DNA of 64,000 nt from Roseovarius sp. (GTDB taxonomy: Bacteria > Pseudomonadota > Alphaproteobacteria > Rhodobacterales > Rhodobacteraceae). The position numbers were made by a program, and so were the translations under genes. Every line of letters starts with the position of its first letter. Positions within the stretch are counted from its first letter, which is position 1. The notes beneath the pieces were generated by a model that searched no databases, was not told where the DNA came from, and saw nothing but the letters and a program-made list of their open reading frames with translations. The stretch is taken from positions 1-64,000 of the forward strand of contig JACIYT010000007.1 in NCBI GenBank assembly GCA_014359765.1, in the 5' to 3' direction. Below are positions 1-64,000 of this stretch, one piece after another.

Positions 1-29
1 CGTAAATCAGAAGAATACGGTTTCCCCAT
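1..29 (-). CDS. IS630-family transposase, N-terminal fragment (runs off the left edge)
   Basis: Reading the minus strand from position 29 gives MGKPYSSDLR before the window ends. This opening (M-[AG]-[KR]-P-Y-S-x-D-L-R) is characteristic of IS630-type transposases, which carry a helix-turn-helix followed by a DDE integrase-like domain. A purine-rich ribosome-binding site (AAAGGGGG) lies about 9 bases upstream of this ATG. A second ATG four bases further upstream is out of frame and stops after eight codons, so position 29 is the better start. Only ten residues are visible, so whether the transposase is intact cannot be judged. Confidence 0.65.
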
Positions 30-121
30 CCATGCCGACCCCCTTTCACGGCAATCAGCATGAATCAGAAATCAAGCCGCGTGTGAATCCCAAAGATTCA
101 ACCTGGTCGTGGTCGACTCTA
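1..121 (-). mobile_element. End of an IS630-family insertion sequence
   Basis: This is the left edge of the window and only one end of the element is inside it. It carries the first codons of a minus-strand transposase (1-29) and about 90 bp of upstream terminal sequence. That sequence holds a small dyad (TGAATC at 84-89, GATTCA at 95-100). IS630 elements insert at a TA, often within CTAG; here CTAG sits at 119-122, exactly where the neighbouring channel gene ends. The boundary at 119-121 is inferred from that target rule, because the other terminal repeat is outside the window. Confidence 0.65.
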
Positions 122-2557
122 GCGTCCGTCGCCGTCGCCCTCCGGCCCGTCGAAATCGCCCTCGGCCAGCATCGCGGGCACCGCCGTGGAGGCGCCCGGC
201 GCGGCCGTCCCGGCAGGCGGTTGCGCCTCGCCGCGCAGCGTCTCGGGGTTGCGCAGCCACAGGTCGCGCTGCGGGAAGGGGATCTCGATTCCCTCCTCGG
301 CAAAGCGCCGGGCGATCTCGTGGTTCATGTCGGACTTCACGCTCGCCACCCAGTTCACATCGCGCAGGATCGCGCGGATCTCGAAATCGAGAGAGCTGTC
401 CCCGAACCCCTGGAACAGCACGGTGGGCTTGGGGTTCATCAGCACCATCGGATGCGCCTCGGCCACCTCGCGCAGGATCTGCTCCACCTTGCGCGTGTCG
501 GTGCCATAGGCCACCCCCACCGCCACGATGGCGCGGCCGACCGTGTTGCCGCGCGTGTAATTCGTCACCGTGCCGCTGACGAAATCGGCATTGGGCACGA
601 TCACGTCGGTGCGGTCGAAGGTCTCGATCCGGGTCGAGCGCACCGAAATCGCCCGCACATAGCCATGCTTGCCGCCGACCTCGATCCAGTCGCCCTCCGA
701 GATCGGCCGCTCGATCAGCAGAATGATGCCCGAGACGAAATTCGACACGATGTTCTGAAGGCCGAAACCGATGCCGACCGAGAGCGCCCCGGCGACGATG
801 GCGAGCGAGCTGAGGTCGATGCCCGCACTGGTGATGGCGATGAGCGCGGCAAGGAAGATCCCCACATAGCCCACCCCCGCGACGATCGCGTTGCGCCCGC
901 CGGTGTCGATGCGCGTCTTGGGCAGGATCGTGTTGCGGAGCGCGCCCTGCAACAGCCGCGTCGCCATGAAGCCCAGGCCAAACACGATCAGGAAGGTCAG
1001 GAACACCGCCGGCGAGAGCTTGATTCCGCCAAGGCTCACCCCTTCGGAGAGGCGCGTCCAGAAATCCATGAGCTGCGCCGGGCGCGCCCCCCAGATCAGG
1101 GCAAAGCCCGGCACCGACACCAGGATGAGCCCGAACCCCGCCAGCACCGGCACGAGCGAATCGCGCGCGCCTTCGCGGTTTCCGGTGATCATCACATAGA
1201 GCTCGGTAACCAGGCGTTGCAGGATCAGCAGCGCCGCCAGCATCAGCAGCGACATCGCCGTGGGCAGCATCAGCGCCTGCGCCGCCTTGACATAGCCCAC
1301 CGCCGCCAGCAGCGGACCGACAAGGGCCACCGCCACGATGACCCGCGACACCCCGCGCGTGATCATGTCGGCAAAGCGCGTCTCGCTCTCGGTGTCCTCC
1401 TCGCAGGCGCTCTGATGCTGCCGCAAGAGCGCGGCGACCCGCCATAGCAGCAACCCGGTCAGCACCTGCAACGGGAAGATCACGACATTGTTGGCCGCCT
1501 CGCTCCAGCCCGCGTCCCGCGCCACCTCCTGAACGATATAGAAGGCCGCGACCACGGCGCCGAGCAACGCCCCGTAGAGCCGCCCGAGATAGCGGGCGCG
1601 CTCATCGAGCCGCAGCATCGGACCATGCGGCTCGATCCGGGGGAAGACGCGCTGCGACAGCCAGCGCGCCTGCAGGTAGAGGAAGGCCGCCAGCAGGAGC
1701 GGCGCGAGAACGATCTGCCCCTTCGGCCCCAGAATGTCGGAAACCGTGATCGCCTGCACGAGCGCATAGACCCCCGCATAGGGCAGGAGCCACTCGCCCA
1801 GCGACACGCCGAAAATCGCGATCCAGCGGCCTGCGCTCGGCTCGCCCGTGTCCAGCCGGCGCATCACCCGCCCCGACCAGTTCCGCCCGCGCGTCAGCAG
1901 CACCAGCCCCAGAAGCGTCCAGGCGAAGATCACCGGGAGGTTGTCGTTGCGGATGACACGCCCCAGCGGGCTGCGCCAGGAATCCTGCACCTCGGTGCGG
2001 ATCTCGGCAAGCAGGGTGAAGATGCTGCGCGCCGCCTCGGGCCAGTGCAGCGGGTTGACCGGCATCGGCCCGAGCCGCAGCAGTTCGGCGGTCTGGCGCT
2101 CGCGGATCGTCTCGTCGATCCCCGCGATCAGTCCGTCGGCCCGGCTGCGCGCCAGTTCCGCCATGCGCACCGGCCCCTCCAGCCGTGCCAGCCGCCGGTT
2201 CAGCTCTGCGCGCTGCGCGGCGATCTCCTCGGGCTCGACCCCGTCTTCGGGCACCGGACCGAGCGCCTCGATCTGTTCGCGCAAGGTGCGCAGCGGCGTG
2301 GCGTTCGCGTCCTGCGCATCGACGAATTTCTGGCGGAATTCCACCACCTTTCGCCGCAGGTTCTCAAGCTCGGTCGTCGCGACCTCGTCGCTCTCGAGCG
2401 CGTCCTCGACAAGCGCCGCCAGATCCTCCCAGAGCGCATAATCGGGCCCGTTCATGGCCTGCTGCGCCTGTGCCGCAGGCACCCAGGACTGGCCCGGTGC
2501 CAGCCCGATCAGCGCCGCGCCAAGCGCGATCCACAGAGCGGCAAGAAGATGTCTCAT
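119..2557 (-). CDS. Large mechanosensitive ion channel, DUF3772-MscS type
   Basis: A predicted inner-membrane channel of 812 residues that would open under membrane tension to release solutes during hypo-osmotic shock. A signal peptide (MRHLLAALW start, AQAQQA near residue 33) leads into a long periplasmic helical region typical of DUF3772. Several membrane segments follow, then the MscS core at roughly residues 555-690, with the Gly/Ala-rich pore helix (AGALSVGIGFG) and IVPNADF of the cytoplasmic beta domain. The C-terminus is a Pro/Ala/Asp-rich tail. The start at 2557 overlaps the cysK stop by four bases (ATGA), making it the last gene of the operon. Its stop codon coincides with the IS630 target CTAG, so the original 3' end may have been altered. 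Confidence 0.9.
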   Translation of the reverse strand: MRHLLAALWIALGAALIGLAPGQSWVPAAQAQQAMNGPDYALWEDLAALVEDALESDEVATTELENLRRKVVEFRQKFVDAQDANATPLRTLREQIEALGPVPEDGVEPEEIAAQRAELNRRLARLEGPVRMAELARSRADGLIAGIDETIRERQTAELLRLGPMPVNPLHWPEAARSIFTLLAEIRTEVQDSWRSPLGRVIRNDNLPVIFAWTLLGLVLLTRGRNWSGRVMRRLDTGEPSAGRWIAIFGVSLGEWLLPYAGVYALVQAITVSDILGPKGQIVLAPLLLAAFLYLQARWLSQRVFPRIEPHGPMLRLDERARYLGRLYGALLGAVVAAFYIVQEVARDAGWSEAANNVVIFPLQVLTGLLLWRVAALLRQHQSACEEDTESETRFADMITRGVSRVIVAVALVGPLLAAVGYVKAAQALMLPTAMSLLMLAALLILQRLVTELYVMITGNREGARDSLVPVLAGFGLILVSVPGFALIWGARPAQLMDFWTRLSEGVSLGGIKLSPAVFLTFLIVFGLGFMATRLLQGALRNTILPKTRIDTGGRNAIVAGVGYVGIFLAALIAITSAGIDLSSLAIVAGALSVGIGFGLQNIVSNFVSGIILLIERPISEGDWIEVGGKHGYVRAISVRSTRIETFDRTDVIVPNADFVSGTVTNYTRGNTVGRAIVAVGVAYGTDTRKVEQILREVAEAHPMVLMNPKPTVLFQGFGDSSLDFEIRAILRDVNWVASVKSDMNHEIARRFAEEGIEIPFPQRDLWLRNPETLRGEAQPPAGTAAPGASTAVPAMLAEGDFDGPEGDGDGR

Positions 2558-3585
2558 GATTCGAACACCCCGGGGATGGCACGCGGCCCCTGATCGAGCC
2601 AGGGTGGCGTCGGCAGGCCCTTTTCGCGCAGGAATTCGGGATTGAAGAGCTTGGACTGGTAACGGTTGCCGAAATCGCACAGGACGGTGACGATCGTGTG
2701 CCCCGGCCCCATGTCGCGCGCCATGCGGATCGCGCCCGCGACATTGATGCCGGTCGAGCCGCCCATGCAGAGCCCCTCGTGCTCCAGCAGATCAAAGACG
2801 ATGGGCAGGGCCTCGGAATCGGGGATGTTGTAGCTGAAATCGGGGGTGAATCCTTCGAGATTGGCGGTGATGCGCCCCTGCCCGATGCCTTCGGTGATGG
2901 AACTGCCCTCGGCCTTCAGCACGCCGGTGGTGTAATAGCTGTGCAGCGCCGCACCGTCAGGGTCCGCCAGCCCGATCCTGACTCCCTTCGGCTGCAACGC
3001 CATCGCCACGCCCGCGAGCGTGCCGCCCGAGCCCACGGCGCAGATGAAGCCATCGACCTTGCCGCCGGTCTGCTCCCAGATCTCGGGGCCGGTCGTCTCG
3101 ACATGGGCCTGCCGGTTGGCCACGTTGTCGAACTGATTGGCCCAGATCGCACCATTGGGTTCGCTTTGTGCAAGTTTCTCGGCCAGACGGCCAGAATACC
3201 GCACGTAATTGTTCGGGTTCGCATAGGGTGCGGCCGGCACCTGCACCAGATCCGCCCCCGCCAGCCGCAGCATGTCCTTCTTTTCCTGGCTCTGCGTCTC
3301 GGGAATCACGATCACCGTGCGAAAGCCCATCGACGCCCCCACCAGCGCCAGCCCGATGCCGGTATTGCCGGCCGTGCCCTCGACGATCGTGCCGCCCGGC
3401 GCCAGCAGCCCGCGCGCCACCGCGTCGCGGATGATATAGAGCGCGGCGCGGTCCTTGACCGACTGGCCGGGGTTGAGGAATTCGGCCTTGCCGAGGATCT
3501 CGCAGCCGGTCAACTCGCTGGCGCGGCGCAGCCGGATGAGGGGCGTCTTGCCCACGGCCTCGGCCAGATCCCTCGCAATGCGCAT
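2554..3585 (-). CDS. cysK: Cysteine synthase (O-acetylserine sulfhydrylase)
   Basis: A PLP enzyme of 343 residues that makes cysteine from O-acetylserine and sulfide in the cytoplasm. The PLP lysine is in NPGQSVKDRAA near residue 45, and the cofactor phosphate loop is GSGGT. The substrate loop reads TAGNTG rather than the usual TSGNTG. Together with the insert around NPNNY this resembles the divergent mitochondrial/alphaproteobacterial branch rather than E. coli CysK. The start at 3585 has a good Shine-Dalgarno (AGGAGC). In Rhodobacter sphaeroides a cysK gene sits in the trgAB tellurite-resistance locus; the Nudix neighbour here recalls that arrangement, but the parallel is only suggestive. 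Confidence 0.88.
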   Translation of the reverse strand: MRIARDLAEAVGKTPLIRLRRASELTGCEILGKAEFLNPGQSVKDRAALYIIRDAVARGLLAPGGTIVEGTAGNTGIGLALVGASMGFRTVIVIPETQSQEKKDMLRLAGADLVQVPAAPYANPNNYVRYSGRLAEKLAQSEPNGAIWANQFDNVANRQAHVETTGPEIWEQTGGKVDGFICAVGSGGTLAGVAMALQPKGVRIGLADPDGAALHSYYTTGVLKAEGSSITEGIGQGRITANLEGFTPDFSYNIPDSEALPIVFDLLEHEGLCMGGSTGINVAGAIRMARDMGPGHTIVTVLCDFGNRYQSKLFNPEFLREKGLPTPPWLDQGPRAIPGVFES

Positions 3586-3641
3586 ATCCGTCGCTCCTGT
3601 CCTGTCCCGGCTCTCAGCTTTAGGCGCTGCGCGGCGGGAAC

Positions 3642-4520
3642 TCAACCCGCCGCCCGGAGGCGCGCGCGCTCACGCTCGAGCCACAGAAGGCCGAGAACCA
3701 GCGGCCCGTTATTGGCCTCGCCCGTGCGCAGGAGGTCCATCGCGCGCGCGAAACCGATGACATGGGTGCGGATGTCCTCGTCTTCGTCATCCAGCCCGCC
3801 GCGCCCCTCGCGCATCTCCGGCAGATCGCATATGCCGAGAAAGAGGTGAAAGACCTCGGTCGAATAGCCCGGCGTGCAGTAATGGCTCGAGATCTTCTCC
3901 AGCCCGCGCAACACCAGCCCCGCCTCCTCGAGGCATTCGCGGCGCGCGGTCTGCTCGGGTGTCTCGCCGCCATCGATGCGGCCCGCCACCGGCTCCAGCA
4001 GGAAGGGCAGCGGATCGCCGCGCCCGTAGGGGCCCATGCGGAACTGCTCCACCAGAAGCACACGGTCGCGCGCCGGATCATAGGGCAGCACCAGCGCCGC
4101 ATCGGTCGCCACGAAGACCTCGCGCACCACCTCCGCGCTCTGCCCGCCATCGAAGAGCGGCGCCCGGAGCCGGTAGCGCCGGGTCAGGAAGAACCCGTCA
4201 TGGGTGATCTCACCGGCCAGCTCGGTGACCGCCGCGCGCGGCGTGTCGCTGCGCAGGGTCGCGGGCGCGGGATGCGCCCGCGCGGCAAGCCGCGCCTGGG
4301 CCCGGGCGAGGATCGTCTGCCGGCGCGCGGCCATCTCGGGCGCGCCCACCCCCCGCGCGAAACCGCGCAGCACCTCGTCGAGCGCCTCGGCGCAGAGCGC
4401 CGCGCCGACGCCCGTCCCCAGAACCGCCGTGACATAGGCCTTCTCGGCGGCACTCAGGGGCATTGCCGCCCCTCCCGCGCGCGGGCCTTCGCGATGGTGG
4501 CAAGGTTGCGCATCGGTCAT
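3642..4520 (-). CDS. Nudix hydrolase, ADP-ribose pyrophosphatase-like
   Basis: A protein of 292 residues with a complete Nudix box (GRIDGGETPEQTARRECLEE, roughly residues 190-210), whose glutamates bind the catalytic metal. Surrounding features (EQFRMGP, CTPGYSTEVFHLF) match the ADP-ribose pyrophosphatase/NudF subgroup, which hydrolyses nucleoside diphosphate sugars. The N-terminal ~100 residues are an Ala-rich helical region I do not recognise. The start at 4520 overlaps the CFA synthase stop as ATGA; an internal ATG at 4463 (MPLSAAEK) would remove 19 residues and is a plausible alternative. TrgB of the Rhodobacter tellurite locus is also a Nudix protein, so a TrgB-like role is possible but unproven. 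Confidence 0.82.
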   Translation of the reverse strand: MTDAQPCHHREGPRAGGAAMPLSAAEKAYVTAVLGTGVGAALCAEALDEVLRGFARGVGAPEMAARRQTILARAQARLAARAHPAPATLRSDTPRAAVTELAGEITHDGFFLTRRYRLRAPLFDGGQSAEVVREVFVATDAALVLPYDPARDRVLLVEQFRMGPYGRGDPLPFLLEPVAGRIDGGETPEQTARRECLEEAGLVLRGLEKISSHYCTPGYSTEVFHLFLGICDLPEMREGRGGLDDEDEDIRTHVIGFARAMDLLRTGEANNGPLVLGLLWLERERARLRAAG

Positions 4521-5770
4521 CCCGGCCTTGCGATGGTGATCTGCATCACATCGCAACTACCCCCCCGGAACGCCGCCGCGCAAGAGGTGAGGTAGAAATT
4601 CCACATCCGCCGGAACCGCGCGTCAAAGCCCATGGCGGCGATCTCGGGCCAGCGCGCGTTGAACGTGGCGTGCCAGCGGCGCAGCGTTTCCGAATAGCTC
4701 TGACCGAAGGTGACGGCGCTCAGCTCGCGCAGGCCGGCGCGCGCGATCTGCCCGCGCAATGCCGCAGGCCCCGGCAACATGCCGCCGGGAAAGATGTATT
4801 TCTGGATGAAATCCACCTCCTTGCGATAGGCCTCGAAGCGACGATCCTCCAGCGTGATGATCTGGAGCGTGGCGCGCGCGCCAGGCTTGAGCCGCCCGCG
4901 CAGCGTGTCGAAGAACACCGGCCAGTATTTCTCACCCACGGCCTCGAACATCTCGATGCTGGCCACGCCGTCATAGGTGCCCGTCTCGTCGCGGTAGTCC
5001 TGCAATTTCAGCGTGACGCGATCCGAAATCCCCGCATCTGCCATGCGTTTTCGCGCATGGGCAAGCTGCGCCGGGCTGATCGTGAGGCCGGTCACGCGCA
5101 GCCCCCGCTCCCTCGCCGCATATTCGGCAAACCCGCCCCAGCCGCAGCCGATTTCCAGAACGTGATCGCCCGGGCGCACCCCCATCGCATCGACCATGCG
5201 GGCATATTTCGCGCGCTGCGCCTCCTCGAGACGCTCGGCACCGGTCTCGAAAAAGGCGCTCGAATAGGTCATCGTCCGGTCGAGCCAGAGCGCGTAGAAA
5301 TCATTGCCCAGATCGTAATGATATTCGATGTTGCGCCGCGCCTGTTCCTTCGAGTTGCGCCTGAGCCAAAAACGCAGCCGCTCGTAGAACTGCACGAGTC
5401 TCTGGCCCGGATAGCCGCAATAGATGGCGTCGTTGTCATCGCTGAGCAGGTCCATGAAGGCCTGAAGATCCGGCGTGGACCAGTCGCCATCGAGATAGGC
5501 CTCGCTGAAACCCAGATGCCCCTCGCGCACCAGCCGCGCGAATACCTCGGGGTCGTGGATGTGCAACTCGGCCGCGATGCCCGGGGCGTGCCCCTCGGCG
5601 CGAAATACCCGCCCGTCGGGAAGCCGGATATCGAGCCGCCCCGCCCGCATCGCCTGCGCCACCGCGAAACACTGCGCAAAATAGCGCGGCAGGCACTGCT
5701 CCCCTTGCGTCTTGAGGCGCACCGCGCCGGCGCTGTCTGCCCCTGCCATCATGTCCACCATGTCTGTCAT
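4517..5770 (-). CDS. cfa: Cyclopropane-fatty-acyl-phospholipid synthase
   Basis: An enzyme of 417 residues that uses S-adenosylmethionine to methylenate cis double bonds in membrane phospholipid acyl chains. The SAM-binding motif VLEIGCGWGGFAE lies near residue 205. The family signatures YDLGNDFYALWLD (substrate side) and FIQKYIFPGGMLPG are both present. Length fits the family. It overlaps the photolyase stop and the Nudix start by four bases each, so it should be translated from the same message. In Rhodobacter, CFA and photolyase genes both belong to the singlet-oxygen (RpoE/ChrR) response; their coupling here fits a photo-oxidative stress role, though I see no clear RpoE-type promoter. Confidence 0.92.
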   Translation of the reverse strand: MTDMVDMMAGADSAGAVRLKTQGEQCLPRYFAQCFAVAQAMRAGRLDIRLPDGRVFRAEGHAPGIAAELHIHDPEVFARLVREGHLGFSEAYLDGDWSTPDLQAFMDLLSDDNDAIYCGYPGQRLVQFYERLRFWLRRNSKEQARRNIEYHYDLGNDFYALWLDRTMTYSSAFFETGAERLEEAQRAKYARMVDAMGVRPGDHVLEIGCGWGGFAEYAARERGLRVTGLTISPAQLAHARKRMADAGISDRVTLKLQDYRDETGTYDGVASIEMFEAVGEKYWPVFFDTLRGRLKPGARATLQIITLEDRRFEAYRKEVDFIQKYIFPGGMLPGPAALRGQIARAGLRELSAVTFGQSYSETLRRWHATFNARWPEIAAMGFDARFRRMWNFYLTSCAAAFRGGSCDVMQITIARPG

Positions 5771-7191
5771 GTCCGGACCTCCCTTTGTTCATAAGCCGCA
5801 AGCGCCCGCCGGCGCCCCTCGGCCAGACCGATCAGCGGCGCGGGGTATGGATCACCGGGGTCAAGGCCCCAACTGCGCGGCACCGCGTCGAAATAGCTCA
5901 GCGCCGATGCCGACGGACGCGCCTGCCCCTCGGCGATCCAGGCGCGCGCATAGGCCCCTTCGGGATCGAACCTGGCCAACTGCGTCTCGGGATTGAAGAT
6001 GCGGAAATAGGGCGCGGCATCGGGGCCGCAGCCCGCCACCCACTGCCAGCCCATCGCGTTCGACGCCGGATCCCAATCGGTCAGGCAGTCGGCGAACCAG
6101 TCCATCCCCACGCGCCAATGCACCATCATGTGCTTGGTCAGATAGGAGGCGACATTCATCCGCGCGCGGTTGTGCATCTTTCCTGTCACATACATCTCGC
6201 GCATCGCGGCATCGACAAAGGGCACGCCGGTGCGCCCCTGTTTCCAGCGCAGCACCGCGCCCGCCTCGCCGTCGCTCCAGGGAAAGGCGTCCCATTCGGG
6301 CCGCCAGTTCCGCGTGAGGATCTCCGGCGTGTGATACATCAGGTGATAGGCAAACTCGCGCCACACAAGCTCTTTCAGCCAGTGCTCGGCCCCCTGCGCC
6401 CCCTCGTGCAGCGCGACGAGCCCCGCGTGCCAGCAGGTGCGCGGCGAAATCTCGCCATAGGTCAGGTTCTCCGACAGGCCCGACGTGCCGGCAATGCCGG
6501 GAGTGTTGCGCGCCTCCTTGTAGGGGCCGATGCCATGGGCGACGAAGGCCCCGAGCCGGTCCAGCGCCGCCGCCTCGCCCACGCATTGATGAGGCGCGCA
6601 GACCGCCGCGCCACGATCCATCGCGGCCCCTATCCGCCAGTCGTCGAGCGCCTCGCTGTCGGGCCAGGTCTCGGGCGCGGGGATGCGCGGCGGGGCCGCT
6701 TGCGGTGCCGGCACCTCGCGGTCCTTCACCGCGCGCCACATCGGGCTGTAGACCCGGTAGAAGCCACCTGTGCCAGTCTCGACCGTCCAGGGCTCGAACA
6801 GCAGATGGGAATTGTGGCTTTGCGCCTCGATGCCCGCCTCTTTCAGCGCCGCCTTCACGTCCCTGTCGCGCGCGATCGCCTGCGGGTCATAGAGGCGCGA
6901 CCAGTGCACCGCGCGCGCGCCCGTCTCGGCGACCAGCGCCGGGATCACCGCGCGCGCATCGCCCCGCCGCAGGATGAGCCGGCTGCCCCGCGCCGCCAGA
7001 TCGCGCGCAAGCTGCCCGAGCGACAGACCCAGCCGCCATTTCGCTGCCGCCCCGAGCCGCGCCACGCTCGCGTCATGGATGAAAACCGGGATCACCGGCC
7101 CGCCACGCGCACAGGCGGCCAGCAGCGCGGGATGATCGCCCAGCCGCAGATCGCGCCGCAGCCAGAGAAGTGTCGCGCGTTTTTGCTCCAT
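5767..7191 (-). CDS. phrB: Deoxyribodipyrimidine photo-lyase (CPD photolyase, class I)
   Basis: A protein of 474 residues that repairs cyclobutane pyrimidine dimers with blue light. The N-terminal antenna-binding domain starts LLWLRRDLRLGDHPALL. The C-terminal FAD domain contains the signature run TGKMHNRARMNVASYL, and the helix with WDPASNAMGWQWVAGCG. The ATG at 7191 is preceded by AAGGGGC. A GTG at 7242 would overlap the upstream stop as GTGA and add 17 residues, but these look non-native (Pro/Arg-rich), so I prefer 7191. The gene is coupled to cfa downstream. Confidence 0.93.
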   Translation of the reverse strand: MEQKRATLLWLRRDLRLGDHPALLAACARGGPVIPVFIHDASVARLGAAAKWRLGLSLGQLARDLAARGSRLILRRGDARAVIPALVAETGARAVHWSRLYDPQAIARDRDVKAALKEAGIEAQSHNSHLLFEPWTVETGTGGFYRVYSPMWRAVKDREVPAPQAAPPRIPAPETWPDSEALDDWRIGAAMDRGAAVCAPHQCVGEAAALDRLGAFVAHGIGPYKEARNTPGIAGTSGLSENLTYGEISPRTCWHAGLVALHEGAQGAEHWLKELVWREFAYHLMYHTPEILTRNWRPEWDAFPWSDGEAGAVLRWKQGRTGVPFVDAAMREMYVTGKMHNRARMNVASYLTKHMMVHWRVGMDWFADCLTDWDPASNAMGWQWVAGCGPDAAPYFRIFNPETQLARFDPEGAYARAWIAEGQARPSASALSYFDAVPRSWGLDPGDPYPAPLIGLAEGRRRALAAYEQREVRT

Positions 7192-7238
7192 GCCCGCCCC
7201 TTGTCTGCCTCCTGTTACGCGAGGTGGCACAGGCCGGA

Positions 7239-8459
7239 TCACAGAATCTCGTCGAGCGCCGCGATGAGCCGCGCGACCTCTTCGGCAGTGGTGTAATGCA
7301 CGAAGCTCAGTCGCAGCACGCCCCGGTCCATGTCCACCCCCATCGCCTGAAGCGGGCGCTGCGCATAGAAATCCCCACCCCCCGCCATGATCGCGCGCGC
7401 GGCCAGATCCTCCGCCGCCTGCCGCCCCGGACGGTTGAGGGCGACCGCCACGGTCGGGGCCTTCTGCACCGCATCCACCGGCCCGATCAGGCGCACCGAA
7501 TTACGATCCTTCAGATAATCGAGCAGCGGCTGCAACAGCGCCACCTCATGCGCGCGCATGAGATCGTGCACCCCCGCATTGCGCGCCGCCGCATCGCCCG
7601 CGATGCCGTGATGGGCGGCCAGCGCGTCGATATAATCGGCCATCCCCGCACAGGCCGCCACCTGCGCATGGTCGGGGCCTGCGGGGGTGAAGCGTTTGTA
7701 GAGCGTGCCGCCGTTGAAATGATGTCCCTGATTGGGCAGCAGATTGGCCAGTTCGCGGCGCATGACCATGATGCCCTGATGCGGACCATAGGTCTTGTAG
7801 GCCGAAAAGAGGTAGATATCAGGCCCCATCCGGCCCACCTCGGGCAGACCATGGGGCGCGTAGCTCACCCCATCGACACAGACAAAGGCCCCGGCGGCAT
7901 GGGCGCGCGCGGTGATCTCGACCACCGGGTTGATCGCGCCGACCACGTTCGAGCAATGCGGAAAACAGACCAGCCGCACGCGCTCGTCGAGCAGGTTTTC
8001 GAGATCATTCGGGTCGAGCAGCCCGCTCTCGGGGTCGATCCGCCATTCGCGGATCTCGAAACCGTCCTCGGCGAGGCGCCGCCACGGGCCGGAATTCGCC
8101 TCGTGGTCCTGATTGGTGACGACGATCGCATCGCCGGGCGCCATCCATTGCCGGAACGCCTGCGCGAGGACATAGGTATTGGCGCTGGTCGAGGGGCCGA
8201 AGCTCAGCTCATCGGTGGCCACGCCCATCATGGCGGCGAGCCGCGCGCGCGCCTCGTCCATCTCCTCGCCCGCCAGCCGGCTCGCGGCATAGGGGCCGTA
8301 GGGCTGCACCTTGCGGCTGCGGTAGAAGCGTTCGAGCCGCGCGATCACCGGCGCGCAGGTATAGGACCCGCCGGCATTCTCGAAAAACGCCTGCCCCGCC
8401 AGCGACGGTTCGGCAAAGGCGGGAAACTGCGCCCGCACGAAATCCAGATCAAGCGCCAT
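7239..8459 (-). CDS. Class-V aminotransferase, cysteine desulfurase-like
   Basis: A fold-type I PLP enzyme of 406 residues related to the SufS/CsdA cysteine desulfurases and isopenicillin epimerases. The PLP lysine is in FSAYKTYGPHQG near residue 225, with the upstream aspartate in FVCVDGVSYAPHG and the N-terminal FENAGGSYTC. It lacks an obvious mobile loop with the desulfurase-type catalytic cysteine, so the substrate is uncertain. Genes like it are usually annotated 'cysteine desulfurase-like'. The start at 8459 follows GGAGGGGGTGGAT, a strong ribosome-binding site; an ATG at 8474 lies upstream of that site and is less likely. It is the first gene of the photolyase/cfa operon. Confidence 0.82.
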   Translation of the reverse strand: MALDLDFVRAQFPAFAEPSLAGQAFFENAGGSYTCAPVIARLERFYRSRKVQPYGPYAASRLAGEEMDEARARLAAMMGVATDELSFGPSTSANTYVLAQAFRQWMAPGDAIVVTNQDHEANSGPWRRLAEDGFEIREWRIDPESGLLDPNDLENLLDERVRLVCFPHCSNVVGAINPVVEITARAHAAGAFVCVDGVSYAPHGLPEVGRMGPDIYLFSAYKTYGPHQGIMVMRRELANLLPNQGHHFNGGTLYKRFTPAGPDHAQVAACAGMADYIDALAAHHGIAGDAAARNAGVHDLMRAHEVALLQPLLDYLKDRNSVRLIGPVDAVQKAPTVAVALNRPGRQAAEDLAARAIMAGGGDFYAQRPLQAMGVDMDRGVLRLSFVHYTTAEEVARLIAALDEIL

Positions 8460-8562
8460 ATCCACCCCCTCCACATGGCCATGCCGCCAAGAGACACCAA
8501 AGCCCTCCGGCCTGCAACCGGGGGCGGGCAGATCGTGTCGAAAGGAACATGGCGCGGTGCGA

Positions 8563-8796
8563 TCAGCCCCTGCGCCCGGCGCGGGCGCGGTAATGGGCGA
8601 GCACGAAGAGCCGGATCGCCGAGGCGAGGCCGGTATCGGGTGCGCGCGCGGCGTCGATCTCGGCGGCGAGCGCGTTGAGCGCCCGGCCCTCTTCGCGGGC
8701 GATCTCGCGGAAGGCCTGCCAGAAGGGCTCTTCCAGCGAAACGCTGGTGCGATGCCCCATCAGCGTGAGCGAGCGCTTGACCGGCCGCGCGCTCAT
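8563..8796 (-). CDS. Ribbon-helix-helix domain protein (RHH_4 type)
   Basis: A small protein of 77 residues with a beta strand (HRTSVSLE) followed by two helices (EPFWQAFREIAREEG and LNALAAEIDAAR). This layout is typical of the alphaproteobacterial RHH_4 family (pfam13467), which are presumed DNA-binding dimers. It is basic and ends AHYRARAGRRG. It lies between the photolyase operon and the DUF4169/fumC pair in the same orientation, with a dispersed repeat immediately upstream at 8811-8876. Targets are unknown. In other Rhodobacterales the gene is also found next to DUF4169 and fumC, as far as I recall. Confidence 0.8.
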   Translation of the reverse strand: MSARPVKRSLTLMGHRTSVSLEEPFWQAFREIAREEGRALNALAAEIDAARAPDTGLASAIRLFVLAHYRARAGRRG

Positions 8797-8810
8797 CGCA
8801 GGCGGGGCAT

Positions 8811-8876
8811 GGGGGCGCTGCCCCCGTCGCGCCTCGGCGCGACTCCCCCGGAGTATTTGAGGAAAGATGAAGCCGG
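8811..8876 (+). repeat. Dispersed GC-rich intergenic repeat, copy 1
   Basis: It begins with two hairpins: GGGGGC/GCCCCC at 8811-8825 and an 8-bp arm GTCGCGCC/GGCGCGAC at 8826-8843. These lead into CTCCCCCGGAGTATTTGAGG and then AAAGATGAAGCCGG. The last part is shared, in inverted orientation, with 18965-19003. I recall GGAGTATTT...AAAGATGAAG as a common intergenic motif in Rhodobacterales genomes. It lies between two minus-strand genes and might act as a terminator or an mRNA end structure. Confidence 0.6.
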
Positions 8877-8878
8877 CA

Positions 8879-9057
8879 TCACGCGTCGTCCCGGAGGTGC
8901 TGATCGAGCGCGCGGCGCGCCTTCTCGGCCTCGGCCGCCTCGCGCGCCTTCTGCGCCTTCGAGCGGCCGAAGCGCGCGGCGTTCTCCGCGGCGCGGGCCT
9001 GTTTCGCGGCCCGCGCCTTTTGCTTGCGCACCCGGTTCAGGTTGACCGGGCCGGCGC

Positions 9058-9061
<4 letters not shown>
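8879..9061 (-). CDS. DUF4169 family protein
   Basis: A very basic, helical protein of 60 residues opening [20 protein letters not shown], which matches the DUF4169 family, a Rhodobacterales-centred group of unknown function. It contains the repeated Ala/Lys/Arg pattern and FGRSKAQK. The start overlaps the fumC stop by four bases (ATGA at 9058-9061), so it is translated after fumC on the same transcript. No membrane segment or cofactor motif is visible; the charge suggests nucleic-acid or ribosome association, but that is a guess. Confidence 0.82.
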
Positions 9062-10449
<1,388 letters not shown>

Positions 10450-10500
10450 GGCAGGCTCTCCTTGGCGGTTTGCCCCCTCTTACCGCAGGCGCCGGAAAGA

Positions 10501-11058
10501 TCAATGCTGCATACGACGGAATACAAAGACCCGGGCCGGCGGCAGATTGGCCCAGACCGTGCCGCGTTTCTCGGCGCAAAGCCCCAGTTCGCGCTGCATC
10601 TCGGGGGCGATCGGGGCCTTGTGGCTATAGGTCACCTGCACGAAAAAGCCGTCCTGCGCCATCACCTCGAAGGCGCGCCCGACCACCGCGCGCTGGATGG
10701 TGGGCCGGGCCAGAACCGGCACCCCGGAAATCACCGCGCCGATATCGCTCAGGCCGATCGCGGTGATGTCCTGCGCCGGGCGGTTGAGCACCCGCACCCC
10801 GGGGAACCGTTGGCGCAGCGTCTCGCAGAACCGCGCGTTCGTCTCCAGCAGCGTGAGTTTCTCCGGCGCCACGCCCCGGGCGAGGATCGCCCTGGTGAAG
10901 CTGCCCGTGCCGGGGCCGATCTCCACCACCGGGCCGCGCACATGCTCCAGCCCCTCGGTCATGCGCCGCGCCACCGCCTCCGAGGAGGGGGCGATCGCCA
11001 CCACCTCGCCGGGATGGCGCAGCATCTCGCCGATGAACAATCCGAAATCCCGTGCCAT
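10501..11058 (-). CDS. SAM-dependent methyltransferase, PmtA-like
   Basis: A protein of 185 residues with a class-I methyltransferase fold: the SAM motif VEIGPGTGSFTRAI is near residue 45 and the acidic end of strand 2 is LLETNARF. PSSEAVARRM and the RFPGVRVLN segment resemble the rhizobial phospholipid N-methyltransferase PmtA, which turns phosphatidylethanolamine into phosphatidylcholine. A related rRNA dimethyladenosine-type fold cannot be excluded. There is no signal peptide; it would work at the cytoplasmic face of the membrane. Confidence 0.72.
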   Translation of the reverse strand: MARDFGLFIGEMLRHPGEVVAIAPSSEAVARRMTEGLEHVRGPVVEIGPGTGSFTRAILARGVAPEKLTLLETNARFCETLRQRFPGVRVLNRPAQDITAIGLSDIGAVISGVPVLARPTIQRAVVGRAFEVMAQDGFFVQVTYSHKAPIAPEMQRELGLCAEKRGTVWANLPPARVFVFRRMQH

Positions 11059-11161
11059 ATGCGCCCTCCGATTCGCTTTCAGATGGAGCTAGGGGGTGAA
11101 TGTGACGGGCACGTTACACCCCGGCCCTGTCACCGAAACGTCATGGCGTGGTGCGGCGCGG

Positions 11162-11626
11162 TTACTTGCGGAACTTGTCGAGGCTCACCACCTCGCCGCC
11201 GTCATGGGGATCGGGCTCGGGGCTGTCATCCTCGCCGGCATCGGCGTCGGCGTCATCGTCATCGTCATCGCTTTCCTGCGTCTCGAAGCGCAGGCCGAAT
11301 TCCACCGACGGATCGACGAAGGTGCGGATCGCGTCATAGGGGATATAGAGCCGCTCGGGCGCATCGCCGAAGTTGAGCGTGACGCCGAAACCGTCCTCGT
11401 CCACCGCAAGCCCATCATACCAGTGCTGCATGACCACGGTCATCTCGGAAGGGTATCGCTCTCGCAGCCAGGGCGCGAGCTGGACGTCGGGATGGGTGGT
11501 GTCGAAGGTGATGAAGAAATGATGCGCCCCCGGAAGCCCGTTCGCGGCGACATCGGCCAGCACCTCCTGGATGAGGCCGCGCATCGCGCGATGCATCAGG
11601 TTGCCGTAGTCGATGGAGCGGGTCAT
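11162..11626 (-). CDS. sspB: SspB-type ClpXP adaptor (alphaproteobacterial SspB-alpha)
   Basis: A protein of 154 residues. The N-terminal ~115 form the SspB fold, which captures ssrA-tagged or other substrates (HHFFITFDTTHPDV, MTVVMQHWYDGL). A highly acidic linker of Asp/Glu/Pro follows, then a C-terminal tail ending VVSLDKFRK, the position of the ClpX-binding peptide. The domain order adaptor-linker-tail is as in Caulobacter SspB-alpha. SD TAAGGA precedes the ATG. It stands alone between the PmtA-like gene and chrA. Confidence 0.85.
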   Translation of the reverse strand: MTRSIDYGNLMHRAMRGLIQEVLADVAANGLPGAHHFFITFDTTHPDVQLAPWLRERYPSEMTVVMQHWYDGLAVDEDGFGVTLNFGDAPERLYIPYDAIRTFVDPSVEFGLRFETQESDDDDDDADADAGEDDSPEPDPHDGGEVVSLDKFRK

Positions 11627-11697
11627 TCCTTACCTCGGGGCGATGCGTGGCGTCAGCATAGGGGATTCGGATCAGAACGAAAGAGCCCCTGCGCCCT

Positions 11698-12951
11698 TCA
11701 CATCACAAGATGCCCCACCCCCGCAAGCCCCGCCATCAGCGCCAGCACCCGCCCCATCGGCAGCCGCAGCCCGATGAGCAGCACCAGCGCGAGCGCGGTC
11801 AGCCCCGCGCCCGCCACCGACAGCGAGCCCCAGACCGGCACTGGCACCCGCGTGTCGGCGCGCATCTCGGCAAAGATGACGTGGAGCGCGAACCAGAGCG
11901 AGAGGTTGAGAATCACCCCCACCACCGCGGCCGAGATTCCCGCCAGCGCCCCCCGGAGCCGGGGCCGGGCGAGGATATGCTCGACATAGGGCGCGCCGGT
12001 GAAGATCCACAGGAAACACGGCACGAACGTGACCCAGAGCGTGAGCAGCGCCGCCATGAGCGCGAGCCCCGCGCCGCCCTGCATATAGCCCGCGAGCAGC
12101 CCCACGAACTGCGTCACCAGGATGAGCGGACCGGGCGTCGTCTCGGCGAGGCCCAGCGCGTCGATCATCTGCGCGGTCGTGAGCCAGCCCTTCGCGCCCA
12201 CCACCGTGTCGGTCATGTAGGCCAGCACCGCATAGGCCCCCCCGAAGGTCACCACCGCGAGCCGCGAGAAGAAGAGCGCCAGATCGGTCAGGAACGCGGC
12301 CCCCATCGCCCAGGCCAGGAGCACCGGCGCGGCCCAGAGCGCCGCCCAGACGAGCGCCGTGCGCAGCGTGTCGGCCGGCCGCACCGGGAGAGGCGTCGCG
12401 GGCGCAGGCCCCGCCGCCGCTCCCCGGCTCTGCCAGGCGCCCCAGAGCGCGGCCGCCGCGATGATCGCCGGGAACGGCACCGCGAGCGCGAACATCCCCA
12501 CAAAGGCCAGCCCCGCCACCACGAGATGCGCCACCCCCGCCAGCGCCCTTTGCGCCAGCCGCAAGAGCGCCTGCACCACGATCGCCACCACCGCCGCCTT
12601 GACGCCCAGAAACACCGCCTGAACCAGCGGCGCCCCGCCATGGAGCGCATAGCCGAATCCGAGCGCGAGAATCACCGCAGCCCCCGGCAGCACGAAGAGA
12701 AGCCCCGCCAGAAGGCCGCCGGCCACGCCCCGCAGCCGCCAGCCCGCATAGGTGGCCAGCTGCATCGCCTCCGGCCCGGGCAGCATCATGCAAAAGGAGA
12801 GCGCGCCGAGGAATTGCTCCTCGCGCAGCCAGCCGCGCCGCGTCACGAGCTCGTCATGCATCACCGCGATCTGCGCCGCCGGCCCGCCGAAACTCAGCAG
12901 GCCGATCCGCGCAAAGCTGCGCAGCAGCACGGGGAAGGCGGGCGCGTCCAT
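11698..12951 (-). CDS. chrA: Chromate transporter, ChrA/CHR family (two-domain form)
   Basis: An inner-membrane protein of 417 residues with two homologous CHR halves. Each half carries the family pattern: FGGPAAQIAVMHDELV with LPGPEAMQLATYAGW in the first, and FGGAYAVLAYM with LAETTPGPLILVTQFVG in the second. About ten hydrophobic segments are visible. ChrA exports chromate by proton-driven exchange; some members move sulfate or other oxyanions, so resistance is inferred from the family. No chrB-like regulator is adjacent. Confidence 0.88.
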   Translation of the reverse strand: MDAPAFPVLLRSFARIGLLSFGGPAAQIAVMHDELVTRRGWLREEQFLGALSFCMMLPGPEAMQLATYAGWRLRGVAGGLLAGLLFVLPGAAVILALGFGYALHGGAPLVQAVFLGVKAAVVAIVVQALLRLAQRALAGVAHLVVAGLAFVGMFALAVPFPAIIAAAALWGAWQSRGAAAGPAPATPLPVRPADTLRTALVWAALWAAPVLLAWAMGAAFLTDLALFFSRLAVVTFGGAYAVLAYMTDTVVGAKGWLTTAQMIDALGLAETTPGPLILVTQFVGLLAGYMQGGAGLALMAALLTLWVTFVPCFLWIFTGAPYVEHILARPRLRGALAGISAAVVGVILNLSLWFALHVIFAEMRADTRVPVPVWGSLSVAGAGLTALALVLLIGLRLPMGRVLALMAGLAGVGHLVM

Positions 12952-13001
12952 GCGCCCTTGTGGTCTGCACCACCCCCCCGGCGCAAGCGCGAATCGCGCC
13001 C

Positions 13002-14309
13002 TCAGAGGCCGGGATAGATCGGGAAGCGCGCGCAGAGGGCCGCGACCTCGGCCCTGACCTTTGCCTCCACCGCGGCGTTGCCCTCCTCGCCATTGGCGGC
13101 AAGCCCGTCCACCACCTCGATGATCCAGTCGGCGATCTGGCGGAATTCGGCCTCGCCAAAGCCGCGCGTCGTGCCTGCGGGCGAGCCGAGGCGGATACCG
13201 CTCGTCACCGTGGGTTTCTCGGGATCGAACGGCACACCGTTCTTGTTGCAGGTGATATGCGCGCGACCCAGCGCCTTTTCGGTGGCATTGCCCTTGACGC
13301 CCTTGGGGCGCAGATCCACGAGCACGACATGGGTATCGGTGCCATGCGTCACCGTGTCGAGCCCCCCCTTGATGAGCTGATCCGAGAGCGCCTGCGCATT
13401 GGCGATCACGGCCTTGATATAATCCTTGAATTCCGGGCGCAGCGCCTCGCCGAAAGCCACCGCCTTGGCCGCGATCACATGCATCAGCGGGCCGCCCTGG
13501 ATGCCGGGGAAGATGGCCGAATTGATCTTCTTGGCCAGCGCCTCGTCATTGGTCAGGATCATGCCGCCGCGCGGTCCGCGCAGGGTCTTGTGGGTGGTGG
13601 TGGTGGCCACATGGGCGTGGGGGAAGGGGCTGGGATGCTCACCGGCCGCCACCAGCCCCGCGAAATGCGCCATGTCCACGAGCAGCCACGCGCCCACCGA
13701 ATCGGCGATCGCGCGCATCCTGGCAAAGTCGATCTGGCGCGGAATGGCCGAGCCGCCGGCGATGATGAGCTTCGGGCGATGCTCGGAGGCGAGCGCCTGC
13801 ACCTGGTCGTAATCGATCAGGTTGTCCTGCTTGCGCACGCCGTATTGCACCGCGTTGAACCACTTGCCCGACTGGTTGGGCGCCGCGCCATGGGTGAGAT
13901 GGCCGCCCGCGTCGAGGCTCATGCCCAGGATCGTGTCGCCGGGGGTCAGGAGCGCGGTAAACACGCCCTGGTTGGCCTGCGAGCCGGAATTGGGCTGCAC
14001 ATTGGCAAAGCCACAACCGAAGAGCTTGCAGGCGCGCTCGATGGCGAGGTTCTCGGCGATATCGACGAACTGACAGCCGCCATAATAGCGCCGCCCCGGA
14101 TAGCCCTCGGCGTATTTGTTGGTCATCACCGAACCCTGCGCCTCCATCACGGCGCGGCTGACGATGTTCTCGCTGGCAATCAGCTCGATCTCGTCGCGCT
14201 GGCGGCCCAGCTCCAGGGTGATCGCGCGCGCGATCTCGGGGTCGCGCGCGGCGAGCGCTTCGGTGAAGAAGCCTGCATCGGCCTGCGGCCGGTTTCGGTC
14301 ATGGGGCAT
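13002..14309 (-). CDS. glyA: Serine hydroxymethyltransferase
   Basis: A PLP enzyme of 435 residues that converts serine and tetrahydrofolate to glycine and methylene-THF. The PLP lysine lies in [16 protein letters not shown] near residue 240; the substrate region [15 protein letters not shown] and YYGGCQFVD are intact. The start at 14309 (MPHDRNRP) has a GGAGG upstream. Longer in-frame extensions reach back toward nadK but have no family similarity. It is transcribed divergently from nadK across a 161-bp gap. Confidence 0.95.
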
Positions 14310-14470
14310 GGTCCTGTGTCCTCCGCCAGAAGATGACTCTGGCGCAGCACCTAGACCAAACGCCGCCACATGGAAAGATTGTAAAGCGCCGCATCCACCG
14401 CCACGCGGGCATCTCTGGCCTTGGCGCGCGAATTGTGCTTGGACAGGAGAAGACCGACGGGAGAGCGCCC

Positions 14471-15232
14471 ATGCGCAAGAAGATCGCCTTTGTCGCCAGC
14501 GACATGCCGAGCGCACAGACCGCGCGCGCGGCGCTCGTTGCGCGCTATGGAACGGTGCCCGAGGCGGAGGCGCAGGTGATCGTCGCACTCGGCGGCGACG
14601 GGTTCATGCTCGACACGATGCACCGCACGCAGGCGCTCGACGTGCCGGTTTACGGGATGAATCGCGGCACGGTCGGCTTTCTGATGAACGACTATTCCGA
14701 AACCGACCTGCCCGAGCGCCTCGCCCGCGCCGAGGAAGAGGTGATCAACCCGCTGGCCATGCGCGCCGAGGCCGGCGACGGCACGATCCACGAGGCGCTG
14801 GCGATCAACGAGGTCTCGCTCCTGCGCGCGGGTCCGCAGGCGGCCAAGCTGCGCATTACCGTGAACGGGCGGCTGCGGCTCGAGGAACTGATCTGCGACG
14901 GGGCGTTGGTGGCGACGCCGGCGGGCTCCACCGCCTACAACTATTCGGCACATGGGCCGATCCTGCCCATTGGCTGCGACGTGCTCGCGCTGACCGCGGT
15001 CGCGGCTTTCCGCCCCCGCCGCTGGCGCGGCGCGCTCCTGCCCAAGAGCGCAACCGTGCGCTTCGACGTGATCGAGCCCGACAAGCGCCCGGTGATGGCC
15101 GATGCCGACAGCCGCTGGGTCGAAAGCGTCCTCTGGGTCGAGATCCGCTCGGAGACGCGCATCGCGCACCGGATCCTGTTCGATCCCGGTCACGGGCTCG
15201 AGGAACGCCTCCTGCGCGAGCAATTCACATAG
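14471..15232 (+). CDS. nadK: NAD kinase
   Basis: A cytoplasmic enzyme of 253 residues that phosphorylates NAD to NADP. The signature [11 protein letters not shown] is at about residue 42, [10 protein letters not shown] follows near 65, and the second signature [18 protein letters not shown] is at about 145. The start at 14471 follows GGGAGAGC; an upstream in-frame ATG would add 46 residues without family similarity. Its 3' end overlaps the convergent DUF2478 gene by 8 bases. Confidence 0.94.
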
Positions 15233-15746
15233 CGCGCCGCGCACCCGCCGCGCATTCCTCCAGCCATGCGTCGAGCGCCTCGGGCGTGGGCACAAGGCGC
15301 ATGACCTCGCCGCCCAGAAATTCCGCCAGCCGCGGCGCGTTGAGCGGGTTCACCCCCACCAGCACCGGCACGCCGCGCGCCACCGCCTCGGCGATGAGCG
15401 CGCGAAAACCGCGCCCGTCGGCCTCGTGCTTGCCGAACTTGTTGACGATCACCAGATCGGCACCCTCGGACAGCCGGGCCTCAGCCGCCGCCACCGCCCG
15501 TTCGAGCGCCTCCGGATCGAGCCGGCACCCCCGCGCCCCGGTCCCGAGGCTCTGCGAGATGCGGATCACCGGGCCGTCGGGCAGCACCCGCACATCCATG
15601 TCGCAGGCCCGGTCCGGCCCGCAATCGGTATTGACCTGCACCGTCCCGCACAGCCGCAGGCCGCGCGCCGCCGCGCGGTCGGCGAAACCGTGCAGCAGGA
15701 GGTCCGTATCCCCCCGCCCTTCGGCCATGACACAGGCGATGCGCAT
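15225..15746 (-). CDS. DUF2478 family protein
   Basis: A protein of 173 residues with a Rossmann-like alternation of strands and helices: RIACVMAEG, ADLVIVNKFGKHEADGRGF, and GVPVLVGVNPLN. This matches DUF2478 (pfam10649), a P-loop-like family of unknown activity often linked to molybdenum-related gene neighbourhoods. The usual Walker lysine is not evident at the N-terminus. It lies 10 bases after rnj on the same strand and tail-to-tail with nadK. A link to the molybdenum hydroxylase at 54-58 kb is possible but not supported by position. Confidence 0.75.
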   Translation of the reverse strand: MRIACVMAEGRGDTDLLLHGFADRAAARGLRLCGTVQVNTDCGPDRACDMDVRVLPDGPVIRISQSLGTGARGCRLDPEALERAVAAAEARLSEGADLVIVNKFGKHEADGRGFRALIAEAVARGVPVLVGVNPLNAPRLAEFLGGEVMRLVPTPEALDAWLEECAAGARRAM

Positions 15747-15756
15747 GGCCGCGCCC

Positions 15757-17424
15757 TCAATCGGTCAGGCGGCTGATGACCACCGTCACCTCGGGCCGCT
15801 TGCCGATCTCGTTCTGCGCGCTCTGCCGCGCCACCCGGCGCAGCCCTTCCTCGAGCTTGCCATCGTCGCGCAGGATCTTGTCGCCCGCGCGCTCCAGGAA
15901 TTCCGCGAGAACCCCCTCCAGCACCTCGACAAGCGGCGCGCGCGAGCGCCCCGTCTCCACCAGCCCCATGATCTCGACCCAGGGCTCGCCAAGTGGCGCA
16001 TCCGCCTCGTCGAGAATCACGTTGACCATGACATGCCCGTTGAGCGCCATGCGGATCCGATCGCGCACCACCCCGTCCAGCGCGCCATACTTGACCGAGC
16101 CATCCAGATAGGTCCGCCCCGTCTCGACATGTTCGACCACCTTGGGCGCGTTGCCGCTGAGGTCGATCATCATGCCGTTGACGGCAAGAATGCCCGCGAT
16201 CCTGTTGGCCTCGGCCAGTTTCACATGCTCGCGCAGATGCCGGTGCTCGCCATGCATGGGGATGACCATCTGCGGCCTGAGCAGCTTGTGCATCGCGTCG
16301 ATATCGGGCCGGTTGGCATGGCCCGAGACATGATAACGGTCGTCCCCCTCGATCACATCGACGCCCATCTCGGAAAACTGGTTGATGATGCGGATGACGC
16401 CGCGCTCGTTGCCGGGGATGGTCTTGGAGGAAAACAGGAACGTGTCGCCCTCCTTCATCGTGATCCCGTTATACTTGCCAGCTGCCAGCTGCGCGCTGGC
16501 CGCGCGCCGCTCGCCCTGGCTGCCAGTGACGATCAGCATGAGGCTCTCGCGCGGGATGTTGGCCGCCTCCTCGGGCGTGACGGTCGCGGGAAAATCGGTG
16601 AGCACGCCGGTCTCCACCGCGGCCTCGATCATCCGCCGCATCGCGCGCCCCATCAGGCAGACCGAGCGGCCCGCGCGCTTGCCCGCTTCGGCCAGGGTCT
16701 TCACCCGCGCCACGTTGCTGGCGAATGTGGTGGCGACGAACATCCCCCGGCTCTCGGCCACCAGATCGGTGATCGGCTGCGCCACGCTGCTTTCGGATCG
16801 CCCCTCGTGATGGCTGAAGACATTGGTCGAATCACAGGCCAGCACCTTGACCCCCCCCGCCCCGATCGCGGCCCAGAGATCGCGGTCGAACGGCTCGCCC
16901 ACGCCCGGCGTGAGGTCGATCTTGAAATCGCCCGTGTGCACGATGCGCCCGTCCGGCGTGTCGATCACGAGGCCAGAGCTTTCGGGAATGGAATGCGAGA
17001 TCGGCACGAAACCCACCTTGAACGGCCCCGCCTCCACCGTTTCGGGCCAGGCGCTCGCGGTCCTCACGGCGGTCGGCGGATGGCCCAGCTCCTCCATCTT
17101 GCGCCGCGCGATATTGGCGGTGAAGGCGCGCGCATGGATGGGCGCGCCCAACTGGCCATAGTAATGCGCGACGGCGCCGACGTGATCCTCATGGGCATGG
17201 GTGACGAACACCGCCTCCAGATCGCCCTTGCGCGCCTCGAGCCAGGAAATATCGGGCAGGATCAGGTCCACCCCGGGCGAGCCGTCCATATCCGGGAAAG
17301 TCACGCCCAGATCCACCAGGATCAGCCGCTCCTTGCCCGGCTTGCCATAGCCATAGACATAGGCGTTCATACCCACTTCGCCCGCCCCCCCGAGGGGCAG
17401 GTAGATCAATCTTTCGCTGCTCAT
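15757..17424 (-). CDS. rnj: Ribonuclease J
   Basis: A metallo-beta-lactamase/beta-CASP nuclease of 555 residues with 5'-3' exonuclease and endonuclease activity in rRNA maturation and mRNA decay. The zinc motif HAHEDHVGAV is near residue 75; the second-shell histidines are in HTGDFKID and SGHANRPD. The N-terminus LIYLPLGGAGEVGMNAYVYG is typical. It begins 6 bases after coaX and appears to share the transcript that starts at nuoA, a layout common in Rhodobacterales. Confidence 0.94.
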   Translation of the reverse strand: MSSERLIYLPLGGAGEVGMNAYVYGYGKPGKERLILVDLGVTFPDMDGSPGVDLILPDISWLEARKGDLEAVFVTHAHEDHVGAVAHYYGQLGAPIHARAFTANIARRKMEELGHPPTAVRTASAWPETVEAGPFKVGFVPISHSIPESSGLVIDTPDGRIVHTGDFKIDLTPGVGEPFDRDLWAAIGAGGVKVLACDSTNVFSHHEGRSESSVAQPITDLVAESRGMFVATTFASNVARVKTLAEAGKRAGRSVCLMGRAMRRMIEAAVETGVLTDFPATVTPEEAANIPRESLMLIVTGSQGERRAASAQLAAGKYNGITMKEGDTFLFSSKTIPGNERGVIRIINQFSEMGVDVIEGDDRYHVSGHANRPDIDAMHKLLRPQMVIPMHGEHRHLREHVKLAEANRIAGILAVNGMMIDLSGNAPKVVEHVETGRTYLDGSVKYGALDGVVRDRIRMALNGHVMVNVILDEADAPLGEPWVEIMGLVETGRSRAPLVEVLEGVLAEFLERAGDKILRDDGKLEEGLRRVARQSAQNEIGKRPEVTVVISRLTD

Positions 17425-17430
17425 GGGGCG

Positions 17431-18201
17431 TCAGCCCTCCTTGTTGTAGTCGTGGATCACGGTCAGCCCGTGCATCGTCAGTTCATCCTCGAACCTGTCG
17501 AACAGGTCCGTGCCTTGCTGGAAGAGCGGGGCCAGCCCCCCGGTTGCGATGACCGTCAAGGCGCGTCCGCGCTCGGCCCTTATCTTCTCACATATGCCAT
17601 TGATGAGCCCGACATAACCCCAGAACACCCCCGATTGCATGCAGGCGACGGTATTGGTGCCGATGACCTTCTCGGGCCTTGTCACATCGACATGCGGCAG
17701 CGCCGCCGCCGCCTCGTGGAGCGCCTGAAGCGACAGGTTCACCCCCGGCGCGATCACCCCCCCGATATAGGCGCCGTCTGTATCGACCACGTCAAAGGTG
17801 GTGGCGGTGCCGAAATCCACCACGATGAGATCACCGCCACATAGATCGAACCCCGCCACCGTGTTCACCAGCCGGTCCGGCCCCACCTGCGTGCCCGCAT
17901 CCACCCGCACATCGACCGGCAGGCGGCACTCGGGCTTGCCCACGACCAGCGGGCGGCAGCCGAAATAGCGATCGGCAAGAACCCGCAGGTTGAACACCAC
18001 GCGCGGCACCGTGGAGGAGATGATCATGTCGGTGATGCGCGCCTCGATCCGGTGATGGGCGAGAAGGGTCGAGAACCAGACGAAATACTGATCCGCCGTG
18101 CGCTGATGCTCGGTGGCGGTGCGAAACGTGCACAAGAACCGCTCGCCGTCCCAGATGGAAAACACCGTGTTGGTATTGCCGCAATCAATCGCCAGAAGCA
18201 T
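17431..18201 (-). CDS. coaX: Pantothenate kinase, type III
   Basis: An ASKHA-fold enzyme of 256 residues for the first step of coenzyme A synthesis. The nucleotide-binding motifs are IDCGNTNTVFSIW at the N-terminus and VDFGTATTFDVV near residue 125, with GGVIAPGVNLS following. Its place between birA and rnj is the usual Rhodobacterales order. CoA supply is used heavily by the catabolic island in this window, but that is coincidence of location rather than evidence of co-regulation. Confidence 0.94.
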   Translation of the reverse strand: MLLAIDCGNTNTVFSIWDGERFLCTFRTATEHQRTADQYFVWFSTLLAHHRIEARITDMIISSTVPRVVFNLRVLADRYFGCRPLVVGKPECRLPVDVRVDAGTQVGPDRLVNTVAGFDLCGGDLIVVDFGTATTFDVVDTDGAYIGGVIAPGVNLSLQALHEAAAALPHVDVTRPEKVIGTNTVACMQSGVFWGYVGLINGICEKIRAERGRALTVIATGGLAPLFQQGTDLFDRFEDELTMHGLTVIHDYNKEG

Positions 18202-18216
18202 GTCTCGCCCCCCGTT

Positions 18217-18975
18217 TCAGAAAAACACCTCGGCGGCGGCAATGGCGATGCGGCCCCGCGCCACCCGCAGCACCAGGTTGCCGGCCTCGTCCACCGTCTC
18301 GAAAATGCCCGTGTGACTCTCGCGCGCAGTTCGGGCGGTGATTACCTCGCCCAGCCGCGCCGCCCGGTCGAGCCAGGCGCGGCGTATCGGCGCAAAACCA
18401 TAGGCGACAAAACAGGCCTCGTGGCGCGCATAGGCAGGTGCCAGCAGGTCGAGAAACGCCTCCGGCCCGATCGCCACGCCGGTCTCGGACAGCAGCGACA
18501 CGGGCCGCAGCGCCCCCTCCTCCACCTCCGCCGCCTCGGGCGCCGCCACGAGGTTCACCCCGATGCCGATGGCGAAATGGCTGAGGCTGCCGCCCGCGCC
18601 CGCGCTCTCGAGCAGGATCCCCGCGAGCTTGCCGCCATTGAGCAGCACGTCATTGGGCCATTTCAGTGCAAGCCCCTCCGCCCGCCCCGTCGCCGCCGCC
18701 ACCGCATCGAAAAGCGCGAGCGCCGCCACGAAGGAACGCAGCGCCACGCGGTCCGGCCTCTCGGAGGGGCGCATCACCAGCGTCGCCGCGAAATTGCCCG
18801 GCGGGCTTCTCCAGGGCCGCCCCCGCCGCCCCCGCGCCGCGCTCTGCTCCAGCGCCAGGATCCATTCCGGCCCCGCCAGTTGCGACGCGATGCGCGCGGC
18901 CTCGGCATTGGTGCTGTCCACCCCCGCCAGCACCCGCCGCCCGTAACCCTCGGGCCAATCCGCCCCCGGCTTCAT
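18217..18975 (-). CDS. birA: Biotin--[acetyl-CoA-carboxylase] ligase
   Basis: A class-I biotin protein ligase of 252 residues, lacking the N-terminal helix-turn-helix of E. coli BirA, so it should not repress biotin genes. The biotin/AMP-binding motif is AARGRRGRPW near residue 55 and the catalytic region is LKWPNDVLLNGGKLAGIL. I place the start at the ATG at 18975 (MKPGADW). That ATG and its weak GGAAAG ribosome-binding site come from a copy of the dispersed repeat at 18965-19003. The alternative is a TTG at 19023 inside the end of nuoN, which gives a less family-like extension. Confidence 0.88.
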   Translation of the reverse strand: MKPGADWPEGYGRRVLAGVDSTNAEAARIASQLAGPEWILALEQSAARGRRGRPWRSPPGNFAATLVMRPSERPDRVALRSFVAALALFDAVAAATGRAEGLALKWPNDVLLNGGKLAGILLESAGAGGSLSHFAIGIGVNLVAAPEAAEVEEGALRPVSLLSETGVAIGPEAFLDLLAPAYARHEACFVAYGFAPIRRAWLDRAARLGEVITARTARESHTGIFETVDEAGNLVLRVARGRIAIAAAEVFF

Positions 18976-19003
18976 CTTTCCGAAAATACTCCCGCCGGAG
19001 GCG
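18965..19003 (-). repeat. Dispersed intergenic repeat, copy 2 (nuoN-birA)
   Basis: On the minus strand this reads CGCCTCCGGCGGGAGTATTT followed by TCGGAAAGATGAAGCCGGGG. It shares GGAGTATTT and GGAAAGATGAAGCCGG with copy 1 at 8811-8876. A small hairpin arm (CCTCCGGCGGG) precedes the conserved core. It fills the gap between nuoN and birA and supplies the probable birA start codon. Confidence 0.6.
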
Positions 19004-19012
19004 GATCCCGGC

Positions 19013-20446
19013 CTATCGCACAAGGGTCGCCGCCGCCGCCTGCGCCATCGCCTCGACGCCGAACATGTTGACGATGCCCAGCACCATCACCGCCGCCGAG
19101 CCCATGAGGAACGCCCATTGCACCACCGAGCGCCCGGTCTCGAGCGTCGCGCCCTCCTCGCCGAAATACATGTAATAGACAATGCGCAGGTAGTAGAATG
19201 CGCCGATCACGCTGGCGATCACGCCCGCCACGGCCAGCCATGCCAGCCCCCCCTCATAGGCCGCGCGCAGCACATAGAGCTTGCCGAAGAAGCCCAGAAG
19301 CGGCGGCACACCGGCGAGGCTGAACATCAGGATCAGCATGGCCAGCGCCCGCCCCGGCTCGGCCTTGGAATAGAGGTTGAGGCTGCGGATATCGGTCACC
19401 GGCTGGCCGTCCCGCTCCATCGACAGGATGAAGGCAAAAGTGCCCAGGTTCATCGTCACGTAGATCGCCACATAGACCAGCATCGCCTGCACGCCGAACG
19501 CCGTGCCCGCCGCCAGCCCCATCAGCGCATAGCCCATATGCGCGATCGAGGAATAGGCCATCAGCCGCTTGATGTCGGTCTGCCCGATTGCGGCAATGGC
19601 TCCGAGGAACATCGACAGGAGGCTGAGCGCGGCCAGCACCTGCTGCCAGTCCGCAACCACCCCGCCAAAGGCGTCATGCACGACACGGGCAAAGAGGCCA
19701 AGCGCCGCCACCTTGGGCGCGGTGGCGAAAAACGCGGTGATCGGCGTCGGCGCGCCCTCATAGACATCAGGCGTCCACATGTGGAAGGGCACCGCCGAGA
19801 TCTTGAACGCGAGGCCGGAGATCACCAGCACCAGCCCGATCAGCAGGCCAAGCGGCGCCTGCCCGTCAGCCGCCGCGATGATCCCCGAGAAGAGCGTCGT
19901 GCCGGCAAAACCATAGACCAGCGACGCCCCGAAGAGCAGCAGCCCCGAAGAGAGCGCGCCCAGCACGAAATACTTGAGCCCGGCCTCGGTCGATTTCACG
20001 CTGTCGCGGCGCATCGCGGCGACCACATAGAGCGCCAGCGATTGCAACTCCAGCCCCATGTAGAGCGCCATCAGATCGCCCGCGCTCACCATCACCATCA
20101 TGCCCACGACCGCGAGCGCGACGAGAACCGGATATTCGAACCGCAGGATGCCGCGCCGCGCCATGTAATCCTGCCCCAGCACCAGCACGGCGGCGGCCGA
20201 AAGCAGGATCGTGACCTTGGCGAAACGGGCAAAGCCGTCATCGTTGATCATGCCGCCAAAGGCCGTGCGCGCGCCCGACCCGCCCATGCCGATCGTGATC
20301 GCCAGCAGCACCATCAGCGCCGCCGTCGCCCACACAAGCATCGGCGCGAGCCGGTCGCGCCCGGTATAGACCGCCCCCAGAAGGGCTGCCATCGCAAAGA
20401 CCGACAGCAGGATTTCCGGCAGGATTACGTTCAGATCAGCCTGCAT
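19013..20446 (-). CDS. nuoN: NADH-quinone oxidoreductase subunit N
   Basis: An antiporter-like membrane subunit of complex I with 477 residues and about 14 transmembrane helices. Conserved features include the helix with [14 protein letters not shown] near residue 125 (key glutamate), the half-channel lysine region [23 protein letters not shown] near residue 225, and [18 protein letters not shown] near 285. It is the last nuo gene; birA follows after the repeat. Confidence 0.96.
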
Positions 20447-20466
20447 GGTTCAGGGCCTCCGGGCCT

Positions 20467-22014
20467 TCAGTGAGCGGCCTGCGCCAGTGCCGTCGCGGCA
20501 CGCGCGACGGATTGGGCAAGCTCGACATTGGAAATCAGCGCCTCGACCGAGGGGCCAGTGATATCGGTGACAAGCCGGGGATAGACGCCCAGAAGCAGCG
20601 TCATCACGACGAGCGGCGCAAAGATCGCGCGCTCGCGGCGGCTCATGTCGGTGATGGTCTTGAGGCTCTCCTTGATCAGATCCCCCATCACCACCCGGCG
20701 ATAGAGCCAGAGCGCATAGGCCGCGCTCAGGATCACGCCCGTCGTGGCCACCGCCGCCACCCAGGTATTGACCTGGAACACGCCGACCAGCGTCAGGAAT
20801 TCGCCGATGAAGCCCGATGTCCCCGGCAGGCCGATATTGGCCATGGTGAAGAACATGAAGATGAGCGCATAGGCCGGCATCCGGTTCACGAGGCCGCCAT
20901 AGGCGTCGATCTCGCGCGTGTGCATCCGGTCATAGATGACGCCCACGCACAGAAAGAGCGCGCCCGAGACGAAGCCGTGGCTCACCATCTGGAAGATCGC
21001 CCCGTCCAGCCCCTGCTGATTGGCCGCGAAAATCCCCATCGTGACATAGCCCATATGCGCGACGGACGAATAGGCGATGAGCTTTTTCATGTCCTCCTGC
21101 GCCAGTGCGACAAGCGAGGTATAGACAATGGCAATCGCCGACATCCACAGGATGAGCGGCGTCAGCACCTCCGCCCCCACCGGGAACATCGGCAGGCTGA
21201 ACCGCAGGAAGCCGTAGCCGCCCATCTTCAGAAGGATCGCCGCCAGCACCACTGAACCCGCCGTGGGGGCTTGCACATGCGCATCGGGCAGCCAGGTATG
21301 CACCGGCCACATCGGCATCTTGACCGCGAAGGAGGCGAAGAAGGCCAGGAACATGAGCGTCTGCATCCCGCCGATGACGTGGATGCCGAGCACCGAGAAG
21401 CTCTCGGAGGCGAATTCATGCCGCATCAGCGTCGGAATGTCCGTGGTGCCCGCCTCGGCGAACATGGCCACCATCGCCACCAGCATCAGCACCGAGCCGA
21501 GGAATGTGTAGAGGAAGAACTTGAACGCCGCGTAGATGCGCGCCTTGCCGCCCCAGATCCCGATGATCAGGAACATCGGGATCAGCCCCGCCTCGAAGAA
21601 GAGGTAGAAGAGCACCAGGTCGAGCGCCATGAACACGCCCAGCATCAGCGTCTCAAGCAGCAGGAAGGCGATCATGTAGTCCTTGACGCGGGTCGTCACG
21701 CCCCAGGAGGCCGCGATCGTGAGCGGCATCATGAAGGTGGTGAGCATCACGAAGAGGACCGAGATCCCGTCCACCCCCATCTTGTATTTCAGCCCCAGCA
21801 GCCATTCGCGCTCTTCCACGAACTGAAAGCCGGTATTCGCGGGATCGAAGCCCACCAGGATGAAGAGCGAGACGAGGAAGGTCAGCGTGGTGGCGATGAG
21901 CGCCACCCATTTGGCATTGGTCTGCGCCGCCGCATCCTCGCCCCGCAGGAACAGCGCGAGGATCCCCGCCGCGATCGCCGGAATGAAGGTGACGATGGAA
22001 AGAAGGTTGTCCAT
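20467..22014 (-). CDS. nuoM: NADH-quinone oxidoreductase subunit M
   Basis: A proton-pumping, antiporter-like subunit of 515 residues in the membrane arm of complex I. The conserved lysine region [20 protein letters not shown] is near residue 235, and [19 protein letters not shown] near 305. The glutamate-bearing helix reads [16 protein letters not shown]. Its start shares one base with the nuoL stop (TGATG), and nuoN follows after 20 bases, so the three antiporter subunits are translated as a block. Confidence 0.97.
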
Positions 22015-24044
22015 CAGTTGGCCCCTCCGAAGATGGTCATCCAGGTGACGAGCGCGACAACGCCGAGCACCATGGCAAAGGCATAGGTGAAGATGTAGCC
22101 CGATTGCGCCCGCCCCGCGAGCCGCGTGAGCCGCGGGATGAGCCCCATCGCCACCCCGTTGATCGCGCCGTCGATCACGTCACCATCGCCGCGCTTCCAC
22201 AAGAGCGCCCCGAGCGCCCTGGCCGGCCGCACGAAGACGAAATCGTAGATCTCGTCGAAATACCACTTGTTGAGCAGAAAGAGGTAGAGCGGGCGATTGG
22301 TCTCGGCCACGCGGCGGGGCATGGCCGGATCCCAGATGTAGAACCAGAGCGCAGTGATGAACCCGATCAGCATCGCCACGAAGGGGCTGACCTTGACCCA
22401 GGTCGGCGCGTGGTGTGCCTCGTCCATCACGTGATTATCCGGGTGCACGAAGATCGCGCCCACGGGGGCCAGGGAATGGTCCGCCGCCTCTGCGGTGCTC
22501 GCCTCGGCATGGGCCTCGATCCCGAAGAACCGGTTCACCTGCTCATGGCTGCCGAAGAAGCTGCCATACCAGATCATCCCCGCGAAGACCGCGCCAAGCG
22601 CCAGCACGCCAAGCGGCACGAGCATGACCCTGGGGCTTTCATGCGCGTGCTCATGGGTATGCCTGTCGCCGCGCGGCTCGCCGTAAAAGGTCAGGAACAT
22701 CAGCCGCCAGGAATAGAAGGAGGTAAAGAGCGCGGCGATGACCAGCATCCAGAAGGCATAGCCGCCCTGCGTGCCGGCCCAGGCGCTCTCGATCACCGCA
22801 TCCTTGGAGAGGAACCCGGCAAAGCCGATATGGGTGAGCGGAATGCCCACGCCGGTGATCGCCAGCGTGCCGATCATCATCGCCCAGAACGTATAGGGCA
22901 GCTTCCGGCGCAGACCGCCATAATTGCGCATGTCCTGCTCGTGATGCATCCCGTGGATGACCGAACCGGCGCCCAGAAACAGCATCGCCTTGAAGAAGGC
23001 ATGGGTGAAGAGGTGGAACATCGCCACCGAATAGACCCCCACACCGGCGGCCACGAACATGTAGCCAAGCTGCGAGCAGGTCGAATAGGCGATCACCCGC
23101 TTGATGTCGTTCTGCACGAGGCCCACGGTCGCCGCGAAGAATGCCGTCGAGGCCCCGAGGAACACCACGACATTCATCGCCTCGGGCGCGTATTCCATCA
23201 AGGGCGACATGCGGCAGACAAGGAACACCCCCGCCGTCACCATGGTCGCGGCGTGAATGAGGGCCGAGACCGGCGTCGGGCCCTCCATCGCGTCGGGCAG
23301 CCAGGTGTGCAGGAAAAGCTGCGCCGATTTCCCCATCGCGCCCACGAAGAGCAGGAAGGCGATCAGGTTGGCGGCGTTCCACTCGGTCCAGAGGAAGGCG
23401 AGCTGCGTCTCGGCCAGCATCGGGGCCGCGGCAAAGATATCCGCGAAGCGCACCGAGTCGGTCAGGAAATAGATCGCCATGATCCCGAGCGCAAAGCCGA
23501 AATCGCCCACCCGGTTGACCACGAAGGCCTTGATCGCGGCGGCATTGGCGGAAGGCTTGCGGAAATAGAAGCCGATCAGCAGGTAGGAGGCGACGCCCAC
23601 CCCCTCCCAGCCAAAGAACATCTGCACCAGGTTGTCGGAGGTCACCAGCATCAGCATGGCGAAGGTGAAGAACGAGAGATAGGCGAAGAAGCGCGGCCTG
23701 TAGCTCTCGCCCTCGCGGAAATTCTCGTCATGGGCCATGTAACCCATCGAATAGAGATGCACGAGCGCCGAGACCGTCGTCACCACCACCAGCATGATCG
23801 TGGTCAGCCGGTCCACCCGGATCGCCCAGGCAGCATCGAGCGTGCCCGACCGCACCCAGTCGAGGATATGCACCGCCTGCGCCTCATGCGCGCCTTGCAG
23901 GAACACCACCCAGCTCAGCACGGCGACCAGGAACAACAGCCCCGTGGTCAGCCATTGCGCGCCCTTGTCGCCGATGATCCGCCAGCCGAACCCCGCGATG
24001 ATCGCCCCCAGGAGCGGCGCGAAGAGGATTATCTGATAGATCAT
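22014..24044 (-). CDS. nuoL: NADH-quinone oxidoreductase subunit L
   Basis: The distal proton-pumping subunit, 676 residues with about 16 membrane segments and the long C-terminal lateral helix that ties the membrane arm together. Conserved runs are [37 protein letters not shown] and [22 protein letters not shown] His-rich hydrophilic stretch ([11 protein letters not shown]) lies in the C-terminal third. It follows nuoK after five bases. Confidence 0.97.
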
Positions 24045-24049
24045 CGGGA

Positions 24050-24355
24050 TCAGCCTTTCATCACGTTGACGTCTTCCACGGCGATGGTGCCGCGGTTGCG
24101 GAAGAAGCAGACCAGGATCGCAAGGCCGATGGCGGCCTCGGCGGCGGCCACGGTCAGCACGAAGAGGGTAAAGACCTGCCCCACCAGATCGCCCAGATGG
24201 GCCGAGAAGGCGACAAGGTTGATATTGACCGAGAGCAGCATGAGCTCGATCGACATCAGGAGCACGATCACGTTCTTGCGGTTGAGAAAGAGGCCGAAGA
24301 TCCCGATGACGAAAAGCGCCGCGGCCACCGTCAGGTAATGTTCAAGTCCGATCAT
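24050..24355 (-). CDS. nuoK: NADH-quinone oxidoreductase subunit K
   Basis: A three-helix subunit of 101 residues that contributes buried glutamates to the proton path: one is in [13 protein letters not shown] and one in [13 protein letters not shown]. The start at 24355 ([10 protein letters not shown]) matches the family; a longer frame upstream (Arg-rich) does not. A 93-bp gap separates it from nuoJ and includes an alternating CG run near 24401-24416, with no gene visible in it. Confidence 0.96.
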
Positions 24356-24448
24356 GTCTGTCCCTCCGGGCCGTGCCCGTTTGTCGTCTTTGCCTTGGGG
24401 CGCGCGCGCGCGCACTCGCGCCATATCGCCTTGCCGCTCACGCGGCCG

Positions 24449-25057
24449 TCAAAGCCCCTGCCCCGGCTTCACGTCCCGCAACTCCATCGCCTTGGCCGGG
24501 TCACGATACATCTGCGCCAGCACGTCCTGCCGCTTGACCCCCTCGCGGTGGCGCAGCGTCAGCACGATCGCCCCCACCATCGCCACCAGAAGGATCAGCC
24601 CGGCAAGCTGGAAGAGGATGAAATAGGTGTCATAGAGCAGCATCCCCAGGGCTGCGGTATTCTCCACCCCCTCGGGGGCCACCGCGCGGCGGGCGGCCTC
24701 GGCCCCCTCGGCCACCTGCCAGTTGCCGAAGGCAATCCCGAACTGCATGAGCAGGATCACCCCGATCAGCAGCGCGAGCGGCATGTATTTCGCCATTTCG
24801 GCCTTCAACTCGGCGAAATCCACGTCGAGCATCATCACCACGAAGAGAAACAGCACCGCCACCGCGCCGACATAGACGATCACCAGCAGCATCGCCACGA
24901 ATTCCGCTCCCAGAAGCACGAAAAGCCCCGCCGCGCTGATGAAGGAGAGGATCAGCCAGAGCACCGAATGCACCGGGTTGCGGCTGATCACCGTGAACAG
25001 CCCCCCCACCAGAAGCGCCCCCGCGAAGAGATAGAAGGACAGCGCCGCTATCGTCAT
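24449..25057 (-). CDS. nuoJ: NADH-quinone oxidoreductase subunit J
   Basis: A membrane subunit of 202 residues with five predicted helices; the conserved segment [20 protein letters not shown] carries the pi-bulge helix that gates coupling in complex I. The C-terminal cytoplasmic tail ([17 protein letters not shown]) is longer than in E. coli but normal for alphaproteobacteria. It overlaps the upstream CMD-family gene by four bases (ATGA). Confidence 0.95.
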
Positions 25058-25467
25058 TTCCCTGTTCCTTTCTCATCCGCCTCGTCGAGAACCTCGCGCG
25101 CGAATTCCATTGCGCGGGTCATCGACGGAATGCCGGCAAACATCGCCATCTGCGCGATGGTCTCGGCGATCTCGTCCCTGGTGGCGCCCGCCTCGAGCGC
25201 GTGGCGCACGGTGAGGCGGATTTGCGTGTCGCTCTGCGCGCCCAGCATCGTGAGCCCCGCCAGCGTCAGCAAAAGCCGCGTCTTGGCGTCGAGCCCGTCC
25301 TTGTTCATCCCCTTGCCGAAACTCATCTCCATGAACTCGCGGGGCATGGTCGGCCACAGCTTCTCGAAGCCCTTGGGCGAGAAGCTCTCGAGCGCGGGAT
25401 TGATCGCCCGGGCCATTTCCTGGGCCTGGCGCATCATCATCTCGAAGGGGTTGGGGGCATCACTCAT
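25054..25467 (-). CDS. Carboxymuconolactone-decarboxylase-like protein inside the nuo operon
   Basis: A helical protein of 137 residues. Its core ([17 protein letters not shown], then [19 protein letters not shown]) matches the CMD/AhpD-like fold. It contains no cysteine at all, so it cannot act like AhpD through a CxxC pair; a decarboxylase or a purely structural role is open. The Met-rich N-terminus ([10 protein letters not shown]) is unusual. It overlaps nuoI upstream and nuoJ downstream by ATGA at each end, so it is fully built into the operon. Extra reading frames have been described in the Rhodobacter capsulatus nuo operon. Confidence 0.82.
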
Positions 25468-25958
25468 CGGTAGGGTGCATCCATCTCGAGGTTGCGGGCG
25501 ATCTCGGCCTCCCAGCGTTCGCCATTGGCCAGAAGCCGCGCCTTGTCGTAGAAAAGCTCCTCGCGCGTCTCGGTGGCGAATTCGAAATTGGGGCCTTCGA
25601 CGATGGCATCGACCGGGCAGGCCTCCTGGCAGAAGCCGCAATAGATGCATTTCGTCATGTCGATGTCATAGCGCGTGGTGCGGCGCGAGCCGTCGTCGCG
25701 CGGCTCGGCGTCGATGGTGATGGCCTGCGCGGGGCAGATCGCCTCGCAGAGCTTGCAGGCGATGCACCGCTCCTCGCCATTGGGATAGCGCCTGAGCGCG
25801 TGCTCGCCGCGAAAGCGGGGCGAAAGCGGCCCCTTTTCATGCGGATAGTTCAGCGTCGCCTTGGGCGCGAAGAAGTATTTCAGCCCCAGCTTGAAGCCGA
25901 CGAGGAAATCCCTGAGCAGGAAATACCCCGCCGCGCGTCCGTAATCGATCTGCGTCAT
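25464..25958 (-). CDS. nuoI: NADH-quinone oxidoreductase subunit I
   Basis: A peripheral-arm ferredoxin-like subunit of 164 residues with two [4Fe-4S] motifs, [16 protein letters not shown] and [16 protein letters not shown], corresponding to clusters N6a and N6b that pass electrons to N2. The N-terminal helix ([18 protein letters not shown]) anchors it on the membrane arm. The stop overlaps the CMD-like gene start. Length and motifs are standard for an alphaproteobacterial/mitochondrial TYKY subunit. Confidence 0.97.
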
Positions 25959-25961
25959 GGC

Positions 25962-26999
25962 TCAGCCCCCCATCGCCCAGCGCGCCCAGAACCCGCCCAG
26001 CACCTCGAATTTCGCAAGAAACGCCACGATCACCACCCAGCCGAGCGACAGGGGCAAAAACACCTTCCAGCCGATCCGCATGAGCTGATCGTAGCGGTAG
26101 CGCGGGGTGATCGCCTTGACCATGGCGAAGATGAAGAAGAAGAACGCCATCTTGCCGACCATCCACAGCACCCCGTCGGGCAGGCCCGGAATGGGCGACA
26201 GCCACCCGCCAAAGAACAGAAGCGAGATGAGCGCGCACATCAGGAAAATGGCGATGTATTCGCCCGCCATGAACAACAGGAACGGCGTCGAGGAATATTC
26301 CACCTGATAGCCCGCCACCAGTTCCGACTCGGCCTCGGGCAGGTCAAAGGGCGGGCGGTTCGTCTCGGCCAGCGCCGAGATGAAGAAGAGGAACACCATC
26401 GGCAGATGCGGCAGCCAATACCAGCCGAAAAAGCCGTAGCCGGTATCCTGCGCCGCCACGATGGCGCTGAAATTGAGCGAGCCGGTGGAGATGATCACGC
26501 CGATGATGATGAGCCCGATGGAGACCTCGTAGGAGATCATCTGCGCCGCCGACCGGAGCGAGCCCAGGAACGGGTATTTGGAGTTCGACGCCCAGCCCCC
26601 CATGATCACGCCGTAGACCTCGAGCGAGGAGACGGCAAAGACGAAGAGCACCGCCACGTTGATATCCGAGAGCACCCAGCCCTCGTTCATCGGAATGACC
26701 GCCCAGGCGAGGATCGCCAGAACGAAGCTCGTCATCGGGGCCAGCATGAATACCGGGCGGTCAGCGCCGGCGGGGATCACCACCTCCTTGACCACGTATT
26801 TGAGCGCATCGGCCACCGATTGCAGCAGGCCGTAGACGCCGACCACGTTCGGGCCCCGCCGCATCTGCACGGCGGCCCAGATCTTGCGGTCGCCATAGAC
26901 GAGGAACAGAAGCGAGATCATCACGAAGCCGACAATCGCCAGACATTGCGCGAGGATGAGGACGAAAGTCCCGAAGGGGGTTGTCAAGAAATCTGCCAT
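25962..26999 (-). CDS. nuoH: NADH-quinone oxidoreductase subunit H
   Basis: A membrane subunit of 345 residues that forms the quinone-binding chamber together with NuoB and NuoD. Conserved segments are [21 protein letters not shown], the acidic loop [20 protein letters not shown], and [14 protein letters not shown]. About eight helices are visible. The start at 26999 ([10 protein letters not shown]) is family-typical; upstream frame sequence belongs to the small gene before it. Confidence 0.96.
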
Positions 27000-27006
27000 T
27001 TGGTCC

Positions 27007-27189
27007 TCACACCATCGGTATTCCGTTTTCCGCGCAATGCGCGGCGACAACTGCGGCGCCGGGCGCCCTCTGCCGCTGGGGCCGCGACTCGGGGACCGTA
27101 TAAACCCGATCGCCCGGCAGGACACCACCCACCTGCATCGCCGGGCCAGCGATCCGGCGCGGATATGCGGCGCGCGCGCCCATCCTCAC
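27007..27189 (-). CDS. Small hypothetical protein between nuoG and nuoH
   Basis: A frame of 60 codons filling the gap between nuoG and nuoH. A GTG at 27189 overlaps the nuoG stop as GTGA, and the frame ends seven bases before nuoH; an ATG at 27183 would give 58 residues. The protein is Pro/Arg-rich, has one cysteine near its end (AHCAENGIP), and no membrane segment or cofactor motif. The fit to the gap and the coupled start argue that it is real, but I do not recognise the family. Confidence 0.5.
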
Positions 27190-29198
27190 TCTGCCGCCAC
27201 CGGCCGGGCGCGCCGGGCGCGCGCGATCGCGCTCAGCGCCGCCATCAGCTCGCTCGCCCGGGCAATCGGGTTGGTGAGGTAGAAATCGGCGATCGCGGCC
27301 GCCATCTGCCCGGCCCCGGGCTCGGTCGCGGCGACCGGCACCCAGTCATTTTCAGGCACCTCGTCGATGCGCGCCAGATGCGGCACCGCCTCGACCAGCG
27401 CCTGCCGCAGCTGCGCGAGGCTGTCGAAGGGCAGCGCCGCGCCCAGCTCGCCCGAGAGCGCGCGCAGGATCGCCCAGTTCTCCTTGGCCTCGCCGGGCGC
27501 AAAGCCCGCGCGCAGCGCCAGTTGCGGGCGGCCCTCGGTGTTGACGAAGAGGCCGTTCTCCTCGGTCCAGGCCGCGCCCGGCAGGATCAGGTCGGCGCGA
27601 TGCGCGCCCCGGTCGCCATGGCTTCCCTGATAGATCACGAAGGGGCCGGGGGCGATCTCGATCTCGTCGGCCCCGAGGTTGAACACCACATCCGCCCCAT
27701 CGAGCGCCGCCTCGATGCCGCCCTCGCAGGTGGCGCCCACATCCATCGCGCCGACGCGGCCCGCGGCGGTGTGCAGCACCAGAAGGCCCGCGCCCTGTCT
27801 TTCGGCGATCTGCATCGCGGCACTCAGCACGCCCGCGCCGTTCTCGCCCCGGAGCGCACCCTGCCCGACGATCACCAGCGCGCCCTCGCGCGGTTCGGCC
27901 TCGCCCAGGAGCCGCGTCAGCGCGGCGTTCTGCGCGCCCCGTTCCTCGGCCTCGAAGATGAGCGCCGCGGGCTGCCCCACATGGACGACCTCCGCCCCCT
28001 TGAGCCAGGCCTTGCGGATGCGCGCACCCAGAACCGGCGCCTCCGCGCCCGGATCGGTGCCGATGAGGGTGATGTGACGCGCGCTGTCGATATCCTCGAT
28101 CCGCGCCGTGCCGACATAGCCCGAGCGGTTGCCCGCGGGCAGCATCGCGCCATCGGTGCGGCACTCGACCACGCCGCCCTGCCCCTCGACCAGAAGCTTG
28201 AGCGCATAGGCCGCCTCGACCGGGGCCAGATCGCCGACCAGACCGGCCAGTTTCGAGGCCCCCTTGATCGCCGCCGCAGCAGCCGCCAGCGCCTCGGGCC
28301 AGCTTGCCGGGCGCAGGCGGCCATTCTCGCGCAGATAGGGCCTGTCCAGCCGCTGACGGCGCAGCCCGTCCCAGACAAAGCGCGTCTTGTCGGAAATCCA
28401 TTCCTCGTTCACGCCGTCATGGTTGCGCGGCAGGATGCGCATGACCTCGCGCCCCTTGGTATCGACGCGGATGTTGGAGCCGAGCGCGTCCATCACGTCG
28501 ATGGTCTCGGTGCGCGTCAGCTCCCAGGGCCGGGCGGTAAAGGCATAGGGTTTGGAGACCAGCGCACCGACGGGGCAGAGGTCGATCACATTGCCCTGAA
28601 GGTTGCTGTCGAGCGTCGCGCCGAGATAGGTCGTGATCTCGGCATCCTCGCCGCGCCCGGTCTGACCCATCACATGCAGCCCCGCCACCTCGGTGGTGAA
28701 GCGCACGCAGCGCGTGCAGGAGATGCAGCGCGTCATATGCGTCTCGACCAGCGGCCCGAGATCGAGATCCTCGCTCGCGCGCTTGGGCTCGCGATAGCGC
28801 GAGAAGTCCACGCCATAGGCCATCGCCTGATCCTGAAGGTCGCATTCGCCGCCCTGATCGCAGATCGGGCAATCGAGCGGGTGGTTGATGAGCAGAAACT
28901 CCATCACCCCCTCGCGCGCCTTCTTGACCATGGGCGAATTGGTCCTGACCTGCGGCGGGCTGCCATCGGGAAAGGGGCGCATGTCGCGCACCTGCATCGC
29001 GCAGGAGGCGGCCGGTTTCGGCGGCCCCGGCTGCACCTCCACGAGGCACATCCGGCAGTTGCCCGCGATCGACAGCCGCTCGTGGTAGCAGAAGCGCGGG
29101 ATTTCGATTCCGACCTGCTCGCAGGCCTGAATGAGGGTCATCGCCCCCTCGACCTCGACCTCTTGCCCGTCGATGATGATCTTGCGTAGGTCCGCCAT
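27186..29198 (-). CDS. nuoG: NADH-quinone oxidoreductase subunit G
   Basis: The largest peripheral-arm subunit, 670 residues. The N-terminal region holds a [2Fe-2S] ferredoxin domain ([19 protein letters not shown]), the HxxxC-type N5 site, and two [4Fe-4S] sites ([15 protein letters not shown] and [10 protein letters not shown]). A degenerate molybdopterin-oxidoreductase domain, retained as structure only, follows. It is the mitochondrial 75-kDa subunit equivalent. Start [11 protein letters not shown] at 29198, six bases after the DUF5333 stop. Confidence 0.96.
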
Positions 29199-29203
29199 CC
29201 GTC

Positions 29204-29605
29204 TCACCTTGCCCTGAGAAGCGTGCCGATCCGGCTCTGCTTCGCGATTTCTTCCCGACCCAGCACACAGAGGCTCGGCCCGTCATTGGGCGCCGCACCT
29301 TGCGCCCGGATATACGCGTCGGCGCGCGCACGCATCCTGCGTTTCTCTTCCCGGTCGGTCACATAGGCCTCGATCTCGGCCTCCGAATAGCCGCGCGCCA
29401 CGGCCTCGGCCTTGAGCTCGTTCATCAGCGCGAGTCCGCGCCACAGCCGCGCCGAAATGCTGTCGCAACGCTTGCGGATCTCGTCGGCCACCGACATTTC
29501 CATCAGGCGCTGGTTGATGTCCTCTTCCTCCGCGAGCGCGGCCGCGCCCGCCCCCGGCAGCGCCAGCCCGATCCCCAGAACAGCCCCCGCAATCGCACGC
29601 ATCAT
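29204..29605 (-). CDS. DUF5333 family exported protein in the nuo operon
   Basis: A protein of 133 residues with a clear signal peptide (hydrophobic [15 protein letters not shown], cleavage probably after ALA near residue 26). A mature helical domain follows with two cysteines (KRCDSIS and SLCVLG). It matches DUF5333, a family seen in Rhodobacteraceae nuo operons. The function is unknown. The start at 29605 has an excellent Shine-Dalgarno (AAAGGAGCGAT). A 121-bp gap with strong RNA hairpins separates it from the preceding lipoprotein gene. Confidence 0.8.
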
Positions 29606-29643
29606 ATCGCTCCTTTCGTGTCGCGAAGGGGCGCGGCCAGGAC

Positions 29644-29705
29644 GGCCCGCCCATCTGCGACGCAGATGGGATGGCCGCCGCCTGTCATGCAATAACAGGC
29701 GGGCC
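29644..29705 (-). other. Structured intercistronic RNA element in the nuo operon
   Basis: Two strong hairpins stand in the gap between the lipoprotein and DUF5333 genes: CCCATCTGC/GCAGATGGG at 29650-29670 (loop of three), and CCGCCTGT/ACAGGCGG at 29678-29702 (loop of nine). An outer pairing GGCCCGCC (29644-29651) with GGCGGGCC (29698-29705) could close them as a three-way junction, sharing some bases with the second hairpin. There is no T-run, so it is not a simple terminator. An mRNA-processing or attenuation role is inferred. Confidence 0.5.
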
Positions 29706-29726
29706 AGGCCCCTGACATGACACCGA

Positions 29727-30080
29727 TCAACGCCATATGATGCAGGTTCCCGATACCGATACGCGATCCCCGGATTGCACATAGGCAGGCCCTTCCTGCC
29801 CCTCGCGCACCCCGGCCCATTCGATCGCGGACGTGCCGAAATTCTCGATGCAGTAGCGCGTCGCCTCGTGCACCGCCGCCTTGCGCGCGCCCTCGACACC
29901 GCGCCCGGCGCGGCGCGCCGTGGCGGTAAAGTTCCGCCGGTCGGCGCGTTCGCTGCTCGTCCTGGCAGGGTAATACACCCCGTCAAAGAGCACCCGGTTC
30001 TCGCGCCTGGTGCAGCCCGCGACCAGCGCGGCACAGAGCAGGGCAAGCCCCGCCACCCGATATGCGCGCGCGCCTCTCAC
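29727..30080 (-). CDS. Predicted lipoprotein between nuoF and DUF5333
   Basis: A protein of 117 residues starting at a GTG (30080) that overlaps the nuoF stop as GTGA. It has an Arg-rich start, a hydrophobic stretch and a lipobox (LVAGC near residue 22), so the mature protein should be lipid-anchored. The mature part includes two cysteines (RYCIENF and SGTCIIW). No known domain is recognised. It is one of three exported, two-cysteine proteins encoded within this nuo operon. Confidence 0.72.
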
Positions 30081-31375
30081 TCGGCCGCCACCGCGCTGAT
30101 GCGCCCGGATTTCTGCGCGCGAATGCGGTCTTCGATCTCGTCGCGGAAATTGCGGATGAACCCCTGAATGGGCCAGGCCGCCGCATCGCCGAGCGCGCAG
30201 ATCGTGTGACCCTCGACCTGTTTGGAGACATCGAACAGCATGTCGATCTCCTCGATCTCGGCCTCGCCGCGCACCAGCCGCTCCATCACCCGCATCATCC
30301 AGCCGGTGCCCTCGCGGCAGGGCGTGCACTGGCCACAGCTCTCGTGCTTGTAGAATTTCGACAGCCGCCAGATCGCCTTGACGATATCGGTGCTGCGATC
30401 CATCACGATCACCGCCGCCGTGCCGAGGCCCGAGCGCAGCTCCTTTTGCAGGTGGTCGAAATCCATGATCGCATCGCGCATGTTCTCGCCCCGCACACAA
30501 GGCACGGAGGACCCGCCCGGGATCACCGCCAGCAGATTGTCCCAGCCACCCCGAATGCCGCCGCAATGCTTCTCGATCAGTTCCTCGAAGGGGATCGACA
30601 TCGCCTCTTCGACGACGCAGGGATTGTTGACATGGCCGGAAATGGCAAAGAGCTTGGTGCCGGAATTGTTGGGGCGGCCGAAACTCGCGAACCAGTCGGG
30701 CCCGCGCCGCAGGATCGTCGGCGCCACGGCGATGCTCTCGACATTGTTCACCGTCGTCGGACAGCCATAGAGGCCCGCCCCCGCCGGAAAGGGCGGCTTC
30801 ATCCGGGGCATCCCCTTCTTGCCCTCGAGGCTCTCGAGCAGGGCGGTTTCCTCGCCGCAGATATAGGCCCCCGCGCCGTGATGCAGGTAGAGATCGAAAT
30901 CCCAGCCGGACTTGCAGGCGTTGCGACCGATCAGCCCTGCCTCATAGGCCTCGTCGATGGCGGTCTGAAGCGCCTCGCGCTCGCGGATATATTCGCCGCG
31001 GATGTAGATATAGCAGGCATGAGCGCCCATGGCGAAACTCGCGATCAGACACCCCTCGACCAGCGTATGCGGGTCGTGGCGCATGATCTCGCGGTCCTTG
31101 CAGGTGCCCGGCTCGGATTCGTCGGCATTCACCACCAGATAGGCGGGGCGGCCATCGCTCTCCTTCGGCATGAAGGACCATTTGAGCCCGGTGGGAAAGC
31201 CCGCGCCGCCGCGCCCGCGCAGGCCCGACGCCTTCATCTGCTCCACGATCCAGTCGCGCCCGTTCTGGAGGATGTTCAAGGTCCCGTCCCAGTGGCCGCG
31301 CGCCATGGCGCCCTTGAGGCTGCGATCGTGCATCCCGTAGAGATTGGTAAAGATACGATCCTGGTCTTTCAGCAT
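30077..31375 (-). CDS. nuoF: NADH-quinone oxidoreductase subunit F
   Basis: The 51-kDa flavoprotein subunit, 432 residues, which binds NADH, FMN and the N3 [4Fe-4S] cluster. Motifs: the NADH/FMN loop [13 protein letters not shown] near residue 65, [15 protein letters not shown] near 180, and the cluster ligands [12 protein letters not shown] near 350. The start at 31375 (MLKDQDRIF) is the family start; the upstream in-frame extension is not. Together with NuoE and NuoG it forms the electron-input module. Confidence 0.97.
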
Positions 31376-31379
31376 CCCG

Positions 31380-31601
31380 TTACCTCCGGTTGCCCTGACG
31401 CGCACGCCAGAGTTGATGGATCAGCACGAAGGCATAGACGAAACCGCCAAGCGCCATCAGATCGAACAGCACACGCACCCGCTGGCTCAGCCCATACTCG
31501 GCCCCGATCAGCGAGGCGAGCACCCAGAGCGCCCCCGTCCCCGCGATCACCAGCGCGGTCCGGCGCCCCAGCCGCGCGATCTGTTGGTCCTGCTGCGGCA
31601 T
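31380..31601 (-). CDS. DUF5337 small membrane protein in the nuo operon
   Basis: A protein of 73 residues with two predicted transmembrane helices ([19 protein letters not shown] and [17 protein letters not shown]) between a polar N-terminus ([12 protein letters not shown]) and a basic tail (WRARQGNRR). It matches DUF5337, a family of unknown function found between nuoE and nuoF in Rhodobacteraceae. The gene is four bases from nuoF. A supernumerary membrane subunit or assembly factor is a reasonable guess. Confidence 0.8.
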
Positions 31602-31613
31602 CGTCCCTCATGC

Positions 31614-32747
31614 TCACGTCTCTTTGCCCGTATCCGCCCGGCGGGAAAATTCGGTCTCCCCCCCGGCGGCCAGGATCCGCGCCTGCGCGACCCAGTCATC
31701 GCGGCTCACGCGGCCCTTGAACCCGGTCAGATTGGCATCGACCCAGGCGACCTCCTCGGGGGTCCAGCCCGCGATCTGCTCATAGTGATAGAAGCCGAGG
31801 CTGTTGCACAGTTTTTCGAGCTTCGGCCCGATCCCCTTGATCCGCTTGAGATCGTCGGCCTTGCCCTCACGCGGCGCGTCGAGCGCGGCAGGCCGCTTGC
31901 CCTCGGCGGGCGCGGCCTCGGGCCTGGTTTCGGGCGCGGCCTCGGGCGCATTGCCGGCAGCGGGCACCGTCCTGGTCGTCACCGCCACCGGCGCGTCATT
32001 GCGGCGGACCGTGGCGGGCGCGGGCGCGTGGTTGGCCCCCTTGTCGCGCCAGGGCGTCAGCAGCGGCACCTCGGTGCCGTCGATGCGCCGGATCGTATCG
32101 CCAAGATCGACCGCGCGCTGCACGCTGGCATTATGTTGCGCGCGCCCGCTCTCGAACTCGGTAAGGCTGGTGAGCCCCGATTTCGGCTCGGCGGCATAGC
32201 GGCCGTTCTGCGGCCCCGGCACCGGCACCTTGCCCGCCGCCAGCTCGTCGATGATCGCGGCAAAACGCTCGGCGGTCAGATCCTCGTAGTAATCCTTGCC
32301 GATCTGCGCCATCGGTGCATTGGCGCAGGCCCCCAGACATTCGACCTCTTCCCAGGAGAACTTGCCGTCTTCCGAGAGCTGAAAGGGCTTCGGCGCGATC
32401 TTGTCGCGGCAGACGGCGATCAGGTCCTCGGCCCCGCAGATCATGCACGAAAGCGTGCCGCAAATCTGGAAATGCGCCACGCTGCCAACGGGTTGCAGCT
32501 GGAACATGAAGTAGAACGTGGCCACTTCGAGCGCGCGGATATAATCCATGCCCAGCCGCCTGGCGACATGCTCGATCGCCGGCCGGGTGAGCCAGCCCTC
32601 CTGCTCCTGCGCACGCCACAGAAGCGGGATGATCGCGCTCGCCTGCCGTCCCTCGGGATATTTGCTGATCTGCGCCTCGGCCCAGGCCTCGTTGGCGGGG
32701 GTGAAGGCAAAGCTTGCGGGCTGCTCGTGGTAAAGACGGCGTAGCAT
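31614..32747 (-). CDS. nuoE: NADH-quinone oxidoreductase subunit E with C-terminal extension
   Basis: The 24-kDa subunit carrying the N1a [2Fe-2S] cluster. Residues ~1-200 are the thioredoxin-like NuoE domain with the four ligands in [14 protein letters not shown] and [10 protein letters not shown]. The protein then continues to 377 residues, against ~165-240 in most bacteria. The extension comprises a Pro/Ala-rich linker followed by a helix-hairpin-helix-like domain ([20 protein letters not shown]) at about residues 295-345. Extended NuoE proteins are usual in Rhodobacter relatives; the role of the tail is unknown. The start at 32747 lies one base after the upstream lipoprotein stop. Confidence 0.95.
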
Positions 32748-32748
32748 C

Positions 32749-33033
32749 TCAGGCACAGGCTCCTGTGGTCAGTTTCACGCCACCGCCCGGCAGCCGCTCG
32801 GCCCCGCCGGTGGACAGGTAACGCCCGGTGATGTCGAGAAGCTGCGCGCGCGCCAGCCCCGTCTGCATCTCCATGGCCAGAAAATCGCCCTCGGTCACGA
32901 GGGTGCAATTGAGGCTCTCGGCCGCCCCCTCATATCGGGCGAGGTCGTCGCGCGTGGTGCCCGGGGGCGGCACGACGCAGCCCGCCAGCAGCCCGATCGC
33001 GGCCAGCACCATGCCCGAACGCCCCCTCGGCAT
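32749..33033 (-). CDS. Small predicted lipoprotein between nuoD and nuoE
   Basis: A protein of 94 residues whose start shares one base with the nuoD stop (TGATG). Signal sequence [14 protein letters not shown] ends in a lipobox cysteine near residue 19, followed by VVPPPG. The mature part has two further cysteines (LNCTLV and the C-terminal GACA), which could form a disulfide outside the cytoplasm. I recognise no domain. An internal ATG (33013) would shorten the n-region only. Confidence 0.7.
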
Positions 33034-34253
33034 CACCGGTCGATCTCCCCGAAGACCACATCGAGCGAGCCGATGATCGCCGCCACATCGGCCAGTTGGT
33101 GCCCCCTGGCGACATGGTCCATGGCCTGAAGGTGAGGGTAGCCCGGCGCGCGCAGCTTGGCGCGGTAGGGCTTGTTGGTGCCATCGGCCACGAGATAGAC
33201 GCCGAATTCGCCCTTGGGCGCCTCGACGGCGGCATAAACCTCGCCCTCGGGCACGCGGAACCCTTCGGTATAGAGCTTGAAGTGATGGATGAGCGCCTCC
33301 ATCGAGGTCTTCATCTCGGCCCGCGCGGGCGGCGTGATCTTGCCGCGCGCCAGAACGTCGCCCTGCCCCTCGGGCGCGCGCAGCTTCTCGATCGCCTGAT
33401 GGATGATCCGCACACTCTGGCGCATCTCCTCCATGCGGCACAGATACCGATCGTAGCAATCGCCGTTCTTGCCCACGGGGATCAGGAACTCGAACTCGTC
33501 ATAGCATTCATAGGGCTGCGCGCGGCGCAGATCCCAGGCCATGCCGCTGCCCCGCACCATCACGCCCGAAAAGCCCCAGTCGAGCGCCTCCTGCTGGCTG
33601 ACCACGCCGATATCGACATTGCGCTGCTTGAAGATGCGGTTCTCGGTCAGGAGCCCGTCGATATCGTCGAGCACCTTGGGGAAATCGTTCGCCCAGGTCT
33701 CGATATCGTCGATGAGCGCGGGCGGAAGGTCCTGATGCACGCCGCCGGGGCGGAAATAGGCGGCATGGAGGCGCGCGCCACAGGCGCGCTCGTAGAAGAC
33801 CATCAGCTTCTCGCGCTCCTCGAAGCCCCAGAGCGGCGGGGTGAGCGCGCCCACATCCATCGCCTGCGTGGTCACGTTGAGCAGGTGATTGAGGATGCGC
33901 CCGATCTCCGAATAGAGCACCCGGATGAGGCTCGCGCGGCGCGGAATCTCGACGCCCGTCAGCTTCTCGATGGCCAGACACCAGGCATGTTCCTGGTTCA
34001 TCGGCGCGACATAATCGAGCCGGTCGAAATAGGGCAGGTTCTGGAGATAGGTGCGGCTCTCCATCAGCTTCTCGGTGCCGCGATGGAGCAGGCCGATATG
34101 CGGATCGCACCGCTCCACCAGCTCGCCGTCCAGCTCCAGCACCAGCCGGAGAACCCCATGCGCCGCAGGGTGTTGCGGGCCGAAGTTGATGTTGAAATTG
34201 CGGATCTTCTGCTCGCCGGTGAGCACATCGCCGAATTTGGAGCCGTCCATCAT
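33033..34253 (-). CDS. nuoD: NADH-quinone oxidoreductase subunit D
   Basis: The 49-kDa subunit, 406 residues, lining the quinone site with NuoB. The N-terminal beta-sheet segment [16 protein letters not shown] carries the quinone-contacting histidine; [20 protein letters not shown] and [20 protein letters not shown] are family signatures. It is separate from NuoC, unlike the fused NuoCD of E. coli. ATGA overlap with nuoC; GTG/ATG choice is not an issue because both first codons are ATG. Confidence 0.97.
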
Positions 34254-34855
34254 TTCGTCCCCTCCTTCTCATCGCCGGGGAGGATGTAGTCGGCCCCTTC
34301 CCAGGGCGACATGAAATCGAACTGCCGGTATTCCTGCACCAGTTTCACCGGCTCGTAGACCACGCGTTTCTGCGCCTCGTCATAGCGCACCTCGGTATAG
34401 CCCGTGGTCGGGAAATCCTTGCGCAGCGGATAGCCGCTGAAGCCGTAATCGGTCAGGATGCGCCGCAGGTCGGGATGACCCGAGAAGATCAGGCCGAACA
34501 TGTCGAACACCTCGCGCTCGAACCAGTTCGCGGCCGGATAGACCCCGGTGAGCGAGGGCACGATATCCTCTTCGCGCGCAGCGACGCGCAGGCGGATGCG
34601 GTGGTTCTGATACATGCTGAGCAGGTGATAGACCACGTCGAACCGCTTGGGCCGCTCGGGCCAGTCCACCGCGGTGATATCGACCAGCGTGGAAAAGGCG
34701 CAGTTCTGATCGGTTTTCAGAAACTCCGCCAGCCCGGCGATATTGGAAAGCGCCACATCGACATTGAGCTCGCCATGCGCGATCTCCCAGCCCAGCACGC
34801 AATCGCCGCGCTTCAACTCGATGTATTCGCCCAGTTCCCTCAATGCGTTGGTCAT
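34250..34855 (-). CDS. nuoC: NADH-quinone oxidoreductase subunit C
   Basis: The 30-kDa peripheral-arm subunit, 201 residues. The conserved signature [20 protein letters not shown] lies around residue 120, followed by [20 protein letters not shown]. It has no cofactor and acts as scaffold next to NuoD. Coupled by ATGA overlaps to nuoB upstream and nuoD downstream. Confidence 0.97.
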
Positions 34856-35385
34856 CTCACGATCGTCCCCGTCCGCCTGATCTTGCGCTGCAATTGCAGG
34901 ATGCCATAGACCAGCGCCTCGGCGGTCGGCGGGCAGCCCGGCACGTAGATGTCCACCGGCACGATCCGGTCGCAGCCGCGCACGACGCTGTAGCTGTAGT
35001 GATAATAGCCCCCGCCATTGGCGCAGGACCCCATCGAGATCACATAGCGCGGCTCGGGCATCTGGTCATAGACCTTGCGCAGCGCGGGCGCCATCTTGTT
35101 GGTCAGCGTGCCCGCGACGATCATCACATCCGATTGCCGGGGCGAGGCGCGCGGCGCAAAGCCGAAGCGCTCCACGTCATAGCGCGGCATGGCGGTGTGC
35201 ATCATCTCCACCGCGCAGCAGGCGAGACCGAAGGTCATCCAGTGCAGGCTGCCGGTGCGCGCCCAGTTGATGATGTCCTCGGCCGATGTGACAAGGAACC
35301 CCTTGTCCTGAAGCTCGCGGTTGAGCGCCTGCGTCGCCACCTCGCGGTCGGGCCCGGCGGTGTTGGCCCCTGTCATCACTGCCAT
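34852..35385 (-). CDS. nuoB: NADH-quinone oxidoreductase subunit B
   Basis: The PSST subunit, 177 residues, that holds the terminal [4Fe-4S] cluster N2. The ligands are the tandem cysteines in [26 protein letters not shown] and [12 protein letters not shown] place the start at 35385 (MAVMTGAN) because GGGAG lies seven bases upstream; MTGAN at 35376 would share one base with the nuoA stop and is the alternative. A longer frame to 35406 has no good ribosome-binding site. Confidence 0.96.
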
Positions 35386-35741
35386 TCCATCGCTCCCTTG
35401 CGCCATTCATAGGCAAAGCCCGCGGTCAGCACCGCGAGGAAAACCATCATCGACCAGAACGCCGCCATGCTCAGATCCGCGAAAGCCACCGCCCAGGGAA
35501 ACAGCATGGCAATTTCCAGGTCGAAGATGATGAACAGGATCGACACCAGGTAGAAGCGCACGTCGAACTTCATCCGCGCGTCGTCAAAGGCGTTGAAGCC
35601 GCATTCATAGGCGCTCACCTTCTCGGGATCGGGGTTGCGCACGGCGATGATCACGGCGGCCAGGATGAGGACGAGTCCGAGACCGATGGCGACGGCCAGC
35701 AGGATCAGGATGGGGAGGTATTCCCTCAGCATCGCTTCCAC
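35376..35741 (-). CDS. nuoA: NADH-quinone oxidoreductase subunit A
   Basis: A three-helix membrane subunit of 121 residues and the first gene of the operon. The conserved loop [20 protein letters not shown] (with the cysteine that reports on the active/deactive state in mitochondria) is near residue 45, and [13 protein letters not shown] follows. I start at the GTG at 35741, which has AAAGGAG seven bases upstream; the ATG at 35732 (MLREYLP) is the alternative, and an ATG at 35768 lies before that ribosome-binding site and is unlikely. Confidence 0.94.
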
Positions 35742-36008
35742 GGGATGGCTCCTTTCATGCGCGCGCACGGGTCGCGCATCAAGATGGCTGCATACTCCCC
35801 CGGGGTTTACCCCCGCCCCTGCACGCGGTCAACCGAAGGCAGGCGGCCTTGCCCCCCGCGCGAGAGGGATTTTCGACCGATTTTCACGGTCTGCATCCTG
35901 CCCCATCCCACGTTCCTGCCCGATTGCACGCCAAACGGGCACAACAACGCGGCCACCCGCGCCGCGCCGCGGCAAATCGGCGCGACAGGGCGGCCATGCC
36001 GGAACGCC

Positions 36009-36058
36009 CCGGCGCCTGCCCGCCCGCACGGCCCGTCCCCGGGCCGGGCGGGCGCCGG
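36009..36058 (+). other. Long GC-rich hairpin upstream of dctP
   Basis: CCGGCGCC (36009-36016) pairs with GGCGCCGG (36051-36058), and CGCCCG (36021-36026) with CGGGCG (36045-36050). The inner arms GGCCCG (36030-36035) and CGGGCC (36040-36045) continue the stem over a four-base loop. No T-run follows, so a leader or attenuator structure is as likely as a terminator. Confidence 0.45.
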
Positions 36059-36069
36059 CGACGGTGTGG

Positions 36070-36089
36070 AATCGCACGTATCTGCGATT
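36070..36089. promoter_or_regulatory. Candidate operator: AATCGCA-N6-TGCGATT
   Basis: A perfect inverted repeat of seven-base arms with a six-base spacer, about 135 bp upstream of dctP. Its size and symmetry fit a dimeric regulator. It is unrelated in sequence to the operators of the GntR gene in this window. Confidence 0.4.
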
Positions 36090-36224
36090 TCGGCGCGCGG
36101 AACCGGCAACCGGCGTTTGCGCGTTGACCTTGCGGCAGGCGCCGTGCTGGCCTGCGCGGGCAGCAACAAGCACCAGAAAGGCCGGGACCACGGATCAACG
36201 GCCACCCCAGGGAGGAAGAACGAC

Positions 36225-37274
36225 ATGACCGCAATGAACATGGCCGCAATGACCCGGCTCGCCGCGGGTGCGGCAATGGTGATGGCGGGCGCGCTGGCGC
36301 CGCAGGGCGCCCTCGCCGAGGTGACGCTCAAGATGGCCGACACCTTCCCGCCCGGCCATTACATCGTGGAGAACGGCACCACCTACTGGATGGAGCGCGT
36401 GACCGAGCTCACGGATGGCGAGGTCCGGTTCCAGTATTTCGGCGCCGGGCAGCTCGGATCGCTGCGCGACATGTTCTCGATGGTGCAGTCGGGCGTGGTC
36501 GATATCGGCTATGTGCCGCCGGCCTACAATGCCGGCAAGATGCCACTGGCAGGCGTGCACACATTGCCCGGCCTCTTCTCCGAGAGCGCGGTCGGAACCC
36601 CGGCCTTCTTCGAGACAGTGACATCGGGTCCGATCCTGGAGACCGATTTCCTCGCCAACGGGATGCGCCCGGTCTGGGGCGTGATGACCTCGACCTACAA
36701 CCTCTTCACCCGCGGCAAGGAAATCGGCGGGCTCGACGACATCAGGGGGCTCAAGCTGAAGACGATCGCCGGCAACATGGCCGAATCGGTCAAGGCGCTC
36801 GGCGGATCGCCGGTCGATATTCCCAGCCCCGAGACCTACCAGGCGATTCGCACCGGCACCGTGGACGGCACGATCTTTCCGACCACGAGCGTCTATTCCT
36901 ACAAGCTCGACGAGGTGATCGACACCGCGATGATGGGGCTCGACGTTTTCGTTTACTGGGCCCCCTATGCCATCCGCGAGGAGGTCTGGCAGGGGCTCGC
37001 CCCCGAGCATCGCGAGGCCATGCAGCAGGCGGCGCAGGAGGCGATGCAGCGCGTCGCCGAGCACACCGACCGCTCGAGCGCGGAACTCGAGGACCGGATG
37101 CGCGAGTCCGGGATCAAGGTGCTGGTGCTCGACGAGGCACAGCGCCAGCAGGTGCGCGAACTCACCGCGCCCGTCTTCGACAACTGGACCGAGAGCATGG
37201 AAGCGCGCGGATTGCCCGGCAAGGAGGTGCTCGCGGCGTTCCGCGCGAGCATCGAAAAGCACCAGAGCCGGTAA
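36225..37274 (+). CDS. dctP: TRAP transporter solute-binding protein, DctP family
   Basis: A periplasmic receptor of 349 residues. The signal peptide ends near ALA at about residue 32 (APQGALA), followed by EVTLKMADTFPPGHYIVENG. Typical DctP elements are GAGQLGSLRDMFSMVQSG and TYQAIRTGTVDGTIFP. The family's usual substrate-binding arginine lies in a G-[LM]-K-[ILMV]-R motif; here the motif reads GLKLKT, with lysine. The start at 36225 has GGGAGG ten bases upstream. It delivers substrate to the DctQM permease encoded next and so defines what the island consumes, most probably an organic acid. Confidence 0.93.
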   Translation: MTAMNMAAMTRLAAGAAMVMAGALAPQGALAEVTLKMADTFPPGHYIVENGTTYWMERVTELTDGEVRFQYFGAGQLGSLRDMFSMVQSGVVDIGYVPPAYNAGKMPLAGVHTLPGLFSESAVGTPAFFETVTSGPILETDFLANGMRPVWGVMTSTYNLFTRGKEIGGLDDIRGLKLKTIAGNMAESVKALGGSPVDIPSPETYQAIRTGTVDGTIFPTTSVYSYKLDEVIDTAMMGLDVFVYWAPYAIREEVWQGLAPEHREAMQQAAQEAMQRVAEHTDRSSAELEDRMRESGIKVLVLDEAQRQQVRELTAPVFDNWTESMEARGLPGKEVLAAFRASIEKHQSR

Positions 37275-37286
37275 GGGGGCAGCGCC

Positions 37287-37871
37287 TTGCGTCTCCATGA
37301 TTCCGACACGCCCGGCGAAGGGTCCTCCGCCGGGGGCGGCCCGGCGCCCGGGGCCGGGATGCGCGGCCTGCCGGGCCGCGTGATGGACCGGCTCGACATC
37401 GCGGCGAACACGCTCTCGCGGGCGGCGATGGTGATCATGCTCGTGCTGATCCTCGTCCAGGTCTTCACCCGCTACGTCCTCAACGACCCGATCGAGGGCG
37501 TGATGGGCGCGACCGAGCTCTACCTGATGCCCATTATCGTGTTCGGCAGCCTCAGCTATCTCGAGATGCAAAACGGTCATGTCCGGGTGGGGATCCTGTT
37601 CGATGCGCTGCCCGGGCGCGTGCGCGCGGGGCTGGATGTCTTCCTGCGGGTGGCGGCGGCGGCGTTCTTCGGGCTGATCTGCTACGGCGCCACGCGCGAG
37701 GCGCTCAAGGCGTGGCAGGCCGGATACCGGACCTCCGGCGACATCGACGCGCCGCTCGTCACCACGCTGGTCATCGCGCCCATCGGCTGCCTGCTGATCG
37801 TGCTGCGCCTCCTCGTCAACGCGGCGGGAGACGTGCAGCGGCTCCGCGGCACCAAGCACCGGACCCTGTGA
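37287..37871 (+). CDS. dctQ: TRAP transporter small permease, DctQ
   Basis: A four-helix membrane protein of up to 194 residues that links DctP to the large permease. The first helix is MVIMLVLILVQVFTRYVL, preceded by a Gly/Pro-rich cytoplasmic stretch; GVMGATELYLMPIIVFG and GCLLIVLRLLVNA follow. I place the start at a TTG (37287) because GTAAGGGGG lies just before it. ATGs at 37359 or 37383 (MDRLDIAANTL) would be closer to the usual family start and remain possible. Confidence 0.86.
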   Translation: MRLHDSDTPGEGSSAGGGPAPGAGMRGLPGRVMDRLDIAANTLSRAAMVIMLVLILVQVFTRYVLNDPIEGVMGATELYLMPIIVFGSLSYLEMQNGHVRVGILFDALPGRVRAGLDVFLRVAAAAFFGLICYGATREALKAWQAGYRTSGDIDAPLVTTLVIAPIGCLLIVLRLLVNAAGDVQRLRGTKHRTL

Positions 37872-37874
37872 CCC

Positions 37875-39164
37875 ATGGAATTTCTTGCACCTGTATCGCT
37901 TCTGCTGGCGGGGCTGCTCGTCGCCGGGATGCCGATCGGCTTTGCCATGGGCATCGCCGGCACCGTCGGACTCTATCTGATCGGCGGGGTCAACCTGGCG
38001 CTCGGGATCCTGTCGGTGGCGCCCTATCGCAACACCGCCTCCTGGCTGCTGACCGCCATTCCGCTGTTCATCCTGATGGCCGAGATCCTGGCGGCCAGCC
38101 GGATTTCGTCGGACATGTTCCGCGCCGCCAATCGCTGGGTGGGGCACCTGCCGGGCGGGCTTGCAGTGGCGACCGTGTTCACCAGCGCCGGGTTCGGCGC
38201 GGTCTCGGGCTCCTCCACAGCCGCCACGGCAACGATGGCGCGCACCGTGGCGCCCGAGGCCGAGAAATACGGCTATGACCGCGGCATGATCGTCGGCACG
38301 GTCGCCGCGGCCGGGACGCTGTCGATCATGATCCCGCCCTCGGTGGTGCTGATGGTCTATGGCATCATCACCGAAACCTCGATCGGCGGGCTGTTCATCG
38401 CCGGCATCCTGCCGGGCCTGATCACGGCGCTCTCCTTTGCCGGCATCACGATGATCTGGGCCTCGCTGGACCGGGGCGCGGCCCCCGCCGCACAGCGCCA
38501 TGGCTGGGGCGCGCGCTTCGCGTCGCTGCGCGATCTGTGGCCGGTGGTCGTTCTGTTCGTGTTCGTTCTGGCGGGGATCTACTCGGGCGCCGTCACCGTC
38601 ACCGAGGCGGCGGCGGTGGGCTGTTTCGGCGCCCTGCTGATCGCCGTGGTCATGCTCCGGCGGATGGGCTGGCGCGACTTCATGGGCGCGCTCGAACGCA
38701 CCACCCGACCCACCGCGATGATCTTCACCATCATCATCGGGGCGCATATCTTCGGCTATTTCGTCACTCTCACCATGGCGCCGCAGGCGCTGGTCTCCTA
38801 TGTCAACGGGCTCGAGATCGGGCCGGGCATGGTGATCCTGATCCTGATCGTGATCTACGTGCTGCTCGGCTGCGTGATGGATCAGCTCGCGATCCTGATC
38901 CTGACCATGCCGATCGTCTTTCCGATGGTCATGGAACTCGGCTATTCGCCGATCTGGTTCGGCATCCTGGTGACCAAGACGGTCGAGATCGGGCTGATCA
39001 CCCCGCCAATCGGGATGAACGTCTTCGTGGCGAGCTCGATCACCGGCGTGCCGCTCAAGCGGGTCTTCGTGGGCGTGCTGCCCTTCGTGCTGGCGGAATT
39101 CGCGGTGCTGGCCCTGATCGCCTTCTTTCCCGGGATCGTGACCGTGTTCTCGGGCGCATACTGA
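37875..39164 (+). CDS. dctM: TRAP transporter large permease, DctM
   Basis: The transport subunit, 429 residues with about 12 membrane segments; TRAP systems use the sodium gradient rather than ATP. Family signatures: FGAVSGSSTAATATMARTV near residue 115, GTLSIMIPPSVVLMVYG near 155, and LITPPIGMNVFVASSITGVP near 375. It starts four bases after dctQ. Confidence 0.95.
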   Translation: MEFLAPVSLLLAGLLVAGMPIGFAMGIAGTVGLYLIGGVNLALGILSVAPYRNTASWLLTAIPLFILMAEILAASRISSDMFRAANRWVGHLPGGLAVATVFTSAGFGAVSGSSTAATATMARTVAPEAEKYGYDRGMIVGTVAAAGTLSIMIPPSVVLMVYGIITETSIGGLFIAGILPGLITALSFAGITMIWASLDRGAAPAAQRHGWGARFASLRDLWPVVVLFVFVLAGIYSGAVTVTEAAAVGCFGALLIAVVMLRRMGWRDFMGALERTTRPTAMIFTIIIGAHIFGYFVTLTMAPQALVSYVNGLEIGPGMVILILIVIYVLLGCVMDQLAILILTMPIVFPMVMELGYSPIWFGILVTKTVEIGLITPPIGMNVFVASSITGVPLKRVFVGVLPFVLAEFAVLALIAFFPGIVTVFSGAY

Positions 39165-39185
39165 ATCACCGAAAGGAGCAGGGAC

Positions 39186-39935
39186 TTGGAACTCGGACTG
39201 AAGGACAAGGTGGCGATCGTCACCGGATCGGGGCGCGGGATCGGGGCGGTGACGGCACGCGCGCTGGCCGAGGAAGGCGCGAAGGTCGTGATCACCGACA
39301 TCGACCCGCAGACCACCGAGGCCACCTGTGCCGCGCTCGAGGCCGATGGTCATGATGCGATCGGGGTGGTCTGCGATGTCACCGACATGGCCCTGGTCGA
39401 GACGATGGTCGCGCGCGCGGTGGCGGCCTTCGGCGGTGTCCACATCCTCGTGAACAACGCCGGCTTCCCGCGGGACAACTACATCACCCGGATGCCCGAA
39501 CAGGACTGGGATTCGGTCGTCGGGGTGATCCTGAAGGGCGCCTACAACTGTTCGCGCGCCGTCGTGCCGCATTTCATGGCGCAGAACTGGGGCCGCGTGA
39601 TCAACATCTCCTCGCGCGCCTATCTCGGCAATCCGGGGCAGACCAACTATGCGGCGGCCAAGGCCGGAATCCTCGGATTCACCCGGGCGCTGGGGATGGA
39701 ACAGGGCCGCTTCAACGTCACCGTGAACGCCATCGCCCCCGGCTTCATCGCCACCGAAATGATCGAGTCGCTGCCCAATTACGACCGGATCAGGACGCGC
39801 GCGTTGGCGATGAACACCGTGCCGCGCCTGGGCACCGAACGCGACATCGCCAACGGCGTGCTGTTCCTGGCCTCGGAGGCGGCGAGCTACATCTCGGGCG
39901 AGACGCTCCACATCACCGGGGGGCGTTATGGCTGA
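39186..39935 (+). CDS. Short-chain dehydrogenase/reductase, FabG-like
   Basis: An NAD(P)-dependent oxidoreductase of 249 residues. Cofactor motif TGSGRGIG near residue 13, NNAG near 90, catalytic serine in INISSRAY and the Tyr/Lys pair in TNYAAAKAG near 155. Asp at the end of strand 2 (ITDID) favours NAD. Start is a TTG at 39186 with AAAGGAG eight bases upstream. In this operon it would oxidise a hydroxyacyl-CoA or hydroxy acid intermediate. It overlaps the following gene by eight bases. Confidence 0.88.
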   Translation: MELGLKDKVAIVTGSGRGIGAVTARALAEEGAKVVITDIDPQTTEATCAALEADGHDAIGVVCDVTDMALVETMVARAVAAFGGVHILVNNAGFPRDNYITRMPEQDWDSVVGVILKGAYNCSRAVVPHFMAQNWGRVINISSRAYLGNPGQTNYAAAKAGILGFTRALGMEQGRFNVTVNAIAPGFIATEMIESLPNYDRIRTRALAMNTVPRLGTERDIANGVLFLASEAASYISGETLHITGGRYG

Positions 39936-41100
39936 GGCGATCCCGCCAGGCGACGGGATGCAGGGGGCGGAGGCCCGGATGCTGCGCGAGAGCATCCGCG
40001 GCTTTCTCGCGCGCGAGATGACCGAGGCGCGCATCGCCGAATGCGAGACCGCCGGCACGCTGCCCTGGGAGATGATCGGCGCGCTGCGCCAGTTCGGCTA
40101 CCTGGGCGGGCTCCTGCCCGAGACGGCGGGCGGTTTCGGGCTCGACTATCGCACCTGGGCGATGATGATGGAGGAGGCGGGCTATCGCTGGCTGTCGCTG
40201 CGGGTGCTGCTGAACACCGTCAACATCGTCGCCGGCCTGCTGCACCACCTCGGCGATGCGCGCCAGAAGGACAGGTGGCTCAAACCCGTGATGGCAGGCG
40301 AAATGCCCGTCTGGGTCGGCATCACCGAGCCCGACCACGGCTCGGATGTCGCCTCGGTGCGGACCCGCGCCGAGGACATGGGCGACCACTGGCGCATCAA
40401 CGGCAGCAAGCTCTGGACGACCAACGGCGTGCATGGCCGCGTCGGGATCCTGGTGGCGCGGACCTTCACCCGGGGCTGCGAGGGGGATCTGAGCCTGTTC
40501 ATCGTGGACCCCGGGGAAACCCGTTTCGAGGCCGCGCGCGTCGGCACCATGTTCATCAAGGCCACGGCGACCTCGCAGCTTGCCTTTCACGACGCGCGCG
40601 TGCCGAAGGAAAACCTTCTGGGGCCGGCGGGAAAGGGGCTCAGGGCGATCCTCACCGGGCTGAACTACGGGCGGCTCAATGTCGCGGCGGGGGCGGTCGG
40701 CGCGGCGCAGCGGGCGCTCGATCTGTCCACCGACTACGTGCGCACGCGCAAGCAGTTCGGCCAGGTGATCGGGCGATTCCAGCTGGTGCAGAAGCTGATC
40801 GTGGACATGACCGTGCGCACCGAGGCGGCCCGCGCGCTGACCGATCGCGCGGCGCAGGCGCTCGACGCGGGCCTGCCCGCGCGCAAGGAATGCTCGATCG
40901 CCAAGCTCTATGCCAGCGAGGCCGCGCATGAGGTGGCCTCGATGGCGCTGCAGGCGCATGGCGGGCTTGGCTATTCGACCGATTACCCGATCGAGCGGCT
41001 GTTTCGCGACACGCGCGGCGGGCTGATCCCCGAGGGCACGTCGGAAATCCAGACCCTGATCATCGGGCGCGAGATCCTCGGGATCTCGGCCTTCACATGA
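39928..41100 (+). CDS. Acyl-CoA dehydrogenase (first of three in the island)
   Basis: An FAD enzyme of 390 residues that introduces an alpha-beta double bond into an acyl-CoA. Signature ITEPDHGSDVASVRTRA near residue 132; the catalytic base is the glutamate of PEGTSEIQ near residue 370, and the helix-G position that is Glu in isovaleryl-CoA dehydrogenase is Gly here (NYGR). MCAD-type base placement is therefore expected. Closest in look to the crotonobetainyl/branched-chain group. Electron acceptor is presumably ETF. Confidence 0.9.
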   Translation: MAEAIPPGDGMQGAEARMLRESIRGFLAREMTEARIAECETAGTLPWEMIGALRQFGYLGGLLPETAGGFGLDYRTWAMMMEEAGYRWLSLRVLLNTVNIVAGLLHHLGDARQKDRWLKPVMAGEMPVWVGITEPDHGSDVASVRTRAEDMGDHWRINGSKLWTTNGVHGRVGILVARTFTRGCEGDLSLFIVDPGETRFEAARVGTMFIKATATSQLAFHDARVPKENLLGPAGKGLRAILTGLNYGRLNVAAGAVGAAQRALDLSTDYVRTRKQFGQVIGRFQLVQKLIVDMTVRTEAARALTDRAAQALDAGLPARKECSIAKLYASEAAHEVASMALQAHGGLGYSTDYPIERLFRDTRGGLIPEGTSEIQTLIIGREILGISAFT

Positions 41101-41110
41101 GGCGGCGCTC

Positions 41111-42631
41111 ATGGCGATGACCTTCCTGCAGGCGCTGCGGCTGAATGCGCGGCGCTTCCCGACACGGCCGGCGGTGATCTTCGAGGGCCGGGCCGAGAGC
41201 TACCCCGCCTTTCTCGACCGGGTGGAGCGGATGATGACCGTCCTCGCGCGGCGCGGCATCGGCCCCGGCGACAAGGTGGCGGTGATCTCGGAAAACCATC
41301 CCGATTTCCTCGCCGCCTATGTGGCGGTGACCGGCCTCGGCGCGATCCCGGCGCCGATCAACTACCGCATCTCCCCCACAGTCATGGCCGAGGTGGTGGC
41401 CCGCGCCGACAGCAAGGCGCTGCTGCTGGGGGAGGTGGCGGCCGAACATGTCGGGCTGTTTCGCGGCGTCGTGGCCGACATCATCGCCCTCGGCGAGGGG
41501 GCGGCAGGCGCGCCGGGGCTGGCGCGGCTGTCCGAACTGCTGGCGGCAACGCCGCCCGATCCGCCGCACGGCCAGGACGGCACGACCATCATGCTGCACA
41601 CATCGGGCACGACCGGCACCCCCAAGGGCCTGCTGCGGAGCCTGTTCGGCATGGAGCATCGCGCCATCGAACAGCGGTTCCGGCCCGATGACCGGGCGCT
41701 TGCGGCGCTGCCGATCTGCCTGTCGGCGGGCTGCACCTACACGCTCCTGCCGCTCTACCTGGGGGCCAGCATCTACCTGCTGCGCCGCTTCGACGCCGCC
41801 CTCGCCCTGCGGCTGATCGAGACGGAGAGGCTGACCGCCACCATGCTGCTGCCGGCCATGCTCCAGCGGATGGTCGAGACCGACGGATTTGCCAGCGCGG
41901 ACCTTTCGTCGCTGCGCACGCTCCAGTCGGGGGGCGGCGAGATGTATCCCGACCTCAAGCGCACCATGCTCGACAAGGTCGGCGACGCGCTCATGGTCTA
42001 TGCCGCCTCCAGCGAGGCGGGGCCCTATGCCAATCTCACCGCTGCCGAGCTGCGCCGCAACCTGACGGGCAATTGCGTGGGCCGGCCGTTCTTCGGGGTC
42101 GATCTGAAGATCCTCGACGATGACGGCAAAGAGGTGCCCCGGGGCGAGGTGGGCGAGATCTGCACCCGCAGCGAAAGCCGCTATGACGACTATTACAAGG
42201 ACCCGGAGATGACCGCGCAAACGCGGCGTGGCGACTACCTGACCGTGGGCGATCTGGGCCGGATCGACGCCGAGGGGCTGCTCTGGTTCACCGGCCGCAA
42301 GCGCGACATCATCAAGAGCGGCGGCATCAATGTCCACGCGCCCGAGATCGAGGAGGCGCTGGCCAGCCACCCGGCGATCGCCGAGGCGCATTGCATCGGC
42401 CTGCCCGATCCGCGCTGGACCGAGGCAATCTGCGCGGTGATCGTGCCCGCCCCCGGCGCCCGGCTGACCGTGGCCGAGGTGATGGCCCATGCCGAGGCGA
42501 GGCTCGAGCGATACAAGCGCCCCCGGCGCGTCGTGTTCATGCCGGCGGTGCCGCGCAACCTGACCGGCCGCGTGCTCAAGACCGAACTCAGGGAGGCGGT
42601 CCTTGCCCTGCCAGAGGAGGAGACCCGATGA
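41111..42631 (+). CDS. AMP-dependent acyl-CoA ligase-like protein with altered A10 motif
   Basis: An ANL-superfamily protein of 506 residues that would activate a carboxylic acid to its CoA thioester through an acyl-AMP. The P-loop is TIMLHTSGTTGTPKG near residue 160; the A8 hinge TGRKRDIIKSGGINVHAPEIE is near 400. The A10 motif, normally [ST]-G-K-x with the catalytic lysine, reads LTGRVLKTEL: arginine replaces the lysine. This could weaken or abolish adenylation while leaving thioesterification, unless the downstream lysine substitutes. It overlaps the MaoC gene by four bases. Confidence 0.88.
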   Translation: MAMTFLQALRLNARRFPTRPAVIFEGRAESYPAFLDRVERMMTVLARRGIGPGDKVAVISENHPDFLAAYVAVTGLGAIPAPINYRISPTVMAEVVARADSKALLLGEVAAEHVGLFRGVVADIIALGEGAAGAPGLARLSELLAATPPDPPHGQDGTTIMLHTSGTTGTPKGLLRSLFGMEHRAIEQRFRPDDRALAALPICLSAGCTYTLLPLYLGASIYLLRRFDAALALRLIETERLTATMLLPAMLQRMVETDGFASADLSSLRTLQSGGGEMYPDLKRTMLDKVGDALMVYAASSEAGPYANLTAAELRRNLTGNCVGRPFFGVDLKILDDDGKEVPRGEVGEICTRSESRYDDYYKDPEMTAQTRRGDYLTVGDLGRIDAEGLLWFTGRKRDIIKSGGINVHAPEIEEALASHPAIAEAHCIGLPDPRWTEAICAVIVPAPGARLTVAEVMAHAEARLERYKRPRRVVFMPAVPRNLTGRVLKTELREAVLALPEEETR

Positions 42632-43125
42632 TGACCCGACCCGATCTTTCGGCCCTGCAGGGCCGGCAGCTCTACTGGGAGGACCTGGATGAAGGCGCGT
42701 GCTTCGACAGCCCCACCCGCACCATCACCGAGGCCGACGTGACGAATTTCGCCTGCCTGTCGGGCGATTTCAACCGGCTGCATGTCGATGCGGCCTTTGC
42801 CGCCGGTTCGGCCTTCGGGCAGCGCATCGCGCACGGGCTTCTGGTGGTGTCGGTGATGTCGGGGCTGAGCACGCGGATGCTGCTCAATACCTTTCTCGAG
42901 CCCTCCTTGCTGGGGCTTCTCGACATGCAGTGCCGGTTTCCCCGGCCCACCTTCATCGGCGACACGATCGGCCTGCGCGTCACCCTCGCCGAAAAGCGCG
43001 TCACATCAAAGCCCGGGCGCGGCATCCTGACCTTCCGGCGCGAGGCGGTCAACCAGCGCGACGAGATCGTGGTGGAAGGGGTCTGGAAACTGCTCGTGCG
43101 GCGGCGGCCGGGGCAGGATGGCTGA
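42628..43125 (+). CDS. MaoC-like (R)-specific enoyl-CoA hydratase
   Basis: A hot-dog-fold protein of 165 residues. The hydratase motif with catalytic Asp and His is SGDFNRLHVDAAFA, followed by FGQRIAHGLLVVSVMSGL. It would add water to an enoyl-CoA, giving an R-hydroxyacyl-CoA, or dehydrate such a compound, as mesaconyl-CoA hydratase does. Start at 42628 overlaps the ligase stop (ATGA). Confidence 0.88.
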   Translation: MMTRPDLSALQGRQLYWEDLDEGACFDSPTRTITEADVTNFACLSGDFNRLHVDAAFAAGSAFGQRIAHGLLVVSVMSGLSTRMLLNTFLEPSLLGLLDMQCRFPRPTFIGDTIGLRVTLAEKRVTSKPGRGILTFRREAVNQRDEIVVEGVWKLLVRRRPGQDG

Positions 43126-45241
43126 GGCGATGCCCCTCCTGACCGATGCCGGTTTTCCGGATCTGTCACGGCTCGTCTCGCCCCGCAGCGTGGCGATCCT
43201 GGGGGCGAGCGAGCGCGCCGGCAGCGTGGGCCGCGACACGCTCGTCAACCTGGCCGAACATTCCGCCTTCGAGGGTGCGATATTTCCGGTCAATCCCGGC
43301 CGGGAGACGGTCCTGGGGCTCCGCGCCTATCCCGCGATTGCCGCCCTGCCCGGGCCGGTCGATGTCGCGGTGCTGTGCCTGCCGGCCGCGGCGGTGATCC
43401 CGGCGCTGCACGAATGCGCGGCGGCGGGCACCCGGTTCGCGGTGGTCTTCACCTCGGGCTTTGCCGAGACCGGCGCCGAAGGCCGGGCCGCCGAGGCGGA
43501 AATGGCCGCGATCGCGCGCCGGTCGGGAATGCGCATCTACGGTCCGAACTCGCCGGGGCTGAGCAATATCAACCGCCGCCTCGGGCTGACCTTCTCGCCG
43601 GTATTCAAGGACGACCGGCTGGGGGGCGGCATCGGGCTCGTGACCCAGGGCGGCGGGCTTGGCCGCGCCTTCATCCAGGCGAGCGAGCGCGGCATCGGCA
43701 CTGGCCTGTGGTGCTCCACCGGGAACGAGGCCGACCTGACCATGGCCGATTTCGTGCATCACATGGTCAACGATCCGGATATCGCGGTGATCGCGCTGCT
43801 GGCCGAGGGTTTCCGCGACGGGCCGCGCTTTCTGGCCGCCGCCCGCGCCGCCGCCCGCGCGGGCAAGCCCGTGGTGGCGCTCAAGGTCGGCAAGTCCGAT
43901 TACGGCGTGGCCGCCACCCGCTCGCACACCGCGGCGCTGGCAGGATCGGCGGCGGTCACCTCGGCGCTGTTTCGCCAGCACGGCATCGTGGAGGTGGACG
44001 ACCTCGACGAGCTGATCGACACGGCGGCCCTGTTCGCGCGCGCGGGGCTCGCGCCGCGCCGCGGGATCTGTGTCTATTCCTTCTCGGGCGGCACCGCCGC
44101 GCTGGCCGCCGACATGCTGGGCAGCGCCGGGCTGAGGCTTGCCGATCTGGCCCCCGGAACCCGCGCGGGGCTGGGCGCGCTGGCCCCATCCTACGCGGCG
44201 ATCTCGAACCCGGTGGACCTGACCACCGAGGTCTTTTCCAGCGACACGCTCAACCGCGACTGCCTGTCGCTGGTGGCGCGCGATCCCGGCACCGATGTGA
44301 TCGTGCTGCCAGTGCCGGCGGATTACGGCCCGATCACCGACCGGCTGGCCAGGGATATCGCCGCGCTGGCACCGGACAGCCCGGCGCTGATGCTGCCGGT
44401 CTGGATGAGCGGCCATCGCGCCCGCGGCCATGCCCTGCTCAACGAGGCCGGGCTCGCGCCCTTTCGCAGCCTCGGCAAGGCGTTGACGGCGCTTTCGCGG
44501 CTGATCTGGCGCGGCAACTGGCGCCCCGGCGCCGAGACCGCCCCGCCGGCCCTGCCCGGACTGCCTGACGGCGACCTCGACGAGGCCACGGCCAAGGCGG
44601 TGCTGGCCCGGCTCGGCCTCGCCGTTCCCGAGGGGCGCGTCGTCGAGGACCCCGGGGCCGCGCAGGAGGCGGCGCGCGCAATCGGCTTTCCGGTGGTGCT
44701 CAAGGCGCTCGTGCCCGGCCTCCTGCACAAGACCGAGGCCGGGGCCGTGGCGGTCGGGCTGGCGGATGCCGATGCGCTGGAGGCCGCCTGGCAACGGATG
44801 GACGCGGCCCTGGCCGCGCGGGGCCACGCGCTGCTGCGGGCACTCGTCGAGCGGATGGAGACCGGCCCCGGCGTGGAGGTCATGGCGGGGCTGCACCACG
44901 ATCCGGTTTTCGGCCCGGTGGTGAGCTTTGGTCTCGGCGGGGTGATGGTCGAGGCGCTCGGCGACGTGACGCATCGCGCCGCCCCCTTCGGGCGCGACGA
45001 GGCGCGCGCCATGATCGACGAGATTCGCGGGCGCGCCCTGCTGGGGCCGCTGCGCGGACAGCCCGGCGCCGATCTGGACGCGCTGGCCGATCTGCTGGTG
45101 ACGCTGGCGGCACTCGGCGCGCGCGGCGACATCGCGGAAATGGATCTCAACCCGGTGCGCGCGGGACCGGGCGGCGCCAGGGTGCTGGACGCGGTGATCC
45201 TGCGCGCGGCGACCGACAGTCAGGGAAAGGAACGGCCATGA
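43118..45241 (+). CDS. NDP-forming acyl-CoA synthetase (fused alpha-beta)
   Basis: A protein of 707 residues related to ADP-forming acetyl-CoA synthetase and succinyl-CoA synthetase. Residues ~15-135 are the CoA-binding Rossmann domain (SVAILGASERAGSVGRD), the following domains include SHTAALAGS near residue 275 with the histidine expected to be phosphorylated, and the C-terminal ~220 residues are ATP-grasp (FPVVLKALVPGLLHKTEAGAV). There is no GNAT domain, so it is not a Pat-type protein acetyltransferase. It could activate an acid cheaply or recover ATP from a product CoA thioester. Confidence 0.87.
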   Translation: MAEAMPLLTDAGFPDLSRLVSPRSVAILGASERAGSVGRDTLVNLAEHSAFEGAIFPVNPGRETVLGLRAYPAIAALPGPVDVAVLCLPAAAVIPALHECAAAGTRFAVVFTSGFAETGAEGRAAEAEMAAIARRSGMRIYGPNSPGLSNINRRLGLTFSPVFKDDRLGGGIGLVTQGGGLGRAFIQASERGIGTGLWCSTGNEADLTMADFVHHMVNDPDIAVIALLAEGFRDGPRFLAAARAAARAGKPVVALKVGKSDYGVAATRSHTAALAGSAAVTSALFRQHGIVEVDDLDELIDTAALFARAGLAPRRGICVYSFSGGTAALAADMLGSAGLRLADLAPGTRAGLGALAPSYAAISNPVDLTTEVFSSDTLNRDCLSLVARDPGTDVIVLPVPADYGPITDRLARDIAALAPDSPALMLPVWMSGHRARGHALLNEAGLAPFRSLGKALTALSRLIWRGNWRPGAETAPPALPGLPDGDLDEATAKAVLARLGLAVPEGRVVEDPGAAQEAARAIGFPVVLKALVPGLLHKTEAGAVAVGLADADALEAAWQRMDAALAARGHALLRALVERMETGPGVEVMAGLHHDPVFGPVVSFGLGGVMVEALGDVTHRAAPFGRDEARAMIDEIRGRALLGPLRGQPGADLDALADLLVTLAALGARGDIAEMDLNPVRAGPGGARVLDAVILRAATDSQGKERP

Positions 45242-46059
45242 CGATCAGGACGGAAATCGGCTTTACCACGCGCGACCGCATCTTCGTGCGCGGGCGTGAC
45301 CTCGCCGGGGAGATCCTCGGCAAGATGGATTTCATCGACATGATATTCTTCACCGCGACGGGGCGCGAACCCGATCCGCGCACCCGCGCCATGGCCGACG
45401 CGATCATCGTCACCGCCACCGATCACGGCCTCACCCCGAGCGCGATCGCCGCGCGCATGACGATTCTCGGTGCGCCCGAATCGCTGCAAGGCGCGGTGGC
45501 CGCGGGGCTGCTGGGGGCGGGGAACCATTTTCTCGGAACCATGCAGAACGCCGCCGCTTTCACCCGCGACGAGATCGGCGCGCTGAGTGAGGCGGATGAC
45601 GACGCAGCCTATGCCGCGCGCGCGCGCGAGGTGGTGCGCGCCTTTCGCGCCGCGCGGCGCATCGTGCCGGGCATCGGCCATCCGATCCATGTCGCGGGCG
45701 ATCCCCGCACGCCGGTGCTGCGCCGGATCGCGGCCGGGAACGGCTTCGACGGGCGGCACTGGCGGTTCATGGCGGCGGTCGAGACCGCGGCGCAGGCCGA
45801 ATATGGCCGCCTTCTGCCCATCAACGCCGCCGGGGCGGTCGGGGCCACGGTCTCGGACATGGGGCTCGCGCCGGTCTGGGCGCGGGCCTTCGCGCTGATC
45901 GGCCGGTCGGCCGGGCTTCTGGCGCATCTGATGGAGGAGGCGGAGAACCCGCAGGGCCAGAAGATCTGGGACATGATCCTCGAACAGGACGATTCGGCGG
46001 AACGTGCCGGCATCAGCGATCCGGCCCGCGCCCCCGGCATGAAGGGAGATACGAAATGA
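45238..46059 (+). CDS. Citryl-CoA lyase-like enzyme (short citrate-synthase fold)
   Basis: A protein of 273 residues corresponding to the catalytic core of citrate synthase without the N-terminal region. Two active-site histidines can be aligned: in GAGNHFLGTM near residue 100, and in PGIGHPIH near residue 145 (citrate synthase GFGHR). Proteins like this are annotated as citryl-CoA lyase: they split a citryl-CoA-type thioester into acetyl- or acyl-CoA and a 2-oxo acid. In the island this is the likely carbon-carbon cleavage step. It overlaps the CoA-transferase start by four bases. Confidence 0.8.
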   Translation: MTIRTEIGFTTRDRIFVRGRDLAGEILGKMDFIDMIFFTATGREPDPRTRAMADAIIVTATDHGLTPSAIAARMTILGAPESLQGAVAAGLLGAGNHFLGTMQNAAAFTRDEIGALSEADDDAAYAARAREVVRAFRAARRIVPGIGHPIHVAGDPRTPVLRRIAAGNGFDGRHWRFMAAVETAAQAEYGRLLPINAAGAVGATVSDMGLAPVWARAFALIGRSAGLLAHLMEEAENPQGQKIWDMILEQDDSAERAGISDPARAPGMKGDTK

Positions 46060-47177
46060 CCACTGCCGCAGCCCCGCTTGCCGGCCTTCGCGTGCTCGAC
46101 CTGACCGAGCTGCTGCCCGGGCCCTTCGCCACCCAGCAACTGGTCGAGATGGGCGCCGAGGTCATCAAGGTCGAGCGCCCCGGCGGCGATGCCGCGCGGG
46201 TCCTGTTCCCCGGTCTCTTCGCGGCGGTGAACCGCGGCAAGAAGAGCATCACGCTGAACCTCAAGGACGCGGCCGACCGCGCCTCCCTCGTCCGCCTCGC
46301 GCAAAAGGCCGATGTGGTGATCGAGGGCTACCGGCCGGGCGTCGCCGCGCGGCTCGGCATCGACCACGCGACGCTGTCGCGGCTCAACCCCGGCCTCGTC
46401 TATTGTTCGCTCAGCGGCTACGGCCAGACCGGGCCGGCCCGCGACTGGCCCGGGCACGACCTGAATTATGCCGCGATGGCGGGCGCGGCGGGGATCTCGG
46501 GGGCGCCCGACGGCCCGCCCGAATACACCACCGGGGTGCCGATCGGCGATCTGTCGGCGGCGATGTATGCGATCGTCACGATCCTCGCGGCGCTGCGCGC
46601 GCGCGACGCCACCGGGCAGGGCCAGTATCTCGACGTGGCGATCACCGACGCGCTGACGAGCTGGGTCGGCCCGCGCCTGGGCATGTGGGACGCCGCCCGG
46701 CGCGACGGGCGCACGATCACCAAGGCCGACATCCTGCGCCGCGCCGCCTATGGCATCTTCGAGACCGCCGATGGCAGATACATCACCATCGGCGCGATCG
46801 AGACGCATTTCTTTCGCAGCCTGATCCGGGCCACCGGCATGACCGGGTTCGACGATCCGGCGCTCGATGATTTCGCCGCCCGCACGGCGCATACGGACGC
46901 GATCCGCGACGCCCTCGCGCCGCTGATCGCCGCCCGGCCCTATGACCATTGGGCGCGCGTCTTCGAGGCCGAGGACGTGCCCTTTGCCCCGGTCAACGCG
47001 CTGGAGGATCTGGCCCGCGATGCGCATCTGAAGGCCCGCGCCATGGTGCACGAGATCGGCGGGGCGCAGGTGATCGCCTTTCCCGTGCCGATGGCCGGCA
47101 TCGGCGCGCCGGCCAGCGACGTGCCCGCCCCGGGCGCCCACCAGGCCGAGATCCTCGGCCCGGACGCGGAGGCGTGA
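46056..47177 (+). CDS. Family III CoA-transferase (CaiB/BaiF), first copy
   Basis: A protein of 373 residues that moves CoA from one acyl-CoA to a free acid through an aspartyl-CoA intermediate. The catalytic Asp is in GVPIGDLSAAMYA near residue 165; the N-terminus LAGLRVLDLTELLPGPFATQ and KVERPGGD are typical. Its place directly after the citryl-CoA-lyase-like gene suggests that it charges the substrate that enzyme cleaves. Confidence 0.9.
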   Translation: MTTAAAPLAGLRVLDLTELLPGPFATQQLVEMGAEVIKVERPGGDAARVLFPGLFAAVNRGKKSITLNLKDAADRASLVRLAQKADVVIEGYRPGVAARLGIDHATLSRLNPGLVYCSLSGYGQTGPARDWPGHDLNYAAMAGAAGISGAPDGPPEYTTGVPIGDLSAAMYAIVTILAALRARDATGQGQYLDVAITDALTSWVGPRLGMWDAARRDGRTITKADILRRAAYGIFETADGRYITIGAIETHFFRSLIRATGMTGFDDPALDDFAARTAHTDAIRDALAPLIAARPYDHWARVFEAEDVPFAPVNALEDLARDAHLKARAMVHEIGGAQVIAFPVPMAGIGAPASDVPAPGAHQAEILGPDAEA

Positions 47178-47183
47178 GGGGCG

Positions 47184-48338
47184 ATGCAGTTCACGCTGGA
47201 AGACTGGCAGGAAACCGCGCGGCGCAGCTTTCGCCGCTATCTCGATGCCGAGGTGGCGCCGCTGGTCGAGGATCATGAGGATGCCCATCGCCCACCGCCG
47301 CCCGAAATCCTGCGCAAGATGGCGGCGTTCGGCCTGCTGGGCGGCCTCCTGCCCGAGGAAGAGGGCGGCGCGGGGCTCGACTATCTGACCTATTGCACCC
47401 TTTTGTGCGAGCTCTCGCAGGTCTGGCCGTCGCTGCGCAGCATCGTCAGCACCTCCAATCTGGTGCTGATGATCCTCGCCCGGCACGGCACCCCCGAACA
47501 GCGGGAAAGGTGGCTCGGCGATCTCGTCTCGGGCCGCAAGACCGCCTTCTTCGCGCTGACCGAACCGAATGTCGGCTCGGATGCCAGCAATGTCGAGACC
47601 CGCGCCGGGCGCGACGGCGCGGGGTGGCGGATGCGTGGGCGCAAGCTCTATATTTCCAACGGGCCGGGGGCCGATCTCGGCGTGGTCTTCGCCCGCACCA
47701 CAGGCGGGGCGCGGGCCGGGGTCTCGGCCTTCGTGGTCGAGGCGGGAGCGCCCGGGTTCTCGGCCCGCGAGGTGCGCAGCATGGGTATGAATTCCTGCCC
47801 GCTGGGCGAATTGCTGTTCGAGGACGTGGCGCTTGCGGGTGATCACCTGATCGGCACCGAGGGCGAGGCCTTTGCCATCGCCAAGCATTACCTGAACGTG
47901 GGCCGCTGTTTCGTCTCCTTCACCTGCCTCGGCCTCTCGATCGCCGCCTATGAGGCGGCACTGCGCCATGCCGGCATTCGCGAGCAGTTCGGCCGCAGGA
48001 TCGGCGGTTTCCAGCTGGTGCAGCAGATGATCGCCGACATGATGACCCGCGTGGAGACCTCGCGGCTGCTGGCCTGCCGGGCGGCTGACGCGCTGGACCG
48101 GGGGGCGCCCGACCGCGCCCGCGCCTGCTCGATGGCCAAGCGCCACAATTCCGAAGCGGCGCTGCGGGTCTGCGAAACGGCTCTGCAGGTGCATGGCGGG
48201 GCGGGCTATACGCGCGATTTCCCGGTCGAGCGGTATTATCGCGACGTGCGCCACCTCACCATCGCCGAGGGCACCAACGAGATTCAGGCGCTGCTTCTGG
48301 CGCAGGGCGCGCTCGGCATATCGGCGCTGCGCGGCTGA
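47184..48338 (+). CDS. Acyl-CoA dehydrogenase (second)
   Basis: An FAD enzyme of 384 residues, last gene of the plus-strand catabolic operon. Signature ALTEPNVGSDASNVETRAGR near residue 128; the catalytic glutamate is in AEGTNEIQ near residue 365, and the helix-G position is Gly (NVGR), as in MCAD-type enzymes. N-terminal region resembles glutaryl/crotonobetainyl-CoA dehydrogenase relatives. It lies six bases after the CoA-transferase and ends 46 bases before the convergent second CoA-transferase gene. Confidence 0.9.
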   Translation: MQFTLEDWQETARRSFRRYLDAEVAPLVEDHEDAHRPPPPEILRKMAAFGLLGGLLPEEEGGAGLDYLTYCTLLCELSQVWPSLRSIVSTSNLVLMILARHGTPEQRERWLGDLVSGRKTAFFALTEPNVGSDASNVETRAGRDGAGWRMRGRKLYISNGPGADLGVVFARTTGGARAGVSAFVVEAGAPGFSAREVRSMGMNSCPLGELLFEDVALAGDHLIGTEGEAFAIAKHYLNVGRCFVSFTCLGLSIAAYEAALRHAGIREQFGRRIGGFQLVQQMIADMMTRVETSRLLACRAADALDRGAPDRARACSMAKRHNSEAALRVCETALQVHGGAGYTRDFPVERYYRDVRHLTIAEGTNEIQALLLAQGALGISALRG

Positions 48339-48384
48339 GCGGGGCCAGCCCGCGCGCCGCACAGCGCAGGGGGCAGGAGGCCGA

Positions 48385-49569
48385 TCAGCGCGATCGCTCC
48401 GCCGCGCCATCCGCGCCGAGCACCGCCTCGGGCGGCGTCGTGCCGAGCGCGGGCGCGGCGCTCTTGACCTGGGGCCGTTCCCCGTCAAAGCGCAACGGCA
48501 GCCCGACCACCTGTATCTTGCCATCGGGGGTGCGCTGCATGATCCCGAGCGCCTCGGTCTGCGGATGGGCCAGCACTTCGGAGACGACATGGACCGGCGC
48601 ACAGGGCACGCCCACGGCCTCCAGCGCCGCGACCCAATCTGCCGCGGGACGGGTCTTGACCCGCTCCTCGATCAGCGCATTGAGCACCACCCGGTTCGCC
48701 ACCCGGTCGGCATTGTCGCGAAAGCGCGGATCGTCGGCCCATTCGGGCGCGCCCAGAACCTCGCAGAGCCGCCGGAAGAGATTGTTGTTGCCGACCGCGA
48801 TGACAACATGGCGATCCGCCGCCTCGAAGGCACGATAGGGCGCGAGCATCGGGGTTTCGGAGCCGCTCCGCCCCGGATCGCGGCCCGAGGCGAGGCCATT
48901 GGCGATCGGCACCGTCATCCACGACAGCGCCGTCTCGAAGAGCGAGCTGTCCACGGTGCAGCCGATGCCCGTCTCGCGCCGCCGCAGGAGCGCCGACAGT
49001 ATGCCGATCACGCACCACATGCCGGTGCCCTGATCGATGATCGACGGCCCGACCCGCACCGGCGGGCGCCCTTCCTCGCCGGTGACGCTCATGATGCCCG
49101 AAAAGGCCTGCACCAGCGGATCGTAGCCGGTGGTGGCCTTCATCGGCCCGACCTCGCCGAAGGCGCCGAGATTGCAGTAGATCAGCGCCGGGTTCTGCGC
49201 CCTCAGGCTGGCCGCGTCGATGCCGTAGCGGGCGACGAGACCGGGCCGCATGTTCTGGATCACGACATCGGCGCCAAGCATCAGCCGGCGCAGCTGCGCC
49301 AGCTCGCCGGGATCCTTGATGTCGAGCGCGACCGACATCTTGTTGCGGTTCAGCGCCTGAAAGGCTGCGGCCACCCCTTCCTGAAACGGCGGCCCCCAGC
49401 CGCGCGCATCATCGCCGGCCTTCGGGTTCTCGATCTTGATCACCCGCGCGCCGAGATCGCCCAGAACCTGGGTGGCAAAGGGCGCGGCAACGCTGTGGCC
49501 GAGTTCGATCACCGTGACCCCGGCAAGCGGGGCGGTGACGGGGCCATTCGGTTCGGCCTGGCTGGACAT
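48385..49569 (-). CDS. Family III CoA-transferase (CaiB/BaiF), second copy
   Basis: A protein of 394 residues, last gene of the minus-strand unit. Catalytic Asp in GPSIIDQGTGMWC near residue 175; opening VTVIELGHSVAAPFATQVLG and KIENPKAGDDARGWGPPF are family features. It differs clearly from the first copy, so the two should act on different acids or in different directions. The ATG at 49569 follows AAAGGAG; a GTG two codons upstream is less likely. Preceded by a 209-bp gap that may hold its own regulation. Confidence 0.88.
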   Translation of the reverse strand: MSSQAEPNGPVTAPLAGVTVIELGHSVAAPFATQVLGDLGARVIKIENPKAGDDARGWGPPFQEGVAAAFQALNRNKMSVALDIKDPGELAQLRRLMLGADVVIQNMRPGLVARYGIDAASLRAQNPALIYCNLGAFGEVGPMKATTGYDPLVQAFSGIMSVTGEEGRPPVRVGPSIIDQGTGMWCVIGILSALLRRRETGIGCTVDSSLFETALSWMTVPIANGLASGRDPGRSGSETPMLAPYRAFEAADRHVVIAVGNNNLFRRLCEVLGAPEWADDPRFRDNADRVANRVVLNALIEERVKTRPAADWVAALEAVGVPCAPVHVVSEVLAHPQTEALGIMQRTPDGKIQVVGLPLRFDGERPQVKSAAPALGTTPPEAVLGADGAAERSR

Positions 49570-49613
49570 GGGCACTCTCCTTTGATGGGGGTGATGCCGG
49601 CCGGATCATCGAC

Positions 49614-49644
49614 CGGCGGGAAACAGCGCCAGCGGCGGGAAACA
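49614..49644. repeat. Tandem 12-bp repeat upstream of the second CoA-transferase
   Basis: CGGCGGGAAACA occurs at 49614-49625 and again at 49633-49644, 19 bp apart, in the 209-bp gap between the acyl-CoA dehydrogenase and CoA-transferase genes. Direct repeats near two helical turns apart can be activator sites. Nothing else recognisable lies in the gap. Confidence 0.35.
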
Positions 49645-49778
49645 CCACACGAGGACCAGCGCAACACGCAGCACGCGCAGCGACGGCGCAGGGGTGCGTC
49701 TCTCTTCCTTCGATCCGTGGCGGGCGGGCCGCCGGGATCCGCGCCGTCATTTCGGTTGCCTCGCGTTCCTTCGCCCGC

Positions 49779-50969
49779 TCAGTAGGAGCGGGGCATCCCC
49801 AGCACATGCTCTCCCAGAAAGGCCAGGATCAGATTGGTGGAGATGGGCGCCACCTGATAGATCCGGGTCTCGCGCCATTTGCGCTCGACGTTGTATTCGG
49901 TGGCAAAGCCAAACCCGCCATGGGCCTGAAGGCAGGCCTCGGCGGCGTGCCAGGAGGCTTCGGAGGTGAGCAGCTTGGCCATGTTCGCCTCTTCGCCGCA
50001 GGGCAGGCCCGCGTCGAACATCGCGCAGGCCTTGCGCAGCACCATCTCCGCGGCCTTCATCTCGGCATAGGCGCGCGCGATGGGGAACTGCACGCCCTGG
50101 TTGGCCCCGATCGGCCGGCCGAAGACCACCCGCTCGCTGACATAGCGGGTGGCGGTGTCGATGAACCAGCGCGCATCGCCCAGACATTCCGACGCGACCA
50201 GCGCGCGTTCGGCATTCATGCTGTCGAGGATGAAGCGAAAGCCCTTGCCCTCCTCGCCGATCAGGCTCGACGCGGGGATACGCAGATTGTCGAAATAGAT
50301 CTCGGTGGTGTTGTGGTTGACCATCGCCTTGAGCGGCCGGATGTCGAGCCCCCTGCCCCTGGCCTCGCGCATGTCCACGAGGAACACCGAAAGCCCGTCG
50401 GTCCGGCGCGCCACCTGGTCGGCCGGCGTGGTCCGGGCCAGCAGCAGCATCAGGTCCGAATAGAGCGCGCGCGAGGTCCAGACCTTCTGGCCGTTGATCA
50501 CGTAGCTGTCGCCGTCGCGCACCGCGCGGGTCTTGAGCTGCGTGGTGTCCGAGCCGGTGGTCGGCTCGGTCACGCCAAAGGCCTGGAGCCGCAGCTCTCC
50601 GGAGGCGATTCGCGGCAGATATTCGGCCTTCTGCGCGGCGCTGCCATGCCGGAGCACCGTGCCCATCGTGTACATCTGGGCATGGCAGGCGGCCGCGTTT
50701 CCGCCGCTGGCGTGAATCTCCTCGAGGATCACCGAGGCGGCGCGCAACGGCAGCCCCGCGCCGCCGTATTCCTCGGGGATCAGCACCGCGAGAAAGCCGC
50801 TCTCGGTCAGGGCCTTCACGAATTCGTCGGGATATTTCCCGTTCTCCTCGAGCCGCTGCCAGTACTGGCCGTCGAAGGGCCTGCACAGGCGGCGCACGGC
50901 TTCGCGGATATCGGGATAATCCTCGCCGAGGCTGACGGTGACATCGGAAACGGGGGGAACGGTGGTCAT
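49779..50969 (-). CDS. Acyl-CoA dehydrogenase (third), isovaleryl-type base placement
   Basis: An FAD enzyme of 396 residues. It has the usual GVTEPTTGSDTTQLKTRA near residue 132 and RVVFGRPIGANQGVQF. At the usual position of the catalytic glutamate it reads YQVAPISTNLI instead of xEGTxEI. A glutamate appears instead in helix G (SMNAERALV), in register with the catalytic Glu of isovaleryl-CoA dehydrogenase (LDLERLVL). A branched or 3-substituted acyl-CoA is therefore a reasonable substrate class. It starts 18 bases after MmgE/PrpD. Confidence 0.88.
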   Translation of the reverse strand: MTTVPPVSDVTVSLGEDYPDIREAVRRLCRPFDGQYWQRLEENGKYPDEFVKALTESGFLAVLIPEEYGGAGLPLRAASVILEEIHASGGNAAACHAQMYTMGTVLRHGSAAQKAEYLPRIASGELRLQAFGVTEPTTGSDTTQLKTRAVRDGDSYVINGQKVWTSRALYSDLMLLLARTTPADQVARRTDGLSVFLVDMREARGRGLDIRPLKAMVNHNTTEIYFDNLRIPASSLIGEEGKGFRFILDSMNAERALVASECLGDARWFIDTATRYVSERVVFGRPIGANQGVQFPIARAYAEMKAAEMVLRKACAMFDAGLPCGEEANMAKLLTSEASWHAAEACLQAHGGFGFATEYNVERKWRETRIYQVAPISTNLILAFLGEHVLGMPRSY

Positions 50970-50987
50970 GCAGGGATCCTCGGGGGT

Positions 50988-52316
50988 TCAGGCCGCGGTC
51001 AGGCGGCGCAGGTTGGCGCGGAAGGTGTCGGTGCTCAGCGGCCCGCCGCCGCGCCGCGTGTAGAGATCGAGACAATCGGCGAGCTTTGCCGCGATGCGCG
51101 TGGCATCCGCCGGCGCGTCGGGCGAGCCGGGGAAATGGTGCACCTCGGCCTCCGCCAGGCTGGCGTTGCCCTGCCGGAGCGCCAGCCGCACGGCGCCATG
51201 CGCGATCCCCACCGGCATGTCGCCCTCCAGCCGGTCCTCGGTGATGGTGATGCGCCCCATCAGGGCCCGGATCGCCGGGCGGCCGACAGTGTCATCCTCG
51301 AAATCGCGCAGCCCCACCCGCCCCTGCACCAGCGCGGCGGCGAGAGTATAGCCGGCGCAGAACTTCGCCTCGAGGCCGGTGCGCGGATCGGTGACATGCA
51401 GCGGCCGCATCGTGCCGAAGGGCACGTCGAGCGTGATCGCCACATCGGCCGGCGGCGCGGCGCCGAGCTGCGCATGAACCCGCAGCCCCGCCTCGATGAT
51501 CCGGTGGGTCATGTAGCAACAGGGAAACAGCTTGCGCGAGAGCGAGCGCGCATCGGGCAGGATCGCCACCGCAGCGGGATCCTCGCCCGGCTCCGGCCCA
51601 CCGTGAAGATCGAAGAAGCCACGCGGCCCGAAGATGTCATCCGCGCCGCTCACCCCGGCCTCGGCCATCAGCGCCGCGCGCACCGCCGCCGCCGCCGCGA
51701 ACCCGGCCTGAACCGGCTTGGCCATGGTGCCGAAATTGCGCTGCAACCCGCCCGATTGCGCCGCGGCCAGCGCCAGCGCGCGCCGCGTCGCCGCCGCGTC
51801 CAGGCCCAGCAGATGCGCCGCCGCTGCCGCCCCCGCGACGGGGCCGATCGTCGAAGTCGCGTGCCAGCCCTTGTCATAATGCGAAAAGCCCAGGACCCGG
51901 CCCAGCGCGATATTGACCCCGACCCCCACGGCAAAGGCGGGCAGCGCGCGCGGCGCCAGGGCAGGATCGCGCCCCAGCAGCACCAGAAGCGCTGGCACGA
52001 TCACCACGCTGGGATGCGTGACGCTGACCAGATGCACGTCATCGTAATCGAGCGCATGACCGGCCGTCGCATGAAGCAGCGCCGCGCTCTCGGCGTTCAC
52101 CGCCGCGCCGCCATCGAGCAGCGCCGCGCCGGGAGCGGGCGCCCCGGCACCGCGATAGAGCGGCAGAAGCGCCTGCGTCACCGGCTCGTGCCAGCCGGCA
52201 TGGGCAACGGCCATCGTGTCCTCGAAGGCCAGCAGCGCCGCGCCCTCATCGGCCGCCGACAGCGCGACAGGCCCGGTCACAACGTCACAGATTTGCCGGA
52301 TGAATGCCTCCGCCAT
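50988..52316 (-). CDS. MmgE/PrpD family protein
   Basis: A protein of 442 residues in the family of 2-methylcitrate dehydratase, cis-aconitate decarboxylase and iminodisuccinate epimerase. Family features include the GHALDYDDVH motif near residue 87, THPSVVIVPALL next to it, and KLFPCCYMTHRIIEAGL near residue 262. Substrates in this family are di- and tricarboxylates, which fits a TRAP-imported acid. First gene of the minus-strand unit, with a promoter facing away from the GntR gene and an operator arm 25 bp upstream of its start. Confidence 0.87.
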   Translation of the reverse strand: MAEAFIRQICDVVTGPVALSAADEGAALLAFEDTMAVAHAGWHEPVTQALLPLYRGAGAPAPGAALLDGGAAVNAESAALLHATAGHALDYDDVHLVSVTHPSVVIVPALLVLLGRDPALAPRALPAFAVGVGVNIALGRVLGFSHYDKGWHATSTIGPVAGAAAAAHLLGLDAAATRRALALAAAQSGGLQRNFGTMAKPVQAGFAAAAAVRAALMAEAGVSGADDIFGPRGFFDLHGGPEPGEDPAAVAILPDARSLSRKLFPCCYMTHRIIEAGLRVHAQLGAAPPADVAITLDVPFGTMRPLHVTDPRTGLEAKFCAGYTLAAALVQGRVGLRDFEDDTVGRPAIRALMGRITITEDRLEGDMPVGIAHGAVRLALRQGNASLAEAEVHHFPGSPDAPADATRIAAKLADCLDLYTRRGGGPLSTDTFRANLRRLTAA

Positions 52317-52340
52317 CGGCCCTTCCTCTCCCGCCAGCCC

Positions 52341-52352
52341 AATTGTCCGGAC
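52341..52352. promoter_or_regulatory. GntR operator, left arm (AATTGTCCGGAC)
   Basis: It is the exact inverted complement of 52399-52410. It contains most of the palindrome TTGTCCGGACAA, which fits the GntR-family consensus (GT...AC). It lies directly downstream of the minus-strand -10 box, a position suited to repression of MmgE/PrpD. Confidence 0.65.
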
Positions 52353-52382
52353 TGAATACGTGGGGGATTGTCACACTGTCAA
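52353..52382 (-). promoter_or_regulatory. Predicted sigma-70 promoter for the MmgE/PrpD unit
   Basis: On the minus strand, TTGACA (52377-52382) and TATTCA (52353-52358) are separated by 18 bp. The -35 box overlaps that of the divergent gntR promoter. The start point would fall inside the left operator arm. Confidence 0.55.
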
Positions 52383-52397
52383 GCGCCGCCCTATACA
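52368..52397 (+). promoter_or_regulatory. Predicted sigma-70 promoter for gntR
   Basis: TTGTCA (52368-52373) and TATACA (52392-52397) are separated by 18 bp; the right operator arm begins one base after the -10 box, so the regulator would repress itself. Confidence 0.55.
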
Positions 52398-52398
52398 G

Positions 52399-52410
52399 GT
52401 CCGGACAATT
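52399..52410. promoter_or_regulatory. GntR operator, right arm (GTCCGGACAATT)
   Basis: Perfect inverted copy of 52341-52352; the centres of the two GTCCGGAC cores are 54 bp apart, about five helical turns, which would allow looping between the two bound dimers. It sits immediately after the gntR -10 box. Confidence 0.65.
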
Positions 52411-52454
52411 TCTGGCCAGTTCCCCGCCAGATCGCGCCGAAACCGGAATCGAAG

Positions 52455-53231
52455 ATGACCCGCCGCGCTCCGCCGCTTTATCTGGAATTGCGCAAGACGC
52501 TGGCTGAGGAGCTTGCCGCGGGGAAATATCCCGTGGGCAGCCGCTTTCCCACCGAGCTCGACCTGTGCCGGCGTTTCGGCCTCGCGCGTCACACGGTGCG
52601 CGAGGCGCTTCGCGCGTTGCAGGACGCCGGCCTGCTGGCGCGTCAGGCACGCACCGGCACTGTCGTGCTGGCGACACATCCGCCGGAACCCTATGCCAAC
52701 CGCATGAATTCGCTCGAGGAACTGTGGCAATACGCCAAGGAAACGCGGTTCGAACAGCGCCACGAGGGCGTCGTGATCCTGCGCCAGCCCCTCGCCGCGA
52801 CGCTGGGCCGGTCGGTCGGCGAGCGGTGGCTGCGGATGGCCGGCTATCGCCACAACATCGCCGATGGGACACCGCTGTGCTGGTCGGAAATCTTCGTGGC
52901 GGAGCCTTTTCTGGGGATCCGCGACAAGGTCGATCACGCGCGCATTCCCGTCTATGCGTTCTTGTCCGAACAATATGGCCTGTCCATCGACCTGGTCGAG
53001 CGCCAGATCCGGGCCGTCGCCATGCCCGACGATATCGCGCAGGTGCTCGGCAGCCGCGCCGGAACGCCCGCGCTGCTTGAGCGGCGCAGCTACTTCGGAA
53101 CCAGGGCCGGCGCGGGCGCAGCGCAGGCCGAGGCAACGCCCTTCGAGATCTCCCTGTCCATCCATCCCGGCGACCGCTTTGCACATACCACGCGGCTCCT
53201 GCGCGAGAAGACGCCGGTCTCCGATCTCTGA
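52455..53231 (+). CDS. GntR-family regulator, HutC/UTRA type
   Basis: A regulator of 258 residues. The N-terminal ~70 residues form the winged helix-turn-helix (GKYPVGSRFPTELDLCRRFG, HTVREALRALQDAGLL); the rest is a UTRA ligand domain (WLRMAGYRHNIADGTPLCWSEIFV). The start at 52455 (MTRRAPPLYLEL) is the family start; the longer in-frame region covers the operator and -10 box. It likely represses itself and the divergent MmgE/PrpD unit until a pathway acid or CoA ester binds. Confidence 0.9.
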   Translation: MTRRAPPLYLELRKTLAEELAAGKYPVGSRFPTELDLCRRFGLARHTVREALRALQDAGLLARQARTGTVVLATHPPEPYANRMNSLEELWQYAKETRFEQRHEGVVILRQPLAATLGRSVGERWLRMAGYRHNIADGTPLCWSEIFVAEPFLGIRDKVDHARIPVYAFLSEQYGLSIDLVERQIRAVAMPDDIAQVLGSRAGTPALLERRSYFGTRAGAGAAQAEATPFEISLSIHPGDRFAHTTRLLREKTPVSDL

Positions 53232-53277
53232 TCCGCACCCCGCACGCCCTGACACCACGACGAGAAGGAACGCCCCG

Positions 53278-54081
53278 ATGTCCAGCCTTTCCCGCGCCCA
53301 TGATACCCTGACGCTGAGCCGCGAGGAGGATCATGTCCTGATCGTCACGCTCAACCGGCCCGATGCCGCCAACGCGATGAATACCCGCATGGGCGAGGAA
53401 ATCCTGGCGCTGTTCCAGTCGCTTCTGCTCGATTCCGAGGGGGTGCGCGCCGTGGTGCTGACCGGAAGCGGCGCACGCGCCTTCTGTGCCGGCGGCGACC
53501 TGCGCGAGCGCGACGGCATGACCGACGAGGCCTGGCAGCGCCAGCATGTCATCTTCGAACAGGCCTTCTACAGGCTGATGGACTGTCCCATCCCGGTCAT
53601 CGCGGCGGTGAACGGCGCCGCCTTTGGCGGGGGATGCGAGATGGCGCTGGCCTGTGACTTCATCCTCGCCGCGACGACCGCCCGCTTTGCCCTGACCGAG
53701 ACGCGCCTCGGCATCATTCCCGGCGCCGGCGGCACGCAGAACCTGCCCCGCGCGGTCGGCGCCCGGCGGGCGCGCCAGCTGATCTATTCCGCCCAGCCCT
53801 TCAGCGCCGCGCAGGCCGCCGACTGGGGCATGGTGAACGAGATCCTCGAACCCGAGGCGCTGCTGCCCCGGGCGCGCGAACTGGCGCGCCTGATCGCCGC
53901 GAATGCGCCGATCGCGGTGCGCCAGGCCAAGCGGGCAATCGGCATCGGCACCGAGGCCGACCTCGGGACCGGCCTCGCCGTCGAGATCGAGGCATATCAT
54001 CGCTGCGTGCCGACCGAGGACCGGCGCGAGGGGGTGCGCGCCTTCAACGAAAAGCGCGCGCCGGTGTTTCGCGGCCGCTGA
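53278..54081 (+). CDS. Enoyl-CoA hydratase/isomerase (crotonase family)
   Basis: A protein of 267 residues. Oxyanion-hole segments are AFCAGGDLRERDGM and NGAAFGGGCEMALACD. Both glutamates needed for hydration are present, one in GGGCEM near residue 122 and one in TETRLGIIPGAGGTQ near 142. It would hydrate an enoyl-CoA made by one of the dehydrogenases, giving the S-hydroxyacyl-CoA, in contrast to the MaoC enzyme. It follows gntR by 46 bases, with SD GAAGGAA, and faces the MoaD-like gene tail to tail. Confidence 0.9.
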   Translation: MSSLSRAHDTLTLSREEDHVLIVTLNRPDAANAMNTRMGEEILALFQSLLLDSEGVRAVVLTGSGARAFCAGGDLRERDGMTDEAWQRQHVIFEQAFYRLMDCPIPVIAAVNGAAFGGGCEMALACDFILAATTARFALTETRLGIIPGAGGTQNLPRAVGARRARQLIYSAQPFSAAQAADWGMVNEILEPEALLPRARELARLIAANAPIAVRQAKRAIGIGTEADLGTGLAVEIEAYHRCVPTEDRREGVRAFNEKRAPVFRGR

Positions 54082-54090
54082 GCCGCGCGC

Positions 54091-54336
54091 TCAGCCGCCC
54101 TGCAACCGCTTGAGCAGCACGACCTCGCTTTCGGGGCCAATCGGCGTGAACCAGCTATCGTTGTAGATCCGCCCGTCGATGGAGACCGAGACACCGCGTT
54201 CCAGCTCGGGACGCAGGCCGGGATGGTCGCGCGCCAGCCCCTCGAGCAATTCGCGCAGGGTGGCGGCCTCGACCGCCACCTCGCGGGCGCCGCCGGCGAG
54301 ATCGGCAAGCGATCCCCAGAGCAGCACCTTGACCAT
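54091..54336 (-). CDS. MoaD/ThiS-family ubiquitin-like protein
   Basis: A protein of 81 residues with the beta-grasp pattern and a C-terminal Gly-Gly (LKRLQGG), the end that is thiocarboxylated in MoaD and donates sulfur to molybdopterin. Internal features (LRELLEGLARDHPGL, VSIDGRIYNDSWFTPIG) fit the family. Its start shares one base with the stop of the molybdenum hydroxylase large subunit, so it is probably a dedicated cofactor-supply or sulfur-carrier partner for that enzyme. Confidence 0.8.
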   Translation of the reverse strand: MVKVLLWGSLADLAGGAREVAVEAATLRELLEGLARDHPGLRPELERGVSVSIDGRIYNDSWFTPIGPESEVVLLKRLQGG

Positions 54337-56579
54337 CAGCCGCCCGCCTGGATCGCCGCCAGCACCCGCGGCGGCGACATCGGCAATTGCGTCATCCGCA
54401 CCCCCGCCGCCGCCGAGACCGCATTGGCGATCGCCGCGAGCGGCGGCACGATCGAGGTCTCGCCCACGCCGCGCACCCCGTAGGGATGGCCCGGATTGGG
54501 GATTTCGAGGATCACCGTGTCGATCATCGGCAGGTCAGAGGCAACCGGGATGCGGTAATCGAGGAACCCGGCATTTTGCAGAATCCCGTCCTCGCCATAG
54601 ATATATTCCTCGTTGAGCGCCCAGCCGATGCCCTGCACCGCCCCGCCCTGGAACTGCCCCTCGACATAGGACGGATGCACCGCCTTGCCCGCATCCTGGA
54701 ACACCGTGTAGCGCAGGATCTTCGTGGCGCCGGTCTCGGGATCCACCTCGACATCGACCATATGGGTGGCAAAGCTCACCCCTGCCCCCTCGGCCATGAC
54801 CTCGTGATGGCCGGAAATCGGCCCGCCGGTCTTCGGGGCGATGGCGGCGATATCGCGGATCGTCATCGGCGGGAACTTGCCCGCATTGGGACCGGCGGGG
54901 CGCGCCGCGCCGTCCTCCCATTCCACCGCGTCCGGGTCGATGCCCCAGACCCGTGCCGCGCGGCGGCACATTTCCGCCTTGGCCGCGCGCGCGGCCGCGA
55001 TCGTGGCCAGCCCCACCGAGAAGGTCACGCGCGAGCCATGCGTCACCTCGTTCTGCCCGAGCGCGCCGGTATCGGCGATCACCGTGCGCACCTGGTCATA
55101 GGGGATGCCCAGCTCCTCGGCGGCCATCATCGTCATCGCCGCGCGCGACCCCCCGATATCGGGATTGCCCTCGGTGAGCGTCACCGTGCCGTCAGGTGTC
55201 ACGCTGAGCGAGACGCTGGTATCGCCGCCGAAATTGAACCAGAAGCCGCAGGCAACCCCCCGCCCCTGATTTTTCCCCAGGGGTGCGGTCCAGTGCGGAT
55301 GCGATTTCGCGGCTTCCAGCGTCGCCTTGAGGCCGATGGCCGGATAGGTCGGCCCGTAGGAGGATTTCGTGCCCTCATCCGCCCCGTTCATCAGCCGCAC
55401 CTCGAGCGGATCGAGCCCGAAGCCATGTGCCAATTCGTCAATCGCGCTCTCGATGGCAAAGGCCGCCATGGGCGCGCCGGGGGCGCGATAGGCCGCCGCC
55501 TTGGGCCGGTTCGTCACCACGTCCCAGCCGACGGTCTTCACGTTTTCCAGATCATAGGGCGCAAATCCCGACATCGCCCCCATCCCCACCGGCGAGCCGG
55601 GCCACGCCCCGCCCTGAAAGCGCAATTCGGCAAAGCCGGCGGTGATGCGGCCCTCTTTGGTCATGCCGATCCTGACGTCGATGGAGGTGGATGCCGTGGG
55701 GCCGGTGGCGCGCAGCACCTCGGAGCGGCTCATCACCATCCTGACCGGGCGGCCCGATTTGCGCGCCAGCATCAGCGCGACAGGTTCCAGAAACACCGTG
55801 GTCTTGCCGCCGAAGCCCCCGCCGATCTCGCTTGCCGTCACCCGCAGCCGCCCCTGATCCATCCCGAGAATGGCGGCGCAGGTGTTGCGCACCATGTAAT
55901 GCCCCTGGGTGCAGACCCAGAGCTCTCCCTGCCCGTCGGCGGTCATCGTGGCAAGGCAGGCGTGGGGCTCGATATAGCCCTGATGGGTGGCCGCAGTGCG
56001 ATAGGTCCGCTCGATGACGCGATCGGCCTGCTTCAGCCCCGCCTCGATATCGCCATGGCCGAATTCGCAGCGCGAGATCACGTTGCCGGACATGCCCGGC
56101 GGCACGGTCTCCTGCTGGCGCCCCTCGTGGAGCACCGGCGCGTCGGGCTTCATCGCCTCGTCCACGTCGGTGACATGCGGCAGCACCTCGTAATCCACCT
56201 CGATCAGCCGGAGCGCCTGCCGCGCCACCGAAGCCGAGACCGCCGCCACCGCGGCAATCGCATGGCCGTCATAGAGCGCCTTTTCCCCCGCGAGACAGTT
56301 CTCCATGATGTCGGCGACATGCGCCGGCACCGCGCCGAAATCGGCCCGCGTCACCACCGCCTTGACCCCCGGCAGCGCCTCGGCGCGGGAGGTGTCGATC
56401 CGCAGGATCCGGGCATGGGCATGGGGGCTGCGCAGGACGCGCCCCGTCAGCATCCCGGGCGCCACCATGTCGGCACCGAAACGCGCGCGCCCGGTCACCT
56501 TGTCGATGCCGTCGGGGCGGTCGGGGCGCGTGCCCACCACCTTGAATTCGCGGGTTTTCTTGCTGTCATCAAGTGCCAT
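54336..56579 (-). CDS. Xanthine dehydrogenase-family molybdenum hydroxylase, large subunit
   Basis: The catalytic subunit, 747 residues, binding molybdopterin. Features are TGRARFGADMVAPGMLTGRV at the N-terminus, GGGFGGKTTVFLEPVALML near residue 255, the active-site loop AAAYRAPGAPMAAFAIE near 365, and the catalytic glutamate in GVRGVGETSIVPPLA near 710. The CO-dehydrogenase cysteine loop (CSFR) is absent, so it hydroxylates an organic substrate rather than CO. Substrate unknown. Start at the ATG at 56579, sharing one base with the upstream stop; a GTG one codon earlier is equivalent. Confidence 0.88.
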   Translation of the reverse strand: MALDDSKKTREFKVVGTRPDRPDGIDKVTGRARFGADMVAPGMLTGRVLRSPHAHARILRIDTSRAEALPGVKAVVTRADFGAVPAHVADIMENCLAGEKALYDGHAIAAVAAVSASVARQALRLIEVDYEVLPHVTDVDEAMKPDAPVLHEGRQQETVPPGMSGNVISRCEFGHGDIEAGLKQADRVIERTYRTAATHQGYIEPHACLATMTADGQGELWVCTQGHYMVRNTCAAILGMDQGRLRVTASEIGGGFGGKTTVFLEPVALMLARKSGRPVRMVMSRSEVLRATGPTASTSIDVRIGMTKEGRITAGFAELRFQGGAWPGSPVGMGAMSGFAPYDLENVKTVGWDVVTNRPKAAAYRAPGAPMAAFAIESAIDELAHGFGLDPLEVRLMNGADEGTKSSYGPTYPAIGLKATLEAAKSHPHWTAPLGKNQGRGVACGFWFNFGGDTSVSLSVTPDGTVTLTEGNPDIGGSRAAMTMMAAEELGIPYDQVRTVIADTGALGQNEVTHGSRVTFSVGLATIAAARAAKAEMCRRAARVWGIDPDAVEWEDGAARPAGPNAGKFPPMTIRDIAAIAPKTGGPISGHHEVMAEGAGVSFATHMVDVEVDPETGATKILRYTVFQDAGKAVHPSYVEGQFQGGAVQGIGWALNEEYIYGEDGILQNAGFLDYRIPVASDLPMIDTVILEIPNPGHPYGVRGVGETSIVPPLAAIANAVSAAAGVRMTQLPMSPPRVLAAIQAGG

Positions 56580-57058
56580 CACGACGCCCTCCGCATGTCC
56601 GCCGCCGTTTCCAGAACGGCGCGGATGATCTTGTCATAGCCGGTGCAGCGGCAGAGATTTCCCGCCAGCCAGTAGCGTACGTCTTCCTCGGTGGGGTCGG
56701 GGTTGCGCTCGAGCAGGGATTTCGCCGCGACAAGGAATCCCGGCGTGCAGATGCCGCATTGCAGCGCCGCCATCTCGATGAATTTCTTCTGGAGCGGGTG
56801 CAGATCCTCGCCCTCGGCCATGCCCTCGATGGTGGCGATCTCGCGGCCCTCGGCCTCGGCCCCCAGCATGAGGCACGAACAGACGAGGCGGCCATCGACC
56901 GTGACCGAACAGGCCCCGCAATCGCCGGTGCCGCAGCCCTCCTTGGTGCCCGTCAGGCCCAGTTCGTCGCGCAGCACATCGAGCAGCGTCGCCTCCGCCT
57001 CGCACAGGAATTCGGTCGCGTCATCGTTGATCGTGGTTGTCACATGAATGCGGCTCAT
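56579..57058 (-). CDS. Molybdenum hydroxylase iron-sulfur subunit
   Basis: A protein of 159 residues with two [2Fe-2S] clusters. The plant-ferredoxin cluster ligands are in GCGTGDCGACSVTVDG and VCSC; the second domain has CGICTPGF and NLCRCTGYDKI. It passes electrons from the molybdenum site to the FAD subunit. ATGA overlap with the FAD subunit gene upstream. Confidence 0.94.
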   Translation of the reverse strand: MSRIHVTTTINDDATEFLCEAEATLLDVLRDELGLTGTKEGCGTGDCGACSVTVDGRLVCSCLMLGAEAEGREIATIEGMAEGEDLHPLQKKFIEMAALQCGICTPGFLVAAKSLLERNPDPTEEDVRYWLAGNLCRCTGYDKIIRAVLETAADMRRAS

Positions 57059-57918
57059 GCCGTGTCTCCCTTTGCCCGTGCCTCGGCGATGACCGCCACG
57101 CGGCGCGCCAGAACGCCCGCCACATGGCGACGGAATTCGGCCGTGCCGCGCTTGTCGTCTATCGGGGTCGCGGCCCTCGCGCAGGCCGTCGCCAGATCGT
57201 CGAGCGCGCCCGCGTCGAGCGCGCGATGCTTGAGCGCCTCGGCCGCCGCCTCCACGAGGATCACCTTGGGGCCGACCGCGCCGAGCGCGACTCGCGCGCC
57301 GCTGATCCGGCCCGCCTCGTCAAGGCTGAGCGAAATCCCGCAGCCCACCACCGCGATATCCATCTCGGTGCGCGGGATGAAGCGCAGATAGGCATCGCCT
57401 GACCGCGCGCCGCGCGGGGGCAGGAAGATGGAGGTGATGAATTCACCCGGCCCGAGCGCCGTCTTGCCCGGCCCCTGCGGCACGTCGATGACGGCCAGAT
57501 CGCGCGTGCCCTCGGGCCCCGCGATCCGCGCCACCGCGCTAGCGGCGACCATGGCGGGCACCGAATCGGCCGCCGGAGAGGCGTTGCAGAGATTGCCCGC
57601 GATCGTCGCCCGGCCCTGCACCTGCGTCGAGCCGATCAGCTCCGCCGCCTCGACCACGCCGGGCCAGTCCGCGCAGAGCCCCTCATGCTCGCCCATCTCG
57701 GCACCCGACACGGCGGCCCCGATGCGCCAGCCACCCTCTTCGGCGGTGATCTCGCGCATTCCGGCGATGCGCTTGATATCCACGATCAGCTCGGGCGCGA
57801 TCATCTCCGAACGCAGCTTGACCAACAGATCGGTGCCGCCCGCCAGAACATGCGCCCCCGTCTGACCGGCCAAGGCCGTCACCGCCTCCTCCACGCTGCG
57901 TGGCGCCTCGTATCGCAT
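57055..57918 (-). CDS. Molybdenum hydroxylase FAD-binding subunit
   Basis: A protein of 287 residues, first gene of the operon. FAD contacts are the AGGTDLLVKLRS motif near residue 27 and the TIAGNLCNASPAADSVPA motif near residue 103. The C-terminal CO-dehydrogenase-type domain is present. Length and order (FAD, Fe-S, Mo subunits, then MoaD) follow the CoxMSL arrangement. The start at 57918 has AGGGAG seven bases upstream. Confidence 0.92.
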   Translation of the reverse strand: MRYEAPRSVEEAVTALAGQTGAHVLAGGTDLLVKLRSEMIAPELIVDIKRIAGMREITAEEGGWRIGAAVSGAEMGEHEGLCADWPGVVEAAELIGSTQVQGRATIAGNLCNASPAADSVPAMVAASAVARIAGPEGTRDLAVIDVPQGPGKTALGPGEFITSIFLPPRGARSGDAYLRFIPRTEMDIAVVGCGISLSLDEAGRISGARVALGAVGPKVILVEAAAEALKHRALDAGALDDLATACARAATPIDDKRGTAEFRRHVAGVLARRVAVIAEARAKGDTA

Positions 57919-57973
57919 GGCTTTCTCCCTGACTTGTTCCCGGGCCGGCCCTTGGGAGACTCGGCGCCGCTGT

Positions 57974-57995
57974 CCCGACTATCCCGCAAGTCGGG
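57974..57995. promoter_or_regulatory. Candidate operator or leader hairpin (CCCGACT-N8-AGTCGGG)
   Basis: Perfect seven-base arms spaced by eight bases, 56 bp upstream of the FAD subunit start. It could be a regulator site or a hairpin in the leader. Confidence 0.35.
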
Positions 57996-58029
57996 GCAAG
58001 ACGCAAACAGGCTTCTGGGGGGATGAGGA

Positions 58030-58169
58030 GCCGCGCGAGCGCCCGACCGCGGGTGGGCGCTCTGACAGTCGAGGGGAGCGCTTTATGGTGCCAAATACTC
58101 GTCCGATGGTGCGGGTGTGCCGCGTTGCAAAAGCGCCCGCCCGTCCGGGCGGTCGGGCGCTCGCGCGGC
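58030..58169. repeat. 140-bp element with 21-bp perfect inverted ends
   Basis: The left arm at 58030-58050 (starting GCCGCGCGAGCGCCCGACC) is the exact reverse complement of 58149-58169. Inside it, GGGTGGGCGCT (58051-58061) can pair with AGCGCCCGCCC with one G-U. On the minus strand the interior carries GACGAGTATTTGG, sharing GAGTATTT with the two copies of the dispersed repeat in this window. It could be a MITE-like element or a very strong terminator hairpin. Confidence 0.55.
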
Positions 58170-58218
58170 GGCGCGTTCCGCGCCTTGATTCCGCGCGGGT
58201 GGCGCACGTGCGTCGCCC

Positions 58219-58899
58219 CTACCCCCGCCGATACCTCTCGGCCAGGCGCACCGGATCCGCACCGCACAGATAGCGCAGCAGAAGCCACAGATTGCGCGTC
58301 CCCCGCCGCAGCCAGCCCTCGCGCGCGAACCGCGCCGCCGAGGTGCGCACGCTGAGCGGCAAAAGCGTGATCCGGCCCTTCAGCGCGCGCGCCAGCGCCA
58401 CGTCCTCCATCAGCGGAATGTCGGGGTAGCCGCCGGCACGGTCATGTTCGGCGCGGCTGATCAGCAGCCCCTGATCGCCATAGGGCAGCCCCAAAAGCCC
58501 CGAGCGCAGGTTGGCCCAGCCCGCCACCACGCGCGGCGCCAGCCCCCGCGCGTCGAAGGAAAGCCGGAACGCCGCCGCGCCGCCCTGCGCCATCTGCGCG
58601 CGCACCGCGTCCGCCCAGCCCCCGGGCAGGACCGTATCGGCGTGCACAAAGAGCAGCCACTCGCCCCCCGCCACCGCCGCGCCGCGCCGCAACTGCCCTC
58701 CGCGCGAGGGCGCGCCGGTCACGATCACCGCCCCTGCCGCCTCGGCCATCAGGCAGGTGTCGTCGCTTGATCCGCCATCGCTCACCACCAGTTCGCGGAT
58801 CAGCCCCGCGCGCACCCCCTCGAACAGCGCGCCAAGGCAGGCGGGCAGGTCGCGCCCCGCATCAAGCGTCGGAATCACCACCGATAGCGCGGCGCGCAT
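58219..58899 (-). CDS. Family 2 glycosyltransferase, TIGR04283-like
   Basis: A GT-A fold glycosyltransferase of 226 residues. LSVVIPTLDAGRDLPACLGA opens the protein; the nucleotide-sugar DGGSSDDT motif is near residue 41, the metal-binding HADT near 90, and YGDQGLLISR with YPDIPLMEDVAL later. These match the TIGR04283 group, some members of which sit in arsenosugar gene clusters. No arsenic gene is adjacent here, so the acceptor is unknown. It is transcribed divergently from ygfZ across 66 bp. Confidence 0.82.
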   Translation of the reverse strand: MRAALSVVIPTLDAGRDLPACLGALFEGVRAGLIRELVVSDGGSSDDTCLMAEAAGAVIVTGAPSRGGQLRRGAAVAGGEWLLFVHADTVLPGGWADAVRAQMAQGGAAAFRLSFDARGLAPRVVAGWANLRSGLLGLPYGDQGLLISRAEHDRAGGYPDIPLMEDVALARALKGRITLLPLSVRTSAARFAREGWLRRGTRNLWLLLRYLCGADPVRLAERYRRG

Positions 58900-58965
58900 C
58901 GCGCTTCCCCCTGTTGCCGGCCTGTCCCATGGCTATATTGGACGCAAGGCGACAAGGGAACGGGC

Positions 58966-59697
58966 ATGGCACGGACAATTCTCCAGATCACCGGCAGCGA
59001 TGCCGAAACCTTCCTTCAGGGGCTGGTCACGAACGATCTCAAACGCCTCGGGCAGGGCCTCGTCTATGCCGCGCTGCTCACGCCACAGGGCAAGTATCTG
59101 GCCGATTTCTTCCTGCTGCGGGAGGGGGGGGCGATCTGGCTCGACGTGGACAGCAGCCTCGCCGCCGGGCTCGCGCAACGCCTCTCGCTCTACAGGCTGC
59201 GCGCCGATGTGCAGATTGCCGAAACGGGCCGCAAGGTCCGGCGTGGCACCGGCCCCGCGCCCGAGGGCGCGCTGGCCGATCCGCGCCACCCCGATCTGGG
59301 CTGGCGGCTCTACGGCGATGAGGAGGGCGATGACGGCACCGATTTCGACCGCATCCGCGTGGCGCATTGCATCCCCGAGACAGGCATCGAGCTGACCCCC
59401 GAGACCTATATCCTGGAGGCCGGGTTCGAGCGTCTGAACGGCGTCGATTTCCGCAAGGGATGCTATGTCGGGCAGGAAGTGACCGCGCGCATGAAACACA
59501 AGACCCAGCTGAAAAAGGGCCTCGCGCGCGTCGCCGTGGAGGGCGCAGCCCCCGTGGGCACCGTGATCGCCACCGGCGACGGCAGAAGCGCGGGCACGCT
59601 TTTCACCCAGTCGGGCGGGCGTGGCATCGCCTTTCTGCGCCATGACCGCGCCGCGCCGGGCATGATGGCGGGCGCGGCGCGGGTCGATCCCCTCTGA
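58966..59697 (+). CDS. ygfZ: Folate-binding protein YgfZ
   Basis: A protein of 243 residues related to the glycine-cleavage T-protein. The diagnostic motif KGCYVGQEVTARMKH is near residue 165 and contains the conserved cysteine; FLQGLVTNDL is near residue 17. YgfZ uses tetrahydrofolate to support maturation of some iron-sulfur enzymes, which fits the many Fe-S proteins in the window. It ends 17 bases before the convergent efp stop. Confidence 0.9.
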   Translation: MARTILQITGSDAETFLQGLVTNDLKRLGQGLVYAALLTPQGKYLADFFLLREGGAIWLDVDSSLAAGLAQRLSLYRLRADVQIAETGRKVRRGTGPAPEGALADPRHPDLGWRLYGDEEGDDGTDFDRIRVAHCIPETGIELTPETYILEAGFERLNGVDFRKGCYVGQEVTARMKHKTQLKKGLARVAVEGAAPVGTVIATGDGRSAGTLFTQSGGRGIAFLRHDRAAPGMMAGAARVDPL

Positions 59698-59726
59698 GCG
59701 CGTCCGGGCGCCGGTCAGGCGCGCTC
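59696..59726. terminator. Possible shared hairpin at the ygfZ/efp convergence
   Basis: GAGCGCG at 59696-59702 pairs with CGCGCTC at 59720-59726, covering both stop codons of the convergent genes. There is no T-run on either side, so termination is only suggested by location. Confidence 0.3.
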
Positions 59727-60278
59727 GGAATATTCCATCGTCTCGGTATTGACGACGATTTCCTCGTCGGGGCCGACGAAGGGCGGCACCATGACCTTGA
59801 CCCCGTTATCGAGAATCGCCGGCTTGAAGCTGTTGGCGGCGGTCTGGCCCTTGACCACCGGCTCGGTCTCGACGATGCGGCAGACCACCTTTTGCGGCAG
59901 CGTGGCGTTGAGCGCCTCGCTCTCGTGGAATTCCACCGTGATCGTCATGCCGTCCTGAAGAAACGGGCGGCGGTCGCCGAGGATGTCGGCGGGCAGCTCG
60001 ATCTGCTCGTAGGTCTCGGTATCCATGAACACCAGCTTGCCGTTCTCCTCATAGAGAAACTGCTGGTCCTTCTGCTCGAGGCGCACGCGCTCGACCTTGT
60101 CGGCGCTACGGAACCGCTCGTTGAGCTTGGTGCCGTTGCGCAGGTTCTTCATCTCGACCTGGGCAAAGGCGCCGCCCTTGCCGGGCTTGACGTGATCGAC
60201 CTTCACCGCCGCCCAGAGGTGGCCGTTATGCTCCAGCACGTTGCCGGGGCGAATCTCGTTTCCGTTGATCTTGGGCAT
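59715..60278 (-). CDS. efp: Elongation factor P
   Basis: A three-domain protein of 187 residues that relieves ribosome stalling at consecutive prolines. The modified lysine tip is in VKPGKGGAF near residue 34; the domain II/III signatures [14 protein letters not shown] and [21 protein letters not shown] are present. The start at 60278 ([12 protein letters not shown]) is the family start; the long upstream frame is not part of it. It is divergent from the DUF6280 gene. Confidence 0.95.
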
Positions 60279-60381
60279 GTGGTCAAACCATGACAAAAGG
60301 TTGATATGATGTCGATCGCTCCTATATCTCGCGGGATGCAGGGTGGCAAGCCGACCAGATTTCGGTTCGGAGAGGTTGGAG

Positions 60382-60400
60382 CCATGCAAATGTTGCATGG
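60382..60400. promoter_or_regulatory. Dyad CCATGCAA-ATG-TTGCATGG between efp and the DUF6280 gene
   Basis: A perfect inverted repeat with eight-base arms and a three-base centre in the 215-bp divergent gap. It is followed by further TGCA-containing words (ATGCTATGCACATGC to about 60415). It is placed to control either gene. Confidence 0.45.
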
Positions 60401-60493
60401 ATGCTATGCACATGCGCTCTATCCGAATCGAACAAAAGCCGCCATAACCACCCGCACGCCCAAAACACAAGAGCAATAAGAACAGGACGAATG

Positions 60494-60820
60494 ATGAAGG
60501 ATTTCGTTGACGGCACGGCGTTCAATGCCGAACAGGGCAATCGTGCGCGCAAACTCTTCGCGGCGGTGGTGCTGGCCGCGCTGGACGACGCCATCGCCGA
60601 TGACAAGAAATACGGCAATGGCCCCGAGCAGATCGCCCGCTGGGCGCGCTCGCGCGACGGGCGCGAAGTGCTGAGCTGCGCGGGCATCGACCCGAACGAG
60701 CGCGTGGTCAAGGGACTGATGGAATTCGTCGCCAAGGGCGTGCGCACCTCGGTCGCGCTGTCGCGCGAGGAGAGCGAGCGCCGCAACGCCGCCGCGCAGG
60801 CCGAGGCCGAGGCCGCCTGA
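60494..60820 (+). CDS. DUF6280 family protein
   Basis: A protein of 108 residues opening [20 protein letters not shown] and continuing [20 protein letters not shown], which matches DUF6280, a strongly conserved Rhodobacterales family of unknown function. Helical and acidic at the end ([17 protein letters not shown]). Two adjacent ATGs are possible (60491 and 60494); the second has better spacing from AGGA. A terminator-like hairpin follows the stop. Confidence 0.82.
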
Positions 60821-60846
60821 GCGCGCCGCCGCTGACAGCATTTGCC

Positions 60847-60878
60847 GGCCCCGTCCTCCGCGGCGGGGCCTTTGTCTT
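60847..60878 (+). terminator. Rho-independent-like terminator after the DUF6280 gene
   Basis: GGCCCCG (60847-60853) and CGGGGCC (60864-60870) form a GC stem that is followed directly by TTTGTCTT. It separates DUF6280 from cobQ, which starts 18 bases later. Confidence 0.6.
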
Positions 60879-60895
60879 GGCCGGGGGCGGGGGCG

Positions 60896-62362
60896 ATGAC
60901 GCGCGCGATCATGATCCAGGGCACCGGCTCCAACGTGGGCAAGTCGATGCTCGTGGCGGGGCTCGCGCGCGCCTTCCTGCGCCGGGGCCTCTCGGTCGCC
61001 CCGTTCAAGCCGCAGAACATGTCCAACAACGCCGCCATCACCGACGATGGCGGCGAGATCGGGCGCGCGCAGGCGCTTCAGGCCCGCGCCGCAGGCCGCG
61101 CCCCGCTGACCGACATGAACCCCGTCCTGCTCAAGCCCGAAGGCGCGCGCGGCGCGCAGGTCATCGTGCAGGGCCACCCGGTCGGCAGCCTCGGAGCCGG
61201 GGACTACACCCGCGAAAAGCCCCGCCTCCTCGGCGCGGTGATGGACAGCTTCGCGCGGCTCGCCCGCAGTGCCGATCTGATCCTTGTCGAAGGCGCGGGC
61301 AGCCCCGCCGAGATTAACCTGCGCGCGGGCGACATCGCCAATATGGGCTTTGCCCGCGCGGCGGGGGTGCCGGTGGTGCTGGTCGGCGATATCGACCGGG
61401 GGGGCGTGATCGCGCAGATCGTGGGCACCAAGGCGGTGCTCGATCCCGGGGACGCGGCGATGATCCGGGGCTTTGCCGTCAACAGGTTCCGGGGCGATCT
61501 GAGTCTCTTTGCCGAGGGCGAGCGCGCGATTGCCGCGCGCACCGGCTGGCCCTCGCTGGGCGTGGTGCCGTGGTTCGACGACGCCTGGCGGCTGCCGCCC
61601 GAGGACGTGCAGGATCTCGCCAGCTTTCGCCGTGAGGGGGCGCTGCATGTCGCGGTGCCACAGCCGGGCCTGATCGCGAATTTCGACGACCTGACCCCGC
61701 TCGCCAACGAGCCGAATGTCAGCGTCGAGATCGTGCCGGCGGGCCGCCCCCTGCCCGCCCATGCCGATCTGATCCTGCTGGCGGGCAGCAAATCCACCAT
61801 CGCCGATCTGGAGAGCTTTCGCCGCAACGGCTGGGATATCGACCTGGCCGCCCATATCCGGCGCAAGGGCCGGGTGCTCGGCATCTGCGGCGGCTATCAG
61901 ATGCTGGGCCGCAGCATCGCCGACCCGGACGGGATCGAGGGGCCGCCGGGCACGGTCGCGGGGCTCGGGCATCTCGATGTGGACACGGTGCTGCAACCGC
62001 AAAAGCGGCTTGGCCTCACGCGCGCGCGGCACGCCGCCTCGGGCATGGAGGTGAGCGGCTACGAAATCCACCTGGGCGAGACCACCGGCCCCGATTGCGC
62101 GCGCGGCTGGCTGATGGTGGGGGACCGGCGCGAGGGCGCGCAATCGCCCGACGGGCACGTTCAAGGCACCTATCTGCACGGGCTTTTCGCCGAGGACGGC
62201 TTTCGCGCGGCCTGGCTGCGGACATTCGGTGCCGCGTCGGAGATCCGTCATGACCGGATCATCGAGGACACGCTCGACGCGCTGGCCCGTCACCTCGAGG
62301 AATCGCTCGATCTCGACCGGCTTTTGTCGCTCGCCGCGCCGGTCGCTCAGTCGCGCCCCTGA
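60896..62362 (+). CDS. cobQ: Cobyric acid synthase
   Basis: An enzyme of 488 residues that amidates four side chains of adenosylcobyrinate a,c-diamide in vitamin B12 synthesis, using glutamine and ATP. The dethiobiotin-synthetase-like P-loop is [12 protein letters not shown] near residue 8; the glutaminase domain holds the cysteine in [11 protein letters not shown] near residue 330 and GTYLHGLF near 430. The start at 60896 (MTRAIMIQG) follows a G-rich stretch. Its 3' end overlaps the convergent gene by 16 bases. Confidence 0.94.
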
Positions 62363-62838
62363 TCCGCCAGCGCGCGGCGGATCTCGCGCCGCACCATTTT
62401 ACGCAGATCCTTGCGCAGATCGTCGGCGATGCGCTCGCCGAGCGGCGCGATCAACTCCTCGCGCAGCACATCGGCGATCAGCGCGCGCAGCGCCCCCTCG
62501 TCGGGCGCGATCCGGACGATCACCTCGCCCGCAGGCCCTGTCGTCACCCGCGCGCCCGAGGCCGGCGCGAGGATATCGGCATCGCGCCAGTCGAGCGCCG
62601 CCGCCTCACCGCCATCGGGTGCCGCCACGCGCATCTCCGGGCCCAGAACGAGCGGTGCCGGGGCCTCGGCCATGTCGTGCCGGTCGATCCGCTGTGACGG
62701 GCGCAGAACCAGCGGCGGCATGGCCTCAGCGCTCATCGGCGCACCGCCACGATCCGCCCGCGCCGACACGAGCCCGCGCACGAAGCCCAACACATCCTCT
62801 GCCTCCCCGGCATCGTCCCCGGCCTCCCGGTCCGGCAT
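62347..62838 (-). CDS. Hypothetical protein with basic amphipathic C-terminus
   Basis: A protein of 163 residues with no recognised catalytic motif. The N-terminal half is low-complexity and acidic ([20 protein letters not shown]), with two similar segments [10 protein letters not shown] and [10 protein letters not shown]. The last ~60 residues are helical and charged ([19 protein letters not shown], then [17 protein letters not shown]), similar to the tail of other uncharacterised Rhodobacterales proteins found near TolC. The start at 62838 has GAGGG eight bases upstream. Function unknown. Confidence 0.65.
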
Positions 62839-62912
62839 ATGGCTGCCCTCTCGTCTCACTGGCGGGACGTGTCGCCGCGCGACCGGACCCGCACAACGGT
62901 CTCACGACGCCA

Positions 62913-64000
62913 TCACTGTTTTCCCAGCGCGCGCAACACCCGGTCGAGCTGCTGGCCCTGCGGGCTGATCGGCACCGGGGCGGTCTTGACCAGATCGTAA
63001 TAGGCCGCGGGATCGTAGGTCGGCACGCCGAGATTGAGGTCGCTCACCGTCAATTCGCCGATCGCCGCCACCACCGAATAGGCGGCGATCACCACGTCGG
63101 CATTGGCCGAAATGAGATTGGCCTGTGATTCGAGCAGGCTCTGTTCGGCGTCGAGCACGTCGAGCGTGGTGCGCGCACCGAGCATGGCCTCCTCGCGCGT
63201 GCCCTCGAAGGCCACCCGCGCCGCGCGCACCGCCTCGATATTGGCCGTGCGGGCCGCTTGCGCCGCGCGCAGATTGGCAAAGGCATTGCCCACATCCTGC
63301 CTGACCCGAAGCCCGGCAAGGTGCAGCCGCGCGAGCTGTGCGTCGCGCTGCGCGCGCGCCTGCCGCTCGAGCGAGCTGATCCGCCCGCCCTGATAGATCG
63401 GCCCGCTCAGCTCCACGCCCACACTGCCCGAGCGCGAATAGCCCGATCCGGTCAGTTCCTCATCGGCCCCCAACCGGCCCACGAGGTTCAGCGAGGGCCG
63501 CTTGGCCGCGGCCGCGGCGCTCATGTTGAGCTCGGCCACGGTGACGTTACGCTGCGCCTCGAGCACGTCGGGATGGCGGCGCAGCGCCGCCGTCTTGGCC
63601 GTGTCCACATCACCCACGGGCGAGGGCATGTCGCCCGGCGCGCGCAGGGCGCCCGGATCGCGCCCGATCGCCTGGCGGAATTCCTCGATGGCGCGCGTGA
63701 GATCGCCCTCGGCCACGGCCAGGCCGCTCTGCGCCAGCGCCACCGCCGCCTCGGCCTGCGCCACATCGGTGCGCGTCACCTCGCCAACCGCGAAACGGTC
63801 GTTGGCGGCGCGCAATTCCTCCTCCAGAAGCCGCAGGTTGTTGCGCCGCAGATCGACGAACTCGCGGTTGCGGATCACGTTCATGTAGGCCTGCACGGCG
63901 ATGAGAAGCACCTGCTGCTCGACGCTGCGCAGGGTCTCGCGCGTGGCCAGCACCGTTTCCCTCGCGGCCTCGGTGAGGAAATCGCTGCGCCCGAAATCAT
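62913..64000 (-). CDS. tolC: TolC-family outer membrane channel, C-terminal part (runs off the right edge)
   Basis: The last ~362 residues of an outer-membrane efflux protein; the frame is open to the edge of the window, so the start lies beyond it. Two halves with the typical repeat are visible: FAVGEVTRTDVAQAEAAVA and, about 200 residues on, AMLGARTTLDVLDAEQSLLE, each from the periplasmic coiled-coil barrel. DFGRSDFLTEAARETV at the edge is also family-like. It would pair with an RND, MFS or type I secretion system located elsewhere. Confidence 0.88.
   Translation of the reverse strand, partial: DFGRSDFLTEAARETVLATRETLRSVEQQVLLIAVQAYMNVIRNREFVDLRRNNLRLLEEELRAANDRFAVGEVTRTDVAQAEAAVALAQSGLAVAEGDLTRAIEEFRQAIGRDPGALRAPGDMPSPVGDVDTAKTAALRRHPDVLEAQRNVTVAELNMSAAAAAKRPSLNLVGRLGADEELTGSGYSRSGSVGVELSGPIYQGGRISSLERQARAQRDAQLARLHLAGLRVRQDVGNAFANLRAAQAARTANIEAVRAARVAFEGTREEAMLGARTTLDVLDAEQSLLESQANLISANADVVIAAYSVVAAIGELTVSDLNLGVPTYDPAAYYDLVKTAPVPISPQGQQLDRVLRALGKQ

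Follow-up and report, generated by a model that had tools for sequence, protein, structure and literature searches.

Whether a dense run of acyl-CoA metabolism genes at 36225-54081 of the window, by which we mean the whole 64,000-nucleotide stretch of Roseovarius DNA analysed, serves a single catabolic route is the question that this locus raises. An earlier note had described one joint organic-acid island, and Pfam and NCBIfam profiles found all of the enzyme families that it named in their places. We put the odds at about even (roughly 0.5) that two independent catabolic modules abut here: module A, a retro-aldol route built on a citrate-synthase-fold enzyme (CCL) that lacks the catalytic aspartate, and module B, which would degrade a glutarate-type dicarboxylate with an HMG-CoA-lyase-type end. 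Gene sets, module separation, residue patterns and an operator-like pair were computed directly, and we infer every reaction and substrate of the two modules. Neither module includes the neighbouring nuo genes (33033-35768) or XdhABC (54336-57918); XdhABC was rejected as part of an island, with XdhA matched in 18 of 19 genus genomes and thus genus core. Our literature searches found no paper on either module, and text searches of PMC13386836 and PMC9025767 gave no relevant acyl-CoA or catabolic match.

Module A occupies 36225-48338 on the plus strand, and its genes look like one operon because their intergenic spacing is -8 to +21 bp:

36225-37274, plus strand: DctP, TRAP solute-binding protein (Pfam PF03480)
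37287-37871, plus strand: DctQ, small TRAP permease (PF04290)
37875-39164, plus strand: DctM, large TRAP permease (PF06808)
39186-39935, plus strand: FabG-like SDR, module A core (PF13561; NCBIfam FabG models mostly under cut-off)
39928-41100, plus strand: acyl-CoA dehydrogenase ACAD1, core (PF00441/PF02771/PF02770; EGT-type Glu present)
41111-42631, plus strand: AMP-forming acyl-CoA ligase (PF00501/PF13193)
42628-43125, plus strand: MaoC-type (R-type) enoyl-CoA hydratase, core (PF01575; nearest solved chain 1q6w)
43118-45241, plus strand: NDP-forming acyl-CoA synthetase (PF13549, PF13607, PF13380), overlapping the CCL gene by 4 bp
45238-46059, plus strand: CCL, putative Asp-less citrate-synthase-fold lyase, core (NF004868, 6hxp match and residue columns)
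46056-47177, plus strand: CaiB1, CaiB-fold protein with an alpha-methylacyl-CoA racemase triad (alignment to MCR)
47184-48338, plus strand: acyl-CoA dehydrogenase ACAD2, dispensable (Pfam)

CCL scores 330.9 bits against the NCBIfam model NF004868 'citryl-CoA lyase' (cut-off 193), a name that is an annotation and not an activity. The protein has the citrate-synthase C-terminal fold (PF00285; predicted model pLDDT 82.8), and the best PDB match of the model is 6hxp (E 2.7e-12, TM 0.72). Two catalytic histidine columns, which we take to correspond to H274 and H320 in the pig enzyme, are kept in 114/114 and 113/114 distinct sequences, and two arginine columns, presumably the carboxylate-binding or oxo-acid site, are invariant in the same set. 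The catalytic aspartate, presumably pig D375, is lost in 113 of the 114, with Thr, Ala, Asn, Val, Ser or Gln instead; the window protein carries Ala198. Because the His and Arg columns persist while the Asp is gone, CCL is probably not a citryl-CoA lyase and would catalyse a reaction other than the annotated one. The earlier note's citryl-CoA-lyase-like enzyme thus stands as to fold and family, while we regard it as highly improbable that CCL is a genuine citryl-CoA lyase at the end of a tricarballylate or citrate-like pathway, even with NF004868 passed, 6hxp as the best fold match, both oxo-acid-site arginines kept and an adjoining NDP-forming ligase that resembles the split citryl-CoA synthetase/lyase arrangement. 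The aspartate replaced in CCL is retained in 6hxp and in the ATP-citrate lyase chain 6qcl, and the racemase triad and SDR of module A would have no role in such a route. A 2-oxo-acid product, which the earlier note had proposed, is possible, given the two invariant arginine columns. The loss of the Asp could alternatively mean weak or absent lyase activity: no acetyl-CoA appeared over time with the D1026A variant of human ACLY (PMC10115795).

CCL relatives are encoded in at least 489 genome stretches, and most annotated rows among 50 listed of 111 plasmid records carry the citryl-CoA lyase label, from which citrate metabolism or CO2 fixation may be deduced wrongly. An Asp-less subfamily, often beside acyl-CoA degradation genes, would correct this label and point to a new reaction. 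We propose tentatively, at somewhat less than even odds, that Asp-less 'citryl-CoA lyases' form a widespread and so far unrecognised class of acyl-CoA C-C lyases or hydrolases with the citrate-synthase fold, which stand in for thiolase or HMG-CoA lyase when branched or alicyclic acids are degraded; module A would then be a complete route, spread by plasmids, with one of these enzymes at its core. If the class is real, we would take its members as candidate genes for the orphan (1-hydroxycyclohexan-1-yl)acetyl-CoA lyase (EC 4.1.3.35) and 3-hydroxy-3-isohexenylglutaryl-CoA lyase (EC 4.1.3.26). No thiolase-like match lay within 4 kb on the same strand at any of 61 CCL loci, which says little because only two references were used and 54 control ACAD3 loci likewise had none. 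SDR, acyl-CoA dehydrogenase and hydratase genes also accompany some distant CCLs, and 7 of the 20 CCL loci that fall in neither main group had no matched neighbour.

Thirty CCL loci were compared, nine of them near-identical copies and hence not independent. All nine module A markers, with the TRAP genes counted as one, occur together in 12 of these, and SDR, ACAD1, MaoC and CCL in 23 (Rhodobacterales and betaproteobacteria). Either ligase type, or ACAD2 (absent at threshold), is missing at some loci, so a single activation step and a single dehydrogenation step can be enough. A 12.3-kb copy of module A is at least 99.68% identical across nine records of nine genera, and in two of these records the carrier is a typed conjugative plasmid; bacteria are probably under present-day selection to use its acid. 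Roseovarius indicus DSM 26383 and Sulfitobacter alexandrii are among the species that carry module A.

DctP has a lysine (GLKLK) where three compared TRAP binding proteins (4p56, L074 and L203) carry arginine (GLKIR); the lysine occurs in 18/18 full-length module A rows, some of them identical or from the same genome twice, and the predicted DctP structure is too poor (pLDDT 37.7) to suggest a TRAP substrate. The two CoA-transferases of the earlier note are both family-III CoA-transferase-fold proteins, one of which, CaiB1, has residues H134, D165 and E249 aligned to the GHDxNY His, the Asp and the GAIE Glu of MCR (1x74), in 15/15 distinct sequences at 43% identity or more. We take these to be the His-Asp-Glu triad of alpha-methylacyl-CoA racemase, and although CaiB1 scores overall no better against MCR than against CoA-transferases (173 to 178 bits), the triad suggests a putative racemase-type enzyme rather than a CoA-transferase.

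In the route that we propose for module A, the TRAP transporter would import an organic acid, the AMP- or NDP-forming ligase would join it to CoA, and CaiB1, by its residues, would set an alpha-branched centre. ACAD1 would dehydrogenate the acyl-CoA and MaoC would hydrate the product to a 3-hydroxyacyl-CoA. CCL would split the C2-C3 bond of this intermediate by retro-aldol cleavage, giving a short acyl-CoA together with an oxo compound that probably bears a carboxylate; also at this end, the SDR may handle the alcohol or the carbonyl group. The SDR, found in 25 of the 30 loci, fits a 3-oxoacyl-CoA intermediate equally well. Module A may instead be a hydrolytic (retro-Claisen) beta-oxidation like the BadH/BadI degradation of cyclohexanecarboxylate, in which ACAD1, MaoC and SDR would yield a 3-oxoacyl-CoA, perhaps cyclic or branched, that CCL hydrolyses in place of a thiolase. 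The 23 loci that join the SDR to ACAD1, MaoC and CCL agree with this, the missing Asp is in keeping with an altered reaction, and the FabG-like SDR would suit the R-alcohol that MaoC hydratases make. We nevertheless consider it unlikely: two Methylobacterium CCL loci (L111 and L115) have hydratase and ACAD3 genes, yet within 4 kb on the same strand no FabG-like SDR was matched, and we know of no citrate-synthase-fold enzyme that performs retro-Claisen hydrolysis. The step order itself, through ligase, dehydrogenase, hydratase, BadH and BadI, is the same in PMC4547698.

Module B (48385-54081) follows directly:

48385-49575, minus strand: CaiB2, dicarboxylate CoA-transferase-like (PF02515)
49779-50969, minus strand: acyl-CoA dehydrogenase ACAD3 (Pfam)
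50988-52316, minus strand: MmgE/PrpD protein (PF03972/PF19305)
52343-52408, no strand: operator-like sequence in two copies, TTGTCCGGACAA, with 2 mismatches each
52452-53231, plus strand: GntR/UTRA regulator (PF00392, PF07702)
53278-54081, plus strand: ECH, S-type enoyl-CoA hydratase of the crotonase family (PF00378)

CaiB2, with PDB relatives 4ed9 and 9br6, has succinate--glutarate CoA-transferase as its best NCBIfam match (315 bits, under the cut-off of 750, hence 'works-like' only) and would charge a glutarate-type dicarboxylate. ACAD3 has the Glu254-type and lacks the Glu376-type residue, as do 78/78 distinct relatives at 57% identity or more; we take these to be catalytic base positions, in an isovaleryl-CoA-dehydrogenase-like pattern. 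Dehydrogenation by ACAD3 would be followed by hydration by ECH (best NCBIfam match PRK07657, 284 bits, under the cut-off of 363), and an HMG-CoA-lyase-type enzyme, absent locally, would cleave the product. The MmgE/PrpD protein, whose nearest solved relatives are iminodisuccinate epimerase and IRG1/cis-aconitate decarboxylase (PDB 2hp3, 7bra), falls under the cut-offs of the 2-methylcitrate dehydratase models (25 of 575 and 20 of 458 bits) and may epimerise or dehydrate the acid. The acyl-CoA dehydrogenases, CaiB-fold proteins, AMP ligase and crotonase belong to the superfamilies of a carnitine or betaine route, the earlier note's main alternative, yet NCBIfam scores fall far under the cut-offs for L-carnitine CoA-transferase (82 and 103 bits, cut-off 413) and crotonobetainyl-CoA dehydrogenase (153 to 176 bits, cut-off 540), and CaiB1 carries the racemase triad, so that CaiA/B/C/D analogues are scarcely credible.

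The distributions of the two modules argue against one island. No module B gene was found, at the set thresholds, in any of the 30 compared CCL loci, and A and B occur together in none of the other CCL loci or genus genomes examined outside the window. Among 84 genus genomes, module A was traced in G000, G015 and G016 and module B in G000 and G034, the last lacking the module A ligase genome-wide. Co-occurrence is thus strong for module A by itself and does not extend to A with B, the very pattern that the earlier note had named as speaking against its joint island. The GntR gene is present as it had described; the operator-like pair lies in module B's promoter gap, with none upstream of A, and GntR would control module B only. 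The pair was first spotted by eye and tested afterwards, and its shuffle control (0/5000), which permuted single gap bases post hoc, is no independent test. Similar pairs occur in three other clusters (L213, L203 and L204) and none in L201; a search for inverted repeats, limited to 40 bases, gave no match. We rejected the single island on these distributions and sites. The order of import, CoA charging, dehydrogenation, hydration and C-C cleavage that the earlier note had envisaged fits the gene content of each module and finds no support as a single route.

What the window's module B lacks can be seen from its relatives. On a Pontibrevibacter plasmid (12 kb each side viewed) and in G034, clusters sharing ECH, GntR, PrpD, ACAD3 and CoA-transferase (49-83% identical) hold their own TRAP transporter and HMG-CoA lyase, whereas the window's module B has neither, and A may lend both. 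Of 72 ACAD3-centred loci, 10 have an HMG-CoA lyase gene at a distance of up to 4.5 kb and no CCL, and all ten also have ECH at 48% identity or more. At the two Methylobacterium loci CCL adjoins ACAD3 (66%) and ECH (63%) with no HMG-CoA-lyase match, which points to the same slot filled by another lyase. Four loci with the common ACAD3-CaiB-MaoCN triple were scanned, and no CitE-type lyase was found among their neighbours. These missing genes and the Methylobacterium pairing would suit one joint route in which B has lost its transporter and lyase and relies on module A's TRAP and CCL. That history seems improbable to us, since A and B are not found together in other loci or genus genomes examined, the operator-like pair is confined to B's gap, two HMG-CoA lyase homologues occur elsewhere in the genome, and two further clusters (G281 and G361, both near a contig end or stretch edge) likewise have no HMG-CoA-lyase match within 4.5 kb.

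Read as two abutting modules, the locus can be set beside known systems. The aldolase of bile acid side-chain degradation is thiolase-like. Module A would have the same order of acyl-CoA dehydrogenase, MaoC hydratase and retro-aldol lyase as the bile acid side-chain sets (Shy/Sal, ChsE/ChsH/Ltp2), whose aldolase works with a DUF35 domain according to PMC11321319 and PMC12502768; module A has a putative citrate-synthase-fold lyase in that place, and an SDR in addition. CCL shares with the CitE-like Rv2498c an initial annotation as citryl-CoA lyase and differs from it in fold and organism. Rv2498c, according to PMC6689899, in fact cleaves citramalyl-CoA and (R)-HMG-CoA, an activity shown for that enzyme, whereas the reaction of CCL is a prediction. 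Compared with the Hydrogenobacter thermophilus citryl-CoA lyase (6hxp) and the CCL module of ATP-citrate lyase, CCL has the same fold, two histidines and two arginines, but it lacks the aspartate, and CCL genes whose neighbours were read often lie in operons with acyl-CoA dehydrogenase, hydratase or SDR genes.

The gene list of the earlier note, which had proposed one joint organic-acid catabolic island at 36225-54081, was borne out by Pfam and NCBIfam, and we treat the stretch as two modules in the following setting:

33033-35768: NuoA-D, on the same contig as the window
36225-48338, plus strand: module A, eleven genes with intergenic spacing of -8 to +21 bp (TRAP transporter DctP/DctQ/DctM, SDR, acyl-CoA dehydrogenase ACAD1, AMP ligase, MaoC, NDP ligase, CCL, CaiB1, ACAD2)
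48385-54081: module B, in two arms diverging from a 135-bp gap: minus-strand CaiB2, ACAD3 and PrpD, and plus-strand GntR/UTRA and enoyl-CoA hydratase (ECH)
54091-54336: ThiS-like gene, with the next set
54336-57918: three-gene set like xanthine dehydrogenase/4-hydroxybenzoyl-CoA reductase, its large subunit genus core
58219-58899: glycosyltransferase that passes the NCBIfam cut-off of TIGR04283, an arsenosugar biosynthesis family (193.7 versus 182 bits)

The genome measures 2.65 Mb, and the nuo genes on the same contig indicate that this copy is probably chromosomal. XdhA (54336-56582) was matched in 18 of the 19 genus genomes searched (20/31 overall) and is background. DctP (36225-37274) reads GLKLK for GLKIR, with a lysine replacing the arginine of three compared TRAP binding proteins; this lysine is kept in 18/18 full-length module A rows.

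The two modules are distributed separately. Among 84 genus genomes, the module A NDP ligase (E <=1e-200) occurs in three (G000, the window's own, G015 and G016) and ACAD3 at >=80% identity in two (G000 and G034); PrpD at >=54% identity occurs in seven genus genomes. In four of these seven (G016, G006, G441 and G423), the matches nearest to PrpD were other acyl-CoA dehydrogenases and no module B genes. We then compared, at set thresholds for every marker, 30 loci around CCL, the citrate-synthase-fold protein annotated as citryl-CoA lyase (24 from the genome search and six from plasmids, nine being near-identical copies and so not independent). Module A genes co-occur, with all nine markers in 12/30 loci and SDR, ACAD1, MaoC and CCL together in 23/30; CaiB2, ACAD3, PrpD, GntR and ECH of module B were matched in 0/30, three loci being incomplete upstream of CCL. 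The four-marker set was incomplete as follows:

L062, L064, L074: contig ends
L075: no ACAD1
L083, L145: little in common
L142: no SDR match

At L142, on plasmid p6 of Sagittula sp. MA-2, module A is shortened and adjoins an acyclic terpene cluster of AtuA type. Loci from Salipiger, Pseudooceanicola and Extensimonas (L061, L063, L072, L073) lack the NDP ligase and ACAD2 at thresholds, and no close AMP ligase was matched in the betaproteobacterial loci with an NDP ligase (L076, L079, L082), a pattern suggesting that one ligase can serve in place of the other.

Nine records from nine genera (L066-L071, L081, L140, L141), counting Salipiger pentaromativorans itself, match the 12.3-kb module A of that species at 99.68 to 100% identity, which argues for very recent spread. 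Seven are draft contigs, where cross-contamination is possible; two complete plasmids, typed as conjugative in PLSDB, carry the same block. Across a compared length of 7.2 kb, the window's module A shares ~82% DNA identity with copies on plasmids and is an older branch.

Two TTGTCCGGACAA-like copies lie in the PrpD/GntR gap (52343 and 52397, two mismatches each), and similar operator-like pairs occur in three other clusters (L213, L203, L204); the L201 gap held no copy at <=3 mismatches. The closest matches before DctP, at the junction of the two modules and between CaiB2 and ACAD3 had 5 to 6 mismatches. Counting against specificity of the pair, the whole window holds 13 matches at <=3 mismatches, one of them (three mismatches) at 43282 within the NDP ligase gene, and a shorter motif is not rare (5 matches versus a shuffle mean of 2.97). 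Another of the 13, with one mismatch, lies within the GntR coding region (52962-52973).

Some relatives of module B carry their own lyase. On a Pontibrevibacter plasmid and in G034, ECH, GntR, PrpD, ACAD3 and a CoA-transferase occur with their own TRAP transporter and HMG-CoA lyase. Among 72 ACAD3-centred loci (mostly better search matches in listed order, with G034 and G300:C1 hand-picked, and several ending at contig edges), 10 had HMG-CoA lyase without CCL within 4.5 kb, all 10 with ECH at >=48% identity; one had both lyases and 61 neither, 23 of these with a MaoC-N hydratase. A triple of ACAD3, CaiB (~38%) and MaoC-N hydratase is common in alphaproteobacteria (e.g. L231, L241, L268), with no lyase among the neighbours scanned at four loci. 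ACAD3 has the Glu254-type base and lacks the Glu376-type base in 78/78 sequences, the pattern of isovaleryl-CoA dehydrogenase.

The best match of CCL, by sequence (3.3e-27) and by predicted fold (E 2.7e-12; model pLDDT 82.8), is 6hxp, the Hydrogenobacter citryl-CoA lyase. We examined the columns of two catalytic His, two Arg and the catalytic Asp of the citrate-synthase fold in 114 distinct sequences including the window's. The histidines are kept in 114/114 and 113/114 and both arginines in 114/114; Asp occurs in one only (L012, the longest branch of the CCL tree), replaced by Thr (73), Ala (18), Asn (9), Val (7), Ser (4) or Gln (2). The window's CCL falls within a 24-row clade (SH-aLRT 98, in a quick tree without bootstrap and with long-branch warnings). 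The Asp is retained in 6hxp, as it is in the chain of Chlorobium ATP-citrate lyase; its counterpart in human ACLY is D1026. ACLY D1026A is reported to have made no acetyl-CoA over time, though the authors argue that this ACLY domain is allosteric, not catalytic (PMC10115795).

Neighbours were counted on the same strand within 4 kb. SDR, acyl-CoA dehydrogenase and hydratase occur together at 15/25 Rhodobacteral loci of a second CCL (CCL2), and also surround CCL on a Rhodococcus plasmid. At 20 other CCL loci, all three occur in one and seven lack any matched neighbour, which argues against one uniform CCL pathway; in the window's own clade only 4/16 have all three, SDR often lying more than 4 kb away. 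The window's genome holds CCL2 (L025, G000:C12:131001-151000) in a cluster of AMP ligase, carboxyltransferase, biotin carboxylase, HMG-CoA lyase and SDR, a type found in many Rhodobacterales loci, some plasmid-borne, and resembling leucine or acyclic-terpene degradation. At two Methylobacterium loci, CCL adjoins ACAD3 (66%) and ECH (63%) with no HMG-CoA-lyase match, taking the position that HMG-CoA lyase has in other clusters of ACAD3 and ECH. This placement supports CCL as a putative carbon-bond lyase of 3-hydroxyacyl-CoA, and cleavage may be retro-aldol or retro-Claisen. Upstream in one of the two, L111, are an ABC transporter and a pair of genes for family-I CoA-transferases. Two kinds of downstream gene hint at an oxo product: one like glyoxylate reductase (331.7 bits, cut-off 455), which follows CCL in Reyranella, and alcohol dehydrogenases of the zinc or iron type in Achromobacter and Diaphorobacter.

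CaiB1 His134, Asp165 and Glu249 align with the racemase MCR, the triad being kept in 15/15 distinct sequences (>=43% identity); overall scores are equal for racemases and CoA-transferases (173-178 bits).

The enzyme families of both modules are already known; the literature searched yielded no account of how these genes are combined, of a lyase subfamily without the Asp or of the substrates. Rv2498c, once annotated as citryl-CoA lyase, cleaves citramalyl-CoA and HMG-CoA and not citryl-CoA, and is a precedent for CCL of a citryl-CoA lyase name with other cleavage substrates (PMC6689899). Module A is like the dehydrogenase-MaoC-aldolase set of bile acid side-chain degradation (PMC11321319, PMC12502768) and also like the BadH/BadI step sequence (PMC4547698).
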